Shown: positions 1 to 64,000 of the stretch, piece by piece
Position numbering within the stretch: position 1 is the stretch's first letter
How the letters are laid out: every line of letters starts with the position of its first letter
From: an uncultured Bacteroidota bacterium
Lineage (GTDB): Bacteria; Bacteroidota; Bacteroidia; 2-12-FULL-35-15
Assembly: GCA_903847205.1 (NCBI GenBank)
Contig: CAINDA010000002.1
Location: forward strand, 1 to 64,000
Length of the DNA stretch: 64,000 nucleotides
Direction: 5' to 3'
Made by a program: the position numbers and the translations under genes
Notes under the pieces: model-generated
What the model saw: the letters and a program-made list of their open reading frames with translations, nothing else
Told to the model about the DNA's origin: nothing
Database searches by the model: none

Positions 1-2711
1 GGCGATGAATAAGTATGATTGGGGTTCTGAACAAGGCCTGATGGACTGCCGTCACCAAAATTCCATATCCTTCCTGCAATGCTGCCGCTTGAAACAATGG
101 ATGAATCATAGAAATTCATTACCTGCTCCAAACATACATTGTTAAAACTGAAATTCGGAACAGGCATTGGATAAACAACTATCGAATCATGTAAAGTATC
201 CGCACAGCCGAGATTTGAGGAATGTGTAATCAATGTAATGTTGTAAGTTCCGGGAGCGCCGTACAGATGATTTGGACTCCATGCCGTTGTATTTAAACCA
301 GAAGCATCGCCAAAATTCCACGACCAGTTTGAAATGGTTCCCATAGATGGGCTTAAGGATGTATTGGTAAATGAAGCAGAGTCTGTCAAACAGGCGTTGG
401 GGAATGTGAAAGCGCTCACGGGCCTGTCAAACGTTTGTACTGAAGCAGTAAATGCATTGGAACAGCCGTTAATAGTTGTTGCTGCTAAAATAACCGCGTA
501 TGTTCCCGAAGCAGTATAATAATGGCTGGGGCTCTGTAAAATGCTTGAAGCGCTGCCATCCCCAAACACCCATAAATTATGGATTATAGAGGATGATGTA
601 TCAACAGTTGAAGTATTAATAAAATGCATTGAATCACCAAAGCAAACGTTACTGTAGGTGAATCCTACAACGGGATTGTAATAAACCTTCACTGGTTTTG
701 TAATTGAATCTAAACAGCCGCTGCTTGAAGTAACTACTAATTTAACATTATATGTTCCTGAGTTTGCATACATATAACTTGGATTGATGCTTGTGTTCAC
801 TGCGCTGTTATCCCCGAAATACCAGCTACGCGAAACAATACTGCCTGTGCTCGAATCGGCAAATACAGTTGACTGATTGCGGCATACGGAGCTCGCGCTG
901 AAATTTGCTCTTGGCAGACAGTTTACTCTCACTGTTTTTTGAGTACTGTCCTTACATCCATTGTTCGACAGCGCAATTAACTTCACTCTGAATGTATCGC
1001 AGACAGCATAAGTATGAGAAATGTTTTGCAAAACAGAATAGTTTCCGTCGCCAAAATTCCATTTCCATGAACTGAGAGCTCCGCCTTGAGGCAGGGTAGA
1101 GCTGTCGGTAAACACCATTGGTTTTCCAAGGCATACCTCAGGAGAAGTGAAATTAACAACAGGTTTGCCTGAAATATGTATTGTTTTAAAAATGGAATCT
1201 TGCTGCGACAAACAGCCGTCAGCATAGGCAGTTACAAGTGAAACTATATAAGTTCCAGAATCCGCATAAACATGTTTCGTGTTTTTCTGATAGGCTGTTG
1301 CTGTATCGCCGAAATACCATTTCCATGAAGTTGGTACATCTGATGCATCGCCGGCAAAACTTATTGTATCCCCATTGCAGGCTGGCTGAGGGTTTACAGC
1401 CATTGTCTGCTGCTGCAGGTTTCTTATTCTGGTGCCGCCCAGATAGCCGTATGATTCAATACTTCCAAAGCCGTAAGCAATGGAATTAAAACCGCTGTCA
1501 GCCGCAAGCGTGTGACTGCCCACAGCAACAGTACTTTGTGAATAAGAGTATAGGGGGTTGGCAGGCACAGGATTAAAAACTACCGGAGCTCCATCCAGCA
1601 GGAAACTGCCTATGTCAGCGGTTTTCATTACGGCATTAATATATTCTCCGGTAATGTTTTGTTCGGGAGAAGAATAGAGAAGCACATTATTGATTGCCTG
1701 TTCAACAGGGCTGAGAATGATCATCAGAGGATCTCCCAGATTACCATCACAATTTTGTGTCCGCGCATATTGGGCAAGTGTAATAGGTTTGTCAGCACTG
1801 ATATATGCTGGAACAATTAATAAGGTATCGAAGTACTGTGTTTGATTCAAAGAAACTGCCGCCCCGTTAATTGTTACTGTTGTACCATTAGATCGGGCCA
1901 TCACGCGGAACATGTCTCCCACACGGGTTTTAAAGGGAGATGTAACAAAGTTTTTCCCCCAGGTGTTGGGAGGATACATCTGTTCGTATAAATTGTCTCC
2001 GCTGCTTGCACCTCCGCATCCAAGCGATGTCCAGGTGCTGCCGGCAAATACAGCCAGCTTTTTACAGCTGTCAGTATTGAGTGCGAGAATCTTGCTTCCG
2101 GTAAGGTCAGTATGAGACTGTACCTGATAAACTTCTCCCCGCTGCAGGGTAACAACAAAAGGCACATTGGCGGCATGTCCGCCAAGAGTATTTGCCGTTG
2201 GGGTTATTTCAACTTTCGAACTATCGTCTGAAGCTGCAATCAAAAACTCCGATTTTTCCGAGCCTTCCTGCGTAAAGCACATCGCATAATATTCTTTTCC
2301 TAATACCTGGGTGGGAAGAAGCAAAGTGGCGTCTGAACGGGCACTTGCATATATATGTGCATAGGCCGCCACACTGTCATTTGAAGTAATATGAATTCCT
2401 TTTTGCTGAATACAGTCGGAGCAGCCAACGTAAGCTGTTGCAGAAGGAACCTGAATAATAGTAAATGTATTTGCAGTAATAGTAAACGGCATCGACCAGC
2501 CCTGAAGCGGCACAGAAACTACCCCGGAAGTATTTACTGTTGAGGATATATACAGCTTAAAGTTGGAACCAGCCCCATCAATATGCCCCATGTGGCCGAC
2601 CCAAAAATCTTTACCGAGATTAGAAAAAACCTGGGAAAGTATTTTATCGGGACAAGAGATTAAAATCACAAAACATAAAACGGATGCAAAAAATATTTTT
2701 CCTTTTCTCAT
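1..2711 (-). CDS. T9SS-type PKD-repeat surface protein with IgGFc-binding head (C-terminus outside window)
   Basis: The reading frame is open from an ATG at 2711 to the window edge, 903 codons, so the C-terminus is missing. The N-terminus is a signal peptide with a hydrophobic core at residues 5-20. An LISC string could be read as a lipobox, but cleavage after the following LSQ looks more natural. GKDFWVGHMG then begins a segment (about residues 30-330) resembling the IgGFc-binding N-terminal domain, including AHIYASARSDATLLLP. From about residue 435 six PKD modules follow, each with W-x-FGD and a Cys near its start (VCLGKP, VCRNQS, VCFGDS, ACLTDS, VCLEQV). Module order matches the four paralogs upstream, so a type B T9SS sorting domain is expected beyond the edge. 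It is probably an exported adhesin. A 134-bp gap separates it from the next gene. Confidence 0.85.
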   Translation of the reverse strand, partial: MRKGKIFFASVLCFVILISCPDKILSQVFSNLGKDFWVGHMGHIDGAGSNFKLYISSTVNTSGVVSVPLQGWSMPFTITANTFTIIQVPSATAYVGCSDCIQQKGIHITSNDSVAAYAHIYASARSDATLLLPTQVLGKEYYAMCFTQEGSEKSEFLIAASDDSSKVEITPTANTLGGHAANVPFVVTLQRGEVYQVQSHTDLTGSKILALNTDSCKKLAVFAGSTWTSLGCGGASSGDNLYEQMYPPNTWGKNFVTSPFKTRVGDMFRVMARSNGTTVTINGAAVSLNQTQYFDTLLIVPAYISADKPITLAQYARTQNCDGNLGDPLMIILSPVEQAINNVLLYSSPEQNITGEYINAVMKTADIGSFLLDGAPVVFNPVPANPLYSYSQSTVAVGSHTLAADSGFNSIAYGFGSIESYGYLGGTRIRNLQQQTMAVNPQPACNGDTISFAGDASDVPTSWKWYFGDTATAYQKNTKHVYADSGTYIVSLVTAYADGCLSQQDSIFKTIHISGKPVVNFTSPEVCLGKPMVFTDSSTLPQGGALSSWKWNFGDGNYSVLQNISHTYAVCDTFRVKLIALSNNGCKDSTQKTVRVNCLPRANFSASSVCRNQSTVFADSSTGSIVSRSWYFGDNSAVNTSINPSYMYANSGTYNVKLVVTSSSGCLDSITKPVKVYYNPVVGFTYSNVCFGDSMHFINTSTVDTSSSIIHNLWVFGDGSASSILQSPSHYYTASGTYAVILAATTINGCSNAFTASVQTFDRPVSAFTFPNACLTDSASFTNTSLSPSMGTISNWSWNFGDASGLNTTAWSPNHLYGAPGTYNITLITHSSNLGCADTLHDSIVVYPMPVPNFSFNNVCLEQVMNFYDSSIVSSGSIAGRIWNFGDGSPSGLVQNPNHTYSS

Positions 2712-2845
2712 TAATCTATCTTATTGAACTCATACTAATCTTGAAGAGACAAAAAACTTCAAAACGTTGCATTTATGACTCAACCTTTTGAAACAGTGTA
2801 ATAAACTTATTTTAAAATTAAGATTCGATTTTTATCAAATCAATT

Positions 2846-5800
2846 TTATCTAACCAATGTCACAGCACCTTTATAAACATGTTTCTGCCTTTTAATATCA
2901 GTAACTGTTATTGAATAAACGTATGTATCTCTCTGCGAGGTTTCAGTTCCATGGTTTGCTGTGCCGTCCCAGCCTTTATTGATGTCATCAGAATAAAAAA
3001 TTAAATTTCCCCACCGATCGAATATCATCATCTCATATTCTTTTATAAAAATACCTTTGCCTGTAAATGTATCATTTATACCGTCGTCATTGGGAGTAAA
3101 AGAATTTGGAATATAAAACACAAAATCCGGTTCAATTATAATTGTGTGATGTATACTGTCGAAACAGCTGTAACGAGTGGATGTAACAAGTGTTATTTTA
3201 TACGTTCCTGTATCGGCATACGTATGCGGTAAAGGATGTTCAATTGAAGTTGTATCATTTCCTCCGAAATTCCAAAGCCAATAATCAGCTCCTGTAGAAA
3301 TATCTGTTAATGAAATTACAGGATTTACAATACTTGTACTTTCCGGTAAAGCAGTAAAACCTGCAACAGGAGCCGGATACACGGTGATAAAATGAGGTTT
3401 TGTTTTTGTGCTACTGCATCCGCTGTCGGAAGTTACTGTGAGTGTTACGTTTATAATACGCGGCGCAAAAACTGAATCATTAGTATAACAATGCTGAGGC
3501 GTCAGTCCGGTTCCTGATGAACTTCCATCGCCGAAATTCCAGCTCATTGCAGTGTTTACGCCGGATGCTATGGCTGAAGCATTTTGAAAAGTAATGCAGA
3601 GCGGTTCGCATCCCGCACTGTCACTGCTTGTAAAAGCTGGAACAGGATTTGGATTTACTGTCATTATTTTAACGACCGAATCAACACATCCGAAATTAGA
3701 AGTGATAAAAAGCTGAACAGGATAACTTCCGGAAGACGCATATAAATGAGAAGTATTCTCAGTTGTACCAAGCGGACTGCTGTCGGAATAATTCCAGCGC
3801 CAGCTGTGTATTGTATCTGTTGTTGCAATAAAAGAAGAATCATTAAACAGCATTACAGTTCCTTTACATACATCAGAAGCTGCTATTAGGGCATGCGGAA
3901 GCGGATGAACTACAGCGGTTTTAACGATACTGTCCTTACATCCAAAACTGCTGGTTATAATCAATGATACATGGTAGGATCCGGGAGAAGCATACAGATG
4001 GCTCGGATTGGTATTTCCATTCGGGAAGGTGCCGTCGCCGAAAGTCCAAGAATGAGAAGCAATGCTTCCTACAGCAATTGAAGAAGAATCATAAAAATTC
4101 ATCGGCTGGTTTAAGCAGACATTCCGAAAACCGAATCCTGCAACAGGCATAGGATATACAGTGATACTGTCTTTAACCGTATCCGCACAGCCAAGGCCTG
4201 ATGAGCGTGTGATAAGAGTAATATGATAAATGCCGGGAGAAGCATAATGATGAACCGGGCTCCAGGTGCTGGTATCAGCAAGACTGCCGTCGCCGAAATT
4301 CCAGCTCCATCGGGCGGTACTTCCCATTAGCGGTGTTGTAGTAGTGTTGCTGAATACTTCAGAGCCAGACAGGCAGATATTACTTTTGTTGAAGGACGAC
4401 TGCGGTGCATCATAGGCCTTTACAGTATGTGTTGATGCATCGGAACATCCGTTAGCAGTACTGCTTAATAAAGTAACCGTATAGGTTCCTGACTGAATAT
4501 AATAGTGAGAAGGGCTGAATGCACTGCCTGTAGGCCCAGAATCACCGAATACCCATAAGTAAGAAGAGAGTGATGCCGGCGGATTTACAGTGCTCGTATT
4601 TGTAAAACGCAGACTGTCGCCGAAACAAACATCAACATGAGTGAATTCAGCCACAGGGTTGTAATAAACCTGCACTGGCTTTGCAACGGTGTCTGCACAG
4701 CCGAAATTATTATTTACAATCAATGCTGCATTATACATACCTGCAGCAGCATATAACCTAGAAGGATTCTGAAAAATGCCTGCCGAGCTTCCATCACCGA
4801 AATCCCAGTTCCAGAAATTGATAATTCCTGCCGAAGTAGTTGAACTATCCGTAAACTGCGTAGGGACGCCCTGACAGACTTTTGTACTGCCGAATTTTGC
4901 AATAGGAAGAGGGTGAACAACAACTACAGCGCTTCCGCTTTGAGGCTGTGAGCAGGCTCTTGAGCCGGCATCCTTTACCCTCAGCAGTGTGTAAGGATAT
5001 GTTCCGGCAGTTCCTGAAGGTACTGTTATGTTCACGCTGTTTCCAGTGCTGACAATGGTCTGCACTGCTCCCCCGTTGATATTATAAGTAAAGGTATAGG
5101 GTGCAGTACTGCTGGAACCTGTTAAAGTAATAACAGGCGCAGGAGCGTTTTTGCAAACTGATGCTGTTCCGCTGATTAGGGCTGTGGGAAGCTGGTCCAC
5201 CTCCACTGTAACGCTCTGCACAGCTGATAAGCAGGATTTACTGTCCATCGCAGTTATGCTGTACGTGGCTGTGTTCATAGGTGAAACAGTATTAACAGCA
5301 CCGTTATGAAATGGATTCCATGTGTAAGTATATCCTCCCGGATTTCCGCCGTGCGCAAGGGCTGTCAGCGTACTGCTTAATCCGGCACAAATGGTATCAG
5401 CCGGAATAGGATCAATAAATACCAGCGAGGGCTGGCTGAATGTAACAGATGTGTCTGCTGTACAGGCATGGGAATCAGTAACAGTGCAGGTGTACGAGCC
5501 TAATGCTAAATTTACGGCTCCAGCGGAAGTCTGTACAGGGCTTGTGTTCCAGGAATAGGTATAAGGAGATGTTCCGCCAGTGGCTGTAACAGTCGCCGTT
5601 CCGTCAGCGCCGGCAAAACAGCTGATGGGCGTCTGCGAAGGAGAAGCTCTCAATACAGCCGGTTCAGTAAGAATAATGTGTGCCCTGACTGAGCAGCTGT
5701 CGGCATCTAAAACAGTAACAATATAAGCGCCTGCCCTTAGCCCTGAAGCAGTATCATTTGCCTGAGGGGGCGAAGTATTCCAGGAATACCTGTAGGGCGG

Positions 5801-7897
5801 TGTACCGCCGGAAACATTAACAGAAGCTGAACCATTGTTAAAACCAAAGCAGGCTGGATTATGAAGCAGATGATCGGCATTTGTTATAATGTTTGTGTCA
5901 CTTATTATTTTAAGAGGAGTGGTTTGTATAACAGTTACACTGTCAATATGCGACTGACAGAAGGCATCATTTACGGTATAGGTATAGGTTCCTGCAGTTA
6001 AGTTTGTCGCTGCTGCCGTTGTTTGTCCGCCTGGCTGCCAAAGATAGCTGTAAGGAAGAGTACCGCCGTTTGCCAAAATATGCGCTGTTCCCGGCTTACA
6101 GGAAACATTGGTTGAAACTGCTGAAGCAGCTAAATGAGGGGGAAATGGACAGGTAGGTCCGAAATTGCCAACAAAACTTTGTCCGCAAACTAAAAGATCC
6201 CCATTACCGGCAAGCGTAATATCGTATACAATGTTGGGTGCAGCGATGGAAGAAACAGGATTGAGAAGCATATCATACTTTTCTATTGTACTCATAGTTC
6301 CTACATAAATGTTTCCGCAATAATCAAAAGCGATACCGCTGCAGTTATTTGCTGTGCCATTAGGGACAGAAACACTGTTAACCAAAGTGAGCGTACTTTT
6401 AAGAAACCTGCGTAATTCGAGCCCGTCATATATATATAAATACGGGCCGCTTATTGTAATGGCGTTATACCCGCTTGCAGCTGCGCGCACATTGGAATAT
6501 CCTGTTATACAAAAGGCAGGAGTGGTAACTAAAGACAATGCAGGAGTAAAATCAGCATTTGTTTTACGCAATATACATGGAGATGTACCATAATGTAATG
6601 AATAGATATCGCCGTTACAATCGGTTGCAATAGCCCATGTATCGGAAGGGTAGCTGACTGTGCTGCCCATAACTCCAGTTGCTGTATCAATTTTTGTAAG
6701 ACTGCTCGCACCAAAGTTACCACCCATTGCAAGAATGGTTTTTGATCTATTAAAGCTAAGCCGCCAGTTTTCCTGTCCTTCGCTTACTGAATAAATTACA
6801 GAACCTGCACTGCTTAGTTTTGTAACTTTCCCGGGGATCCCATCTGAATAATAAATACTTCCCGAATTAGCAGCAGCAATGGCACCGTAATAAGAGCAGC
6901 TATAATTGTGTGACCATACCAGAACTCCTAGAGAAGTATATTTCTGAACCTCGTAATTACCTACCCCGCTTGTACCGCCATTTACATAAACATTTCCAAT
7001 TGAATCCTCTTGTAGATCGCATGCAATATTCGGGGCAGGCAATGCAGGGACAATGATCCATGGATCGATAATCAGATCTTCAGAAAGAGCAGGCGTATTT
7101 GTGCTTACGGCAATTTCAACATGGTTTCCCTGAAGAATGTATTTGGCAGGAATTGAATTGCTTTGCGTATTTGCAGAAGGTGCTTTATCGATTAGACTGC
7201 CTAATATGCCATCCATTTTCAAATTTCCCTGCTCATCTATAAAAAATTTTTTTGGACCGCTTATACTGTAGGTTATTTTAGGAATATTATATCCGGCGCG
7301 GACAATAAAGCGATATTTGATGCCTCCGTTTTCAGGGAATTCAAATTCTGCATCTACACCTTCATAAATATTTGAATAGTAAAGTTTTTTAAAGGCTGAA
7401 ACATGATCATATTGGCTATTATCGGAGTATCTTCCAAAAGTATAATAGCTGCTTTCTTTTTCTTTAGCACTAATATGCATGTTAGGGTTGTTATTCACCC
7501 ATTGCATATTAACAATTTCCCATCTTGTCTCCGGCCTTTTGCTATCGGCTTCATCTTTCTGGTCTTCTTCTTCCTTGTCGGTTTTTTCTGTTTTAGAAAA
7601 CAGAAAGGTTATTCCGGTGCTTGTAAAATAGGCTTCAAATTCCGCGTTATTTACAGCATACAATATCTTCCCTGGGAAGGATATTTTTTTCTCATCTAAA
7701 CTTTTTTTAAACTGCCCCTGCTCTTCAATGAATACTTTGTTTTCAAATGGAGCTGTGATAAATGTCCTTTTACCTTTTGAGGATAAAGCCGATTCCCCCT
7801 TACCCGATTGGCCCAGAGCATAGGAAATATTCCATATCAGGCTGGACCAAATGAATAGAATAGCAGCAACAGATTTAAATATTTCAGAGGTTTTCAT
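2846..7897 (-). CDS. Giant PKD/SprB-repeat protein with T9SS type B (gliding motility-associated) sorting domain
   Basis: 1683 aa. Signal peptide (about 1-30), then a DUF7948-like head (about 40-265) with EEQGQF and YEGVDAEFEF. This head is interrupted by an acidic/lysine-rich stretch near 108-125. A propeller-like segment follows (about 270-590; EDSIGNVYVNGG, CGNIYVG). SprB-type repeats occupy about 590-960 (GGTPPYRYSWN, GGTSPYTYSWN). Seven PKD modules occupy about 995-1585, each with a W-x-FGD-like core. The C-terminus (about 1590-1683) is a typical CHU_C/type B sorting domain: YIPNSFTPNDDGIND, FDRWGNLIFYSDD, final YKGAVTLVR. Known family behaviour implies export by T9SS and surface display; an adhesin or gliding role is inferred. 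The start lies 3 nt after the stop of the upstream paralog, so the two are surely co-transcribed. It has the most SprB repeats in the set. Confidence 0.92.
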   Translation of the reverse strand: MKTSEIFKSVAAILFIWSSLIWNISYALGQSGKGESALSSKGKRTFITAPFENKVFIEEQGQFKKSLDEKKISFPGKILYAVNNAEFEAYFTSTGITFLFSKTEKTDKEEEDQKDEADSKRPETRWEIVNMQWVNNNPNMHISAKEKESSYYTFGRYSDNSQYDHVSAFKKLYYSNIYEGVDAEFEFPENGGIKYRFIVRAGYNIPKITYSISGPKKFFIDEQGNLKMDGILGSLIDKAPSANTQSNSIPAKYILQGNHVEIAVSTNTPALSEDLIIDPWIIVPALPAPNIACDLQEDSIGNVYVNGGTSGVGNYEVQKYTSLGVLVWSHNYSCSYYGAIAAANSGSIYYSDGIPGKVTKLSSAGSVIYSVSEGQENWRLSFNRSKTILAMGGNFGASSLTKIDTATGVMGSTVSYPSDTWAIATDCNGDIYSLHYGTSPCILRKTNADFTPALSLVTTPAFCITGYSNVRAAASGYNAITISGPYLYIYDGLELRRFLKSTLTLVNSVSVPNGTANNCSGIAFDYCGNIYVGTMSTIEKYDMLLNPVSSIAAPNIVYDITLAGNGDLLVCGQSFVGNFGPTCPFPPHLAASAVSTNVSCKPGTAHILANGGTLPYSYLWQPGGQTTAAATNLTAGTYTYTVNDAFCQSHIDSVTVIQTTPLKIISDTNIITNADHLLHNPACFGFNNGSASVNVSGGTPPYRYSWNTSPPQANDTASGLRAGAYIVTVLDADSCSVRAHIILTEPAVLRASPSQTPISCFAGADGTATVTATGGTSPYTYSWNTSPVQTSAGAVNLALGSYTCTVTDSHACTADTSVTFSQPSLVFIDPIPADTICAGLSSTLTALAHGGNPGGYTYTWNPFHNGAVNTVSPMNTATYSITAMDSKSCLSAVQSVTVEVDQLPTALISGTASVCKNAPAPVITLTGSSSTAPYTFTYNINGGAVQTIVSTGNSVNITVPSGTAGTYPYTLLRVKDAGSRACSQPQSGSAVVVVHPLPIAKFGSTKVCQGVPTQFTDSSTTSAGIINFWNWDFGDGSSAGIFQNPSRLYAAAGMYNAALIVNNNFGCADTVAKPVQVYYNPVAEFTHVDVCFGDSLRFTNTSTVNPPASLSSYLWVFGDSGPTGSAFSPSHYYIQSGTYTVTLLSSTANGCSDASTHTVKAYDAPQSSFNKSNICLSGSEVFSNTTTTPLMGSTARWSWNFGDGSLADTSTWSPVHHYASPGIYHITLITRSSGLGCADTVKDSITVYPMPVAGFGFRNVCLNQPMNFYDSSSIAVGSIASHSWTFGDGTFPNGNTNPSHLYASPGSYHVSLIITSSFGCKDSIVKTAVVHPLPHALIAASDVCKGTVMLFNDSSFIATTDTIHSWRWNYSDSSPLGTTENTSHLYASSGSYPVQLFITSNFGCVDSVVKIMTVNPNPVPAFTSSDSAGCEPLCITFQNASAIASGVNTAMSWNFGDGSSSGTGLTPQHCYTNDSVFAPRIINVTLTVTSDSGCSSTKTKPHFITVYPAPVAGFTALPESTSIVNPVISLTDISTGADYWLWNFGGNDTTSIEHPLPHTYADTGTYKITLVTSTRYSCFDSIHHTIIIEPDFVFYIPNSFTPNDDGINDTFTGKGIFIKEYEMMIFDRWGNLIFYSDDINKGWDGTANHGTETSQRDTYVYSITVTDIKRQKHVYKGAVTLVR

Positions 7898-7900
7898 TTT

Positions 7901-10900
7901 TTATCTTACTAATGTTACAGTCCCTTTATAAAGATGTTTCTGTCTTTTTATATCAGTAACCTTAATCGAATAAATATAAACATCACTTTGTGCAATTTCA
8001 TTCCCATGATTTGCCCTGCCATCCCAGGGTTTATTAATATCATCAGAGAAGAAAATTAAATTACCCCATCGGTCAAAAATACTCATTTCAAATTCTTTGA
8101 TAAAAATTCCTTTGCCTGTAAATGTATCGTTAACGCCGTCACCGTCGGGTGTAAAAGCATTCGGAATATAAAACAGGAAGTCCGGTTCAATAGTAACACT
8201 TTGATGAGTTGTATCAAAACAGCCGAATTGAGTTGATGTAATTAAGGTTACCAGGTAAGTACCCGTATCGCCGTATGTATGAGATAAAGGATTTGCTATT
8301 ACAGACGTTTGAAGATCTCCAAAATTCCAATTCCAAAAATCAGCTCCGGCAGAGAGATCAGTTATTGAAATAAGAGGATTTATAAAACTTGCTGTTTCTG
8401 GGAGCAGCTTAAAATCCGCTTTCGGCTTTGGATAGGTTGTTATGTAGTTATTTTTGGTAACGATTGTAACACAGCCGCTGTCTGAAGTAACCTTAAGAGA
8501 TGGAGTATATAAGTTAGGTGAATACACAGAATCATTGCGGTAACAATGAGATATATCCTGAGAACTGCCTGCCGGGCTGCCATCACCAAAACTCCAAGCC
8601 CAGGAAGAAATATTACCGCCGGAAATTGATGATAAATTTTGAAAAGTCATACATAAGGGAGCGCAGCCAATAGTATCAGATGAAGTAAATTTCGCAATTG
8701 GGTTAGGATTAACAAAACTTATTTTAGTAACAGAATCGGCGCAGCCAAAATTAGAGACTACTAATAATTGAACAGGATACACACCCGATGATAAATAAAG
8801 ATGAGAAGTGCTTGGAACGCTGCTATAAGTTCCGTCGCCAAAACTCCACGTCCAATGCGGTATTGCATCTGGTGCAGCAATGGTTGATAAATCAGTAAAT
8901 GACATAGCTGCTCCATCGCAGACATTTGCTCTTTTGAATATTGCAGCAGGAAGCGGATGCACTATCGCATTTTTTGCAACAGTATCTTTGCAGCCTCGGT
9001 TTGTTGATGCAATTAAAGAAACACCGTATGTTCCAGGGAGAATAAACAGGTGAGCGGGATTTGGAGATGTATTCAGTGTTATACCATCGCCAAAACTCCA
9101 AGACCAGCCCGTAACAGTGCCGCTGGAAACAGTAGATGCGTCTAAAAAATTAACAGCCTGATGTAAACATACATCTGTAAAATTAAAATCAGCCAAAGGC
9201 ATAGGATACACTGTAATTGAATCTTTTAAGGTATCCGGACAGCCAAGATTGGATGAGTGAGTTATTAAAGTTACCTGATAATTTCCAGGGACAGCGTACA
9301 AGTGGCGCAAGCTCCAGACGGCAGTGTTCAAAGGCGATCCGTCACCAAAATCCCAGGACCAATTTGCCATACTGCCCATAGAAGGGCTGAGTGATGTGTT
9401 TGTAAATTTTGCTGAATCAAACAGGCAGACATTGTTGTAGGTAAACATTGAATGCGGCGCATCAAAAGTTTTCACAGGAATAATTGATGTATCAGCACAC
9501 ATATCAGCAGTTGTAGTGAGCAGCCTGACATTAAAAGTTCCATAAGAAGTATAATAGTGATCAGGGTTCTGCAAAGTGTCTGTTGCGGCTGCATCGCCAA
9601 ATGTCCATGAATAATGGGCAATAGAAGCATTCGGGTCAACGGAAGATGTATTTAAAAAATGCATAGTATCATGCAGACAGATGTTGGTGAAAGTGAATCC
9701 GGCGGTTGGTTTATAATACACCTGAACAGATTTAGTAATGGTATCGGCACATCCAAAGCTGTTGTTTACAATCAAAGTAACATTATAGTTTCCTCCGTTA
9801 AGATAAGTACACGAAGGGCTTTGATTCGTATTTAGTGCTGTGCTGTTCCCGAAATCCCATTTCCATGTGCTTAGAGTTCCTGAAGACGGAATTGAGCTGT
9901 CAGTGAATTGCGTTGTATTTCCTTTACATACTGTTGTATTGCTAAAACCCGCTATCGGAGCCAGTTTTCTGGTGATAACAATGCTTATCGTATCCCTGCA
10001 GGTATCTGCGTCAACAACAGTTGCAAGATATCTGCCCGCAGAAAGACCAACAGCAGTCTGAGTATTCTGCACCGGCACAGTGTTCCAAAAATAAGAATAT
10101 GGGCCTCGTCCTCCGGATGCAGTTACTACAGCAGAACCATTGAGACTATTGGGACAGCTTTCGTTGCTGATTACACCAGGTGAAATCACATTGGATAATC
10201 CAGCTGCAATTGTCAATGGCGGAGTTTGATTTACTGTTATAGTATCCCGAAAAGAATGACAGAAAGGATCAGTAACAATGTAAGTATAGGTACCAGCAGT
10301 TAAATTAACTGCAGTTGCTGTTGTCTGCCCGCTTGGTTCCCACAAGTATGCATAAGGCGGTGTTCCTCCTACAGGGATTACAGTTGCACTTCCTCCTTTA
10401 CAGGAAGCATTTATTGATGTTGCTGCTGCTATTAATGGCGGAGGGGCAGTACAGTTTGTACTGAAACTTCCCACAAATCCGTTTCCGCATGCAAGAAGAT
10501 CGCCGTTGTTTCCGAGAATAATATCATACACAGCATCCGGTGCAGAAATTGCTGAAACATAGGTAAGTGATGAATCGAATTTTGCAATTCCGCTCAAAGT
10601 GCCTGCGTAAATATTGCCGCATAAATCTGCGGCAATACCGCCGCACATTGCGGTTGTACCATTAGGCACTGCTACACTGTTTATAATAGCAAGTGTTGTT
10701 TTATTAATCCTTCGGATGGTGGCGCCGTCGAAAATAAAAACGTAGGGTCCGTTAACAGCAATTGCATTAAACACCTGATAAGTGGATGCTGCGGAGTAGG
10801 CTGGATTCAGACCGTAAGCGGTGGCCGCTGGCTGAGCTTCAGATAAAAGAAATCCGGTTCCCACGGAACCCGCAGGAGTGAAATTAGCGAACGTTTTTTT

Positions 10901-12325
10901 AAGAACATTAGAAGCTGCAACACCGGAATAACCAAAAGTTACATGGAGAGAATAAATATCGCCGTTGCAATCCGTTGCAAGACCTCTTGTTTCGGCGCCA
11001 TATATAATTTCATTGCTTACCGCACCTGTATTGGTGTTTAACTTGCACAAATTATTTGAGCCTGGGTCAACAAAATAACCGCCTTCCGACAATATTGTTT
11101 TAGAGTAATTAAACGCCAGCCTCCATTCTTCAACTAAACCGCCAAACGACCACAACTGAACACCTGTGCTGTCCAATTTTTGCCGTTTACCAGCATTGTA
11201 CCCGCCTACTATATAAACATTGCCGGGGTTATCAACTGCAATATCGCCCATCAAAACTGCATAGGTAATGTATGTCCAAAGCACTGTACCCGCGGAATTA
11301 TATTTCTGTACCTGCCAATTAGTATTATTTCCAATAATAAAAACATTGCCGATGGAATCTTCCTGTATGTCAAAGGCTTTGTTTACACTGGGGAAGCTGG
11401 TGTTTGTAATCCAGGGATCAATAACTATTCCCTCAGGGGAAGAAACACTGTTATCTAAAAATTTAAATTCAACCTTATTTCCAGTAAGATCATATTTTAC
11501 AGGAATATTTGTATGTGAAGCTGCAGAAAAGGCGTTAGGAGCATGATCAAGAATATGCCATGGAGAGCCTGAACCAAATGAATTGAATTTGCTTATGAGA
11601 TTCAAGTTTCCTTTTTCATCGATACTTAATTTTTCTAATCCATCCCATTGAAAAGATATTAAAGGAACAACAGCGTTGGGCTGCACTAAAAATTTATATT
11701 TTATTCCTCCATTTTCAGAAAATTCAAATTCTGCATCTACTCCGGGATAAAGGTTTGAATATTTTATTTTTTTATAAGCCGGAACATGATTGAAGGAGCT
11801 ATTGTCATCAAATCCCCCGTAATTGTAGTATTCGTTCTCTTTTTCCTCCGGAATTAATACTACAGCCGGATCAGCATTAAGCCAATTCATATCCGCCGTA
11901 TGCCAAATGGTTTCGATATCTCTTTCACCTTCATCCCGTTCTTTTCTTGCCGACCCTTTTCCTTCTCGTTCACGTTCTTCTCTTTTCTTTTCCCAAAAGC
12001 CCTTTTTTAATTTTTTTCTTTCCGGAAATTGAAAGATGATACCACGAGTGGTAAAGTATGCATTAAACTCCGCATTCTCAATTCCATAAAGTACTGGCTT
12101 TGTAAAGGGTGTTTTTGTTTCAGCAGCATGTTTACTAAACTGCCCCCGCTCTTTAATAAAAACATTGTTCTGCATCGGCGTGATGAGAGGCATTCTGTGA
12201 GCTGTCTGCGCAGCAGCTATCGGCCGCAAATTTAAAATAAACAGAAAAACAAATGCACTACTCCACAAACCTCTCCATAGTGGAAGGAAATGGCAGCAGT
12301 AATATTTATTTTTTTTAGTTTCCAT
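7901..12325 (-). CDS. Giant PKD-repeat protein with DUF7948-like head and T9SS type B sorting domain
   Basis: 1474 aa and colinear with the gene downstream. Signal/anchor region about 1-40 (hydrophobic FVFLFILNLRPIAAAQ). DUF7948-like head about 45-325 (KERGQF, YPGVDAEFEFSENGGIKYKF) with a very charged K/E/R insert near 105-135. Propeller-like segment about 330-630 (EDSIGNVFIIG, CGNIYAG). Two SprB-like repeats about 635-780 (GGTPPYAYLW, GGRGPYSYFW). Seven PKD modules about 785-1370. CHU_C sorting domain about 1377-1474 (YIPNAFTPDGDGVND, FDRWGNLIFF, YKGTVTLVR). A secreted, surface-attached role follows from the sorting domain; the ligand is unknown. It lies 64 nt downstream of the next paralog, in the same presumed transcript. 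Confidence 0.92.
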   Translation of the reverse strand: METKKNKYYCCHFLPLWRGLWSSAFVFLFILNLRPIAAAQTAHRMPLITPMQNNVFIKERGQFSKHAAETKTPFTKPVLYGIENAEFNAYFTTRGIIFQFPERKKLKKGFWEKKREEREREGKGSARKERDEGERDIETIWHTADMNWLNADPAVVLIPEEKENEYYNYGGFDDNSSFNHVPAYKKIKYSNLYPGVDAEFEFSENGGIKYKFLVQPNAVVPLISFQWDGLEKLSIDEKGNLNLISKFNSFGSGSPWHILDHAPNAFSAASHTNIPVKYDLTGNKVEFKFLDNSVSSPEGIVIDPWITNTSFPSVNKAFDIQEDSIGNVFIIGNNTNWQVQKYNSAGTVLWTYITYAVLMGDIAVDNPGNVYIVGGYNAGKRQKLDSTGVQLWSFGGLVEEWRLAFNYSKTILSEGGYFVDPGSNNLCKLNTNTGAVSNEIIYGAETRGLATDCNGDIYSLHVTFGYSGVAASNVLKKTFANFTPAGSVGTGFLLSEAQPAATAYGLNPAYSAASTYQVFNAIAVNGPYVFIFDGATIRRINKTTLAIINSVAVPNGTTAMCGGIAADLCGNIYAGTLSGIAKFDSSLTYVSAISAPDAVYDIILGNNGDLLACGNGFVGSFSTNCTAPPPLIAAATSINASCKGGSATVIPVGGTPPYAYLWEPSGQTTATAVNLTAGTYTYIVTDPFCHSFRDTITVNQTPPLTIAAGLSNVISPGVISNESCPNSLNGSAVVTASGGRGPYSYFWNTVPVQNTQTAVGLSAGRYLATVVDADTCRDTISIVITRKLAPIAGFSNTTVCKGNTTQFTDSSIPSSGTLSTWKWDFGNSTALNTNQSPSCTYLNGGNYNVTLIVNNSFGCADTITKSVQVYYKPTAGFTFTNICLHDTMHFLNTSSVDPNASIAHYSWTFGDAAATDTLQNPDHYYTSYGTFNVRLLTTTADMCADTSIIPVKTFDAPHSMFTYNNVCLFDSAKFTNTSLSPSMGSMANWSWDFGDGSPLNTAVWSLRHLYAVPGNYQVTLITHSSNLGCPDTLKDSITVYPMPLADFNFTDVCLHQAVNFLDASTVSSGTVTGWSWSFGDGITLNTSPNPAHLFILPGTYGVSLIASTNRGCKDTVAKNAIVHPLPAAIFKRANVCDGAAMSFTDLSTIAAPDAIPHWTWSFGDGTYSSVPSTSHLYLSSGVYPVQLLVVSNFGCADSVTKISFVNPNPIAKFTSSDTIGCAPLCMTFQNLSSISGGNISSWAWSFGDGSPAGSSQDISHCYRNDSVYSPNLYTPSLKVTSDSGCVTIVTKNNYITTYPKPKADFKLLPETASFINPLISITDLSAGADFWNWNFGDLQTSVIANPLSHTYGDTGTYLVTLITSTQFGCFDTTHQSVTIEPDFLFYIPNAFTPDGDGVNDTFTGKGIFIKEFEMSIFDRWGNLIFFSDDINKPWDGRANHGNEIAQSDVYIYSIKVTDIKRQKHLYKGTVTLVR

Positions 12326-12389
12326 TTATAGTTTTTCAATTCATATTCTCAAACTAATGAATCTTTTATTCGGGCAGGTGTAATTTTTT

Positions 12390-14450
12390 TTATCTCAGCA
12401 ATGCCACTTTCCCTTTATAGCTGTGTTTTCGTTTATTAAAATCTGTAATTTTTATTGAATAAATATATTCATCCCTCTGCGCTGTTTCAGTTCCATGATT
12501 TGCTCTGCCATCCCAGCCAATGTTTTTATCATTGGAATAAAAAATCAGGCTGCCCCAGCGGTCGAATATCATCATTTCATAATCCGTTATAAACATGCCC
12601 TTCCCTGCAAAGGTATCGTTTATGCCGTCACCGTCGGGTGTAAAGGCATTCGGAATATAAAATACAAAATCAGGTTCAATAACAATTGTTTTATAAGCTG
12701 TATCAGCACAATTGAATAAAGTTGATGTTATCAGTGTAATAACATAAGTACCAGTATCTGTATATGCGTATGATGCAGGATTGTGTAAAAAAGTTGTATC
12801 ACTGTCACCAAAATTCCAATGCCAGAAATTTGTGCCTGCAGATAAATCAGTTATTGATATAACAGGGTTGATTATTGATGCTGAGTTGGGCTGTGCGGCA
12901 AAAAGCGCAGCAGGTTTAGGGTAAACTGTAATGTAATTATTTTTTGTAAAGATTGTTACACATCCGCTGTCAGAGGTTGCTTTTAATGTGATATTGAATG
13001 ACACAGGAGAAAAAACAGAGTCATTGCTGTAACAATGACTTGGATCCTTTAAAATACTTGTTCCGCTGCCGATACCGAAAGTCCATAACCATGCGGTGTT
13101 TGTGCCTGTTAAAACGGATGATAAATTCTGAAAATTTACACATACCGGTTCACAGCCGACTGTATCATCCCCTTTAAAATTTACCACCGGGTTAGGATTG
13201 ACCACACTTGTTTTTATAGTAGAATCAACACATCCGAATTTAGAAACAATAAATAATTGCACAACAAAAGAACCCGGAGATGCATACAGATGCGTGCTGT
13301 TTTGATTTGTATTAAATACAGTTCCGTCACCGAAATTCCATCGCCAGTATTGTATTGTATCAGTTGCAAGGATATGTGAAACATCATTAAAATGAACTGC
13401 AGTACCGCTGCATACACTGGCTGTATTGAATTGCGCCGCAGGCAGTGCATGAACCACCACATTTTTTATAACGGTATCTTTGCATCCATCGCTGCTGTTC
13501 ACAATCAGTGTTACATTATAATTTCCCGGCAGACTGTAAGTATGACTTGGATTTTGAAGGGCAGCCACAGGCGTTCCGTCGCCAAAGCTCCATGACCAGC
13601 CTGCAATGTTTCCGCTTGAAACAGTTGAAGAATCGTAGAAATTCATCGGCTGATTTAAACAAACGTTTCTGAAAACAAATTTTGCGGCCGGCAGAGGAAA
13701 CACAGTTATAGGGCTTTTCAGCGTGTCGGGGCAGCCGAGATTGGAAGAATGGGTAATTAAAGTAACCTGGTAATTTCCTGGAGAAGCATACAGGTGATAG
13801 GGGTTTCCGGAGGTTGTATTTAAGGGTGAACCATCCCCGAAATCCCAAGACCAGCCAGCTATACTGCCCATTGAAGGACTGATTGAGTTATTAATGAAAT
13901 GCGCTGAATCATGCAGACAAATACTGCTTGATGCAAAAACTGCCGCCGGCGCATCAAACGTATTTACAGAAATGTTTGCCGCTGCGGAACATCCATCCGA
14001 AGTTGTAATTACTAATGTAACCTGGAAACTTCCGGAATGTGAATAGTAATGATCCGTATTTTGAGAACTGCCTGAGGGGCTTGCATCACCATATATCCAG
14101 AGGTAATTTGATATTGAAGAAGGTAAATTTACAATTGAAGTATCTGTAAAATGTATGGTATCTCCATAGCAGACATCGCTGTGGATAAAGCCTGCAGAAG
14201 GATTATTAAAAACCGCGATCTGATGTATAATGGTGTCTGCGCAGGAATTAGCGCTGTTTACAATTAATGATACATTATAATTTCCAGGGCTGCCATAGAT
14301 ATGAGAAGTGCTATTAACATTGGCACTGGCATTGTCTCCAAAATTCCAGCTCCAGTTGGTAATTACACCCGGGGTGATAATTGTTGAAGTGCTGTTAAAA
14401 GGCACAGCTGTTCCATCGCATTTATTGGTGAAGGTGAAGCCCGAGGCTGG
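12390..14450. repeat. Colinear duplicated PKD-stalk coding block, copy A
   Basis: Matching landmarks in this block and in 15578-17638 all lie exactly 3188 bp apart: the stop codons (12390/15578), a ccacacttg string (13201/16389), and ttgttgaagtgctg (14381/17569). There is therefore no net indel over about 2 kb. Between roughly 13085 and 13465 the two copies are nearly identical, with uninterrupted identical runs of about 60-75 nt. Confidence 0.85.
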
Positions 14451-15560
14451 TTTAGGAAACACTGTTACGTTTTGGCTAAGAGAATCTTTACAGCCGAACG
14501 TATTTGTAACTACTACTTTGTAATTGGCTGTTGATGCAGGCGTTACGGCTATAGCCGCATTTGCCGACCCTGTGCTCCAAGCATACGTTCCTCCTCCCAA
14601 GGCTGTAAGCGTAGTACTTTCATTTACACAAAGCAGTGTATCGCCCGTTATAGAAATTAATGGCGGTTGACGTACTGTTACATTAACAGCAGACGAATCC
14701 TTAAAACCGCTTGAAGTAGTAACAACTACATGGTAGACTGCCGTTAATGCTGGACTTATTGTTATAGAGGAATTAGTTGAACCGGTATTCCATAAATAAG
14801 TACCAGTGCCGGTGGAAGTAAGTGTAGTGCTTTCGCCTTTGCAAATAATAGTATCACCTATGATTGAAGCCGGACATCCATTAGCTAATGACCCTGGAGT
14901 ACAAGGACATTGATCATTAATATCGGCAGTACCATCGCCATCGCCATCTGATAAAGAACTTGCAGTTGTATTTGCAACTAACAATAAACCATAAGGTCCG
15001 CCTCCATTATATACTAAAACATCAATGTAATTAATACCTGCAACCCAGGGACCAATCAAAGTAATATTAAGCTGTCCCCCTGCCATAAAGTTTCCGCCAT
15101 TGATACCAGTGCTATTTCCATTAATAAAAACATCAGAGATGCCATTATCAACATATCCTGCAAAATATAAAATATAGTTTCCTGCTATGGTTACACTGTT
15201 ACCATTACAATCCGGCGGCAAATCAATTGTTAACCTATAATAACGGTATCCAGCTTGACCGGTGCACGGGGTATTGTCAGAACCTGTTATCCAATTTCCA
15301 TTGTTTACGGGAGAGGGAAGAGCCGCTGGATTAACCCAGGCGCCGGGTGCACAATTATTATTAATCAATGCGGGATTATAGCTGAGCCCAATTGGATTAG
15401 GAGGGCTGCCAGTATACCAAGAAGAAATAAGCCATAGCGGATCAAGAGTGTTTGTTGCTCCCTGCCCAGTTGACAATGTTGCTGGATTTGGAAACATTTG
15501 AGCCGCCCCATTTCCAATCAAAGTAATTATTAAAACAGTTACTAGTACTAATTTTTTCAT
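12390..15560 (-). CDS. PKD-repeat protein with lectin-like/thrombospondin-3-like head and T9SS type B sorting domain
   Basis: 1056 aa. A clean signal peptide ends near GNGAAQ (residue 20). The head differs from its neighbours: a beta-rich segment (about 25-195; YRYYRLTIDLP, DVFINGNSTGINGG) that looks like a galactose-binding or lectin-like fold, then DGDGDGTADINDQCPC (about 203-218), a thrombospondin type-3-like calcium-binding motif. Two short Ig-like repeats follow (ICKGESTTLTSTGTGTYLW, LCVNESTTLTALGGGTYAW). Seven PKD modules occupy about 370-950 and the CHU_C sorting domain about 957-1056 (YIPNAFTPDGDGIND, FDRWGSLIFYSND). From about residue 370 to the end it aligns without net indel with the upstream gene at 15578-19984. 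The gap to that gene is 17 nt. Ca2+ binding and carbohydrate binding are inferred. Confidence 0.9.
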   Translation of the reverse strand: MKKLVLVTVLIITLIGNGAAQMFPNPATLSTGQGATNTLDPLWLISSWYTGSPPNPIGLSYNPALINNNCAPGAWVNPAALPSPVNNGNWITGSDNTPCTGQAGYRYYRLTIDLPPDCNGNSVTIAGNYILYFAGYVDNGISDVFINGNSTGINGGNFMAGGQLNITLIGPWVAGINYIDVLVYNGGGPYGLLLVANTTASSLSDGDGDGTADINDQCPCTPGSLANGCPASIIGDTIICKGESTTLTSTGTGTYLWNTGSTNSSITISPALTAVYHVVVTTSSGFKDSSAVNVTVRQPPLISITGDTLLCVNESTTLTALGGGTYAWSTGSANAAIAVTPASTANYKVVVTNTFGCKDSLSQNVTVFPKPASGFTFTNKCDGTAVPFNSTSTIITPGVITNWSWNFGDNASANVNSTSHIYGSPGNYNVSLIVNSANSCADTIIHQIAVFNNPSAGFIHSDVCYGDTIHFTDTSIVNLPSSISNYLWIYGDASPSGSSQNTDHYYSHSGSFQVTLVITTSDGCSAAANISVNTFDAPAAVFASSSICLHDSAHFINNSISPSMGSIAGWSWDFGDGSPLNTTSGNPYHLYASPGNYQVTLITHSSNLGCPDTLKSPITVFPLPAAKFVFRNVCLNQPMNFYDSSTVSSGNIAGWSWSFGDGTPVAALQNPSHTYSLPGNYNVTLIVNSSDGCKDTVIKNVVVHALPAAQFNTASVCSGTAVHFNDVSHILATDTIQYWRWNFGDGTVFNTNQNSTHLYASPGSFVVQLFIVSKFGCVDSTIKTSVVNPNPVVNFKGDDTVGCEPVCVNFQNLSSVLTGTNTAWLWTFGIGSGTSILKDPSHCYSNDSVFSPVSFNITLKATSDSGCVTIFTKNNYITVYPKPAALFAAQPNSASIINPVISITDLSAGTNFWHWNFGDSDTTFLHNPASYAYTDTGTYVITLITSTLFNCADTAYKTIVIEPDFVFYIPNAFTPDGDGINDTFAGKGMFITDYEMMIFDRWGSLIFYSNDKNIGWDGRANHGTETAQRDEYIYSIKITDFNKRKHSYKGKVALLR

Positions 15561-15577
15561 GTTTGATTCCGACCGTT

Positions 15578-17638
15578 TTACCTCACCAATGTGACACTTC
15601 CTTTATAGCTGTGTTTTAATTTATTGTAATCTGTAATCTTTATAGAATAAACATATACATCTCTCTGTGAGGTTTCTGTACCGTGATTGGCAGTGCCGTC
15701 CCAGCCTTTATTGATATCATTGGTATAAAAAATTAAATTGCCCCAGCGGTCAAATATCATCATTTCGTAATCTTTTATAAAAATCCCTTTGCCTGAAAAA
15801 ACATCATTTATGCCGTCATCATTGGGAGTAAAAGAATTTGGTATGTAAAATAAAAAGTCGGGCTCAATAACTATTGTTTGAAAAGTACTGTCGATACAAT
15901 TAAATAAAGTAGAAGCTTTAAGTGTTATTATGTAAGTGCCGGTATCGGCAAAGGTATGCGGAGATGGATTGTGTACAGAAGTTGTATCGCCGTTTCCGAA
16001 ATTCCAGTGCCAGAAATCTGTTCCTGTAGATAAATCCCTGACTGATATTATTGGATTTATTATTGATGCCGATTCAGGAAGTACTGTAAAAACCGCATTA
16101 GGATTGGGATATACAGCGATATAATTATTTTTTGACAGTGTTGTTACGCATCCGCTGTCGGAAGTTGCTTTTAATGTAACATTGAAAAACATTGCAGAAA
16201 AAACTGAATCATTGTCATAACAATGACTTGGGTCTTTTAAAATACTTGAACCATTACCGCTTCCGAAGGTCCATAGCCATGCAGTGTTTGTGCCTGTTAA
16301 AACGGATGATAAATTCTGAAAATTTACACATACCGGTTCACAGCCGACTGTATCATCACCTTTAAAATTCACCACCGGGTTAGGATTAACCACACTTGTT
16401 TTTATAGTAGAATCAACACATCCGAATTTAGAAACAATAAATAATTGCACGACAAAAGAACCGGGAGCTGCATACAAATGCGTGCTGTTTTGGTTTGTAT
16501 TAAATACAGTTCCGTCACCGAAATTCCATCGCCAGGATTGTATTGTATCAGTTGCAAGAATATGAGATACATCGCTAAAATGAACCGCAGTACCGCTGCA
16601 TACACTGGCTGTGTTGAATTGCGCCACAGGCAGTGCATGAACCACAACATTTTTTGTAACAGTATCTTTACATCCATCACTGGTTGTAACAATTAAAGAG
16701 ACAGTATATGTTCCCGGCAAGATGTAAGTATGATTTGGATTTTGAAGGGTAACCAAAGCTGTGCCGTCGCCGAAGCTCCATGACCAGCCGGCAATACTTC
16801 CGAGCGAAACGGTTGAGGAATCAAAGAAATTCATAGGCTGATTTAAACAGACATTTCTAAAAACAAATTTAGCGGCCGGCATAGGAAACACTGTTATAGG
16901 TCTTTTCAGCGTATCGGGACAGCCGAGATTTGAAGAATGCGTAATTAAAGTAACCTGATAATTTCCGGGAGAAGCATAGAGGTGATGCGGGTTTCCGACA
17001 GTTGTATTCAAAGGTGAAGTGTCGCCGAAATTCCATGACCAGTTTGAAATGGCTCCCATTGTTGGATTGGCGGATGCATTTACAAACACAGCGGAATCAA
17101 ATAAACATGTATTGCTGAAAGTGAATGCACTGGACGGAGCATCAAATACATTTACTGGAACTGCAAGTGCATTGGAACAGCCGTCGGCAGTGGTTGCTAC
17201 TAAGGTAACATTGTAATTTCCATGACTTGTATAATCATGAACAGGGCTCTGCAAAATGCTTGTCGGTCCGTTATCGCCAAAATCCCACAAATAACCAGCT
17301 ATCACCGCAGGTAAACTTACCGTTGATGTATTTGCAAAACGCATGGTATCTCTAAAGCAAACATCACTATGCATGAAGCCTGCAGCAGGATTATTGAAAA
17401 CCTTAACCTGCTGCATAATAGTATCTGCACAGAAATTGCTGCTGTTAATTATAAGCGTCACATTATAGTTTCCCGGGCTGCTATATGTATGTGATGTACT
17501 GCTGCCTGAAGCGATTGTGTTGTCTCCAAAATTCCAATTCCACTGCGCGATTACGCCTGGTGTGTTAATTGTTGAAGTGCTGTTAAAAGGCACTGCTGTC
17601 CCGTTGCATTTATTGGTGAAAGTGAAGCCGGCTAAAGG
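15578..17638. repeat. Colinear duplicated PKD-stalk coding block, copy B
   Basis: Partner of the block at 12390-14450, at a constant offset of 3188 bp. It codes for PKD modules 1-7 plus the T9SS sorting domain. Identity is highest around 16270-16650. Sequence similarity ends where the different N-terminal heads begin. Confidence 0.85.
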
Positions 17639-19984
17639 TTTAGGATAAACTGTTACATTTTTACTGTTAGAATCTTTACAGCCATCGGTAGTTACTACTA
17701 ATAGGCTGACATTATATGTTCCGTCTGCAGCATACGTGTGAGCCGGGCTTTGCAGGATAGCAGAATTACCATCGCCGAATTTCCATGACCATGAATTGAT
17801 ACTTCCGTGATTAACACTTGAAGAATCAACAAGAAGCATCGATGACGGAGAGCATACATCATTAAAAGTAAACGCGGCTGATGTAGTAATGGAGGGTACA
17901 ACAATTTGAATAGAATCAATATTCGGTATAGGGCATTTGTTATCAGTGTAAACGCATTTATAAGTTCCGGGGGTTAAATTGCCTATGCTGTCCGTTGTCT
18001 GGGCCAGGGCTATATTGTTTTTTGACCAGGTATAGGTATAGTCCGGAACGCCGCCGCTCAAGTTCAGCTTAATATAACCATCTGCAAGCACCCCGCAGGA
18101 AGGCTGTACAACCTGCTGCGTTTGAAAAACACAGGGCGGAATTACAAATGCCAGTTCTGTTACATGCCCGGGTCCGCAGGCACTTATTGTCTGATTAAAA
18201 GAGTTAAAGGCTAAATCATATACAGCACCAGTTGTTGCTTTAAAGTCGACCTGGTTAAAATTCATGTCGTACATATAAACGCCGGTACTTGAACCAACAA
18301 ATATTTTTCCGCAGCTGGTAATATATATTCCGCCGTTTTGTTTATTCAATCCCCCTGGTACACTCACTTGTGTTAAAATTGTACCGTTTGTTTTATTTAC
18401 TTTAAATAAAGCGGCACCATCATAAATATAAAGGTTGTTGCCTAAAATGGTCATCCCGTTAAGGCCTTGCCCTAAGTTTCCCACTTTTGTATAATAGTTA
18501 GGGGTTACAAAATAGCCATAACCCCAATTACCAATTGCAGGATAGGTTGCTGCAATTGTATTGGAAGGTGTCCATTTATAAATTAAACTAACCCCGGCTT
18601 GATAGTCAGAAGCAATTGTATAAACATCGCCATTATAATCAATAACGCCGCAATGAGGATCCTGACAGCAAGTACCGCTTTGAGTATAACCGGTAAGAGC
18701 CCCGGTTGAAGTATTTATCCTTGCAAACCCCGTGGCACTATGCCGATAGCCTGTTAAAGACAAAACCTGGTGATTACATTCATTTAATACGAAACGCCAG
18801 CATTCATTAATTCCAAAACTGTCCCACAAAAAATTACCCGCAGAATCAACAGCACTGGCATCTCCCCTTGGATGAGAGCCCATGGTATTGAAAAAACAAT
18901 AGCCTCTGGAGTCGGTTAACATATCTCCGTAATACGGAGCAGAACCGCCCATTATATCAGTAGATGCAATCAAAATGCCAGTCGGCGAATATTTTTCCAA
19001 AATATAACCAGGGCTTGTTATATAACTGTTTCCGTATTGATCTACCCCGTTGTCTACAGGAGCAGCGGCCATAGTCGGGACTGTTACCCAGGGATCAATG
19101 GTCATCGGCTGATTGAAAGTAATCGCCCCGTTTTCATTTGCCAGAAGCGGATTTTTTTCTAATTTAAAGGAAACACTATTTTTGTTTAATACAAATCTGC
19201 AGGCTGTTTTTTGCTCCTTATTGTCTGTGGAGAAGCTGATAGGTGCATGGTCAATTATATCTCCTTGTATTGTTTTTATTACAATGCAGTCCTCCTTTAA
19301 TTTTATATTTTCTGCGCCATCGTAATATTGCTGTATCTGGCTTACATCTGCACCAGCAGCTATATATAAATTATATTTAAATCCTTCTTTCTCAGTAAAA
19401 AAATATTCAACATCAATGCCGTTGTAAAGATTTTTTATTTTTAGTTTCCCATACCCTTTGCAGTGCGCGGTGTAATTCTTTGGGACATTTTTGCATATCA
19501 CATATCCATAATCGGAGGTTTGTTCATCACCTGCTTCAATCACTGCATCGGAATTTGCATTTAGCCATTTCATACTTATGAATTGGGTTTCTTTTTTTTG
19601 CAATTCCATTTCACGACTTCGCTCCTCATCGGGATCTTCCTTCTCTTCCATTTTTTCTTTTGTCAAGAGCGATTTCGTAAAATAAAAAAGCACTTCATTG
19701 CGGTAAAAAAATATTTTTGCCCCGTTATCAATACAATAGCTGAAATTGTTTTTCGACGGCGGTAATTCCGATGCATACTGCTCTTTATTTTCTATGAAGA
19801 CTTTCCGTTCAAAAGGCTTTTTGCTCCAGTCGGCCTTACTATCAGTTTTTTCACCAAGTTCTTTCAACCTGCCTGTCAGATCCTGTGAGAATATAAGAAC
19901 CTGAGAAAAAAGGAGAATAGAAAAAAGGAGAAGTTTAGAGCGCAAATAAAACAGATATAACAAAGAATTAGGTTTCATTTGCAA
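15578..19984 (-). CDS. Giant PKD-repeat protein with DUF7948-like head and T9SS type B sorting domain; first gene of the cluster
   Basis: 1468 aa. N-terminal hydrophobic signal about 8-35. The DUF7948-like head, about 50-300, includes NKEQYASE and YNGIDVEYFF and carries an acidic insert near 108-130. Propeller-like segment about 300-620 (DQYGNSYITS, CGKIFVGSSTGVY). One SprB-like repeat about 625-695 (GGVPDYTYTWS). Eight PKD modules about 700-1360: one extra module in front of the seven shared with the paralogs. CHU_C sorting domain about 1368-1468 (YIPNSFTPNDDGIND, FDRWGNLIFYTND, YKGSVTLVR). It is the first of at least five same-strand genes with gaps of 17, 64, 3 and 134 bp, so a promoter just above 19984 is expected, though no clear -7 element was found. 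A surface adhesin role is inferred. Confidence 0.92.
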   Translation of the reverse strand: MQMKPNSLLYLFYLRSKLLLFSILLFSQVLIFSQDLTGRLKELGEKTDSKADWSKKPFERKVFIENKEQYASELPPSKNNFSYCIDNGAKIFFYRNEVLFYFTKSLLTKEKMEEKEDPDEERSREMELQKKETQFISMKWLNANSDAVIEAGDEQTSDYGYVICKNVPKNYTAHCKGYGKLKIKNLYNGIDVEYFFTEKEGFKYNLYIAAGADVSQIQQYYDGAENIKLKEDCIVIKTIQGDIIDHAPISFSTDNKEQKTACRFVLNKNSVSFKLEKNPLLANENGAITFNQPMTIDPWVTVPTMAAAPVDNGVDQYGNSYITSPGYILEKYSPTGILIASTDIMGGSAPYYGDMLTDSRGYCFFNTMGSHPRGDASAVDSAGNFLWDSFGINECWRFVLNECNHQVLSLTGYRHSATGFARINTSTGALTGYTQSGTCCQDPHCGVIDYNGDVYTIASDYQAGVSLIYKWTPSNTIAATYPAIGNWGYGYFVTPNYYTKVGNLGQGLNGMTILGNNLYIYDGAALFKVNKTNGTILTQVSVPGGLNKQNGGIYITSCGKIFVGSSTGVYMYDMNFNQVDFKATTGAVYDLAFNSFNQTISACGPGHVTELAFVIPPCVFQTQQVVQPSCGVLADGYIKLNLSGGVPDYTYTWSKNNIALAQTTDSIGNLTPGTYKCVYTDNKCPIPNIDSIQIVVPSITTSAAFTFNDVCSPSSMLLVDSSSVNHGSINSWSWKFGDGNSAILQSPAHTYAADGTYNVSLLVVTTDGCKDSNSKNVTVYPKPLAGFTFTNKCNGTAVPFNSTSTINTPGVIAQWNWNFGDNTIASGSSTSHTYSSPGNYNVTLIINSSNFCADTIMQQVKVFNNPAAGFMHSDVCFRDTMRFANTSTVSLPAVIAGYLWDFGDNGPTSILQSPVHDYTSHGNYNVTLVATTADGCSNALAVPVNVFDAPSSAFTFSNTCLFDSAVFVNASANPTMGAISNWSWNFGDTSPLNTTVGNPHHLYASPGNYQVTLITHSSNLGCPDTLKRPITVFPMPAAKFVFRNVCLNQPMNFFDSSTVSLGSIAGWSWSFGDGTALVTLQNPNHTYILPGTYTVSLIVTTSDGCKDTVTKNVVVHALPVAQFNTASVCSGTAVHFSDVSHILATDTIQSWRWNFGDGTVFNTNQNSTHLYAAPGSFVVQLFIVSKFGCVDSTIKTSVVNPNPVVNFKGDDTVGCEPVCVNFQNLSSVLTGTNTAWLWTFGSGNGSSILKDPSHCYDNDSVFSAMFFNVTLKATSDSGCVTTLSKNNYIAVYPNPNAVFTVLPESASIINPIISVRDLSTGTDFWHWNFGNGDTTSVHNPSPHTFADTGTYIITLKASTLFNCIDSTFQTIVIEPDFLFYIPNSFTPNDDGINDVFSGKGIFIKDYEMMIFDRWGNLIFYTNDINKGWDGTANHGTETSQRDVYVYSIKITDYNKLKHSYKGSVTLVR

Positions 19985-20242
19985 GGAGTACTATGTTTAT
20001 CAATAAGAACAGGCTTTACAAGATTTTAATTCCGTTTCGTATTTAAAAATAATCCTTTTATTATGTGTCCTTTTATGACAAGAAGAATTAATCCTAATAC
20101 AAGTTACAAATTATTTTTAAGTCAGGCAGCCGATTGCAAAAAAATCCCGCCCTTATCCTAATTGGGAAGGAGAGTAATACTTGAAGCGTATAACTATTTT
20201 GATAGTGACAAAAAGAAGCAGTCTCCTTCAGTTTTAATTGCT

Positions 20243-20593
20243 CTATAAAATGTCTTTTTTGATTTTTTTATTTAAAAGACGTTTTTTATAAAAATACGCA
20301 GTAGAAATCATCCCTGCAGCAAAGGGAATGCCTGCATAATCTTTTATTACTTCATAATGAAAAAACTCACAGAGCATCCAATAGGAATTGCCTGAAATCC
20401 AAAAAAGAACTGCCAGGTTAATCCAAAACTCATCATCTTTTTCGCGTCGGCTTCTGATTGTAATAATTGCGGCAACTGTTACCGTTGGTATTATCATGGT
20501 GATGCCCATTGCACGCCATTGAAGCATCCAGCAGGTATCTTTCATTAACCAAAGCGGTATGTGCAGGTTTTCGAAGTGTCTTGTTTTAAACAT
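20243..20593 (-). CDS. Small multi-span membrane protein of unknown function
   Basis: 116 aa. Three hydrophobic stretches are likely membrane spans: about 29-47 (ITMIIPTVTVAAIITI), 57-77 (a Trp-rich stretch including VLFWISGN) and 87-104 (GIPFAAGMISTAYFY). A basic tail follows (KKRLLNKKIKKD). The N-terminal LWLMKDTCWMLQWRAMG stretch is rich in aromatic residues. No family is recognised beyond a general resemblance to short conserved Bacteroidota membrane proteins. The gene stands alone, convergent with nothing close and divergent from the TPR protein at 20917. A TAAATTTG element ends only 4 nt before the ATG, so its mRNA may be leaderless. Confidence 0.75.
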   Translation of the reverse strand: MFKTRHFENLHIPLWLMKDTCWMLQWRAMGITMIIPTVTVAAIITIRSRREKDDEFWINLAVLFWISGNSYWMLCEFFHYEVIKDYAGIPFAAGMISTAYFYKKRLLNKKIKKDIL

Positions 20594-20597
20594 GACG

Positions 20598-20605
20598 CAA
20601 ATTTA
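20598..20605 (-). promoter_or_regulatory. Bacteroidota -7 element (TAAATTTG) of the 116-aa membrane protein
   Basis: On the minus strand this matches TAnnTTTG exactly and ends 4 nt before the ATG at 20593. A start site about 6-7 nt downstream would give a leaderless mRNA. No convincing TTG -33 element is visible. Confidence 0.5.
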
Positions 20606-20843
20606 TAAAACTAATTATGCTGTGAAAGGAATTTATTGGCTGTTATTTATTTCTCAATAAAGATATTATTCTAAATTTATTTTCAAACATGCTTCTTTAT
20701 CTCTTTGATTTCTTCGTAAACAAAAATCCTTTATTTAGGCAAAAATCAGCCCAAGCGGGGCAAACCATTTAATATCCTGCCTGAATAAATAAAACAGAAG
20801 CACCTAATATTGTTATAAATAAAAAATTATCCCCCTGCTCTGA

Positions 20844-20851
20844 TAATTTTG
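20844..20851 (+). promoter_or_regulatory. Possible -7 element (TAATTTTG) for the TPR protein
   Basis: Matches TAnnTTTG 65 nt upstream of the ATG at 20917. No TTG is seen at the usual 19-22 nt spacing, so this rests on the -7 match and position only. Confidence 0.35.
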
Positions 20852-20916
20852 CATTAATTTCGCAGCAGATTAATTAGCAGCAAACAGATTTAAGCATTTT
20901 TTTAATTGAATTATTT

Positions 20917-21570
20917 ATGAAAGTCTTACGTTTTTACATTTTGTACCGTCTCCAATTTATTATTGTGTTAACAGGCCTCGGTATTTTATCGCATATTTAT
21001 TATGATGCTGTTACAGCCTGGATCTGCTATATACTTGCAGCGATTTCCCTGGTACTTTATTTTATGCTGGGAACCATGCGTATTGTTCAGGAAGCTGTAG
21101 CAGAAGGGAATGTAGAGGCGGCCACCAGTTACATTAAAAAAATTAAATTTCCGCGTTTATTATTTAAACCTGTACGTTCAGGATATTATATGCTGCAAAG
21201 CAATCTTGCAATGGCAACGGATGATTTAACAAGTGCGGAAAGCAATATCCGAAAGAGCTTAAATACAAAATCATCCATCATAGGCAATATGAAGGGAGAG
21301 AATCTATTGCAGCTCGGCTTTATACAGCTGAAAAAAGGAAATCACAAAGAAGCCCGCTTAACAATTGTTGAAGCTGTTAAAGCCGGGATAACAGACAAAG
21401 AAGCACTTTCTATGGCATATCTGCAGTTATGTTCTTTAGAAATTCAGCGTACCCAGAACAGGATAGCGAAAGATTATTTTAGAAAAGCAAAGGCCCTAAA
21501 ACCTAAATCGGAAGAGCTTGTGAAGCAGATAAAAACAATGGAAAAACAAATTGCACGTATGCCCGGGTAA
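20917..21570 (+). CDS. Membrane-anchored TPR-like protein
   Basis: 217 aa. Two N-terminal membrane spans (about 10-28, and 32-52 with WICYILAAISLVLYFML) leave a soluble C-terminal part. That part (about 60-215) consists of helical repeats with TPR-like spacing: SAESNIRKSL, LLQLGFIQLKKGNHKEARL, MAYLQLCSLE, AKDYFRKAKALKPKSEEL. Such proteins usually scaffold other envelope proteins; the partner here is unknown. It is convergent with the VF530-like gene, with a 5-bp gap between stop codons. The start is the first ATG and gives a good membrane-anchor N-terminus. Confidence 0.8.
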   Translation: MKVLRFYILYRLQFIIVLTGLGILSHIYYDAVTAWICYILAAISLVLYFMLGTMRIVQEAVAEGNVEAATSYIKKIKFPRLLFKPVRSGYYMLQSNLAMATDDLTSAESNIRKSLNTKSSIIGNMKGENLLQLGFIQLKKGNHKEARLTIVEAVKAGITDKEALSMAYLQLCSLEIQRTQNRIAKDYFRKAKALKPKSEELVKQIKTMEKQIARMPG

Positions 21571-21575
21571 ACGTT

Positions 21576-21797
21576 TTATTGTTTTATAGTTTCGAGATAT
21601 AAGCTTTCCACTTTTTTGCGCGCCCAAGGCGTTTTTCTAAGAAATTTCAAACTTGATTTTACACTCGGATTATCAGTGAAGCACTTTATGCTGATGCTTT
21701 CTCCCATCTTTTTCCAGCCGTAAAAAGCAACTAAATGATTTAATATCATCTCAAGTGTTTTGCCATGCAGCGGGTTATTTTGCTGAGCTTCACTCAT
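21576..21797 (-). CDS. VF530 family (DUF2132) small DNA-binding protein
   Basis: 73 aa from the chosen ATG. The sequence is typical for the family: [44 protein letters not shown] and a closing VESLYL. A Vibrio homolog (VF530) has a solved fold suggesting DNA binding; the cellular role is not known. An upstream in-frame ATG at 21830 would add 11 residues outside the family consensus. The ATG at 21797 is preferred because an AGGAAA purine run lies 8-10 nt before it. Monocistronic; tail-to-tail with the TPR gene. Confidence 0.85.
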
Positions 21798-21880
21798 TGA
21801 ATTATTTCCTTTATGAATTTCAGAAAACACTGCATTTGCTGCTGTGAAGGATTATTAAAATTATTTTAAACTAAAAAAAC

Positions 21881-22825
21881 TCAATATTTTTCAACAGGAA
21901 AACTAAGAGTAAATTTGGTGCCATTTGTCCTGTCTAAAACCAAATTTCCTCCTATTTGGCAGCCAAGCATTTCGAGTAACTGCAGTCCTAATGAATCCGT
22001 TTTTTTTATATCAATTTCCGCCGGGATTCCGATTCCGTCATCTGAAACCTGCAGAATAAATTGATCAACGTTTTCAGAATATTTTTCAACACCAAAATAT
22101 AAATAGATATTACCAATGCGGTCTTCAGGAAAAGCATATTTGCAGCTGTTTGAAACAAGTTCATTTAGTATTAATCCGCAAGGAATTGCAGTATCTATTT
22201 TAAAATAATGAGGACGCTTATCTGCATCCAGATGAATCGTAATTTTTTCAGGATTGAGATTATAGCATTCGTTCATGTAGGTAAGAAATGACGATATATA
22301 ATCTGTAAAATCAATCCGTGATAAATTTTGAGATTGGTATAATTTCTCATGAACTAAAGCCATTGCCCTAATACGGTTTTTGCTTTCCATGAAAATTTCA
22401 AACAGCCCCGGCTGCATAATTTTTTCGGATTGCAGATTGAGCAGACTTGAAATTACCTGCAAATTATTTTTTACCCTGTGATGTATTTCTTTAAGCAGAA
22501 TTTCTTTTTCATTCAATGAAACCGTTGATGCCTGAAGCTCTTCCCCCAGCATATTGATGCCCAAGGCGAGCGCATCAAAATCATCTCTTTTTCCTGAAAC
22601 GTTCGCTTTGTCATCATAACGGAGGTTAGCGAGAGATACTACCACATTTAATATGTCATGAATTCGTTTGGAATTTTTTTTCTCCTCGCGTTTCACCTGA
22701 TTTAATTTTTTCTCAATCTTTTCAAGCCCCTTTATAATCGCCTCTTTCTTATCGGCATCAGTAACAGGTTTATTCCCCGTTAAACGGCAGACTGCATTGT
22801 ATATATCATTTAATTTATCAGACAT
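21881..22825 (-). CDS. Soluble sensor histidine kinase, HisKA_2 type
   Basis: 314 aa, no membrane segment. The N-terminal 100 residues are helical and charged, with no recognisable sensor domain. The HisKA_2 dimerisation/phosphoacceptor region (about 110-190) contains [20 protein letters not shown] with the phospho-accepting His. A HATPase domain follows: N-box [15 protein letters not shown]1-like VSDDGIGIP and GTKFTLSFP. HisKA_2 kinases autophosphorylate and usually pass phosphate to a separate regulator; none is adjacent. It starts 4 nt after the stop of the STAS-like gene upstream, so the pair are co-transcribed and probably act together, with the STAS-like protein a possible input or output partner (inference). 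Confidence 0.9.
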
Positions 22826-22829
22826 TGCT

Positions 22830-23246
22830 TTATTTCAGCGGTAACGCAAATCGTTTTAACCAGGAAATTGCCTTTTCCTCATTTGTAAATAATTGAACCG
22901 GCACTGCAGACTTGTTGAGCCCCAGAAAAAAATTACCTATGATACGGCTCGAGGGTGACTTAATCAGCAATGCAATAGCGCTTATTGCGGGAGTGCGTTC
23001 CCGCATGGCAAAATGATCACGGGCTTCTTTAGTAATCGAGTTGATCCCTTTTAGGTTCACAAGCAAAGGATAAATTCTATCTCCTGAAATTTTTTTTATA
23101 GCTTCAGTATTTCCGCACGCATCGGCCAGTTCAACGGATGCATTTAATTTTACTTCGGTATAACAGATGCCGTTATCTCCAAGCCATGTTGTGAAAGCCC
23201 TTGATTCGACAGAGTTGTTTTTTATTGTATCTGAAATTTTAGTCAT
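22830..23246 (-). CDS. SpoIIAA/STAS-like protein (DUF7793 type)
   Basis: 138 aa soluble protein. The pattern of a beta strand ([13 protein letters not shown]), helix (ARDHFAMRE) and strand ([11 protein letters not shown]), followed by [27 protein letters not shown], is that of SpoIIAA-like/STAS-SEC14 proteins of Bacteroidota, often called DUF7793. The ending EKAISWL is typical. It sits 4 nt upstream of a HisKA_2 kinase and 40 nt downstream of the DEAD-box helicase. By analogy with anti-anti-sigma STAS proteins it could switch a partner by binding; no direct evidence here. Family assignment is from fold-like pattern and is moderately sure. Confidence 0.75.
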
Positions 23247-23286
23247 GCTTTTATTCTTTTTCTAAAGCAGCCATCATCCTTCTTTT

Positions 23287-24621
23287 CTATCTCCTTCTTT
23301 TACTATTATCTTTTCTTGTTGATTTTCCTTTTTTAGGATCCTTGATGCTGGGGCCTCCGAGATTTACTTTTTTATTTTTTTCTTTTTTCTCGTGAAAAGC
23401 ACCCTGCCCCTGAGGTGTTTTAATTGCTACAATCCTTTTTAGATTTTTATCTATCAGTGCAGGCCTTTCTTCTTCAGTAAATATTTTAGAAATCTGCACG
23501 CCTTCAGGCATCGGCATCATGGGGATTTCTTTATTCATTAACTTTTCAATTTCAAGCTGATATTCCTGTTCTGCTTCGTTAATAAAAGAGATAGCAATAC
23601 CTGCCTTATTCGCTCTGCCGGTACGCCCGATACGGTGAATATAATCTTCGGGCAGCCTTGAAGTATCGAAATTAATTACGTGGGTTACATCTGAAATATC
23701 TAAACCGCGTGCAATGATATCAGTTGCAATTAAAACGCGTTTTTTTCCTTCATGGAAATGTTTCAATGCGCTGATTCTATTGTTCTGCGATAAGCTTGAG
23801 TGAATGACGCTTGTTTGGTCAATAAATTTTTTTCCAAGCTGTTCAAATAATTTATCCGCTGTTTTTTTATTTTCGGCAAAAACCAATACTTTGCTTAATT
23901 CATTATCAGAGGCAAGCAGGTATTCAAGCAGATTTACTTTTGTATTAAAATTCGGAACATGATACGCCCTTTGAATAATTTTATCAAGCGGAGTGCCGTG
24001 TGCAGCTATTTCTATTTTTTGAGGATCATAAAAGTATTTCGCGATTACTTTCTCAACATCTTCAGTGATTGTTGCAGAAAACATAAGGTTCTGCCTTTTG
24101 GAGGGCAGTGTTTCCAGGAAGGCGATTAACTGCTGACGGAAGCCGAGACTCAGCATCTGATCCACTTCATCAATTACTAATTTTTGAATGTCCTTTAACC
24201 GCAGCAGTCCGGTAAGGGCTAAATCTACTAAGCGTCCTGGGGTTGCAATTAATATATCAAGTCCGTTATAAACCAGCTGTTTTTGGGTATTGATGTTGGT
24301 TCCTCCGTAAACGCCCTGATAACGCACATTCATATAAGAAGTCAGCTTTTTGATTTCGCCTGAAATTTGGAGCACCAATTCCCGGGTAGGCACAACAATT
24401 AATATCCTCGGATGTTTTTGATCGGAATATTTCAGCTGCCTGAGCATAGGCAGCAGATAGGCAAATGTTTTACCTGTACCGGTCTGGGCAATGGCAACTA
24501 AGTCTTTCCCCGACATAATTATCGGGAACGCCTTTTCCTGAACGGGGGTTGGGTTCACATAGCCTAAGTCGTCTAAAGCGCTCAGCAGGGGTTTATTTAA
24601 ATTCAGCTCGTCAAAAGTCAC
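23287..24621 (-). CDS. DEAD-box ATP-dependent RNA helicase
   Basis: 444 aa from the chosen GTG. All core motifs are present: Q motif (PTPVQEKAFP), motif I AQTGTGKT, Ia PTRELVLQ, II as DEVD rather than DEAD, III SAT, V/VI (ATDIIARGLD, HRIGRTGR). A lysine/arginine-rich tail after about residue 400 likely binds RNA. It belongs to the RhlE/CsdA-like group that unwinds RNA during cold response or ribosome assembly. Start choice: a longer frame begins with TTG at 24645, but that codon lies inside a perfect -7 element (24643-24650). The GTG at 24621, giving a TFDELNLNKPLL N-terminus usual in this family, is therefore preferred. Probably co-transcribed with the STAS-kinase pair 40 nt downstream. Confidence 0.93.
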   Translation of the reverse strand: MTFDELNLNKPLLSALDDLGYVNPTPVQEKAFPIIMSGKDLVAIAQTGTGKTFAYLLPMLRQLKYSDQKHPRILIVVPTRELVLQISGEIKKLTSYMNVRYQGVYGGTNINTQKQLVYNGLDILIATPGRLVDLALTGLLRLKDIQKLVIDEVDQMLSLGFRQQLIAFLETLPSKRQNLMFSATITEDVEKVIAKYFYDPQKIEIAAHGTPLDKIIQRAYHVPNFNTKVNLLEYLLASDNELSKVLVFAENKKTADKLFEQLGKKFIDQTSVIHSSLSQNNRISALKHFHEGKKRVLIATDIIARGLDISDVTHVINFDTSRLPEDYIHRIGRTGRANKAGIAISFINEAEQEYQLEIEKLMNKEIPMMPMPEGVQISKIFTEEERPALIDKNLKRIVAIKTPQGQGAFHEKKEKNKKVNLGGPSIKDPKKGKSTRKDNSKRRR

Positions 24622-24642
24622 AATACTAATTTTCGTTGGCCG

Positions 24643-24650
24643 CAAAGGTA
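24643..24650 (-). promoter_or_regulatory. -7 element (TACCTTTG) of the DEAD-box helicase gene
   Basis: Exact TAnnTTTG on the minus strand, 21 nt before the GTG at 24621. It overlaps the alternative TTG start codon and so argues against it. Confidence 0.55.
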
Positions 24651-24735
24651 GGTGAATCAGATTAAAAGACAGTGCTTTTAAATTTATATTATTCTCCGAA
24701 GGATTGTGAATAATTTGCTGACTAAAGACAGGAAT

Positions 24736-26403
24736 TTAAAATCCCTTTTTATACAACGCTTTTAACATCTTCTCGTCGCGTTTATAAACATCAATAAAAA
24801 GAAACAAATGATTGTCTTCATCCACTTCAGCAGTAAAGTAATTAATATAAATAGGTACCGGATGTCTTAAATAAACATATTTCTGCTCCTCTTTTAACAA
24901 ATCCATTTTAAAGTGATTTAAAGGATACTTAACGCTGTCGTCGCGGATTAGAAATTTTGCTAAGTCAATAAATTTTTCGAGTCGCACACAGCCGTGGCTG
25001 AGGGCGCGCATTTCGCGTTTAAATAACCTGTGAGCATCTGTATCATGGAGATACACACCGTATTTATTATCAAAATTAAATTTTAAAATACCGAGTGAAT
25101 TATCATCACCCTCGCGCTGGCGGATTCTATATGGGAAATATGTTTTAGAATATTTTTTCCAGTTAATATGTGTTTTAACAATATTACCGTAGCCGTCAAG
25201 AACATCAAAATTTTTCCGGCGGAGATAAGAGGTGTCGCGTTTTAGAATCGGCAGAATTTCTTTTACAGCTATGCTGAAAGGTACATTCCAGTAGGGATAA
25301 ATTAACATGTAACGGATGGTGCTTTTCAAGAGCGGTGTTTTATGATCCGGCTTTCCGACAATAACGTGCGAAGACATAACAAGGGTATCTTTCTCTATCA
25401 CCCGCAATTCAAACTTTGGAATATTTACCCACACAAATTGTTTTTCGGGAGGATAATCATACAATCTCCAGCGCTCTATATTTACTTCAATCTGTCGGAT
25501 ATAATCTTTTTTTGTGCGCTGCAAGGCACTGAAAGTAAGCTTTCCCAATTTCCCGTCTTCTTCGAGATTATGCATATGCTGAAATCTCTTTATAGCTTTT
25601 ATTAATTTTATTGAATCAGTACCTTCTTCATCTTCAAAATAATTATAACTGGCCGAAAGTCGTTTTCTTAAGCGGTCTTTAAAAGTGAGGCTGTCGGATT
25701 CCCGCGAAGCAAGGCTGTCCCAGTCGGTATATCTGAATCTTGTTCTGAATTTTTTTAGAGCTGATTTTAATGCATTGTATTCTTTATTGCGGGGTTCTAA
25801 TGAATCAATTGCCGTGTGGATAGTATTATTTTTTATTGCATTGTTTAAAATAGAAACTGCATTTGCATTCAGTTTGGGACCTTTCCATTCCCGCACCAGG
25901 CTGTCGGTATTCAAACGGCCCCTGCTGACATGCACAGCGAACGCAAAAAAAGCATCTGTTAAAAGTATATCAGCATTGGATATTTTTACGGCATCAAATT
26001 TTTTCGATGAGGTATCTTTTTTGGTTTTAAGTAAACTATCAATTTTATTGAAGTGGTATTCATTTGCAATCAGACCATAATCTGCAGCATTCTTTATCAA
26101 ATTAAAGAGTGAATCACCGGGCAGGGTCAGTTTTCCTTCATCCGACCAGGCAGGATTGAATTTGCGTTCAACATAAAATTCAGAAGTTAATTTTGACGCC
26201 CAAAGGCTGTCGCGGTCAACAACAAATATTCTTGTGCTGTCGTAATCTTTTAACTGCTTCCGAATTAATTCTGCTGCCTCTTTGTTTACCTGCTCCGGGA
26301 GATCAACTAAAACAACCGGCTTCTCATTTTTCTGCAAACAGCTGCTGCATGTAATTATACATACTGAAGCTGCAAAAAAAAAGAGAAGTTGAAAACGTTT
26401 CAA
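24736..26403 (-). CDS. L,D-transpeptidase (YcbB-like) lipoprotein
   Basis: 555 aa. Signal peptide and lipobox-like CSSC at residues 19-22, so probably a lipoprotein. The N-terminal scaffold domain (about 40-230) precedes a peptidoglycan-binding domain (about 245-300; IKRFQHMHNLEEDGKLG). A YkuD catalytic domain (about 320-490) contains the His of YLHDTDAHRLF and the active-site motif SHGCVRLEKF with nucleophile Cys. It forms 3-3 cross-links or remodels peptidoglycan in the periplasm. Start: TTG at 26403, because no in-frame ATG precedes the signal peptide and the reading begins KRFQLLFFF directly after it. Divergent from polA, with a -7 element at 26424-26431. Confidence 0.92.
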   Translation of the reverse strand: MKRFQLLFFFAASVCIITCSSCLQKNEKPVVLVDLPEQVNKEAAELIRKQLKDYDSTRIFVVDRDSLWASKLTSEFYVERKFNPAWSDEGKLTLPGDSLFNLIKNAADYGLIANEYHFNKIDSLLKTKKDTSSKKFDAVKISNADILLTDAFFAFAVHVSRGRLNTDSLVREWKGPKLNANAVSILNNAIKNNTIHTAIDSLEPRNKEYNALKSALKKFRTRFRYTDWDSLASRESDSLTFKDRLRKRLSASYNYFEDEEGTDSIKLIKAIKRFQHMHNLEEDGKLGKLTFSALQRTKKDYIRQIEVNIERWRLYDYPPEKQFVWVNIPKFELRVIEKDTLVMSSHVIVGKPDHKTPLLKSTIRYMLIYPYWNVPFSIAVKEILPILKRDTSYLRRKNFDVLDGYGNIVKTHINWKKYSKTYFPYRIRQREGDDNSLGILKFNFDNKYGVYLHDTDAHRLFKREMRALSHGCVRLEKFIDLAKFLIRDDSVKYPLNHFKMDLLKEEQKYVYLRHPVPIYINYFTAEVDEDNHLFLFIDVYKRDEKMLKALYKKGF

Positions 26404-26423
26404 TGGATAGATATATTATTCAC

Positions 26424-26431
26424 CAAAAATA
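26424..26431 (-). promoter_or_regulatory. -7 element (TATTTTTG) of the L,D-transpeptidase gene
   Basis: Exact TAnnTTTG on the minus strand, 20 nt before the TTG start at 26403, in the 105-bp divergent gap to polA. Confidence 0.45.
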
Positions 26432-26508
26432 AGAAACATTTAACAGCATCGTTAAATCATTTCAAATTTTCGGTTACTTTTATAAAATAATGTAATCCAA
26501 AAAATAAA

Positions 26509-29388
26509 ATGTCTGAAAACAATAAAAAACTTTTTTTGCTTGATGCCTTTGCATTAATCTACCGTGCTTATTTTGCGTTCGCCAACAATCACCGCATCAA
26601 TTCAAAAGGCTTAAATACCTCAGCAATACTTGGTTTTACAAACACTTTGCTGGAAGTGCTAAAAAAAGAAAAACCATCGCATATTGCTGTTGTATTTGAT
26701 ACATCTGAGCCTACAGTGCGCCACATAGAGTTTGCAGAATACAAAGCACACCGCGAAGCGATGCCTGAAGACCTTTCTTTATCTATACCCTACATTATCA
26801 AATTAATTGAAGGGTTTAATATTCCTGTTTTGTATTCGAATGGTTACGAAGCGGATGATGTAATTGGCACGCTCGCCAAAAAGGCTGAACAGCATGGTTT
26901 TATCACGTATATGATGACTCCTGATAAAGACTACGGCCAGCTGGTTTCTGATAATATTTTTATTTACAAACCTGCACGCTTAGGAAACGGGGTAGAAATA
27001 ATGGGCGTGAAAGAAGTATGCAAAAAATGGGATATTGAAAATGTAAATCAGCTTATAGATATACTTGGACTGATGGGAGATAAGGTGGATAACATACCTG
27101 GCATCCCCGGAGTGGGCGAAAAAACAGCCATTCAGCTGATTAAAGATTTCGGGAGCATAGAAAATTTACTGCTGAATACGGATAAACTAAAAGGCAAGCT
27201 GAAAGAAAAAGTTGAGCAGAATACTGATAAAGCGGTGCAGTCGAAATGGCTTGCAACTATTATCTGCGATGTGCCTATTGAGTTTAATGAAAAGGCTTTG
27301 GAGATGGAAGAGCCCAACAGAGAAGTTCTCAAAGAACTTTTTACAGAACTTGAATTTAGAAGATTAGCAGAACAGATGGATCTTGGTGCTGTAAGCTCCT
27401 CTCCTGCCCTATCGCAAAGGGAAGAAACTTCTGTTCTGAAAAGTACAGCTGCAAAAAAAACAAATCCCGACCAGACGGATTTATTTGCCCAGGCCGACAG
27501 CGACACAATAATTGAAGAGGCTGAAACACTTATCGCGGTTACCGAAGATGGGGAACGGAAAGCAGTGAATTTAAAAAATATTTCGAATGTAAATCACAGC
27601 TATCATTTAATTGATACAAAAGAAAAGCGCAGCCAGCTGATTGCAGACTTGTGCATGCAGCCTGAAGTCTGCTTTGATACTGAAACAACCGGCCTTGATG
27701 TGCAGCAGGCAGAGCTGGTAGGGATGTCGTTTGCATATAAAAATTCAGAAGCATTTTACATTCCGTTTCCGGAAAATTTTGATGAAGCACAGACATTAGT
27801 GAATGAGTTCAAACCTTTGTTCGAAAATGAAGACATCGTAAAAATAGGGCAGAATATAAAATATGACCTTGCGATTTTAAAAAGATATAATCTTGAAATA
27901 AAAGGAAAATTATTCGATACAATGGTAGCGCATTTCCTTATTCAGCCGGAGATGCGGCACAATATGAATGTGCTTGCCGAAACGTATCTGAATTATTCTC
28001 CGGTATCAATTGAAACACTGATCGGTAAAAAAGGAAAAGGGCAGATAGGTATGCGCAGTGTGCCTTTGGAAGAAATAAAAGAATACGCGGCCGAAGATGC
28101 GGATATTACTTTTCAGCTTAAAAATGCATTTGATCCGATGCTCACAGAGGCGCATACAAAAAAATTATTTGAAGCAATTGAAATTCCGCTTATCCCTGTT
28201 TTAGCTGATATGGAAGCGGAAGGCATAGCATTGGATAAAAATGCTTTGAATGAATTATCAGTTGAATTAAAAAAAGATATTTCGGCAGTAGAGCTAGAGA
28301 TTCAACAACTGGCGGGGACTCCGTTTAATGTATCATCACCGAAACAGGTGGGCGAAATTTTATTTGAAGTGCTGCGCATTGTTGAAAAACCCAAAAAAAC
28401 AAAAACCGGACAGTATGCAACCGGTGAAGATGTGTTAACAAAGCTTACGGCCAAACATGATATTGTCGGGAAAATTTTAGATTACCGCGAATTGGTGAAA
28501 TTAAAAAACACGTATGTTGATACGCTTCCAGAATTGGTGAACGCCCGTACCGGCCGTATTCACACATCATACAACCAGGTGGTAGCAGTTACAGGGCGTT
28601 TAAGTTCTGATAATCCAAACCTTCAGAATATTCCTATCCGCACAGAGCGGGGCAGAGAAATAAGGAAGGCATTTATTCCCCGCAACGAAAATTACATTTT
28701 ACTTTCTGCGGATTATTCTCAGATTGAACTGCGCATCATTGCTGAGCTAAGCAAAGATGCAGGAATGATTGAAGCATTCCTCTCAGGACATGATATTCAT
28801 AAAGCCACTGCAGCAAAGGTTTATAACGTAAGTTTAGAAGAAGTTACTTCTGATATGCGGCGCAATGCAAAAATGGTAAACTTCGGAATCATCTATGGAA
28901 TATCAGCTTTCGGGCTTTCGGAGCGATTGAATATTCCACGTAAAGAAGCCGCTTTAATTATCGAAAACTATTTCGAAAAATATCCCTGCATTAAATCCTA
29001 CATGGATGAAAGCATTGAAATTGCAAGGGAGAAAGGCTATGTAGAAACTATTATGGGACGCCGCCGTTACCTGCGCGACATTAATTCAACTAATCATACA
29101 GTAAGAGGTTTTGCCGAACGCAACGCCATTAATGCGCCTATTCAGGGCAGTGCAGCAGATATGATAAAGATTGCTATGATTGATATTCACAGCGATTTTA
29201 AAATTCATAATTTTAAATCAAAAATGCTATTGCAGGTGCATGATGAATTGGTGTTTGATGTGTGGAGAGAAGAGCTCGAATTAGTGAAACCGATTATTGA
29301 AAGCCGTATGAAAAATGCTATTCCATCATTAACTGTTCCGATGGAAGTCGGTATGGGTGTCGGGAAAAACTGGCTGGAGGCGCATTGA
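26509..29388 (+). CDS. polA: DNA polymerase I
   Basis: 959 aa, usual length. The N-terminal 5'-3' exonuclease/flap domain (about 1-300) has LLDAFALIYRAYFAF, YEADDVIGT, TPDKDYGQL and DKVDNIPGIPGVGEKTA. The 3'-5' exonuclease domain (about 365-560) keeps the catalytic DTETTGLD, so proofreading is likely intact, unlike in some family members. The polymerase domain (about 570-959) has TGRLSSDNPNLQNIP, motif A DYSQIELR, O-helix RRNAKMVNFGIIYG, and motif C HDELVFDV. It fills gaps and removes RNA primers in replication and repair. Monocistronic, divergent from the L,D-transpeptidase gene. An inverted repeat follows 17 nt after the stop. Confidence 0.98.
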   Translation: MSENNKKLFLLDAFALIYRAYFAFANNHRINSKGLNTSAILGFTNTLLEVLKKEKPSHIAVVFDTSEPTVRHIEFAEYKAHREAMPEDLSLSIPYIIKLIEGFNIPVLYSNGYEADDVIGTLAKKAEQHGFITYMMTPDKDYGQLVSDNIFIYKPARLGNGVEIMGVKEVCKKWDIENVNQLIDILGLMGDKVDNIPGIPGVGEKTAIQLIKDFGSIENLLLNTDKLKGKLKEKVEQNTDKAVQSKWLATIICDVPIEFNEKALEMEEPNREVLKELFTELEFRRLAEQMDLGAVSSSPALSQREETSVLKSTAAKKTNPDQTDLFAQADSDTIIEEAETLIAVTEDGERKAVNLKNISNVNHSYHLIDTKEKRSQLIADLCMQPEVCFDTETTGLDVQQAELVGMSFAYKNSEAFYIPFPENFDEAQTLVNEFKPLFENEDIVKIGQNIKYDLAILKRYNLEIKGKLFDTMVAHFLIQPEMRHNMNVLAETYLNYSPVSIETLIGKKGKGQIGMRSVPLEEIKEYAAEDADITFQLKNAFDPMLTEAHTKKLFEAIEIPLIPVLADMEAEGIALDKNALNELSVELKKDISAVELEIQQLAGTPFNVSSPKQVGEILFEVLRIVEKPKKTKTGQYATGEDVLTKLTAKHDIVGKILDYRELVKLKNTYVDTLPELVNARTGRIHTSYNQVVAVTGRLSSDNPNLQNIPIRTERGREIRKAFIPRNENYILLSADYSQIELRIIAELSKDAGMIEAFLSGHDIHKATAAKVYNVSLEEVTSDMRRNAKMVNFGIIYGISAFGLSERLNIPRKEAALIIENYFEKYPCIKSYMDESIEIAREKGYVETIMGRRRYLRDINSTNHTVRGFAERNAINAPIQGSAADMIKIAMIDIHSDFKIHNFKSKMLLQVHDELVFDVWREELELVKPIIESRMKNAIPSLTVPMEVGMGVGKNWLEAH

Positions 29389-29404
29389 TATTATGTATAA
29401 AGAA

Positions 29405-29437
29405 AGACCTGTCAGGTTTTAAAAACCTGACAGGTCT
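29405..29437. terminator. Perfect inverted repeat between convergent genes (likely bidirectional terminator or dispersed palindrome)
   Basis: Two 16-nt arms (29405-29420 and 29422-29437, core ACCTGTCAGG/CCTGACAGGT) around one central base. It sits between the ends of polA and the minus-strand T9SS gene. There is no strong T run on the polA side and only a T-rich tail on the other, so a dispersed Bacteroidota palindrome is equally possible. Confidence 0.6.
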
Positions 29438-29459
29438 AAAACTCAATCAACAACAGATT

Positions 29460-30497
29460 TTAATTTTTAACAAACTTACCTCTTGCAATACTATTTTTGT
29501 TTGAGACAATTTCATAATTATAAAATCCTTTTGTAATATCTGCAATTTCAATTTCGGGAGTACTGCCTGATAAAAAAACATTCTTTACAAGCCTGCCTGT
29601 TAAATCATAGATGAATAAGGTGTTTCCGAATTCAGCATTTAATCCTGAAATAAAAATTTTATCACTTGCCGGAATAGGATAAAGTGAAATCTTCTGCCGG
29701 TTGTTTGAAAGATCGCTGATGCCGGTGAAAGATGAAACGCAGTCAATTTGAAAATCGCGGATTACATAACCTATCTGGATTCCGTTTCTCCATTTTTTAA
29801 CTTTAACGGCAAAATTATATGTGCATATCATGTTAGGCATATTCCAATTTATTTGGCCTGTTAAACTATCTATAGTAAAACCCGAAGGGTACGTATAACC
29901 AGCGGTGGCAAGGCCGCCTGTCCCCTTGCATGCAGCAAGTTCATACCTCAGCATATCACCGTCCGGATCAGCTGCCGCTGCACTTTCAACGAAATTTGTA
30001 CCCACAAGCGCATAAAAAATAGGAACTGAAATAAACTGAGGGGAACTGTTTATAAATGTAGGCGTGTAAGCGAATAATTCGGCGTCAATGTAAAATGATT
30101 GATCTATAGAGTTGGGAATATTACAAATCCCTCCATTGCGATTTGGATCTTCCATTGTGATTGTATATTTAGTATAATTTCGATAGGTATGTATCGTTTC
30201 GTAAATATTTTTTTTAATATTATTACCAATGAATTCTCCATCCGCAGCGGCAGTGCATTCATTAGATAGGCCGTTTATACGCGGAGCCGCAGCACTATCC
30301 CCGTCGCCAAAATAAATTATTAATTCACAACGATCTGTCTGCGTTGTTAAAGGATTGACACCAGTGTACGTGGTTACCCTAATTTTATATTGCAGTCCTG
30401 AAATATGAGTATAAGTTATTTCGCCCGCTCTATTATGAGTCGCAAAAACGTTAAAACACAATATTGAAAACAGAAATAAAATCCAGATTTTTTTCAT
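29460..30497 (-). CDS. Secreted protein with T9SS type A sorting domain
   Basis: 345 aa. Signal peptide 1-19 (hydrophobic ILFLFSILCFNVF). The body is beta-rich and starts THNRAGEITYTHISG, a pattern common in Bacteroidota extracellular proteins with cadherin/Ig-like folds. It contains VTTYTGVNPLTTQTDRCEL and AAADPDGDMLRYEL, a cadherin-like Ca2+-site string. The last 75 residues are a type A sorting domain: LYPIPASDKIFI, IYDLTGRLV, KGFYNYEI. It is exported by T9SS; function unknown. A longer frame to 30602 would put 35 non-signal residues first, so the ATG at 30497 is chosen. Overlap with the hmgA 3' end is thereby avoided (55 bp gap). Confidence 0.87.
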   Translation of the reverse strand: MKKIWILFLFSILCFNVFATHNRAGEITYTHISGLQYKIRVTTYTGVNPLTTQTDRCELIIYFGDGDSAAAPRINGLSNECTAAADGEFIGNNIKKNIYETIHTYRNYTKYTITMEDPNRNGGICNIPNSIDQSFYIDAELFAYTPTFINSSPQFISVPIFYALVGTNFVESAAAADPDGDMLRYELAACKGTGGLATAGYTYPSGFTIDSLTGQINWNMPNMICTYNFAVKVKKWRNGIQIGYVIRDFQIDCVSSFTGISDLSNNRQKISLYPIPASDKIFISGLNAEFGNTLFIYDLTGRLVKNVFLSGSTPEIEIADITKGFYNYEIVSNKNSIARGKFVKN

Positions 30498-30552
30498 TGC
30501 ATTAATTTTAATAACATAAATATTGTTACGTGAATTTACGAATAAAAAAACT

Positions 30553-31710
30553 TTATTCCACCCAGCTCTTATAATATTTACCATCATCAACGACCATTGC
30601 ATCTTCGGTAACCATCAATGGGCGGAAAGTATCAACCATTACAGCTAACTCCTGAGTTTCTTTCTGACCGATGCTGCGTTCCATTGCTCCTGGTGCAGGG
30701 CCGTGCGGGATTCCTTTCGGGTGTAAAGTAATATGTCCCTGTTCAATATTATTGCGGCTCATAAAATCGCCGTCAACATAATACAGCACTTCATCGCTGT
30801 CGATATTGCTGTGATTGTAGGGCGCAGGTATGGCTTTCGGATGGTAATCAAACAAACGCGGAACAAATGAACATACAACAAACGCTGCTGTTTCGAAAGT
30901 TTGATGTACAGGAGGCGGCTGATGCACACGGCCTGTTATAGGTTCGAAATTATGAATACTGAAACCGTAAGGAAAATTATATCCATCCCAGCCTACAACA
31001 TCAAAAGGATGCGTGGCATATACTATTTCATGAATCATTCCTTCCTTTTTTATTTTGATAAGGAAGTCGCCTTTTTCATCATGTGTTTCTAAATCCTGCG
31101 GCAGTTTATAATCACGCTCGCAGAAAGGAGAATGCTCCAACAGCTGTCCGGATGAGCTTTTGTAACGTTTTGGCGTATAGAAGGGCGAATAAGATTCGAC
31201 ATAAAATAAGCGGTTTTCTGTTGTGTCAAATTCTATCTGATAAATCATACCGCGCGGAATGATAAGGTAATCGCCGTATTCGAAAGGGATGTTACCCATG
31301 AAGGTACGCAGCGTTCCCTTGCCTTTGTGGATAAAAATCATTTCATCAGCATCGGCATTTTTATAAAAATAATTTTTTACAGAATGACGCGGTGCTGCCA
31401 AACCAATGATGCAGTCGCTGTTTACAAGCATTGATTTGCGGCTGTCTAAAAAATCATCGGCAGGTTTAACCTGAAAACCTTTTAATAACAATGATTTAAT
31501 ATTTTTGTCAATTGCAATTTTCGGCGCAGCGCTGTAGGATGTTATAATTTCTTTTACCTGTGTAGGGCGGTGTACCTGGTATAACAAAGATGAATGCCCG
31601 TTAAAACCTTCGGTGCCGAACAACTGCTCATAGTAATAGCCGCCTTTCGGCTTTTCAAAAATAGTGTGCCGCTTTTGAGGAAAGCTCCCCAGCTTATGAT
31701 AAATAGGCAT
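30553..31710 (-). CDS. hmgA: Homogentisate 1,2-dioxygenase
   Basis: 385 aa. The sequence follows the family closely: YHKLGSFPQKRHTIFEKP near the N-terminus, YYEQLFGTEGFNGHSSLLY, IPRGMIYQIEF, and the iron-site region NHSNIDSDEVLYYVDGD followed by HPKGIPHGP. It opens the homogentisate ring using Fe(II) and O2 in tyrosine/phenylalanine breakdown, giving maleylacetoacetate. Other pathway genes are not adjacent. The start at 31710 (PIYHKLG N-terminus) is chosen. A longer frame from 31752 begins inside a perfect -7 element (31750-31757). Its presence implies aerobic aromatic amino acid catabolism. Confidence 0.95.
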   Translation of the reverse strand: MPIYHKLGSFPQKRHTIFEKPKGGYYYEQLFGTEGFNGHSSLLYQVHRPTQVKEIITSYSAAPKIAIDKNIKSLLLKGFQVKPADDFLDSRKSMLVNSDCIIGLAAPRHSVKNYFYKNADADEMIFIHKGKGTLRTFMGNIPFEYGDYLIIPRGMIYQIEFDTTENRLFYVESYSPFYTPKRYKSSSGQLLEHSPFCERDYKLPQDLETHDEKGDFLIKIKKEGMIHEIVYATHPFDVVGWDGYNFPYGFSIHNFEPITGRVHQPPPVHQTFETAAFVVCSFVPRLFDYHPKAIPAPYNHSNIDSDEVLYYVDGDFMSRNNIEQGHITLHPKGIPHGPAPGAMERSIGQKETQELAVMVDTFRPLMVTEDAMVVDDGKYYKSWVE

Positions 31711-31749
31711 GTTTAAATAAATTAAATTGTTTGGAATAGCGTACTGCAA

Positions 31750-31757
31750 CAAATCTA
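31750..31757 (-). promoter_or_regulatory. -7 element (TAGATTTG) of hmgA
   Basis: Exact TAnnTTTG on the minus strand 39 nt before the ATG at 31710. It covers the upstream alternative start codon at 31752. Confidence 0.5.
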
Positions 31758-31825
31758 ATACAAATTAAAGAAAGTATGAAATGATTTTTGTTACTCAGAG
31801 TAAGCTTTTTGTTTTCCACCTTTGT

Positions 31826-31919
31826 GTCATCCCGAACTTTTGAGAGGGATCTTTTTGGTATTAATGATACTGCTAATGATTCAAAAGATCCCTCTTGGCG
31901 AAAAGCCAATCGGGATGAC
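31826..31919. repeat. Dispersed-type palindromic repeat (GTCATCCCGA ... TCGGGATGAC)
   Basis: Outer arms GTCATCCCGA (31826-31835) and TCGGGATGAC (31910-31919) are perfect complements. Inner arms around gagggatcttttt (31843-31855) and aaaagatccctc (31883-31894) also pair. This layout is typical of non-coding palindromic elements scattered in Bacteroidota genomes. Neither arm is followed by a clear T run, so it is not called a terminator. Confidence 0.75.
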
Positions 31920-32027
31920 AGTGCTAATAAAAAAACCGCCTTCTTCGCACTCACCTAAACAACACCCGTAATAAACATTGCATCATTGAATTAGTATGCA
32001 CAAATTATTAAACACTCACAAAATCCG

Positions 32028-32035
32028 TAATTTTG
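32028..32035 (+). promoter_or_regulatory. -7 element (TAATTTTG) of tatD, possibly giving a leaderless mRNA
   Basis: Exact TAnnTTTG ending 4 nt before the ATG at 32040, the same geometry as at 20598-20605. Confidence 0.5.
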
Positions 32036-32039
32036 CAGA

Positions 32040-32810
32040 ATGATTATAACTGATACACATACTCATCTTTATTCAAAAGAATTTGATGCCGACAGAACAG
32101 CACTGATTGAAAAGGCTGTAAATGCAGGCATCACCCGATTGTTTATGCCTAATGTTGACAGCCAATCTATTGCAGGCATGCTGGAAACAGAAAAACAGTT
32201 TCCTGAAAATTGTTTTGCAATGATGGGACTGCATCCCTGCTCTGTTAATGCTGAGTATCTGAAAGAGCTGCAGACAGCAGAAGACTGGCTAAGCAAACGA
32301 AAATTTGCTGCCATAGGCGAAATAGGAATTGATTTATACTGGGACAAAACTTTTTTTCAGCAGCAGCAGGATGCTTTCAGAACGCAGATACAATGGGCGA
32401 AGAAATATAAGCTGCCTTATGTGATTCATTCGCGTAATTCGTTTGATGAGGTAATGGAAATTGTAAGCGAATTTAAACAGGATGATATTAAAGCAATATT
32501 TCACTGCTTCAGCGGAACTATGCAGCAGGCGGAACAGGTGATTGCAGCCGGCAATTTTAAATTAGGCATAGGCGGTGTGGTAACATTTAAAAATTCGGGA
32601 TTGGATAAAGTTGTGGAGGCTATTGATTTAAAACACCTGGTATTAGAAACCGATGCTCCCTATCTTGCACCGGCACCTCATCGCGGAAAACGAAATGATC
32701 CTGATTATTTATTTTTAACGCTTCAGAAAATTGCTGCGATAAAAAACATTGCTATTGAAGAGGCTGCTGCTGTTACTACTCAAAATTCTATTGATGTGTT
32801 TGGGTTTTGA
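32040..32810 (+). CDS. tatD: TatD family metal-dependent hydrolase
   Basis: 256 aa, normal length. All metal ligands of the TIM-barrel family are visible: DTHTHL (HxH), IGEIGID (Glu), YVIHSRNSF (His), FHCFSGT (His), LETDAPYLAP (Asp). Family members are Mg2+-dependent 3'-5' exonucleases or DNases, also linked to RNA quality control; the exact substrate here is unknown. A -7 element ends 4 nt before the ATG, and a hairpin terminator follows 31 nt after the stop. Confidence 0.95.
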   Translation: MIITDTHTHLYSKEFDADRTALIEKAVNAGITRLFMPNVDSQSIAGMLETEKQFPENCFAMMGLHPCSVNAEYLKELQTAEDWLSKRKFAAIGEIGIDLYWDKTFFQQQQDAFRTQIQWAKKYKLPYVIHSRNSFDEVMEIVSEFKQDDIKAIFHCFSGTMQQAEQVIAAGNFKLGIGGVVTFKNSGLDKVVEAIDLKHLVLETDAPYLAPAPHRGKRNDPDYLFLTLQKIAAIKNIAIEEAAAVTTQNSIDVFGF

Positions 32811-32841
32811 TGAGTAAGTATTTTGTTTTTAATAATCACTT

Positions 32842-32878
32842 AAGAGCGGTGAAACAACTTCTTTTTGCCGCTCTTTTT
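32842..32878 (+). terminator. Rho-independent terminator of tatD
   Basis: Stem AAGAGCGG (32842-32849) with CCGCTCTT (32868-32875), an 18-nt loop, followed by TTT-A-TTTTA. It overlaps the stop codon of the convergent gene at 32877. Confidence 0.7.
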
Positions 32879-33347
32879 ATTTTAGTTTAAAACTTTTCTC
32901 TTTCACACTCATTGCAGACAGCACGAAATCTTTAATTTCCGGCGGAAGCTGCTTAATCTGCCATTTTTTTTCTACATCAATTGATTTACCTGCACTTTGA
33001 ACTGCTTTCAATGCATACAGCGCTCCCCCTAATGAATGGTCGGCCATGTGAGCTGTTGCCACTGCGTGTCCCGCAGCACGGGCTATTGCAATTGAAGCCG
33101 TGTCAGATGATTCTCTTGCAGCAGCATGTGCAGCAACAGAAGCTTTTCTAGCATCACCCGCTGAAGCTTTTCCCTGCTCCCAATCTTTGGCTGTCTGCAT
33201 TGCGTTTTTAATCCGCTCATCTATTTTTTTATCTGTAAGATGCAGTACGTGCTTTACGGAGGCGCAGGCCCATTTAATTAATTGATACTGCTGTTCCTTT
33301 TTCAGAGGGCCGCCACGGTGTTCTGCGACAAATCGTTTGTCTCTCAT
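32877..33347 (-). CDS. Imm5-like (putative immunity) domain protein
   Basis: 156 aa from the ATG at 33347, which gives an MRDKRFVAEHRGGPL N-terminus. A longer frame to 33398 adds 17 residues outside the conserved region. The body is Ala-rich and helical: RKASVAAHAAARESSD, ARAAGHAVATAHMADHSLGGALYALKAV. The pattern resembles the Imm5-like family annotated as putative immunity proteins. In other genomes such proteins also occur away from toxins, and no polymorphic toxin is next to it here, so an immunity role is not shown. Convergent with tatD; its stop codon overlaps the tatD terminator. Confidence 0.8.
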   Translation of the reverse strand: MRDKRFVAEHRGGPLKKEQQYQLIKWACASVKHVLHLTDKKIDERIKNAMQTAKDWEQGKASAGDARKASVAAHAAARESSDTASIAIARAAGHAVATAHMADHSLGGALYALKAVQSAGKSIDVEKKWQIKQLPPEIKDFVLSAMSVKEKSFKLK

Positions 33348-33677
33348 TTTTGTGCTTGTCAGCAAGGTTTTAATGTGAAAGAGCAGAATAATTGCCAATT
33401 GCTTTTCCTTTTTTTATCAGCTGTTAAAATAATAATAAAATCAAGTAATTGTATGTGAGATAAATCACATGAATGATTTAATTCTGTCATTGTCCTCTGC
33501 TTTTGCTCCAGAAGTTTTGGTTTCGACTTTAAAGCCTGAGTATGTTCAAGAAATGCATCAGGTCTGAAATTATTTTATTGTTAAAAATCTTTAAAATGCT
33601 TCATTTAGCAATGTAAAAAGTATTAATATTGTATCCGATATTTTCAATCAAAATTTAAACATTAAAAAACTAATTAC
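33348..33677. other. Divergent intergenic region with CRP-like palindrome
   Basis: 330 bp between the Imm5-like gene and the 116-aa gene. Apart from the TGTGA-N6-TCACA site at 33454-33469 nothing is recognised. Confidence 0.6.
33454..33469. promoter_or_regulatory. CRP/FNR-family-like operator (TGTGAGATAAATCACA)
   Basis: Perfect TGTGA-N6-TCACA dyad, extended by one more pair (A...T) on each side. It lies 107 nt upstream of the minus-strand gene start (33347) and 209 nt upstream of the plus-strand start (33678). The motif is the classic Crp half-site pair; which regulator would use it in this organism is unknown. Confidence 0.45.
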
Positions 33678-34028
33678 ATGTCACACAATCTATTTAAAAT
33701 ATTCACAGGAAAACTTGAATCATTAGCTGATATCAAAAAGAAAATGGAAACATTTGTAAGCAAAAACAAAGTTTCGGCAAAATCAATAGGCATTGAGTTT
33801 ATTGAGCATAACAAAGAAATTTTTGTTTCTTTAGGTTACAATACTACCGGTAAATACAAAGCAATTTCAATTGACGGTGTAAGCTTAGGCAAAGTAAAAT
33901 TAGATGATACTAAAGCCATCGAAAAATTGATGTCTGCTGCAGCTACTAAACAAAAAAATGTTATCTGCCATGAGCTTTGCATCACTGATAACGATGAGTT
34001 GATGATGATTTTTATGTCGACTAAATAA
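33678..34028 (+). CDS. Conserved-looking small protein of unknown function
   Basis: 116 aa, soluble, no signal peptide. The N-terminal half is a helix (LESLADIKKKMETFVSKN), the rest alternating strands and a helix (SIGIEFIEHNKEIFVSLGY, AIEKLMSAA, NVICHELCITDNDELMMIFM). This resembles a small alpha/beta sandwich, but no family is recognised. Codon use looks like its neighbours. It is monocistronic with a very strong terminator 64 nt downstream, which suggests a well-expressed transcript. A Crp-like dyad lies 209 nt upstream. Confidence 0.75.
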   Translation: MSHNLFKIFTGKLESLADIKKKMETFVSKNKVSAKSIGIEFIEHNKEIFVSLGYNTTGKYKAISIDGVSLGKVKLDDTKAIEKLMSAAATKQKNVICHELCITDNDELMMIFMSTK

Positions 34029-34091
34029 ATTAAGCTGAATTAGGGAGGGTAAAACTTAAACCCGGAGATTATTTTATTCAATACTATTTTC

Positions 34092-34134
34092 AATAAAGGA
34101 CTGAAAAATATATTTTTCAGTCCTTTATTTTTTT
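34092..34134 (+). terminator. Strong Rho-independent terminator
   Basis: A perfect 38-nt palindrome centred between 34110 and 34111 (arms include AAAGGACTGAAAAATA) runs directly into TTTTTTT. It ends the 116-aa gene transcript. Confidence 0.85.
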
Positions 34135-34173
34135 GCATGAATTGTATTTGAGGATAAGCAAGCCTATGTACGG

Positions 34174-34243
34174 CGTCATTGCGAGGAACGAAGCAATCCC
34201 AACCAAAGTATTGTATGAGATTGCTTCGTTCCTCGCAATGACG
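34174..34243. repeat. Dispersed palindromic repeat with 25-bp perfect arms
   Basis: Arms 34174-34198 and 34219-34243 (starting CGTCATTGCGAGGAACG) are perfect reverse complements around a 20-nt loop. The sequence type, cattgcgaggaacgaagcaatc, is a common intergenic element in Bacteroidota genomes. No coding capacity and no T run. Confidence 0.8.
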
Positions 34244-34276
34244 GCAATACTTAAAATTTCGGATGGAATATTTTTT

Positions 34277-34549
34277 TCAGTCTTTGATATTTCGGCTGAA
34301 TAGTATCAGCAGATAAATAAATCCGGCAAGGGGAGTAAGAACTAAACTAAGAATAAACCAAATCCAGAATGCTTCTTTTCTTTTCTCGCTTTTTAAAGCA
34401 ATTATAAGCGCTAATGCAAAAGCAATAAGCACATACGAGATAAGGTTGCTGAAATTTAATATAATGGCTGTTCCAAAAAATGTAGAGGTACATCCCGAAA
34501 GGATAAGAACAGGAAAAATTAAAGCTATAAAAAGGCGGTTATTTTTCAT
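34277..34549 (-). CDS. Small lipoprotein-like membrane protein
   Basis: 90 aa. The N-terminus has a lipobox (LSGC, Cys at residue 20) after a hydrophobic signal. Two further hydrophobic segments follow (about 25-50, LISYVLIAFALALIIAL, and 61-83, WIWFILSLVLTPLAGFIYLL). It may be a lipoprotein, or the first segment may be just another span. It is the last gene of the ABC importer operon (8 nt after the ATPase), so a role with the transporter is likely but unproved. Confidence 0.7.
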   Translation of the reverse strand: MKNNRLFIALIFPVLILSGCTSTFFGTAIILNFSNLISYVLIAFALALIIALKSEKRKEAFWIWFILSLVLTPLAGFIYLLILFSRNIKD

Positions 34550-34557
34550 TTTTAAAA

Positions 34558-35352
34558 TTACATTCTAAACTTCATCTGGGAAACTAATTCCTGAAAATTT
34601 TTATTTTGTTTAATATCCGGATTCCACGAAAAGCCCATCGACATCAGGTCTATTGTTTCTGTAATGGTTGATCCTTCTTTTCCTTTTTGATTTGCAAGAA
34701 TAAATGCAGTATCTGAAATTGCCAAAGCACTTTCAATATCGTGGCTGATAATTATTATGGTACTGAGCTCGCTGAGCGAAGCAACAGAAACCATGAGCTC
34801 TAAAACTTTGTCTTTTATTACCGGATCCAAACCTGAAAAAGGTTCGTCCATCAAAATAAATTTATGCCCGGTAAGTATCTGCTGCAATATGCTCACTCTC
34901 TGGCGCTGACCGCCGGAAAGCTGTGCAGGATATTTGTGTAAATGTTCCTTTAATTCAAAACGCTCAGCATAATCATGAATCAATTCTTCCTTTTGTTTTT
35001 CAGTTGATTTTTCGACGGCGCCTCTTAATCCGATTTTAAAATTATCTAAAATAGTACGGTGATTGAACAGGATATAATTCTGGGGAACAACACCTATCTG
35101 CCCGGCAACAACAGGATGAAGATCCGCATCAATGCATACAGTGCCTGAATTTGGGGTAAGCAGTCCGGAAAGGATTCTAAATAATTGTGTTTTTCCTATT
35201 CCGCTCCGCCCTATCAATGATACAATCTGTCCCGTTACCATACCGGGGCGGGTAACATTGTGTATATCAAAATTGATGTCTCGTAAAATGGGACGGTCGT
35301 AAGTAAGGTTTACACCTTTTACCTGTAATATAATTTCTTCTTTTTTATACAT
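34558..35352 (-). CDS. ABC transporter ATP-binding protein, NitT/TauT-like
   Basis: 264 aa. Walker A GRSGIGKT, Q-loop VVPQNYILF, signature LSGGQRQR, Walker B FILMDEPFSGLD and switch IISHD are all intact. It powers the adjacent permease. Start: ATG at 35352, giving YKKEEIILQVKGVNLTYD at the N-terminus. It overlaps the permease stop by 8 nt, which indicates translational coupling. The longer frame from 35406 has no support. A C-terminal extension (IDLMSMGFSWNPDIKQ onward) is specific to this set. The substrate cannot be read from the ATPase. Confidence 0.92.
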   Translation of the reverse strand: MYKKEEIILQVKGVNLTYDRPILRDINFDIHNVTRPGMVTGQIVSLIGRSGIGKTQLFRILSGLLTPNSGTVCIDADLHPVVAGQIGVVPQNYILFNHRTILDNFKIGLRGAVEKSTEKQKEELIHDYAERFELKEHLHKYPAQLSGGQRQRVSILQQILTGHKFILMDEPFSGLDPVIKDKVLELMVSVASLSELSTIIIISHDIESALAISDTAFILANQKGKEGSTITETIDLMSMGFSWNPDIKQNKNFQELVSQMKFRM

Positions 35353-36139
35353 TGCTTCTGACTTGTAATTTGGTGTAAGGGAAAAACCAAGTGCGTAACT
35401 TAGCAAGTAAAAAATCGAAACATACGCCGAGTGAAAAAATGATTACCAGAATAGCGAATACAGTACCCAGGTCGATGTATTTATTTGATTTGATAAGCAT
35501 AGTTCCCAAACCGCCTTCCGACATGTTAAGGCCCTCAACCATGGTTATCATCATCCAGGCAATAGCGAAATTCTGACGCATTACTTCCAGCACCTGATCA
35601 AGCCTTCCGATAACAACTACTTCTAATAACGTCTGCCAGTTATTCATACGCAGTGTTTTGCAGAGCTCATACTCCTGAGTATTGATGCCGTCGATTATGG
35701 ATAAAAAAGAGGTTACAAAAAAAGGCACAATACCAAAAATCAATAAACTTATTTTCAGGTTATGTCCGTTTGAAGTAAGGAGTGTAAACAAAAATATCAA
35801 TCCTGTTAAAGTAAGATAACGGCATTTGATAATGAATTTTGCAATCGGATAAAAAATCGGAACCACCGATAGGTAACAGATGGCTAAGGCAATAACAATG
35901 GAAATGCCCATTCCTTTCAAAGTAAGCGTTAAGCTTGCAAATAAATTATCGAAAAAATCACCTGTACCAACAATTCTTAAAACTGAAGCTGCAATTTTTT
36001 CCGGAGTAGGAATTAATCCCCCGGAAGCAAACAGCTGCCATAGAACCAGCGCTATCACGCAGTCAATAATAATAAGTATGGTAAACGTCCGGTTGCTTAA
36101 AGCTGCAAAGGGACTGAATAATCTTTCGAGGAATTTCAT
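35345..36139 (-). CDS. ABC transporter permease, NitT/TauT-like (BPD_transp_1)
   Basis: 264 aa, about six membrane spans. An EAA-type coupling loop is visible (YELCKTLRMNNWQTLLEVV ... GRLDQVLEVMRQNFAIAW). The SsuC/TauC-like C-terminal region has GLGTMLIKSNKYID. It forms the inner-membrane channel of an importer with the ATPase (8-nt overlap) and the OmpA-fused binding protein 4 nt upstream. Related permeases carry nitrate, taurine, sulfonates or thiamine precursors; the substrate here is unknown. Confidence 0.92.
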   Translation of the reverse strand: MKFLERLFSPFAALSNRTFTILIIIDCVIALVLWQLFASGGLIPTPEKIAASVLRIVGTGDFFDNLFASLTLTLKGMGISIVIALAICYLSVVPIFYPIAKFIIKCRYLTLTGLIFLFTLLTSNGHNLKISLLIFGIVPFFVTSFLSIIDGINTQEYELCKTLRMNNWQTLLEVVVIGRLDQVLEVMRQNFAIAWMMITMVEGLNMSEGGLGTMLIKSNKYIDLGTVFAILVIIFSLGVCFDFLLAKLRTWFFPYTKLQVRSNV

Positions 36140-36143
36140 ATTT

Positions 36144-37904
36144 TTATTGTCCTAATACTATTTCAACTCTTCTGTTTTTAGCTTTTCCTTCGGCTGATTT
36201 ATTATCAGCAATCGGTTTAGCCTGTCCCATTCCTTTTGCCTCAATACGGTTTGTTGCCAGGCCTTTGCTGATTAAATAACTCTTAACTGAATTTGCTCTT
36301 TCTTCTGATAATTTTTGATTTGCGTTTGCGTTGCCGACGTTATCGGTATGTCCGTAAACACCAACCTTTAAACCTTCAGCAACAACAGAGCTTTTCATGA
36401 TCTCATCCAACTCAGTATATGATTCTGGTTTAATAACGGCACTGCCTGTTTCAAATTGAATCTGGTATGATTTAGAAGAAACAGCAGTTGTAATTTCATT
36501 TGTGTAAGTCATTTTAATTGCTTCTCCGGTCAATAGTTCCGGGTGATTCGAAATTACCGACTGCAAAAATGATTTATCAACTACCTTTTGGTACTGAGGA
36601 TATGTTGCCATATATTCAGGATACATTTTAGAAAGAATATCGCCGAAAGTGCCGTAAACAATTTTATATCTGTCCACGCCGTCTTTTCCTAATCCAAACA
36701 TATTAGCAGCATCCTGAATGTTAAATGCCATTGAACCGCCTAATGTAACCGGCTGTCCTAACATATCTTTTTCATTTGTTCCGTTGTAATAAGTAAGCCA
36801 ATAATCAGCAGTCTGCTCGTTGTAAACTTTTGCAGAAACCTCTGAAGCAAATTTCTTGGCTTCATTAAATGATCTCACCTGATCGCCTGCCTGACCCAAA
36901 GCCATGATTAAATTTTCCATGTCGGTTCTGTGGTCATAAGCAAATTTCTTAATGGTGATAGTCATTGCAGGCATCTGCGAAGCATACTCTTTTGTAGAAG
37001 CAATACTTACCAAACCGCCTTTTTGTTTTGCAAGATTTACGTCGCCGGGAGTCCAGGTAGCAACAGCATCAACACCTACAGTAATATCTTCATTTGTTTT
37101 TTTACCGTTCTTCATTACTTTTCTTGTTTCTTTTTGATCAGTAATGTATTTGTTGCAAGCTTGTAAAAAATCATCTGCTGCAATTAAATTGATTGCATCT
37201 TTATCGTATGTTTTTTCATCGGGATTAACCTTCAAGTTATTGTCTCCGGCCCATTTCAGCAATATATTCATATCGCCGTCTCTCAATACGCATGATACAG
37301 TTTTTCCTAAAGCCTCTTTCGGATCTTTTTTCCAAGCAGCAGGTCCCATCAATTTATCTTCTCCGTTTGATTTACCCATTGCATAAAATGCGATCGGCTG
37401 AAACTCCGGTCCTAATGGCGCAAGTTCTTTTACAAGGCCTGCGAAAAACGAAGGCATTCCATCGCCCATGTAGGTAGCAAAAACGCCCGGTGCATTCGGA
37501 TTGTTTTTGTAGTCCTGTGCAAATTTCACTATGTCGGCAATTGATTTATTACAGTCATCCTGACGTGCAATTTCAACCTGCAGATTTGCCTGATCCATCA
37601 ATGAACCTTTTGTAGTTAAAGGACCTCCATTGGCGTACATCAATGCAAACTGAGCATTCCAGGCCATTACTTCCCAGCGTATTTTTGTTCCGCCGTTTAC
37701 TGATTCGCCGCCAGTAGGAATAGTTAATAATGTTGCATTGCCTTTTAATGACGCTTCGGGAGCATCAGGCAAAGCCAAATGTCCGATATCTGTAGATGCT
37801 TTCGCCGCTTTGGGTCTTTTATCCCACCAGAAAATTTTAGCGCAGAAAATACTGCCGATTATAAGAATTATAATAAATACTTTGCCTGATGTTTTAATTT
37901 TCAT
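36144..37904 (-). CDS. ABC substrate-binding protein fused to a C-terminal OmpA peptidoglycan-binding domain
   Basis: 586 aa. One uncleaved-looking N-terminal hydrophobic segment (about 7-27, VFIIILIIGSIFCAKIFWW). A periplasmic-binding-protein-like region (about 55-440) follows: IRWEVMAWNAQFALMYANGG, VDAVATWTPGDVNLA and QMPAMTITIKKFAYDH are typical of NitT/TauT-type binding proteins. The C-terminal OmpA domain (about 465-586) has FETGSAVIKPESYTEL, VYGHTDNVGN, LSEERANSVKSYL and NRRVEIVL. The protein would be held in the inner membrane at one end and on peptidoglycan at the other. It sits 4 nt upstream of its permease. The family is sometimes named phosphate-type SBP/OmpA, but phosphate is not supported by any residue I can see. 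Confidence 0.9.
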   Translation of the reverse strand: MKIKTSGKVFIIILIIGSIFCAKIFWWDKRPKAAKASTDIGHLALPDAPEASLKGNATLLTIPTGGESVNGGTKIRWEVMAWNAQFALMYANGGPLTTKGSLMDQANLQVEIARQDDCNKSIADIVKFAQDYKNNPNAPGVFATYMGDGMPSFFAGLVKELAPLGPEFQPIAFYAMGKSNGEDKLMGPAAWKKDPKEALGKTVSCVLRDGDMNILLKWAGDNNLKVNPDEKTYDKDAINLIAADDFLQACNKYITDQKETRKVMKNGKKTNEDITVGVDAVATWTPGDVNLAKQKGGLVSIASTKEYASQMPAMTITIKKFAYDHRTDMENLIMALGQAGDQVRSFNEAKKFASEVSAKVYNEQTADYWLTYYNGTNEKDMLGQPVTLGGSMAFNIQDAANMFGLGKDGVDRYKIVYGTFGDILSKMYPEYMATYPQYQKVVDKSFLQSVISNHPELLTGEAIKMTYTNEITTAVSSKSYQIQFETGSAVIKPESYTELDEIMKSSVVAEGLKVGVYGHTDNVGNANANQKLSEERANSVKSYLISKGLATNRIEAKGMGQAKPIADNKSAEGKAKNRRVEIVLGQ

Positions 37905-37956
37905 AGTTAATTAAATTTAATTGTTTTGATTTAGGTTAGTTTTAGGTTTATACTCG

Positions 37957-38418
37957 TTATCTTATTTTTTTGCTAAAAAGTAATTCTGGTTTAATCTCCT
38001 GCTCACTGCCTTTTTTATCTATTATTCTATATCTGAAATAGTAGTCGTACAAACCGCCTCCTACTAAAATATCTGTAACCACAACTTTTGAAGAATCTGA
38101 TTTTTTATACGCAAAATCACCCGGTTTAAAATCCATTCTTCTTGAAACGGAATCTCTGAATCCCTGTGCTTCTGCTGCATGCCGGTACTTATTAAATCTC
38201 GCATTTACCTGAAATAAACTGTCGGAATAATATGCTCCCTGTTTATATTTTAAAAACAAAGTATTATAAGCCGCCTTGCTGTCTTCACTCTCTTTGCTTT
38301 TTTCTTTGTAAGATTCAAACACGTAATAAAATCCCCAGCTGATTATAAAAACGACCAAAATTGCAAAAAAAAATCGAATTATTCCGCCTGTTTTTTCTTT
38401 TGGTATTTCTTCAGCCAT
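37957..38418 (-). CDS. Single-span membrane protein of the OmpA-SBP transporter operon
   Basis: 153 aa. One transmembrane helix (about 14-33, IIRFFFAILVVFIISWGFYY) then a helical, charged region (FESYKEKSKESEDSKAAYN) and a small beta-rich end (RMDFKPGDFAYKKSDSSKVVVTDILVGGG, YYFRYRIIDKKGSEQEIKP). The C-terminal part could be an SH3-like barrel. No family recognised. It lies 52 nt upstream of the SBP-OmpA gene and 28 nt downstream of a T9SS protein, so it is likely an accessory subunit of the importer. Confidence 0.8.
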   Translation of the reverse strand: MAEEIPKEKTGGIIRFFFAILVVFIISWGFYYVFESYKEKSKESEDSKAAYNTLFLKYKQGAYYSDSLFQVNARFNKYRHAAEAQGFRDSVSRRMDFKPGDFAYKKSDSSKVVVTDILVGGGLYDYYFRYRIIDKKGSEQEIKPELLFSKKIR

Positions 38419-38446
38419 TTTTTTTAATTATTGCGCGTTAATTTTG

Positions 38447-39460
38447 TTACTCAATCACAATTTTTTCGGTATAATTTTCTTCACCGCCATATACTTTTAC
38501 AAAGTATATTCCTTTTTCAAAGTTAGAGAGATCAATAGTTTTACCGCCTGCGCCTCTCCATTTAAAGCCTCGTTTTGAAGGTGAAGATGTATTGGCTGTG
38601 CCGCCGGATGAGTTAGATACAACCTCTGCTTTAGCACCATTCCAGCTCGACAGGGTTGCAAGAGGCGAAGAATAGAAGTTCTCGCCCAGAACATTATATA
38701 TTTCAATAGTATTTATTTTTTCAACACTGCTGAAAGTAATATTATCGGCTTCAGTTACAGGAGAAATATTAACAACAGGCTCTTCTTTAATCGGTTTCTT
38801 TGTGATTGCAGAAGGGTTTGTAAAAGAAATATCATCAATAAACAATTCATTCCCGGCCATTACTTTTCCACCAATGCCGATATCCGCTGCTGTAATTTTA
38901 ATTTCAAGTGTATCCGGAATGTCAGACAGGCTGTAAATAAAAGGTATTGATATTTCAGTGTAACCTGCAGCTGAAGCAGTCATAAAATACATGGCCTGCC
39001 CAACCTGATCTCTTGAATGAGTATGCAAATTCCATTTTCTAAGTGAAGCTGTTATAGTTGCACAGCCGCCCGAAACTATTGTTCCTTTCACAAATGCACG
39101 CATTACTTCCGGGCGGTCGGTGTATGTAATGCCTGGATTGCGCATATCTGCACCGCCGAGAAATACAAAACCTGTAACAGGTTCTAATTTATTTGTTCCG
39201 AAAGGAGGCGGTACTATGGCGGTGAGGCTTGTTAATCGCAATGCATAGGTTCCGGTATGCGTATCAGTAGTTTTAAACGACATTATTGGAACACGGTAAT
39301 TTTCAAAATTGTTTAAAGACGACCAGCCGGAAGGGTTTTCTGCACTGCCTGCTGATACCCAGTTTTCGAACCCTGCGTCAGGGGATTGTTTCTGTGCGTT
39401 TACTGTGCCGGCTATTGAAGCAGCCATTAGAAACGTTAAAAGTGAACTTTTAATTTTCAT
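38447..39460 (-). CDS. Secreted PCMD-like protein with an interrupted T9SS type A sorting domain
   Basis: 337 aa. Signal peptide 1-22 (ends GTVNAQ). The body (about 24-215) resembles the PCMD carbohydrate-linked domain: PDAGFENWVS, PSGWSSLNNF, THTGTYALRL, ELFIDDISF. The C-terminus is a type A sorting domain split by an insert. INTIEIYNVLGENFYSSP and KTIDLSNFEKGIYFVKVYG are normal halves, but residues 268-306 (Ser/Gly-rich, ending SKRGFKWRGAGG) sit where a short turn should be. It is first in the operon that continues with the transporter genes, 28 nt away. Function unknown; export by T9SS expected if the insert is tolerated. Confidence 0.85.
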   Translation of the reverse strand: MKIKSSLLTFLMAASIAGTVNAQKQSPDAGFENWVSAGSAENPSGWSSLNNFENYRVPIMSFKTTDTHTGTYALRLTSLTAIVPPPFGTNKLEPVTGFVFLGGADMRNPGITYTDRPEVMRAFVKGTIVSGGCATITASLRKWNLHTHSRDQVGQAMYFMTASAAGYTEISIPFIYSLSDIPDTLEIKITAADIGIGGKVMAGNELFIDDISFTNPSAITKKPIKEEPVVNISPVTEADNITFSSVEKINTIEIYNVLGENFYSSPLATLSSWNGAKAEVVSNSSGGTANTSSPSKRGFKWRGAGGKTIDLSNFEKGIYFVKVYGGEENYTEKIVIE

Positions 39461-39936
39461 TTTCAGGATTATGTATTTTTTCGAAAAAATTTAAAATAAA
39501 TGTGCTATATAAAACTGAATCTCTTTGTTAAAAGAGCTTTCAGCCGTTCTAGTGTTCCGATGAAGGAAGCATATTTTTTTAAAATAATAGGAATAAAATG
39601 CAATAATTGTTCAAAAGTAAAAATTATAAAAGTCGTTTTTTTCGCCTGAACTAAAGGTTATTAACAATCATTTGCTGATAAAACAACTTTGCGGACTTTT
39701 TTGAGAATAGCAAAATGTTTTTTTTCGGAATTGTTTTTTTAAGAATTGAAATATAAAGCAGCCTCATAAACCCTCTCCTTTTTTCAAGGAGAAGGCAAAG
39801 GTGAAGTTAAAAAAGGAGGGATTTTCAATTGGTTTTATTCGCAAACATTTTTGCATAAAAAAACAGAAAGTCCTGAAATTGAAATCAGGACTTTCTGCTG
39901 CTGAATCTGTAAGATTCTTTTATTTTTAAACGAAGC
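39461..39936. other. Intergenic region between the coiled-coil pair and the transporter operon
   Basis: 476 bp. It holds the terminator of the coiled-coil pair (39857-39897). A low-complexity imperfect palindrome of the ccctctcc/ggagaagg kind lies near 39770-39822. The remaining AT-rich DNA presumably contains the promoter of the 39460 gene. No ORF of interest. Confidence 0.6.
39857..39897 (-). terminator. Rho-independent terminator of the coiled-coil gene pair
   Basis: Perfect 13-bp stem CAGAAAGTCCTGA (39864-39876) with 39885-39897 and an 8-nt loop. On the minus strand it is followed by TTTTTTT (39863-39857). It separates the coiled-coil pair from the transporter genes downstream. Confidence 0.85.
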
Positions 39937-40929
39937 TTATTTTAATAAGTCATTATAATTATTTGGCACAGAATCATAAGTTGGCGTTGCTGTTGATGAT
40001 GCTGGAGCATTCGCTAAAGAACCGGCTGAAAGTTTATAACCGCTTTCCGGATTAACGCTTTCCAATAATTTTAATCCTTCTTTTTCATACGTTGCATTAT
40101 CCAAATCAATAGACTGCATAAAATCAGCTGAATAGCTGATTGCCTTTTTCATATTGGCAAGTTTCCCTGCTATGTCTTCTTTTAAAAACTCCATTGACTG
40201 TTCTACCAATAATTTTTTCTCAGGATCTCCTTTAAAAATTTTCAATGCCGAATTTAATGCTTGATTTCCTGATGTTACGGATTTATATAAATCCTTTTTT
40301 AATTCCAATTCATTTTTTGCGTCTTCAATAAGGTAGGCGCTGTTCTTATGAATTTTAGTTAAATAATCACCTATTCTTAACAGGTTGTCGTGAATAGGTG
40401 TAAGCTGAGAAATGTATTCATCTAAGCGGCCGATTTGGCGGGTAGCATTGCCCAATTCAGGCAGCATGCCTTTATCTTTAGCAACCCCGGCTTTTACCAC
40501 TAATTTTTTTATTTCATCTTTTTTCTCTTTAATTTTCATATCAATCTTCTCTTTCTGCGCATCCACTTCCACTGATTGTTCATATAATTTTTCGCGCTGA
40601 TCCTCCATATCTTTTAAATAATCTTCAGCGATAATAAAAGGGTCAAGTTCAATCACAACACCGACAAGCTTTTTCATTAGTATTTCATAAAAATAAAACA
40701 GGCTTAATCTTAATTTCCTGTTGGTAACTGCAAATAAAAATGCGGCAAGGCAGGTTAATCCGATTCCTAAATTAAGGGTGTTCCAAACAATTGTTGAGAG
40801 AATTGGAAAGACATAATAGCCAACAAGCCCAAGAATGCCGATACCTGCAACTATTCCAAATTTACCGCCTGGTCTGTCCCAATAAGATTTTAACTCCGGC
40901 TGTGTTGTGGGAAAAATGTTTGTTTCCAT
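39937..40929 (-). CDS. Membrane-anchored coiled-coil protein
   Basis: 330 aa. Two N-terminal spans (about 27-47 GIVAGIGILGLVGYYVFPIL, and 52-68 NLGIGLTCLAAFLFAVT). These are followed by a long helical coiled-coil region, about 95-275 (EDYLKDMEDQREKLYEQS, QKEKIDMKIKEKKDEIKKL, IGRLDEYISQLTPIHDNLL) and a disordered Ala/Ser/Thr tail. No family is recognised with certainty; the layout recalls PspA/TelA-like membrane-stress proteins. Its upstream partner is 4 nt away, so the two are one transcript, ended by the terminator at 39857-39897. Confidence 0.82.
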   Translation of the reverse strand: METNIFPTTQPELKSYWDRPGGKFGIVAGIGILGLVGYYVFPILSTIVWNTLNLGIGLTCLAAFLFAVTNRKLRLSLFYFYEILMKKLVGVVIELDPFIIAEDYLKDMEDQREKLYEQSVEVDAQKEKIDMKIKEKKDEIKKLVVKAGVAKDKGMLPELGNATRQIGRLDEYISQLTPIHDNLLRIGDYLTKIHKNSAYLIEDAKNELELKKDLYKSVTSGNQALNSALKIFKGDPEKKLLVEQSMEFLKEDIAGKLANMKKAISYSADFMQSIDLDNATYEKEGLKLLESVNPESGYKLSAGSLANAPASSTATPTYDSVPNNYNDLLK

Positions 40930-40933
40930 ATTT

Positions 40934-41602
40934 TTATAATGTTGATTGGATTTTTTGAATATCAGTTGTTATTTTATTGATTACTGCCTGGCAGGCTACC
41001 TGGTAGCCATTTTTATTTTTTGTCAATTTATTTTCCTGATCCATTATCTCTGTTTTCAGCTGTCCCATTTGAACCTGAGTATCAGAAATTTCTTTTGTCA
41101 AACTTTGAATCTGTGCGGAGTTGGATGCAATTTTATCCTCCATGCTTTTCAGCTGATCCTGCCTCTGCCCAACTTCCGCTTTCATTTTATTATCCAGCGC
41201 GCTGTCAAAATTAGTTTGGTCCTGATTTATTATCTCTTTGTATTTATTCGCAGTATCCAGAAGATTTTTTTTGGTAAGTCCCTGAATTGCCAATGCTGCG
41301 AATGTTGCAGAAAGCCTAGCCTTTTCATCTGGAATATTAGGTTCCAGCATTTCCATTGTTTTGTAAAACTCATAATAATCCGGCCCGGGAAAATTTGCTT
41401 TTTCAAACAAATTATCAAAATACTTTTCAAACTTTGCAGCCTCCGCATGATTATCCGGATTGCGCGAAATTTCAGTCGGAATACTTGATGCCTGGGTGAA
41501 TGAAAGAGGCGCCGCTTTGCTCTGATCTTTGGGCTTATCGGTGTTTTGATCCTCATCAAATTCAACAAATACGCCTAACGCTTTTTTAAAAAAACCTGCC
41601 AT
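40934..41602 (-). CDS. Soluble coiled-coil protein, partner of the membrane coiled-coil protein
   Basis: 222 aa, soluble. A short N-terminal MAGFFKKALGVFVEFD segment could be an amphipathic helix. A folded helical region follows (about 50-125, KFEKYFDNLFEKANFPGPDYYEF, ARLSATFAALAIQGL), then a coiled coil (about 140-215, RQDQLKSMEDKIASNSAQI, LTKEISDTQVQMGQLKTEI). Function unknown. The very close spacing to the next gene (4 nt) implies that the two proteins form a complex, in the way PspA-type proteins pair with membrane partners (inference). Confidence 0.82.
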   Translation of the reverse strand: MAGFFKKALGVFVEFDEDQNTDKPKDQSKAAPLSFTQASSIPTEISRNPDNHAEAAKFEKYFDNLFEKANFPGPDYYEFYKTMEMLEPNIPDEKARLSATFAALAIQGLTKKNLLDTANKYKEIINQDQTNFDSALDNKMKAEVGQRQDQLKSMEDKIASNSAQIQSLTKEISDTQVQMGQLKTEIMDQENKLTKNKNGYQVACQAVINKITTDIQKIQSTL

Positions 41603-41703
41603 TGTTTGTTATTTTGAAGGTAAATGTAAATGTTTTTATTTTATTTACACACAATTTTAAAAAACAAATATATATGCGCGTAAATTGAGGAAGGGAAGGA
41701 AAC

Positions 41704-42591
41704 TTAAAAATGCAGTTTCACCCTATCGGCTATTTCTAATTTCACTTTCCTGCCAAAATACAAAGCAAGGTTTCTATCAATATGTCCGGCAGGAAAATTA
41801 AAGCATACAGGATATTTGTATTCCCTTACGGCATCAAAAATTATTTCTTCAACGGTTTTCCCGAAGGATACTGCATTATCTTTCATATCCGACAAACCGC
41901 CGACAATCAAACCTGCTAAATGATCTAATTTTCCTGAACGTTTCAGGTTCATCATCATTCTGTCGATATGATAAAGATATTCATCAAGGTCTTCAATAAA
42001 TAAAATTTTGCCTTTTGTATCTATATCCGAAATGCTTCCTGTTAAAGCATAAAGCAGAGAAAGATTGCCGCCGGTTAATGCGGCTTCCGCATTTCCTTTT
42101 CTGTTTAAGGGATGGACTTCTGTTTCATACTGCAGCTGTTCTCCGAACAGTGCTTTGCGAAGAGTTTCCAGCGCTTCCGCATTTTTAGTGAAATTAATCG
42201 GCATAGTTGCATGAACCGTTTCAATACCTAAAGTATGAATGTGGGAATGCAAAACCGTAACATCGCTGTAGCCGATAATCCACTTAGGATGTTTTTTAAA
42301 TTTCGTAAAATCAATTTTGTCAATTATGCGGATGGTGCCGTACCCGCCGCGTGCGCTGATAACAGCCTTAATGGTTTCATCATCCAGCACAGTCTGCAGG
42401 TCAGCGGTTCTTTCTTTATCCGTTCCTGAATATTGATTATCAATGTTAAATAAATTTTTGCTTAATATCACCTCAAGCCCCCATTTAGTAAGTATATCAA
42501 CCGCAGGCTGAATTTCTTCTTTGGATATTTTCCGCGCTGGCGCTGTGATTGCAATTTTATCACCTTTTTTTAGAACAGGGGGCTGGTGCAT
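41704..42591 (-). CDS. ldcA: LD-carboxypeptidase (peptidase S66, murein tetrapeptide carboxypeptidase)
   Basis: 295 aa from the chosen ATG. N-terminus PPVLKKGDKIAITAPA is the usual family start. Catalytic elements: IIGYSDVTVLH with the nucleophile Ser, IEDLDEYLYHIDRMM with the Glu, and AGHIDRNLALYFG with the His. ARGGYGTIRI is the conserved substrate region. It removes the terminal D-Ala from muropeptide tetrapeptides during recycling. A GTG at 42633 would extend it by 14 residues into the M20 gene, but the ATG at 42591 fits the family better. Downstream of and probably co-transcribed with the M20 gene. Confidence 0.92.
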   Translation of the reverse strand: MHQPPVLKKGDKIAITAPARKISKEEIQPAVDILTKWGLEVILSKNLFNIDNQYSGTDKERTADLQTVLDDETIKAVISARGGYGTIRIIDKIDFTKFKKHPKWIIGYSDVTVLHSHIHTLGIETVHATMPINFTKNAEALETLRKALFGEQLQYETEVHPLNRKGNAEAALTGGNLSLLYALTGSISDIDTKGKILFIEDLDEYLYHIDRMMMNLKRSGKLDHLAGLIVGGLSDMKDNAVSFGKTVEEIIFDAVREYKYPVCFNFPAGHIDRNLALYFGRKVKLEIADRVKLHF

Positions 42592-42622
42592 CGTGTGGAA
42601 TATTTTGGTGCGAATATAACTA

Positions 42623-44086
42623 TCAATTTTCACTGCTGTTTAAAATCAGCTGCCTGTAAAATCGGATACAGTCTTTAAAATTATCAATGGCAATTTTTTC
42701 ATTCGTTCCGTGAATCCGTTTCAAATCCTGTCCATCGCAGACAGCCGGAAGAAAACGAAATAAATTTGCAGAGACTTTTGAATAATGTTTTTCATCCGTA
42801 CCGCCGATCATCAGCGCTGGCGCGGTAAGCGTGTTTTTGAAAACCTGCTTAATACTTTTTTCAATCTCCTTAAACCCTTCTGAATGAATATCAGAAACAG
42901 GAGCCGCCTCATTATTATGCCCCGACTTTTTTATTTTAACTCTTGAATCATTTACTGTTTTTTCAATATGAGTAATCACCTCCTCAGAGCTTTCTCCCGG
43001 TAGTATTCTGAAATTTACAGTTGCTGCAGCAATAGAAGGGAGCACATTATCTTTTACTCCGCTTTTGAATATAGTCGGCGCTGTAGTAGTATGCACTGTC
43101 GCATTTCCGGAATTAGATGCCTCATATTTGCTGATGATAACCGACTTCAAAAGCCATTGATTGGCAAAAGCAAGTTTTGAAAAGAAAGGCATTTCGGGGC
43201 CTACATAATCAAGAAAATGCTGTACCGGCTCAGAAATAGACGCAGGCATCGGTTTTTTTTCAAGCTTAGAAATTGCTGTAGAAAGAATGCCAATGGGAGT
43301 TTCTTTTGCCGGCATGGATGAGTGACCGCCGTCGGCTTCAACACTGAGCTCAACAGATAAGTATCCTTTTTCAGAAATCCCAATCAGGCCTACATTGCGC
43401 TGAATGCCGGGAACTATGCCTTTTGTAATTACCAGGCCTTCGTCTAAAACAAATTCTGCATTTACATTTTGAGAGATTAAATATTCAGCAATTTTTTTTG
43501 CTCCGTTTTCTCCGCCTATTTCTTCATCATGCCCGAAAGCCAGGTAAACAGTACGCTCAGGTTTGAAATTTTCTTTAAGAAGCATTTCAACTGATTCTAA
43601 AATACCGATCACATTTACTTTATCATCAAGTGTTCCCCGCCCGCAGACAAAGCCGTTTGCAATGTCTCCGCTGAAAGGCTCAAAATCCCATTTTTCATTT
43701 TCGCTTTTTTCGGCCGGAACAACATCCATGTGTCCCATTAAAACTATTGGTTTTAATGCGGGATTTTTACCTTCCCATTTATACAGCAGACTGTAATTAT
43801 TTATTATCCTTTTGTTTAAGATGGAATCAGAAAGAGGATATGTTTTTTTTAGAAAATCAATCAATTTATTAAACGGGGCAGCATCGAATTTGGAAGGTTC
43901 GTCATACGAAACCGTTTTTATTTTCACTGCCTCTGAAAGATGCCCGATACAATTTTCGTTGATGGCAGCCGGTGCAAGTGCCTCTATCTGCAACTGTTTC
44001 GATTTGTAATTAACCGTATTAAAAATCAGTACAGCCAGGAGTAAAAGAAATACTGCCCCGATTATTTTTAAAAACTTTTTCAACAT
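42623..44086 (-). CDS. M20 family zinc peptidase (PM20D1/carboxypeptidase S-like)
   Basis: 487 aa. An N-terminal hydrophobic segment (about 4-24, FLKIIGAVFLLLLAVLIF) anchors or exports it. Metal-site motifs of the M20 family: GHMDVVPAE, GRGTLDDKVN, GHDEEIGGENG, LDEGLV and, near the end, GTDEKHYSK. The dimerisation domain is present (SVEADGGHSSMPAKETP). It most resembles carboxypeptidase S/PM20D1-type enzymes that split or make N-acyl amino acids or dipeptides in the envelope. Substrate unknown. It is followed closely by ldcA, hinting at a shared peptide-recycling role. Confidence 0.92.
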   Translation of the reverse strand: MLKKFLKIIGAVFLLLLAVLIFNTVNYKSKQLQIEALAPAAINENCIGHLSEAVKIKTVSYDEPSKFDAAPFNKLIDFLKKTYPLSDSILNKRIINNYSLLYKWEGKNPALKPIVLMGHMDVVPAEKSENEKWDFEPFSGDIANGFVCGRGTLDDKVNVIGILESVEMLLKENFKPERTVYLAFGHDEEIGGENGAKKIAEYLISQNVNAEFVLDEGLVITKGIVPGIQRNVGLIGISEKGYLSVELSVEADGGHSSMPAKETPIGILSTAISKLEKKPMPASISEPVQHFLDYVGPEMPFFSKLAFANQWLLKSVIISKYEASNSGNATVHTTTAPTIFKSGVKDNVLPSIAAATVNFRILPGESSEEVITHIEKTVNDSRVKIKKSGHNNEAAPVSDIHSEGFKEIEKSIKQVFKNTLTAPALMIGGTDEKHYSKVSANLFRFLPAVCDGQDLKRIHGTNEKIAIDNFKDCIRFYRQLILNSSEN

Positions 44087-44195
44087 ATTTTTATTTTTGA
44101 ATAAGCAGATTTTTTATGGACAGGCTTAATTAATAATCCAATAAAAAACAAAATTATCTGGTTTTAACGGAATTACTTCAAAGCAATCTAATTAT

Positions 44196-44203
44196 TACCT
44201 TTG
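44196..44203 (+). promoter_or_regulatory. -7 element (TACCTTTG) of metG
   Basis: Exact TAnnTTTG 33 nt before the ATG at 44237. It covers the upstream in-frame start codon at 44201, which therefore cannot be used from this promoter. Confidence 0.55.
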
Positions 44204-44236
44204 CCCTCCGTTACACAAAGCAAACATACTAAATTA

Positions 44237-46306
44237 ATGAGCAAGTTTAAAAGATATACCATAACAGCAGCCCTGCCTTATGCCAACGGACCCGTCCACA
44301 TCGGCCATCTGGCGGGATGTTATCTGCCGGCAGATATTTATGTACGTTATCTTCGTTCGAAAAACGAAGATGTAAAATTTATCTGCGGAAGCGATGAACA
44401 TGGCGTTCCTATTACCATCAAAGCAAAAAAAGAAGGAATAACACCACAGCAGGTAGTTGACAAATACCATAAAATAATGGGAGATTCCTTTAACGAGTTC
44501 GGAATATCATTCGATATTTTTTCACGTACATCCTCAAAGACCCACCACGAAACAGCTTCAGGATTTTTTAAAACACTTTATGATAAGGGTATTTTTAAGG
44601 AAGAAATAACCGAGCAGTATTTTGATGAAACAGCAAACCAATTTTTAGCTGACCGTTACATCGTAGGCACCTGCCCGAAATGCGGTAATATAAATGCATA
44701 CGGCGACCAATGCGAAAATTGCGGAAGCACATTGAATGCAACAGATTTAATTAATCCGCGCTCAACTTTATCAGGAGAAAAACCTGTAATGAGAAAAACA
44801 AAAAATTGGTTTCTGCCCCTTGATACTATGCAGCCGCAGATTGAAGCCTATATTGATTCTCACAAAGAGTGGAAAGCGAATGTTTTCGGGCAATGCAAAA
44901 GCTGGCTGAGTGCGGGTCTTCAGCCCCGTGCTATGACTCGTGATTTGGACTGGGGCGTTAAAGTGCCTATTGACAGTGCTGAAGGCAAAGTTTTATATGT
45001 TTGGTTTGATGCGCCTATCGGATACATTTCTGCAACAAAAGAATTAACGCCTGATTGGGAAAAATACTGGAAAGACAAAGAAACAAAACTGGTTCATTTT
45101 ATCGGTAAAGACAATATTGTTTTTCACTGTATTATTTTCCCTGCAATGCTTATGGCCGAAGGTTCTTACATTCTGCCTGAGAATGTTCCCGCTAACGAAT
45201 TTTTAAATTTAGAAGGTGATAAAATTTCTACCTCACGCAATTGGGCAGTCTGGCTGCATGAGTATTTACTGGACTTTAAGGATAAGCAGGATGCACTGCG
45301 TTATTCTCTCTGCGCAAATGCCCCAGAAACAAAGGACAACGATTTTACATGGAAAGATTTTCAGGCAAAAAATAATAATGAATTAGTAGCCATACTCGGC
45401 AATTTCATTAACCGTACACTGGTGCTGACTCATAAATATTATGACGGGAAAGTGCCCGTAGCTGCGGAATATACTAAAGCCGACATTATTCTGCTGGAAG
45501 AAATGAGCCGGTTTCCTGCCAAAATTGCATCAAGTATTGAGCTTTACCGCTTTCGCGAAGCGCTGGGCGAATTAATGAATCTGGCCCGTCTGGGAAATAA
45601 ATACCTGGCAGATAATGAGCCCTGGATATTGATTAAAACCGACGCAGTGAGGGTTCAGACTACTATGAATTTATCGCTTCAGATAACAGCTAATCTGGCT
45701 GTGCTGATGGAACCGTTTTTACCGTTCACTTCAAAAAAATTATTTTCAATGTTAAATTTGAACAGCGGTTTAAAATGGAATGACGCTGAGCGCACCGACT
45801 TACTTCAGGCCGGCCATCAGATTAATCCATCAAGTTTATTGTTTGAAAAAATCGAAGACGAAGCTATTACAGCGCAGGTAAATAAATTGGAAGCGTCAAA
45901 AATAGCAAATCAAACAGAGGCAGATAAACCTGAGGATGAGCTTTCCTTAATGCAAAAAACAGCAGCGCCTGCAAAGCCAGATATTACCTTTGAGGATTTC
46001 AACAAAATGGATGTTCGTGTAGGCACCATTTTAGAAGCTGAACGTGTTCCAAAAACTGATAAATTAATGAAACTACTGATTGATACAGGTATTGATAAAC
46101 GTACTGTCGTTTCAGGCATTGCAGCATATTACAAGCCCGAAGATATTATCGGGCAGCAGGTTTCTATTTTAGTAAATCTTGCGCCACGCAAAATAAAAAA
46201 CATTGAAAGCCAGGGAATGATTTTGATGGCCGAAAATAATGCCGGTGAACTAAGTTTTGTTCTACCTGCTAAATCGAATATGAATAATGGTTCTAACATA
46301 AAATAA
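44237..46306 (+). CDS. metG: Methionyl-tRNA synthetase
   Basis: 689 aa. Class I synthetase: [16 protein letters not shown] near the N-terminus (HIGH motif), zinc knuckle [18 protein letters not shown] at about 146-163, and the KMSKS-equivalent [11 protein letters not shown] at about 330. An anticodon-binding helical domain follows. The C-terminal Trbp111-like tRNA-binding domain (about 585-689; [37 protein letters not shown]) is the usual form in this phylum. It charges initiator and elongator tRNA-Met. The ATG at 44237 is chosen over 44201 because the latter lies in the -7 element. Confidence 0.97.
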
Positions 46307-46311
46307 AAAAA

Positions 46312-46375
46312 TCTCGCAAAGGCGCAGAGGCGCAAAGAAAAAATTTAAGTTTTACGTCCTCGCGTCTTTGCGAGA
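46312..46375. repeat. Dispersed repeat of the TCTCGCAAAGGCGC type with inverted ends
   Basis: TCTCGCAAAGGCGC (46312-46325) pairs with GCGTCTTTGCGAGA (46362-46375), with one mismatch. Inside is a partial direct copy, ggcgcagaggcgcaaag. It fills the 78-bp gap between metG and the S9 peptidase gene; this repeat type is common in Bacteroidota genomes. It could form a hairpin ending metG, though no T run follows. Confidence 0.7.
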
Positions 46376-46384
46376 AAATATACT

Positions 46385-48547
46385 ATGAAAAAACTCACTG
46401 TAATTTATATTTTTTTTATTGCATTCCTGCAAATCACAACAGCTCAAACAAAGCTGTTGACAATGGAAGATGCAATCATCAAACAAAAAACCACTCTTGC
46501 ACCTGCTAAACTCAAACAGTTAATGTGGGTGAAAGGAACAAACAACTTTTCATACGTAGATACAAAAGACAGTATCGATATTTTAATCCTCGGAAGTGCT
46601 GAAGGTAAAAAAGAGTCTTTAAAAACTATCGCTGCATTAAGCGATCTTAATGACGGTTTAGGCAAATCAAATTTAAAATCGCTGAAAGCATTCCCGGCCA
46701 TACAATGGAAAAATGCTGATCAATTTACATTTGAAACAGAAAAAAAATTGTTTGCCTACGATTTAAAATCAAAAACGTTTACACAGGAATCAACCCGCGA
46801 CTTTGGGGAGAATGCTGAGAATATTGACGTTTCAGACAAAACAAGCTTCGCAGCATTTACTATAAAAAATAATTTATTTATTTATGATGGCAAAGAAAAT
46901 TTAATTGTAACCAACGATGCTGATGAAAACATTGTGAATGGGAAATCGGTCCACCGCGAAGAATTTGGGATTGTAAAAGGAACGTTCTGGTCGCCGAAAG
47001 GCGGTTTGCTTGCGTTTTACAGAATGGATCAAAGAATGGTAAAAGATTATCCGATTATCGACTGGACAACCCGCCCTGCAAAAATCAATACGATTAAATA
47101 TCCCATGGCCGGAGATACAAGCCACGAAGTTACTGTCGGTGTTTATAATGTTAATACCGGCAAAACTGTTTTCTTAAAAACTGGAGAACCTAAAGATCAA
47201 TACTTAACAAACATCGCCTGGAGTGCTGATGAACAGTACGTTTACATTGCCATTTTAAACAGGGATCAAAATGATTTAAAATTAAATTCTTACAACATTG
47301 CAACCGGACTTTTTGAAAAAACACTGTTTGAAGAAAAAGACGATAAATATGTACAGCCCCTGCATCCCTTAGTATTTGTGCCGAATCATCCCGATCAGTT
47401 TATATGGCAGTCGAAGCGCGATGGATACAATCATTTGTATTTATATAATGTCAATGGAACGCTTATCAAACAGCTTACAAAAGGGAGCTTTACAGTTACC
47501 GATTTTGCTGGGTTTGATGAAAAAGGAACAAAAGCATTTTATTCATCTACTGCCGAAAGCCCCATTACAAGGAACTTTTACAGTGTTGAATTAAAAAAGG
47601 GAAAAGTTACTAAAATTACTTCCGGCGAAGGAACACACACTCCTATCCTCAGCGGTAAAGGAAACTACATCATTGATAATTTTCAAAGTATGGCAGTTCC
47701 CCGCGAAATTGCTGTTTATACAAGCAGCGGAAAAAAAGTGCAGACAATTAAACAGTCCGAAAACCCTTTAAAAGATTACAAACTCGGACAGCTCAGCATT
47801 TTTAAATTAAAAAACAAAAACGGCGATGACCTATTTTGCCGAATGTTTAAGCCTGTTGATTTTGATTCCACAAAAAAATATCCGGCAATCGTTTATTTAT
47901 ATGGCGGGCCGAATGTACAGCTGGTGAACAACACTTGGAACGGGGGAGGCGATATGTGGCTGCAGTATATGGCAGAACATGGTTTTGTTGTATTTACTAT
48001 GGACAGCAGAGGAAGCGCTAATCGTGGAGAAGCCTTTGAGCAAGCCACTTTTCAGCATTTTGGAACTATAGAAATACAGGATCAGATAGTCGGCATCGAG
48101 TACCTGAAAAATTTAAAATATGTGGATGCAGGCCGGATGGGCTTGATGGGATGGAGCTTCGGCGGGTTCATGACCACATCAATTATGACCCGTTATCCTG
48201 ATTTGTTTAAAGCAGCCGTTGCAGGAGGCCCTGTAATTGACTGGAGTTATTATGAAATTATGTACACCGAGCGTTATATGGATACTCCCCAGTCAAATCC
48301 TAAAGGATACGAAGAATCAAGTGTGCTGAATTATGCCGGAAATTTAAAAGGTAAATTAATGCTGATCCACGGTACAGCCGATAATGTAGTTGTTTGGCAG
48401 CACAGCTTAATGTTCTTAAAAGCCTGCATTGATAAAGGCAAGCAGGTGGATTATTTTGTTTATCCCGGGCATGAGCACAATGTACTTGGTAAAGATAGAT
48501 TACATTTGTTTAATAAAATTACTGATTATTTCATTCAGAATTTATAG
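46385..48547 (+). CDS. S9 family peptidase (dipeptidyl peptidase IV-like)
   Basis: 720 aa. Signal peptide (about 1-20, ends TTAQ). An N-terminal DPP-IV-type beta-propeller (about 90-450; FGIVKGTFWSPKGGLLAFYRMD is the typical region with the Glu that binds the substrate amino group). Alpha/beta-hydrolase catalytic domain about 500-720, with YPAIVYLYGGP, nucleophile GWSFGGFM (Ser about 592), Asp in HGTADNVV and His in PGHEHNV. It releases dipeptides after Pro/Ala from the N-terminus in the periplasm or at the surface. The start follows the dispersed repeat directly (ATG 10 nt after it). Confidence 0.95.
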   Translation: MKKLTVIYIFFIAFLQITTAQTKLLTMEDAIIKQKTTLAPAKLKQLMWVKGTNNFSYVDTKDSIDILILGSAEGKKESLKTIAALSDLNDGLGKSNLKSLKAFPAIQWKNADQFTFETEKKLFAYDLKSKTFTQESTRDFGENAENIDVSDKTSFAAFTIKNNLFIYDGKENLIVTNDADENIVNGKSVHREEFGIVKGTFWSPKGGLLAFYRMDQRMVKDYPIIDWTTRPAKINTIKYPMAGDTSHEVTVGVYNVNTGKTVFLKTGEPKDQYLTNIAWSADEQYVYIAILNRDQNDLKLNSYNIATGLFEKTLFEEKDDKYVQPLHPLVFVPNHPDQFIWQSKRDGYNHLYLYNVNGTLIKQLTKGSFTVTDFAGFDEKGTKAFYSSTAESPITRNFYSVELKKGKVTKITSGEGTHTPILSGKGNYIIDNFQSMAVPREIAVYTSSGKKVQTIKQSENPLKDYKLGQLSIFKLKNKNGDDLFCRMFKPVDFDSTKKYPAIVYLYGGPNVQLVNNTWNGGGDMWLQYMAEHGFVVFTMDSRGSANRGEAFEQATFQHFGTIEIQDQIVGIEYLKNLKYVDAGRMGLMGWSFGGFMTTSIMTRYPDLFKAAVAGGPVIDWSYYEIMYTERYMDTPQSNPKGYEESSVLNYAGNLKGKLMLIHGTADNVVVWQHSLMFLKACIDKGKQVDYFVYPGHEHNVLGKDRLHLFNKITDYFIQNL

Positions 48548-48569
48548 GTTTGTATCCTGTAAAAAATAT

Positions 48570-48641
48570 GGTTTCGTAGTTCAATGGATAGAATAGAAGT
48601 TTCCTAAACTTTTGATCCCAGTTCGATTCTGGGCGAGACCA
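48570..48641 (+). tRNA. tRNA-Arg (anticodon CCT)
   Basis: 72 nt, cloverleaf worked out by hand. Acceptor GGTTTCG/CGAGACC with discriminator A. D stem GTTC/GAAT. Anticodon stem GAAGT/ACTTT around loop TTCCTAA with CCT at 34-36. T stem CCCAG/CTGGG with loop TTCGATT. CCA is not encoded. It reads AGG codons. A hairpin terminator follows at once. Confidence 0.93.
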
Positions 48642-48643
48642 CT

Positions 48644-48683
48644 AAAAAGGGACAAACTAATTATTTCGGTTTGTTCCTTTTTT
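48644..48683 (+). terminator. Rho-independent terminator after tRNA-Arg
   Basis: Stem 48644-48657 (AAAAAGGGACAAAC) with 48669-48682 (GTTTGTTCCTTTTT), one G-T pair, loop 11 nt, ending in a T run. Confidence 0.8.
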
Positions 48684-48989
48684 ATTTTCTCTAAAACCCT
48701 TTTAAACAGCACAAATCCGCTAATCCTATAAGATCCCGGCTTCTAAAAAAATTAATTTTTCTTAGAAAACTCAAACCTTATATCTCCCTTCGCTTTCAAC
48801 TTCCTCTTCATTCATGTGCATTATTCGAAGACTCTCGATTAGAAACAAACATTGCAATTAACTCACACAAAAGCTCACTGCCTGATATTATAATTTCAAA
48901 TCATGATTAACATCATATTTAACTCTTACAAATTCAAATAATTTCATTTCTTTAATTTGAATTTTGTAAATAAATTACCTAGAATTAAA
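48684..48989. other. Intergenic region upstream of the PAS kinase
   Basis: 306 bp, AT-rich. No gene, convincing repeat or clear -7 element. It presumably contains the promoter of the two-component pair. Confidence 0.5.
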
Positions 48990-51695
48990 ATGAAAAAAAC
49001 GAATAAAGAAAAATTTACAGATGAGTTAATAAGAGCAAACAAAGAACTTTCGGATTACAAATATGCACTTGACAAATCCTCCATTGTCAGTATTACTGAT
49101 CCTGAAGGAAACATTAAATCTGTAAATGAAAATTTTGTAGGAATTTCTAAATTCAGCAGAGAAGAATTAATTGGTAAAAATCACAGCATTGTAAATTCGG
49201 GGTATCATCCTAAAAAATTATTCTCTGAGATGTGGCAAACTATTACAGCTGGGAAAGTTTGGAGGAATGATGTAAAAAGCAAGGCAAAAGATGGAACTTA
49301 TTATTGGGCAGATACCACCATTGTTCCGTTTATGAATGAGCAGGGTAAACCCTATCAATATGTTGCTATCAGGAATGATATTACCGAACGGAAAGCAGCC
49401 GACGAATTAATAAAGAAAAATGAACTGTTTTTGAAAGAAACTGAGTATTTCTTTGAAGAATCGCAGATGGCAGCATCTATAGGTTCTTATAAAACTGATT
49501 TTATAAAAGGTTTTTGGAAATCATCAGCTGTACTTGATCAGATTTTTGGAATAGACCTGAACTATAACCGGACTATTGATGGCTGGTTAGATTTAGTATT
49601 TCTTGAAGATAAGGAAGTGATAAACCAGCATTTAACGGAAGATGTTATTTTGAAACGTCTTCCCTTCAATAAAGAGTATAGAATTGTACGTAAGGCTGAT
49701 GGAGAGATTAGATGGGTACATGGCTTTGGAAAAGTAGATTTTGACAGCAATGGGAATATCCTTTCAATGGTAGGAACCATTCAGGATATTACTGAGCGCA
49801 GACAGACAGAAAATAAACTGTATGAGAGTGAATACCGCTACCGCTTATTGGCAGAAAATGTTAATGATGTTATTTGGGTGGTTGATCCAGCCACAGGCCG
49901 TTTTCTATTCATCAGCCCTTCGGTAGAACCTGTATTGGGATATACCCCAGATGAAATGATGAAAATGTATTTCAGCGATACATTACTGCCAGAATTTCGT
50001 GCTCCATTTTTACAGGCGATGCAGGCAAGGATAGAAAGTTTTAACACAAATCCTCAATTTACCAATAGATACCTTCACGAAGCAGTGCATGTTCACAAAA
50101 ACGGCACGATACTTAATGCCGAAATTGCAAACCATTACTACCTGAATAAGAATACAGGCCGGCTTGAAATTCAAGGCGTAAGCCGCGATATTACCGCTCG
50201 TAAAAAATCTGAAAAACTGCTGAATGAAAGCGAACAGCGTTATCGACTGTTGGCAGAGAATGTTAAAGATATTATTTGGGTGCTCGATCCAGGCACAGGG
50301 CATTTTACCTACATTAGTCCTTCAGTAGAATCTGGATTAGGGTACTCCCCAATTGAAATGAAGGAAATGCATTTTAGCGAAACTTTACACCCTGAGTGCC
50401 GTGAGCCTTTTCTACGGAACGTAAAGGAACGTATAGAAAATTTCTATAAAAACCCAGAACTTATTTCGGAATACCTTCATGAAGTGGTGCATCTTCACAA
50501 AAACGGCAGGCTGATCTATGCGGAAATTTCGAACCATTATTACCTTAATAAAATCACAGGCCTTCTCGAAATTCAAGGCGTGAGCCGTGATATAACTGAG
50601 CGCAAAAAATCGGAAATTGCATTACAAAAAAGCCAGAAGGATTTTAGAACTTTTATTGATAACTCGATGCTGGCTATCTGTTTTTTCGATGCCGATACTC
50701 AAAAAATTCTTTATTCAAATTCCGCTTTTTTGCAGCTGTTAGGTTATCTCCCTGAAGAAATCAATTCATTGGTGATTTATGATTTTATGATGCATCCTAA
50801 GGAAGCAATAAAAGCAACTCTCGCAAGTTTAATAAAATCAGAACCAATCGATATTGGTGAGAGGGTTTGGAAAAGAAAGGACGGCAGTTTGGTTAATATG
50901 TTTATAAGTGCATCCGGTGAAAGCCGGGATAATGCAAACATTATCTTTGTATCCGGTCAGAACATAACTAATCTTAAAAAATCAGAAATTGAAAAAGGTG
51001 AATTAATAAATGAACTAAGGCATAAAAATTTAGAGTTACATCAGCTTTCATCTCATTTACAAAACATCCGTGAAAAAGAGCGCACCCATATAGCGCGTGA
51101 AATACATGATGAACTCGGCCAAATGCTTACAGTACAAAAAATGGATATCGGCTGGATTCGGCAGAAACAAAACAATACAGACAAGGAAGTTGTTTCAAAA
51201 TTGAGTGAAATGCTAGAGTTCAGTGATAATATCATTAATACTGTAAGAAAAATCTCAACTGAGCTAAGGCCGGCTATTATTGATGATTTAGGACTTATTG
51301 CGGCTCTTGAATGGAAATGCGGCAATTTTCAAGATCAAACAGGCATCCCTTGTAAATTTATTTCATATAATGAAGAAGAAAAATTTGATGCGAATTTTAG
51401 TATAAATGTTTTCAGGATTTTGCAGGAAATACTTACCAATATAACCCGGCATGCAAAGGCTGAATCTGTTGTAGTTTCAATAATTCAAAATGAAAAAGAA
51501 TTAATTATGCAGATTACTGATGATGGAATTGGGATTGACAGTGAAGCAATAAATAAAAACAAAACACTTGGGATTACGGGAATGAAAGAAAGAGCGAGGC
51601 TGCTGAACGGAGAATTAATTATTAATGGCAAAAAAAATAAAGGGACACAAATAGAATTAATAATACCTTTTAAATATGAACATACTATTAGCTGA
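48990..51695 (+). CDS. Soluble sensor histidine kinase with five PAS domains (NarX-like HisKA_3)
   Basis: 901 aa, no membrane span. Five PAS/PAC units: about 20-140, 150-265, 275-400, 405-530, 540-650, each ending in a DIT(E/A)R-like string except the last (QNITNLKK). Units 3 and 4 are a recent duplication (YRLLAENV..., YLHE.VH.HKNG, RLEIQGVSRDIT / LLEIQGVSRDIT). The HisKA_3 region is HIAREIHDELGQMLTVQKMDIGW (His phosphoacceptor, about 700) and the HATPase region includes LQEILTNITRHAKAE, DDGIGIDSE and GITGMKERA. It senses a cytosolic signal, perhaps redox or a small molecule, and signals to the NarL-type regulator overlapping its 3' end. Start: ATG at 48990; an upstream TTG frame adds 11 unconvincing residues. 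Confidence 0.94.
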   Translation: MKKTNKEKFTDELIRANKELSDYKYALDKSSIVSITDPEGNIKSVNENFVGISKFSREELIGKNHSIVNSGYHPKKLFSEMWQTITAGKVWRNDVKSKAKDGTYYWADTTIVPFMNEQGKPYQYVAIRNDITERKAADELIKKNELFLKETEYFFEESQMAASIGSYKTDFIKGFWKSSAVLDQIFGIDLNYNRTIDGWLDLVFLEDKEVINQHLTEDVILKRLPFNKEYRIVRKADGEIRWVHGFGKVDFDSNGNILSMVGTIQDITERRQTENKLYESEYRYRLLAENVNDVIWVVDPATGRFLFISPSVEPVLGYTPDEMMKMYFSDTLLPEFRAPFLQAMQARIESFNTNPQFTNRYLHEAVHVHKNGTILNAEIANHYYLNKNTGRLEIQGVSRDITARKKSEKLLNESEQRYRLLAENVKDIIWVLDPGTGHFTYISPSVESGLGYSPIEMKEMHFSETLHPECREPFLRNVKERIENFYKNPELISEYLHEVVHLHKNGRLIYAEISNHYYLNKITGLLEIQGVSRDITERKKSEIALQKSQKDFRTFIDNSMLAICFFDADTQKILYSNSAFLQLLGYLPEEINSLVIYDFMMHPKEAIKATLASLIKSEPIDIGERVWKRKDGSLVNMFISASGESRDNANIIFVSGQNITNLKKSEIEKGELINELRHKNLELHQLSSHLQNIREKERTHIAREIHDELGQMLTVQKMDIGWIRQKQNNTDKEVVSKLSEMLEFSDNIINTVRKISTELRPAIIDDLGLIAALEWKCGNFQDQTGIPCKFISYNEEEKFDANFSINVFRILQEILTNITRHAKAESVVVSIIQNEKELIMQITDDGIGIDSEAINKNKTLGITGMKERARLLNGELIINGKKNKGTQIELIIPFKYEHTIS

Positions 51696-52299
51696 TGACC
51701 ACGAATTAATCCGGCAGGGACTTGCCAAAATTTTGATAGAAGAGTTCCCATCAGCCAATATTGATGAAGCATTTAACGGAAATGATGCCGAGAAAAAAGC
51801 AAGGAAAGGAAATTATTCAATTATTATTTCGGATATGTCTATGCCTGATAAAACAGGTTTAGAGGTTTTAAAGCAGTTAAGATCCGAATCAATTAAAACC
51901 CCTGTGCTTATCATAAGCATCCACCCCGAAAATCAATATGCAATAAGAGTGCTTAAAGCCGGAGGCAATGGGTATATTACAAAAGACTGCTTAAGAACCG
52001 AACTTATAAATGCAATAAAGATTATCCTAAGCGGTAAAAAATATATTTCGTCAACAGTAGCTGAAAAACTTGCCTCTCGGTTTGATGATGAAAACAAGGA
52101 AGAATATGAACATATTTCTGACCGTGAATTTCAAGTCCTAAAACTCATTGCCAGTGGAAAAACTGTTTCTGAAATTGCTGCGGAATTATCATTAAGCATA
52201 GCTACTATAAGCACTTACCGCCGCCGCCTCCTCGAAAAAATGGATTTAAAAAACAATGCCGAGCTGTCACTTTACGCTATCAATAATCATTTAGTTTAA
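51676..52299 (+). CDS. NarL/FixJ-type response regulator
   Basis: 207 aa. Receiver domain (1-120) with acidic pocket DD at 7-8, phospho-acceptor Asp 53 (IIISDMSMPDKTG) and Lys in YITKD. The conserved Thr/Ser is in LIISIHP. A LuxR/GerE HTH (about 143-205) follows: DREFQVLKLIASGKTVSEIA, ATISTYRRRLLEKM. It binds DNA as a dimer when phosphorylated. Its start lies inside the last 20 nt of the PAS kinase gene, so the two form a translationally coupled two-component pair. Target genes are unknown. Confidence 0.95.
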   Translation: MNILLADDHELIRQGLAKILIEEFPSANIDEAFNGNDAEKKARKGNYSIIISDMSMPDKTGLEVLKQLRSESIKTPVLIISIHPENQYAIRVLKAGGNGYITKDCLRTELINAIKIILSGKKYISSTVAEKLASRFDDENKEEYEHISDREFQVLKLIASGKTVSEIAAELSLSIATISTYRRRLLEKMDLKNNAELSLYAINNHLV

Positions 52300-52699
52300 T
52301 TTCTCCTTTTTTATTTTAACCCTGATTACTCAGAAATGACAGGCTTACCTATTGGCTTCTAGCGGTACAACTTTCTTTAAAACAGGAACATTATCAATTT
52401 TTTTCTTTTTTCATACGTATTTTGTCATTGTTTCAATGACACCGAAATTCATTGCCGAAGCTGCATTTTTATCATCTTTCCTACTATTGTCTACCTCCTG
52501 AATCAAATCTATTTTTGATGTGTAAGTTCTTTGAATTTTTTACTGTAAAACGGAATACAGCATTCATTCTGAGATCAAAATTTGCCAGCATCAAATTGCT
52601 GCCTTCATAAATTTTACAATAACCGTTTTTTTTATTTATTGACAAAAAATTCAAGTAATTCCCCCTTCCTGCTTTCAATGTTAAGGCGGTTTAGGGAAA
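52300..52699. other. Intergenic region before the LytTR gene
   Basis: 400 bp of AT-rich DNA with a short dyad at 52423-52441. A minus-strand reading frame at 52484-52678 has no recognisable features and is not called. The poly-C tract at 52703-52710 lies just past its end. Confidence 0.5.
52423..52441. promoter_or_regulatory. Short perfect dyad, possible operator
   Basis: TGTCATTG-TTT-CAATGACA, 8-bp arms with a 3-nt spacer, 259 nt upstream of the LytTR gene and 124 nt after the response regulator stop. No T run, so not a terminator. The regulator is unknown. Confidence 0.3.
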
Positions 52700-53128
52700 A
52701 TGCCCCCCCCAAAAATGAAAAACACAAATCAAAACCCAAACCTCAATGATGCTTTTTTTATATGTATAAAAAACGAATTTATAAAAATAAATCCTCAGGA
52801 TGTTTTTATGATTGAAGGAATGGATGATGATATTGTTGTTCATACCATCAACGAAAAACATAAAGTGCATTTTACTTTAAAAAGCATTATAAACCAATTG
52901 CCGGCAAACGATTTTATCCGTGTTCACAATTCTTACATTGTCAGGCTCGATAAAATTACTTTGATAAAAATGGGAAGCTGCATTGTGAATAAAAAAGTTG
53001 TTCCAATCAGTAGAAGGCTGCAAAAACCTTTATTAAGCAGAATAAAAATAATTGGCAAAAAAGACTGCTCCTCTCTGCCAGAAAAACTGGATAAAATTAA
53101 AATGATGGATCAATTTGTTTTACAATGA
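52700..53128 (+). CDS. Stand-alone LytTR DNA-binding protein
   Basis: 142 aa. It has a LytTR domain (about 20-118; INPQDVFMIEGMDDDIVVHT, KSIINQLPANDFIRVHNSYIVRLDKI, VPISRRLQKPLLSRI) but no receiver domain, so it is not a classical response regulator. LytTR proteins bind direct repeats upstream of targets. The start is uncertain: an ATG at 52700 is followed by three Pro codons in an 8-C run (52703-52710), and a second in-frame ATG lies at 52715. AGGGAAA just before 52700 could be a ribosome site for the first but sits very close to it. It follows the two-component pair after a 400-bp gap and is probably transcribed separately. Confidence 0.88.
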   Translation: MPPPKMKNTNQNPNLNDAFFICIKNEFIKINPQDVFMIEGMDDDIVVHTINEKHKVHFTLKSIINQLPANDFIRVHNSYIVRLDKITLIKMGSCIVNKKVVPISRRLQKPLLSRIKIIGKKDCSSLPEKLDKIKMMDQFVLQ

Positions 53129-53210
53129 GGGAAGCTTTCATGTGGACTTAACAAATTTAAGAGCTTAAAAAAAATGCTTTAGGCTGGATGACAATCGACA
53201 TTAAATGAAT

Positions 53211-53253
53211 AAAAAAAGCCCCGTAGTTTTATCTGACGGGGCTTATCTTTTTT
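53211..53253 (-). terminator. Bidirectional Rho-independent terminator between the LytTR gene and glmS
   Basis: Stem AAGCCCCGT (53216-53224) with ACGGGGCTT (53236-53244). On the minus strand it is followed by seven T (53217-53211), on the plus strand by a T run after 53247. It serves the glmS end and probably also LytTR. Confidence 0.85.
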
Positions 53254-53263
53254 AATTCATACT

Positions 53264-55105
53264 TTATTCAACAGTAACGGATTTCGCCAAATTCCTTGGC
53301 TGGTCAACATTACAGCCTCTCATTACAGCAATGTGGTAGGATAATAATTGCAGCGGAACAACTGAAATTAATGGCACCAATATTTCATCCGTTTCCGGAA
53401 TTTCAATAGTATAATCGGCCATTTCTTTAACTTGTTTATCTCCTTCGGTAACAATTGCAATAATTTTTCCTTTTCGCGCTTTTACTTCCTGAATGTTGCT
53501 CACAACTTTTTCGTAAGATGCACCTTTGGTAGCAATAACAAATACTGGCATTTCCTCGTCAATCAAAGCAATAGGGCCATGTTTCATTTCCGCTGCCGGG
53601 TAACCTTCAGCATGAATGTATGAAATCTCTTTTAATTTTAAAGCACCCTCTAATGCAACCGGGAAATTATATCCCCGCCCTAAATACAAGGCATTGGTAG
53701 AATTTTTATAAATTTCGGCAATATATTTTATCTTATTATTTGTTTTCAGAACACGTTCCACTTTTTCAGGAATGGCTTCCAATTCATTTAACAATTGATG
53801 AAAACGCGAGGCTGAAATTGTTCCTTTTCGGAATGCGATACGCAATGCCATCAACGTAAGCACTGTTATTTGAGCTGTAAATGCTTTGGTTGATGCTACG
53901 CCGATTTCAGGACCGGCATGTGTATAAGAACCTGCATGAGTAGCCCGTGCAATGGATGAACCCACCACATTACATACTCCGATAATAGTTGCACCCTTGG
54001 ATTTAGCCAGTTCAATAGCCGCCAGAGTATCAGCAGTTTCACCCGACTGTGAAATAGCAATTACCACATCGTCTTCATAAATTATAGGGTTGCGGTATCT
54101 GAATTCCGATGCATACTCCACCTCAACCGGAATGCGTGTTAAATCTTCAAATAAATATTCGGCAACTAAGGCAGCATGCCATGATGTACCGCAGGCAATA
54201 AAAATAATCCGTTTTGCATTTAAAAATTTTTGCTCGTATTCGGCAATTCCTCCAAGATTTACTACATCTTTTTCAGAACTCAGCCGTCCTCTCATGCTAT
54301 CTTTAATTGAATGAGGCTGCTCATAAATTTCTTTCAGCATAAAGTGCTCGAAACCGCCTTTTTCCAATGCTTCCAGCTTCAGCTCTAATTCCTGAACATA
54401 CGGAGTTTTTACTTTATTCTTAATGGTTTTTATTTTCAATTCTTTCCCGCGTTCAATAAATGCAATTTCTCCATCCTCCAGATACACAACATTTTTTGTG
54501 TATTCAACAATCGGGGTTGCGTCCGAGGCAATAAAAAATTCGTCTGTGCCGATGCCTATTACCAAAGGGCTTCCCTTTTTGGCAGCAATCAATTCGTCTG
54601 GGTTGTCTTTTGAAAGAATAACAATTGCATACGCTCCTACTACCTGGTTTAAAGCTATCCGCACTGCCTCACCCAGGCGCAGGTTTTCTTTCTGCTTAAT
54701 ATCCTCAATTAAATGAATGAGCACTTCGGTATCCGTATCACTTAAAAACACATGCCCTCGCTTTTTTAATTCTTCTTTCAGCGAGTTATAGTTTTCAATG
54801 ATACCGTTATGTATCATTACCAAATTTTTAGAAGCTGAATAATGCGGATGCGCATTAACATCATTAGGCACGCCGTGTGTTGCCCAGCGGGTGTGCCCGA
54901 TGCCGATTGTTCCGCTTTTATTTTTATCAGCCGTAAAATTGATCAATTCAGAAACCCGGCCTTTGCATTTATAAACGTTTAATTGGCTCTCATTAACCAA
55001 AGCAATTCCTGCACTGTCGTAACCTCTATACTCCAAGCGCTGCAAGCCTTTCAAAAGAATGGGGTATGCTTGCCTATTTCCAATGTATGCAACTATTCCG
55101 CACAT
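53264..55105 (-). CDS. glmS: Glutamine--fructose-6-phosphate aminotransferase (isomerising)
   Basis: 613 aa, full length. N-terminal Ntn amidotransferase domain with nucleophile Cys2 (MCGIVAYIGN), GHTRWATHG and HNGIIENY. Two SIS domains (about 290-440 and 460-600), the first with ACGTSWHAALVAEYL and SQSGETADTLAAI and the second with LGRGYNFPVALEGALKLKEI and AEGYPAAEMKHGP. C-terminus DQPRNLAKSVTVE is canonical. It makes glucosamine-6-phosphate for peptidoglycan and LPS. No glmS ribozyme, as expected outside Gram-positives. It lies downstream of the DUF4270 and GT5 genes on the same strand. Confidence 0.98.
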   Translation of the reverse strand: MCGIVAYIGNRQAYPILLKGLQRLEYRGYDSAGIALVNESQLNVYKCKGRVSELINFTADKNKSGTIGIGHTRWATHGVPNDVNAHPHYSASKNLVMIHNGIIENYNSLKEELKKRGHVFLSDTDTEVLIHLIEDIKQKENLRLGEAVRIALNQVVGAYAIVILSKDNPDELIAAKKGSPLVIGIGTDEFFIASDATPIVEYTKNVVYLEDGEIAFIERGKELKIKTIKNKVKTPYVQELELKLEALEKGGFEHFMLKEIYEQPHSIKDSMRGRLSSEKDVVNLGGIAEYEQKFLNAKRIIFIACGTSWHAALVAEYLFEDLTRIPVEVEYASEFRYRNPIIYEDDVVIAISQSGETADTLAAIELAKSKGATIIGVCNVVGSSIARATHAGSYTHAGPEIGVASTKAFTAQITVLTLMALRIAFRKGTISASRFHQLLNELEAIPEKVERVLKTNNKIKYIAEIYKNSTNALYLGRGYNFPVALEGALKLKEISYIHAEGYPAAEMKHGPIALIDEEMPVFVIATKGASYEKVVSNIQEVKARKGKIIAIVTEGDKQVKEMADYTIEIPETDEILVPLISVVPLQLLSYHIAVMRGCNVDQPRNLAKSVTVE

Positions 55106-55186
55106 GTTTTTTAATTATTAAATGTTTAATTATTAATTCGAAAACAAAAAAAATCATTTTCAAATTTGCACATTTTAAATTTATTT

Positions 55187-56554
55187 TTACTTCAATTTCG
55201 TATACGAAATATTTAGTTTCATTTTGTAAGCGTTGCTGTTACCGCCTCCGCCCCCTCCGATTACTGCCCTGTTCGCATATAAAGCACCGCTCGACGGAAG
55301 TAAATTCAGACCATTATTTTTTAATTTGCCTGAGACAACCTGCTGAATATACCTTGCAATGTTAAAGCGGTATTCCAACGTGGAAGCATTGTAAGCTCCT
55401 CCAAAATAATTAGGGCCTTCGCCGGCATCAGGCAAAGCGTAGTTTGTACCGTCATCATTAATACCAAACAATACCAAGGCCGGCGGGGCAGCAAAAGTAT
55501 CGAGCTGGTAAACAGGATCAGGAATAATTTTAATTACAAGCTCCGCCTTATCAATCGCCGAAGCTCCTGAATTTGCACTGTTCAATAGATATGGCATTTC
55601 AATTTTTGTTTTAACACCGGACATTGACTGAACAAATAAAATGTTGTTTTGAGCTGGAGGTGCCTGACTTAATTGAGCAGCCAGACTGCTATTAATGCCG
55701 GACGCATAATCATGGCTGAAGTGCGAAAAGCGCGTAGTACCAGTCAGGCTCAAATCATATTGAAGTGAATCATTATAATACAATGTAAGTTTCGACTGTG
55801 AATCAGCTAATTTAAAATGAAGAATATTGCCGTCACCTGCACCAAGTGAGGCAGTGTTTTCAGTAGTAATATAAAAACCCTTCATAAAAGTTTGAAAAGC
55901 AGTATTGTCCGCTAAATTAGCGCTGCCCTGGTTATTTAGGATTGTTTGTCCGAAATTAACATCAATGGGAATTCTAAGCTGGGGTGCCAGGGGCTGATTA
56001 TGAATTATAAAATGTTTGAGAGGCTGGGGAATAAATCCATAATTATTTGCCAGATCAACATACGATCTGCTGATTGTATTGCCCGAAAAATAACTGTTCA
56101 GGCTGCTCAGGCCGCCCAATAATTGGTAAACATTTACTTTTTGCGGCACCCTCAGCCTTTTTCCATAATAATACGTGGTATCATAAACGAGTGATAAAAC
56201 TACTGAATCAATTATCGGCTGTGAAACGCTGAAAATAGGGGCATTGGTTGTTAAGCGCAATTGGGTGTATAAGGAAGAGGAGGTTTTGCCAAAAACAGGG
56301 TCAATATAAGTTCCTAATAAAGCGTCACCAGTATAAATCAGCATTTCGTCAGTTCGCAGCGAATCAATTTTTACCGTTTTTGTAATTAAAGTTGCTGTAT
56401 CAATGTAATTGACATGTAACAGATCGTTTGAAGGCTGCACCTTTAAACCTATAACACTTGATTTATCGCATGAAGCGAGGCTGAACAAAAGTACTGCCGG
56501 TACTATTAAAAAAAAATTTGCCCAGACTGCCCCGGGCAAATTTTTTATTTTCAT
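55187..56554 (-). CDS. DUF4270 family lipoprotein
   Basis: 455 aa from the ATG at 56554 (an ATG at 56572 is also possible). A hydrophobic signal with lipobox-like LASC leads into CDKSSVIGLKVQPSNDLL, typical for DUF4270. Further family-like features are the early TATLITKTVKIDSLRTDE with GTYIDPVFGKTSSSLYTQL, and a late AELVIKIIPD. Beta-rich, probably surface or periplasmic-facing in the outer membrane. Function unknown; such proteins are common in Bacteroidota and are usually next to a glycogen-synthase-like gene and panC, as here (115 bp downstream of the GT5 gene). Confidence 0.88.
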   Translation of the reverse strand: MKIKNLPGAVWANFFLIVPAVLLFSLASCDKSSVIGLKVQPSNDLLHVNYIDTATLITKTVKIDSLRTDEMLIYTGDALLGTYIDPVFGKTSSSLYTQLRLTTNAPIFSVSQPIIDSVVLSLVYDTTYYYGKRLRVPQKVNVYQLLGGLSSLNSYFSGNTISRSYVDLANNYGFIPQPLKHFIIHNQPLAPQLRIPIDVNFGQTILNNQGSANLADNTAFQTFMKGFYITTENTASLGAGDGNILHFKLADSQSKLTLYYNDSLQYDLSLTGTTRFSHFSHDYASGINSSLAAQLSQAPPAQNNILFVQSMSGVKTKIEMPYLLNSANSGASAIDKAELVIKIIPDPVYQLDTFAAPPALVLFGINDDGTNYALPDAGEGPNYFGGAYNASTLEYRFNIARYIQQVVSGKLKNNGLNLLPSSGALYANRAVIGGGGGGNSNAYKMKLNISYTKLK

Positions 56555-56669
56555 TTTATTACGCTGCACCATAAAAATAATTCGTGTAAAATCTGCCAAT
56601 TGGAATATCCGCAATAACAGCAGTTCTTTTTATTTGTTCATACTCTTTAAATTTACTCTCAAAGTCCTG

Positions 56670-57497
56670 TTAAACAAGTACCTCAGCCTCTTCAAGTATA
56701 TTATCATAAAATTCAGAGTAGGCTGCAACGTACTCATCACCGGCAATATAATCCAGACATGGTTTTCCCGATTTTCTGATATACTTCTCAATATCTGAAT
56801 TAATTTTCGGGCTGGCTTTAATAACGCCATCGGCCAAATCAATAGCAAGTTTGCTGACGTTCACAAAAGTAGGATTTTTATATAACTCAACATCGGATTT
56901 TTCAACTCCTTCGAACAATACTTTTTTAGAAAAATCTTTGTGAAGAGGAGTTGTAAACTCATCGTCATAAATCGAATAAACAATTTTAGTATCTCTGAAT
57001 AAAGGATTGTCTTTAAAGGATTTTTTCAAATATAAAGCCGTTAAACTTGTCATCCAGCCATGCAGATGAACGATATCAGGCGACCAGCCTAATTTATTAA
57101 CTGTCTCAATCACCCCGCGGCAAAAGAAAATTGCTCGTTCGTCATTGTCTGCAAAATGTTCCCCTTTTTTATCAGTTAAAACATGTTTCCTTTCAAAATA
57201 CTCCTGATTATCAATAAAATAAACCTGCATCCGGGCCGACTGAATAGAAGCTACTTTAATGATCAGCTGATGGTCAGAATCGTCAATAATCAAATTCATA
57301 CCTGATAAGCGAATTACCTCATGCAGCTGATTGCGTCTTTCATTTATGCATCCATATTTGGGCATAAAGGTTCTGATCTCTTTCCCCCGCTCTTGAATCC
57401 CCTGTGGTAACCTGCGTCCGATTGTACCCATCGGAGTTTCATCTAAATAAGGGGTAACTTCTTGTGATACAAACAGAACTCTCGCTTTCTTCTTCAT
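56670..57497 (-). CDS. Glycogen/starch-synthase-like protein consisting only of the GT5 N-terminal domain
   Basis: 275 aa, against about 480 for full GlgA. It matches the GT5 starch synthase catalytic N-terminal domain: ARVLFVSQEVTPYLD, the DIVHLHGWMTSLTALYLK region, and NVSKLAIDLADGVIKASP. The KxGGLxDV ADP-glucose motif expected near residue 15 is replaced by DETPMGTIGRRLPQG, and the C-terminal GT1 half is absent. It is probably not a normal glycogen synthase; short proteins of this kind are conserved in Bacteroidota. Divergent from panC. Codon use is normal and there is no sign of frameshift. Confidence 0.85.
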   Translation of the reverse strand: MKKKARVLFVSQEVTPYLDETPMGTIGRRLPQGIQERGKEIRTFMPKYGCINERRNQLHEVIRLSGMNLIIDDSDHQLIIKVASIQSARMQVYFIDNQEYFERKHVLTDKKGEHFADNDERAIFFCRGVIETVNKLGWSPDIVHLHGWMTSLTALYLKKSFKDNPLFRDTKIVYSIYDDEFTTPLHKDFSKKVLFEGVEKSDVELYKNPTFVNVSKLAIDLADGVIKASPKINSDIEKYIRKSGKPCLDYIAGDEYVAAYSEFYDNILEEAEVLV

Positions 57498-57575
57498 ATG
57501 GTTGAATTAAGGTTAGATTGTTAAAAAGTAATACAAAAGTAATGAAAAATTTTCGTTATTTCAAAGTATTAATAT

Positions 57576-57583
57576 TAGATTTG
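57576..57583 (+). promoter_or_regulatory. -7 element (TAGATTTG) of panC
   Basis: Exact TAnnTTTG 67 nt before the panC ATG, in the 153-bp divergent gap. It is identical to the hmgA element on the other strand. Confidence 0.5.
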
Positions 57584-57650
57584 CCTCCTCTTTTGCCAAA
57601 AAGTTTCCATTGATATTGATATTGCTGCCTTTCAACAATTTTTTCGTCCA

Positions 57651-58535
57651 ATGATTATTTTTAATTCTGGAGCACAGCTGAAATTATATTTGAAAAATCT
57701 GCAGAATCAGCAGAAAAGTCTTGGTTTTGTGCCAACTATGGGGGCATTGCACCGAGGGCACATTTCTTTGATAGAGGCTGCCAGGGCGCAATGCGAACCT
57801 GTTGTTTGCAGTATATTTGTAAATCCTACACAGTTTAATGACTTAAGCGATTTACAAAACTATCCCCGCACTTTTGAAGCTGACTGTCAAATGCTTGAAT
57901 CTGCAGGCTGCGATGTTGTTTTTGCCCCTGCTGTATCAGAAATGTATTCTGCAAAGGAGCTTGAGCTTAAAAGACTGGCTGTTGAAGATAAAAGCTGGGC
58001 TGAAGGCAGAACTGTGGATTTCGGGGTATTGGCTGAAGTGATGGAAGGGGCTCATCGTCCCGGCCATTTTAACGGCGTAGCCCAGGTAGTAAGCAAACTA
58101 TTCAGAATTATAGAGGCAGATAAGGCGTATTTCGGGCAGAAAGATTTTCAGCAGCTGGCAATTATACGAAGTATGGTAAAACAATTAGGGATGCCTGTTG
58201 AAATTATTGCCTGCCCTATTGTAAGGGAAGCAAACGGCTTGGCAATGAGCTCACGGAATGAAAGATTAACTGCTGAAGAACGAAATATTGCATCTTTGAT
58301 TTCAAAAACCCTGTTTAAAGTAAAAGAATTAAAAACATCTCAAACCATTGCGGATTTAAAAGCGATTGCTGCCGAAGAAATAAAAACAGAACCGAAAATA
58401 CAGCTTGAATATTTTGAAATCTCCGATACCGAAACGCTGCAGCCGATTGCAGATTACAGCCAAAATAAAAATGCTGTTGCCTGTATTGCAGTTAAATTAG
58501 GCAGCGTGAGGTTAATAGATAATGTTGTTTTTTAA
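57651..58535 (+). CDS. panC: Pantoate--beta-alanine ligase
   Basis: 294 aa, full length. Key motifs: PTMGALHRGHISLI (HIGH-like), VCSIFVNPTQFND, GAHRPGHFNGVAQVVSKLF, YFGQKDFQQ, and the KMSKS-like MSSRNERL. It joins pantoate and beta-alanine using ATP in the last step of pantothenate (coenzyme A) synthesis. panD and panB are not in the window. Divergent from the GT5-only gene, the conserved local order in this phylum. Confidence 0.97.
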   Translation: MIIFNSGAQLKLYLKNLQNQQKSLGFVPTMGALHRGHISLIEAARAQCEPVVCSIFVNPTQFNDLSDLQNYPRTFEADCQMLESAGCDVVFAPAVSEMYSAKELELKRLAVEDKSWAEGRTVDFGVLAEVMEGAHRPGHFNGVAQVVSKLFRIIEADKAYFGQKDFQQLAIIRSMVKQLGMPVEIIACPIVREANGLAMSSRNERLTAEERNIASLISKTLFKVKELKTSQTIADLKAIAAEEIKTEPKIQLEYFEISDTETLQPIADYSQNKNAVACIAVKLGSVRLIDNVVF

Positions 58536-58849
58536 TTCCCTATTCCGAAAAATTCTCATTTCATATTTAATTCCCTCCTTTACTTTTGAAAAAATGTTTT
58601 GAGTTATTTAAGGACGGCTTCCCTGAAGTTCGTCAGGAATAATTTTTAAGCAGCAATTACGTGTTAGTAATTTTCTTCTCTACTCATAAATCCGGTGTAA
58701 GCATTAGTTAATTTCGCAATTTGGAAATTACTATATAATTTCAAAAGAAGGGAATCACTGCAAAAACAGTATTTTTTCCGAAATTCCGTTTCGTTAATGC
58801 TGGTGGGCTCTTCTGCGATACATTTTAATTAAATAATAAATTTCGAGTC
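58536..58849. other. Intergenic region downstream of panC
   Basis: 314 bp. Nothing recognised apart from an inverted repeat that starts at 58845 and overlaps the next start codon. No T-rich hairpin terminator for panC was found. Confidence 0.5.
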
Positions 58850-58869
58850 ATGAATCATACTCATGACTC
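58845..58869 (+). promoter_or_regulatory. Hairpin overlapping the possible start codon at 58850
   Basis: GAGTCATGA (58845-58853) pairs perfectly with TCATGACTC (58861-58869), loop 7 nt. It contains the ATG at 58850, so it could mask it or show that the real start is the ATG at 58877. Confidence 0.45.
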
Positions 58870-61624
58870 TAAAAAAATGTGGAAAAAAATAATATTAGTA
58901 ATTGTTATTTCGGCGTTTATTGCTGCAGGCGGGATATATTGGTATAGTTATACTAGAGAGTTAAGGATACCTGTAAGTGATGCCATTAATGCAATTCCCA
59001 GCAATGCGTCCATTATTTTTGAAAGCAGGCAGTCAAAAAACACATGGAAAAAATTATCTGAGACCTCGCTCATGTGGAAAGAGATGCTGGGAACAGCTGC
59101 CTTTTCAAAACTTGATATCCAGGCCCGTTATATTGATTCGCTGCTTAAATTAAATCCGGCCGTATCACAGCTGCTGGATAATCGCTCTTTATTTATTTCG
59201 GCACATGTATCCGGTGCTGCTACATTCGATTTTTTATTTATTTACAGTTTACCCGATTTACGTCATCAACCCAGCGTTGAAGAGTTTATAAAAATGGTAA
59301 ACAATAATTCAGAACCTGCTCACCGCAATTATGGAGGAGAAGATATCCGCACAATACACCCTCAAAATAAGGATTCATTAAGTTTTGCATTTTTAAACGG
59401 CATTTTAATGATGAGCGGCAAACAAAATTTAGTTGAAGATGCCATCCGGCAGATAAAATCAGGCATTTCACTGGCCAATGATAAAAACTTCAGCAAAGTT
59501 ATAAATACTGCAGGCAAAAATGTTGACGCGAATGTATATGTTAATTATAAAAATTTACCAGGTATCCTGAATAATTTTATTTCTCCGAACCTGAAAAAAG
59601 ATATTAATTCACTGGCTGATTTTGCCGACTTCTCAGGCTGGGATATTGCCATAAAACCCAATGCCTTGATGTTAGGCGGCTTCACACAGGCCAATGATTC
59701 GGCAGCAAATTTTTTAAATTTATTCAGCCGGCAAAAGCCTCAGGGAATTGAACTAACAAGAGTGATCCCTTCGAAAACAGCATTGCTGCTGTTTTTTGGA
59801 ATAAGCAATATGAAAGGCTTTCAACACGATTATAAGAATTATTTAAGTGCGATTCTGCAGGGCAGAAGGCAAAACTACGAACAGTATATGGAGGAAATAA
59901 ACTCCAAATACCGCATTAATATTGAACGTTCTATGATTGATTGGATGAGCAGCGAAATAGCTCTTGTAATTACCGAGGCTTCATCAAGCGATTTAACTAA
60001 TAATTCTTATGCTGTTATTCATTCAAATAATATTGATGATGCGGTGAGTACCCTTAATGCTTTATCAGACACGGTAAACATCAGGAACAAGAAAAGGGCT
60101 TCCCTTAAAAGCTATCGAAACCATGCGGTTAACTGTTTAAATTTACCCAGACTCCTCCCGGAACTTCTCGGCTGGCAATTCAGCAGAATAACCAACAATT
60201 ATTTTACCGCTGCCGGTGATTATATTGTTTTTGCCAACAGCGAAGAAGCAATCCAAAATTTTATCAACGACTTCGAAAACAATAAAACATTAGCAGGTGA
60301 TAAAAACTACAAAACTTTTTCAGAAAATATTTCTTCAGAAGCCAATGTATATATATATTCTTCAATAGCCCGATCACCCAATATATACAGTGCTTTTACG
60401 GATGAACCTTCCGCAAAAAACATTGAAAATAGTTTGGAGCTGTTTCATAAATTCGAAGGAATTGGAATTCAGTTTACGGCCAATAATAAATTATTTTACA
60501 GCTCTGTTTACTTAAAATTTAATCCAAAATATAATCTGGAAGGCGGTACATTGTGGGAAACCAAATTGGATACTTCTGTCAGCTCGAAACCATGCCTGGT
60601 AATAAATCACCTTACAAAAACCAAAGAAACGGCTGTTCAGGACGATGCTGATAAATTATATTTAATAGGCAGCACCGGAAAAATTATATGGACAAAACAA
60701 CTGCCTGAAAAAATAATCAGTGATGTGCAGCAAGTTGATATTTTAAAAAACGGCAAATTGCAGATGCTGTTCAACACGCGTTCTGCCATATATATGCTGG
60801 ATAGAAATGGAAAAGATGTAAAAGGCTTTCCTATTGAATTAAAATCTAATGCAGCCAATGCAATATCAGTATTTGATTATGAAAAGAACCATGATTACCG
60901 AATTTTTGCTGCCTGCGAAAACAAAAAAATATACTGTTTCAAGCCGACCGGCGAGGAGGTTAAGAACTTTAAGTTTGATAAAACAAACAGCGTTGTAAAA
61001 CTGCCGATTCAATATTTTTCGGTTGATGACAAAGATTATTTATGTGCTGTAGATGTGAAAGGGAAAATATATATTTTCAACAGACAGGGAGAAACGCGCA
61101 TTAAAGTAAAAGAGGATTTAGGAAGCTGTATCCGCAATTTTTATATCGAAACCGGCAAAAATCTTAACAGCACAATTATCATTGCTGCTGATACTTTAGG
61201 CAAAATTGCTAAAGTAAATCTTGGCGGGGGCAAAGAAAGTTTTACCATCAAGGATTTTGAAACGGCTGCTTTTTTTGATTATCAGGACATCAATAATGAT
61301 AAGAACAAAGAGTATATTTTTCTATGCAATAAAGAGCTGCAGGTTTTTTCTCAGGACAAAGCATTATTATTCAAATATGAATTTAACGAGCCTATAAAAC
61401 AAGCGCCGCTGTTTTTTACTTTCCCTGACAGCACTCAAAAAATCGGTGTTGTCTCCGAAGCTTCGAACGAACTTTATTTAATAAATGCAGACGGCTCGCT
61501 GTACAAAGGATTCCCGCTGCAGGGGAAAACCCTTTTCACTATAGGCGATATGAACAATGAAGGCAGGTATAATCTTATCACAGGAAGCTCTGATAACAGT
61601 ATTTATAATTATCAGCTTGAATAA
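58850..61624 (+). CDS. Large membrane-anchored periplasmic protein (DUF3352-like N-terminus, propeller-like C-terminus)
   Basis: 924 aa. One N-terminal membrane anchor (about 12-32, IILVIVISAFIAAGGIYW), rest outside the cytoplasm. Residues 35-560 resemble the DUF3352-type fold: VSDAINAIPSNASIIFESRQ, LKLNPAVSQLLDNRSLFISAH and FLNGILMMSG. About 590-924 have blades such as LYLIGSTGKIIWTKQL, IYMLDRNGKDVKGFPIEL, IYCFKPTGEEVKNFKFD and LYLINADGSLYKGFPLQG, typical of a quinoprotein-like beta-propeller. Function unknown. The start may be 58850 or 58877; the latter gives the anchor a simpler N-terminus (MWKKIIL) and lies outside a hairpin. Followed by the lipoprotein gene after 135 bp. Confidence 0.83.
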   Translation: MNHTHDSKKMWKKIILVIVISAFIAAGGIYWYSYTRELRIPVSDAINAIPSNASIIFESRQSKNTWKKLSETSLMWKEMLGTAAFSKLDIQARYIDSLLKLNPAVSQLLDNRSLFISAHVSGAATFDFLFIYSLPDLRHQPSVEEFIKMVNNNSEPAHRNYGGEDIRTIHPQNKDSLSFAFLNGILMMSGKQNLVEDAIRQIKSGISLANDKNFSKVINTAGKNVDANVYVNYKNLPGILNNFISPNLKKDINSLADFADFSGWDIAIKPNALMLGGFTQANDSAANFLNLFSRQKPQGIELTRVIPSKTALLLFFGISNMKGFQHDYKNYLSAILQGRRQNYEQYMEEINSKYRINIERSMIDWMSSEIALVITEASSSDLTNNSYAVIHSNNIDDAVSTLNALSDTVNIRNKKRASLKSYRNHAVNCLNLPRLLPELLGWQFSRITNNYFTAAGDYIVFANSEEAIQNFINDFENNKTLAGDKNYKTFSENISSEANVYIYSSIARSPNIYSAFTDEPSAKNIENSLELFHKFEGIGIQFTANNKLFYSSVYLKFNPKYNLEGGTLWETKLDTSVSSKPCLVINHLTKTKETAVQDDADKLYLIGSTGKIIWTKQLPEKIISDVQQVDILKNGKLQMLFNTRSAIYMLDRNGKDVKGFPIELKSNAANAISVFDYEKNHDYRIFAACENKKIYCFKPTGEEVKNFKFDKTNSVVKLPIQYFSVDDKDYLCAVDVKGKIYIFNRQGETRIKVKEDLGSCIRNFYIETGKNLNSTIIIAADTLGKIAKVNLGGGKESFTIKDFETAAFFDYQDINNDKNKEYIFLCNKELQVFSQDKALLFKYEFNEPIKQAPLFFTFPDSTQKIGVVSEASNELYLINADGSLYKGFPLQGKTLFTIGDMNNEGRYNLITGSSDNSIYNYQLE

Positions 61625-61704
61625 CCTGCCGCTATAAAATTAGTTTACCCTCCATTTCCTGAAACTTAAAAAATTAAAAATAATTCATCTGTCAAATTAT
61701 CAAA

Positions 61705-61737
61705 TTGGTACTGTATCAAATTGATTTTGTATTTTCG
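61705..61737 (+). promoter_or_regulatory. Possible promoter of the large lipoprotein gene
   Basis: TTG at 61705-61707 and TATTTTCG (one mismatch to TAnnTTTG) at 61730-61737, spacing 22 nt, 22 nt before the ATG at 61760. Confidence 0.35.
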
Positions 61738-61759
61738 CAATGAATAAAAAAACAACCTA

Positions 61760-63412
61760 ATGAAAATGAAAAATGTCAAAAAATTGACGCCCCAATTTGG
61801 TATTATACTTCTTTCAGCGATAATGATTTCTGCAGTGCAATCATGTATTAAGGATAATTTCGACCTCAACAAACTAACAAAAATTGATTACAGCCCTAAC
61901 CTTGCTGTTCCATTGATTTATTCTTCGCTTACAATAAGCGACCTCCTTAATAAAGGCGGATCGCAGGTTGTATCTGTAGATGCAAATAATTTCTGTTCAA
62001 TAATTTACCGGAGTAATTTATTTTCACTTAAAGCATCAGATGTAATAACGCTCCCTAACCAAACGGTTCCGCCATTTTCAACACCACTTAATACAGGGCC
62101 GAATCCAGCAGGATTTACTTTTACACAGTCCCTTCCCCCGCAGATTGTTGCTTTTAATACTGGTACAAACGGTCCATTAATAGATTCAATAAAGTTTAAA
62201 ACCGGAAGTCTTGATATAACCATTAATTCCGACATTAATGATAATGGAAGCATTGTGATACAAATTCCAAGTGCAAAGAAAAATGGTGTTGCTTTTTCCA
62301 AAACAATTTTATTAACTTATACCGGCACCCTTCCGGTAACAGCTGTTACTACGGTTGATCTTGCTGGCTATACTTTTGATATGACAGTCGGGGGAACAGC
62401 TTCAAATCAATTCACAGTAAATTCTACCATCACCCTTACAGGCTCCGGCACACCTATTACGCCTACGGATAATATATCAGTTTCACAGTCTTTAAATAGT
62501 ATAAGTTTTGCGAAAATTTACGGCGATATCGGTCAGCAGTCTTTAACACCGGCAGGGACAGACTCTGTACAGCTTTCTATTTTTAAAAGTGCTTTAGGAA
62601 CAGGATCCTTTACATTGGTTGATCCGAGAATAAAATTGATTATCTCCAACTCATACGGCGTACCAATTAATGCAGGCGTTAATCCTTTTTACGGATACAC
62701 GCCGGGACAGCCAGATATTCCGGTTACCTATACCGGTGTTCCTAATTATGTAGCGCAACTCCCAATCCACAGCCCTGGATTTAATCAGATAGGCCAGGTT
62801 CTAACAGATTCTTTTACATTAAATAATACCAACAGCAACATTGCGACTATTGTTAATCATACTCCGAAATACTTAATATATAAAATAAATTCACAGACAA
62901 ACCCGACTCCGGCTAACCATCAAAATTTTGTTTTAGACACCAGCCGTTTTAGAGTTGATATGGAAGTTAATCTGCCATTATACGGAACTGCTCAAAATTT
63001 CACGCTTCAGGATACGCTTCCATTTACAATGCAGCAGACGCTTACGAATGATGTAGAATCTATTTTATTCAGAACCTATAATTCAAACGGTTTTCCTTTT
63101 GATGTTAATCTGCAGGTTTATTTTACCGATAGTGTTTACACTAAACTTGATTCATTGGTAACTCCAGCGCAGTCAATTTTAAAATCCGGTGTTGTTACCT
63201 CAGGTATAGTAACCTCGCCTACTGCAACAAATTATGATGCTGTTGTTGTAAAATCGCGGCTGGCACATTTGAAAAACACCAAGCACATATTGATAAAGGC
63301 TGTTGCCAATACTACAAGCACTGGCGGCGTTTATCAGAATGTGAAAATATATACTTACTATAAAATAGATTTCAAGCTCGGCCTGCAGATACAAGTCAAG
63401 ACTAAAATATAG
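61760..63412 (+). CDS. Large lipoprotein of unknown function
   Basis: 550 aa. Signal with Cys at residue 29 (AVQSCIKDNFDLNKLTK), so a probable lipoprotein; the CIKDxFDL(N)KL string is common at the N-terminus of Bacteroidota outer-membrane lipoproteins. The rest is beta-rich: SLDITINSDINDNGSIVIQIP, TVDLAGYTFDMTV, INSTITLTGSG-like strands and LPFTMQQTL. No domain name can be given. The last part (VVVKSRLAHLKNTKHILIKA) suggests a barrel or sandwich edge. It lies 56 bp upstream of a DUF5723 protein gene, so the two probably form an operon and an outer-membrane complex (inference). An in-frame ATG at 61766 is an alternative start. Confidence 0.82.
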   Translation: MKMKNVKKLTPQFGIILLSAIMISAVQSCIKDNFDLNKLTKIDYSPNLAVPLIYSSLTISDLLNKGGSQVVSVDANNFCSIIYRSNLFSLKASDVITLPNQTVPPFSTPLNTGPNPAGFTFTQSLPPQIVAFNTGTNGPLIDSIKFKTGSLDITINSDINDNGSIVIQIPSAKKNGVAFSKTILLTYTGTLPVTAVTTVDLAGYTFDMTVGGTASNQFTVNSTITLTGSGTPITPTDNISVSQSLNSISFAKIYGDIGQQSLTPAGTDSVQLSIFKSALGTGSFTLVDPRIKLIISNSYGVPINAGVNPFYGYTPGQPDIPVTYTGVPNYVAQLPIHSPGFNQIGQVLTDSFTLNNTNSNIATIVNHTPKYLIYKINSQTNPTPANHQNFVLDTSRFRVDMEVNLPLYGTAQNFTLQDTLPFTMQQTLTNDVESILFRTYNSNGFPFDVNLQVYFTDSVYTKLDSLVTPAQSILKSGVVTSGIVTSPTATNYDAVVVKSRLAHLKNTKHILIKAVANTTSTGGVYQNVKIYTYYKIDFKLGLQIQVKTKI

Positions 63413-63468
63413 AGAAATCCCTCTCTTAAAGTAAGATATAGTGTACAATTAAAACATTAAAATTATCC

Positions 63469-64000
63469 ATGAAAAAAATTATTTACTCTCTATACCTTTC
63501 AGCCGGCTTATTAATCACCTACACTTCAACAGCACAGCAAGATTTAACAATGTATAATATGGATGCGGTTCCGCAGCGGATGTATGTGAACCCTGCATTT
63601 ATTCCATCTGACAGCCGGATAAACATCGGGCTGCCCATTATATCTTCCCACTATTTGAATTTCAGCAACAGCGGTTTTAAATATTCCGATTTAATTAAAC
63701 ATACTGGTGATTCACTTTCGGTTGACTACCCCAACATGCTAAGCAAGCTGGCAAAAAACAATTACCTTACTGCTGCTTTTCATCTCGATCTGCTTTCATT
63801 CGGTTTTAAAATAAAGAAAAACTATTTCAGTTTTAATATCAGCGAAAAAATAGATTTTCAATTCAGCTATCCGAAAGATTTTATGGAGTTGATTTGGAAA
63901 GGAAATGGCAGCCCCGACCTTATCGGCAATCCGGTAAATTTTAATTTTGGTGTAAATTTTACTCATTACCGTGAATACGGGCTGGGCTTTGCAAGGGAAA
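63469..64000 (+). CDS. DUF5723 family outer-membrane protein (C-terminus outside window)
   Basis: The frame is open from the ATG at 63469 to the window end, 177 codons. Signal peptide about 1-24 (ends STAQ), then QDLTMYNMDAVPQRMYVNPAFIP and RINIGLPIISSHYLNFSNSGF, the usual beginning of DUF5723 proteins. Later strands (SFGFKIKKNYFSFNISEKI, NPVNFNFGVNFTHYREYGLG) alternate like an outer-membrane beta-barrel. Function unknown. Cut by the window edge; otherwise intact. Confidence 0.85.
   Translation, partial: MKKIIYSLYLSAGLLITYTSTAQQDLTMYNMDAVPQRMYVNPAFIPSDSRINIGLPIISSHYLNFSNSGFKYSDLIKHTGDSLSVDYPNMLSKLAKNNYLTAAFHLDLLSFGFKIKKNYFSFNISEKIDFQFSYPKDFMELIWKGNGSPDLIGNPVNFNFGVNFTHYREYGLGFARE

Follow-up and report, generated by a model that had tools for sequence, protein, structure and literature searches.

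Five adjacent genes at the start of a Bacteroidota contig carry one ordered stalk of PKD modules under different N-terminal heads, which raises the question of how such an arrangement came about: were new heads placed on a standard stalk, or do heads and stalks have separate histories? The window, that is, the whole 64,000-nucleotide stretch of DNA analyzed here, corresponds to positions 1-64000 of contig C2 of genome G000 (5.49 Mb, 72 contigs).

A tandem array with an ordered stalk

The five-gene tandem array described in the first-pass annotation of this DNA is real, as the span 3-19984 is filled by five minus-strand open reading frames, P0005 to P0001. We divided the stalk by hand into seven modules (M1 to M7) and the CTD, and the resulting features are the following:

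15578..19984, minus strand: P0001 gene; DUF7948 plus propeller head, one extra M4-like PKD, core M1a-M7, type-B CTD
15860..17641, minus strand: P0001 core stalk M1-M7
15581..15859, minus strand: P0001 CTD
16106..16882, minus strand: P0001 M4-M6, tract shared with P0002 (81, 95, and 87% identical by module)
12390..15560, minus strand: P0002 gene; head without known family, Asp-rich TSP3-like string (by eye), core M1a-M7, type-B CTD
12672..14453, minus strand: P0002 core stalk M1-M7
12393..12671, minus strand: P0002 CTD
12918..13694, minus strand: P0002 M4-M6, partner tract of P0001 M4-M6
7901..12325, minus strand: P0003 gene; DUF7948 head, core M1b-M7, type-B CTD
8183..9961, minus strand: P0003 core stalk M1-M7
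7904..8182, minus strand: P0003 CTD
2846..7897, minus strand: P0004 gene; DUF7948 head, SprB repeats, core M1b-M7, type-B CTD
3128..4909, minus strand: P0004 core stalk M1-M7
2849..3127, minus strand: P0004 CTD
3..2711, minus strand: P0005 gene; IgGFc_binding head, two extra PKD-like stretches, M1b to partial M4
3..917, minus strand: P0005 stalk, M1 to partial M4

The gaps between these genes (134, 3, 64, and 17 bp) fit the earlier proposal that they form one operon, to which a scan for promoter-like and terminator-like sequences added nothing, the counts being no higher than the chance level. P0005 is truncated by the start of contig C2, which falls inside its stalk. At the end of another contig (G000:C43:42706-42867, in L027) we observed the end of a type-B CTD, 54 residues long and with 78% identity to the P0001 CTD, which runs off C43. 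This fragment may be the 3′ part that P0005 lacks, in which case C43 would adjoin C2. A contig start within a stalk is compatible with an assembly or binning artefact that chimerised repeats, an error the first-pass annotation had named as fatal to its reading. However, the same head types are found on stalks in more than one independent assembly, the three stalks closest to each other are 80-88% identical at the DNA level rather than identical throughout, and the assembly has a completeness of 100% and a contamination of 0.35%, so that we give this explanation hardly any credence.

Modules at the same position in different genes had a mean identity of 56.3% (54 module pairs), compared to 35.2% for different positions within one gene (87 pairs) and 35.8% when both gene and position differed (324 pairs); the partial M4 of P0005 was excluded from these averages. 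On a tree of the 32 modules of the window, position labels required the minimum of 6 changes (22.4 on average after shuffling), and hence the modules group by position rather than by gene, as had been predicted. M2, M5, M6, and M7 each formed one group with support of 98-100, and M3 (68/14) and M4 (85/81) did so with weaker support. Position 1 consists of two types that are separate on the tree, M1a (P0001 and P0002) and M1b (P0003-P0005). Moreover, P0001 has an additional M4-like PKD ahead of M1 (Pfam counts 8 PKD_4 stretches), and P0005 has two further PKD-like stretches ahead of its M1 (6 PKD_4 stretches). The claim of the same seven modules in order therefore holds by the tree for M2-M7 and has to be amended for position 1 and for the genes with extra modules; seven is a core number, not a fixed total. 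The truncated fifth copy follows the order as far as it is present, from M1b to the partial M4 at the start of contig C2. The module fingerprints noted earlier also appear in the translations: M4 contains VCLNQ or VCLHQ in the four complete genes and VCLEQ in P0005, and M6 contains GCEPVC, GCAPLC, or GCEPLC.

As for the proposed common T9SS anchor, all four complete genes end in a type-B sorting domain (CHU_C / TIGR04131), which scored 49-56 bits against a cut-off of 35; P0005 is cut before this point. A type-A T9SS protein (Por_Secre_tail) is encoded in the same window, at 29460-30602. At 32877-33398 there is an Imm5-like putative immunity protein, with no toxin found beside it among the genes scanned.

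The stalk family and its heads

A search of the window's own genome returned long stalk matches on many contigs. At least 27 genes of G000, on 13 contigs, bear the stalk end, and two weaker M6-M7-CTD genes found later stand outside this number. Using position-specific module profiles, we decoded 74 stalk-family genes across eight genomes; the loci were picked from the best matches, so the family counts are lower bounds. The full run M1-M2-M3-M4-M5-M6-M7-CTD was present in 46 of the 74, distributed as 15 in G000, 10 in G002, 9 in G023, 8 in G013, 2 in G022, and 1 each in G018 and G020, the last six genomes belonging to the same genus as G000. Twelve genes have a short stalk made of M4-M5-M6-M7-CTD alone, while longer stalks have blocks added ahead of the core, for example M4-M5 (3 genes) or M1-M5 (3 genes). 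Module repeats all precede M6, with one exception (5-6-5-6-7-C). Among the same-genus genomes lacking strong matches, one locus each was decoded in G006, G009, and G016, and none of these three was ordered.

Remoter Bacteroidota proteins contain long PKD chains, some with a terminal M6-M7-CTD. Among the ORFs listed for loci L048-L140 (four or more modules), only L061, a candidate contig of G018, showed the ordered M1-M7 code, and M6-M7-CTD was more widespread than that code. L062, in a contig titled Chitinophaga pinensis MAG, has the partial order M1b-M3-M1b-M3-M4-M5-M6-M7, an arrangement that perhaps represents an intermediate stage of the ordered stalk. PKD proteins of a similar kind also occur in contigs titled Saccharibacteria and Methanosarcina (L081 and L124), which are possibly binning errors.

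We clustered the heads of 68 of the 74 genes, excluding four whose 5′ end is open and two head stubs, and obtained 21 clusters, 8 of them singletons. Other heads on the same stalk, which the first-pass annotation had suggested looking for in related genomes, are thus found, and its view of a standard stalk and T9SS anchor under different heads is strongly supported. A Pfam scan of the heads of all 27 G000 genes and of 8 genes from other genomes identified, above the curated cut-offs, DUF7948, IgGFc_binding, NIDO, Laminin_G_3, SBBP, FG-GAP_3, ALK_LTK_GRD, and Lectin_C; choice_anch_L exceeded its cut-off in NCBIfam, and several heads had no match in the Pfam scan. For the window this agrees with the DUF7948 assignment of three genes and with IgGFc_binding in P0005, but not with the lectin-like label of P0002. 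The head of P0002 matched nothing in Pfam or NCBIfam, its predicted model was unusable (pLDDT 42.8), and its thrombospondin-3-like string is a by-eye reading only. The model of the P0001 head (mean pLDDT 74.8) matches beta-propeller structures, a predicted likeness of general fold that names no ligand. The names of some matched domains (Lectin_C, NIDO, and Laminin_G_3 among them) suggest binding, and binding or adhesion would be the probable role of the heads.

Head history and stalk history

The heads are the more conserved part of these proteins. Head identity exceeded stalk identity in 43 of 48 reciprocal-best head pairs, and the fourfold sites of these pairs have a median identity of 39%, near saturation. 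Because the heads remain alike despite such near-saturated sites, they look to be under purifying selection. Antigenic or phase variation, with tips that change on a constant stalk, would explain why one genome has many heads on one constant part, but under that explanation the heads should not be the conserved part, and we consider it extremely improbable.

Stalk sequences, on the other hand, tend to follow the genome, while head families are common to several genomes. We built a stalk tree of 70 of the 74 genes, dropping four that are cut at the 3′ end. Genome labels required 21 changes on it (minimum 7, shuffled mean 38.8), and head labels required 40 (minimum 19; the five shuffles listed out of 100 gave 42-44). 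G000 showed the clearest clustering by genome (6 changes, shuffled mean 21.2), and in G002 the effect was weak (13 changes against 15.2 when shuffled, a value as low being reached in 46/500).

The two histories can be compared directly in the 20 genes with DUF7948 heads. On the head tree the genomes are mixed like shuffled labels (12 changes vs 11.9), and the deep groups span genomes; the heads of P0001, P0003, and P0004 fall in three separate deep groups. On the stalk tree P0004 joins C24:344 across head groups, as do two G013 genes, two G023 genes, and three G000 genes, with support of 95-100 for these cross-group joins; two G022 genes of one head group are joined as well. Overall the genome label showed only slight clustering on this tree (10 changes vs 11.9 shuffled, as low in 14/200), and the P0001-type genes of G013 and G020 still pair. 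AU tests rejected holding head group 1 (p 1.3e-69) or head group 2 (p 4.7e-109) together on the stalk; these groups were defined on the head tree once both trees were known.

Pair statistics were computed on 64 genes, also leaving out G027. In 40 of the 48 reciprocal-best head pairs at least one partner had a closer, different-head stalk in its own genome. In a control with equal numbers of candidates, in which genomes with fewer than 5 genes were not targets, the nearest different-head stalk lay in the gene's own genome in 57 of 74 tests (10 skipped). Between genomes, the stalks had a median fourfold identity of 34% and never exceeded 54% (1493 pairs), while five same-genome stalk pairs reached 55-69%, four of them from different head clusters. 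Concerted evolution by gene conversion leaves paralogs within a genome more alike than orthologs. In the present family, paralogs are closer than orthologs beyond what the number of candidates would give for the stalks, but not for the heads.

These results bear on a simpler account, in which one seven-module gene was duplicated and its copies diverged, with ordinary shuffling of head domains now and then but no continuing recombination. It accounts for the grouping of modules by position. It also agrees with 26 of 84 directed tests (6.7 expected by chance), in which the head ortholog was still the gene with the best stalk, so that head-stalk linkage is partly kept. Nevertheless, head and stalk trees are in strongly supported conflict, and at fourfold sites same-genome stalks with different heads are younger than every between-genome pair. 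For the named cases (the C43/C59 stalks described below, the fourfold sites, and the AU test) plain duplication is largely refuted, and we regard it as improbable for the family. The first-pass annotation had therefore seen a true pattern with its direction reversed. It implied new heads on a standard stalk, whereas the heads are old, with their families found again in one genome after another, and many of the stalks beneath them appear to have been copied anew within a genome since the genomes split.

Stalk tracts shared under different heads

Two cases from G000 illustrate how stalks and heads part. The genes on C43 (head cluster 10) and C59 (an SBBP-like cluster) have unrelated heads, and their stalks are 84-95% identical in all eight parts, with 69% identity at fourfold sites. 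The C43 head shares 75% identity with the head of a G002 gene, and the C59 head shares 73% with the head of a G023 gene, yet the stalks of these two pairs are only 50-71% and 49-68% identical, respectively; the overall range for the stalks of C43/C59 head orthologs elsewhere is 45-74%. In the second case, the stalks of P0001 and P0002 (fourfold identity 65%) are 81, 95, and 87% identical in M4, M5, and M6, compared to 52% in M2 and 63% in M7. They share a 74-nt identical run, and fourfold sites agree in 63/89 positions within M4-M6 vs 53/102 elsewhere, a modest contrast (Fisher p 0.011). Particularly, in M5 the two paralogs agree at 27/32 fourfold sites, whereas P0001 and its G023 ortholog agree at 9/20, with no rise. 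This is a clear internal tract between diverged flanks. One G013 pair likewise has a clear conversion-type tract (69 nt). A screen for conversion tracts (300 shuffles) found 7 in 214 same-genome pairs and 3 in 200 between-genome pairs, a weak excess, and we used single cases alone from it.

The same conflict of histories would follow if the heads, and not the stalks, had moved: stalk genes would have been duplicated, and recombination at or near the head-stalk junction would have brought older heads onto the copies. Consistent with this, the DNA similarity of the stalks of C43, C59, and C24:344 spans from the junction to about 5 nt from the last sense codon, and a P0001-type head at C64:156411 sits on a short M4-M7 stalk that groups with other short stalks of G000. 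A single crossover, however, would not give the P0001/P0002 patch, which is internal and diverged on both sides. Moreover, the C59 head has not moved away from its upstream neighbors, because the genes upstream of it match those upstream of its G023 head ortholog (81-87% identical); the downstream neighborhoods are too rearranged for synteny to separate conversion from head exchange. We consider head exchange possible but rather unlikely, and conversion is probably the main route.

On balance, we find it somewhat probable that these are type-B T9SS surface proteins in which the heads are old and the stalks recombine inside a genome. According to this interpretation, the array would be part of a large family of type IX secretion system surface proteins with type-B C-terminal signals, each composed of an N-terminal head, an ordered PKD stalk, and a near-constant CTD. 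The heads would be old and inherited apart from the stalks, and the stalks would recombine among the gene copies of one genome by gene conversion or an equivalent exchange in the shared 3′ region, such that stalk sequence would partly track the genome instead of the head. The stalk would most likely keep various binding heads at a fixed distance from the outer membrane. We observed directly the module order, the size of the family, the variety of heads, the conflict of head and stalk histories, and one clear internal tract.

Secretion and anchoring

G000 encodes SprA (2568 bits), 19 PorP-like genes, and 86 type-B CTDs, the last two counted above the cut-off. Only 14 of the 86 CTDs have a PorP-like gene within 500 bp; all 14 are outside the stalk family, so that no PorP-like gene was found beside stalk-family CTDs at this distance. 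Conversely, the PorP-like genes at C28:96009, C28:78482, and C8:39369 are without a neighboring type-B CTD. Type-B proteins may anchor through binding PorP-like proteins (PMC9143113), and a shuttle common to three orphan type-B substrates is described for F. johnsoniae (PMC12618676). By analogy, the stalk family may use a few common PorP/SprF-like shuttles, with the common CTD allowing many proteins to be served by them. More tentatively, and with less confidence than in recombining stalks as such, we propose that each cell would display tens of proteins with old, separately selected heads on one recombining stalk-anchor unit, and that recombination would keep spacing and export compatible with the few common shuttles.

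Relation to known systems and implications

Modular T9SS surface proteins are already known. The closest comparison is with the SprB/SprF-type type-B substrates of F. johnsoniae (PMC9143113; PMC12618676), with which G000 shares type-B CTDs, SprA, and PorP-like genes; orphan substrates that share a shuttle are likewise known there, three of them (PMC12618676). Unlike the SprB/SprF arrangement, most type-B CTDs in G000 (86 above the cut-off vs 12 in F. johnsoniae) have no PorP-like neighbor, and one ordered stalk is common to many heads. The mosaic adhesive trimer (MAT) fibres of Bdellovibrio are likewise a repertoire of surface fibre proteins with diverse tips for which recognition of diverse targets is proposed (PMC10769870). 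MAT proteins are trimeric phage-like fibres (PMC10769870), while the proteins described here are PKD chains with a T9SS signal, and we claim no relationship. Compared with the concerted evolution of multigene families, homogenisation is seen here in the 3′ stalk, while the 5′ heads keep their own history. In the literature searched we found no description of an ordered stalk common to many conserved heads and homogenised within a genome.

The family offers a natural experiment on the features that the stalk of a T9SS surface protein has to retain, since order and anchor stay constant while the sequence is re-copied and the heads evolve apart. It is also a warning for annotation, as stalk similarity here is no proof of orthology or common function. 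If display on a single anchor is true, the system would be the reverse of antigenic variation, with heads that are conserved and a constant part that is rewritten. The family also makes it possible to test whether a single PorP/SprF-like shuttle could serve dozens of orphan type-B substrates, more than the three that share one in F. johnsoniae (PMC12618676).

Gene neighborhoods

The flanks of stalk genes are rearranged between genomes (G000:C59, G002:C1, G002:C16, G023:C939, and G023:C434), the flanks of one gene adjoining another elsewhere, and recombination between dispersed stalks could be the cause. Finally, an ORF of about 1130 residues lies beside short-stalk DUF7948 genes at L029:1085-4483, L021:11756-15145, and L149:14152-17517, loci in G000:C24, G000:C64, and G022:C86. 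These ORFs are 63-67% identical between genomes, and both copies in G000 are reprolysin-like metallopeptidases that end in a type-A T9SS tail.
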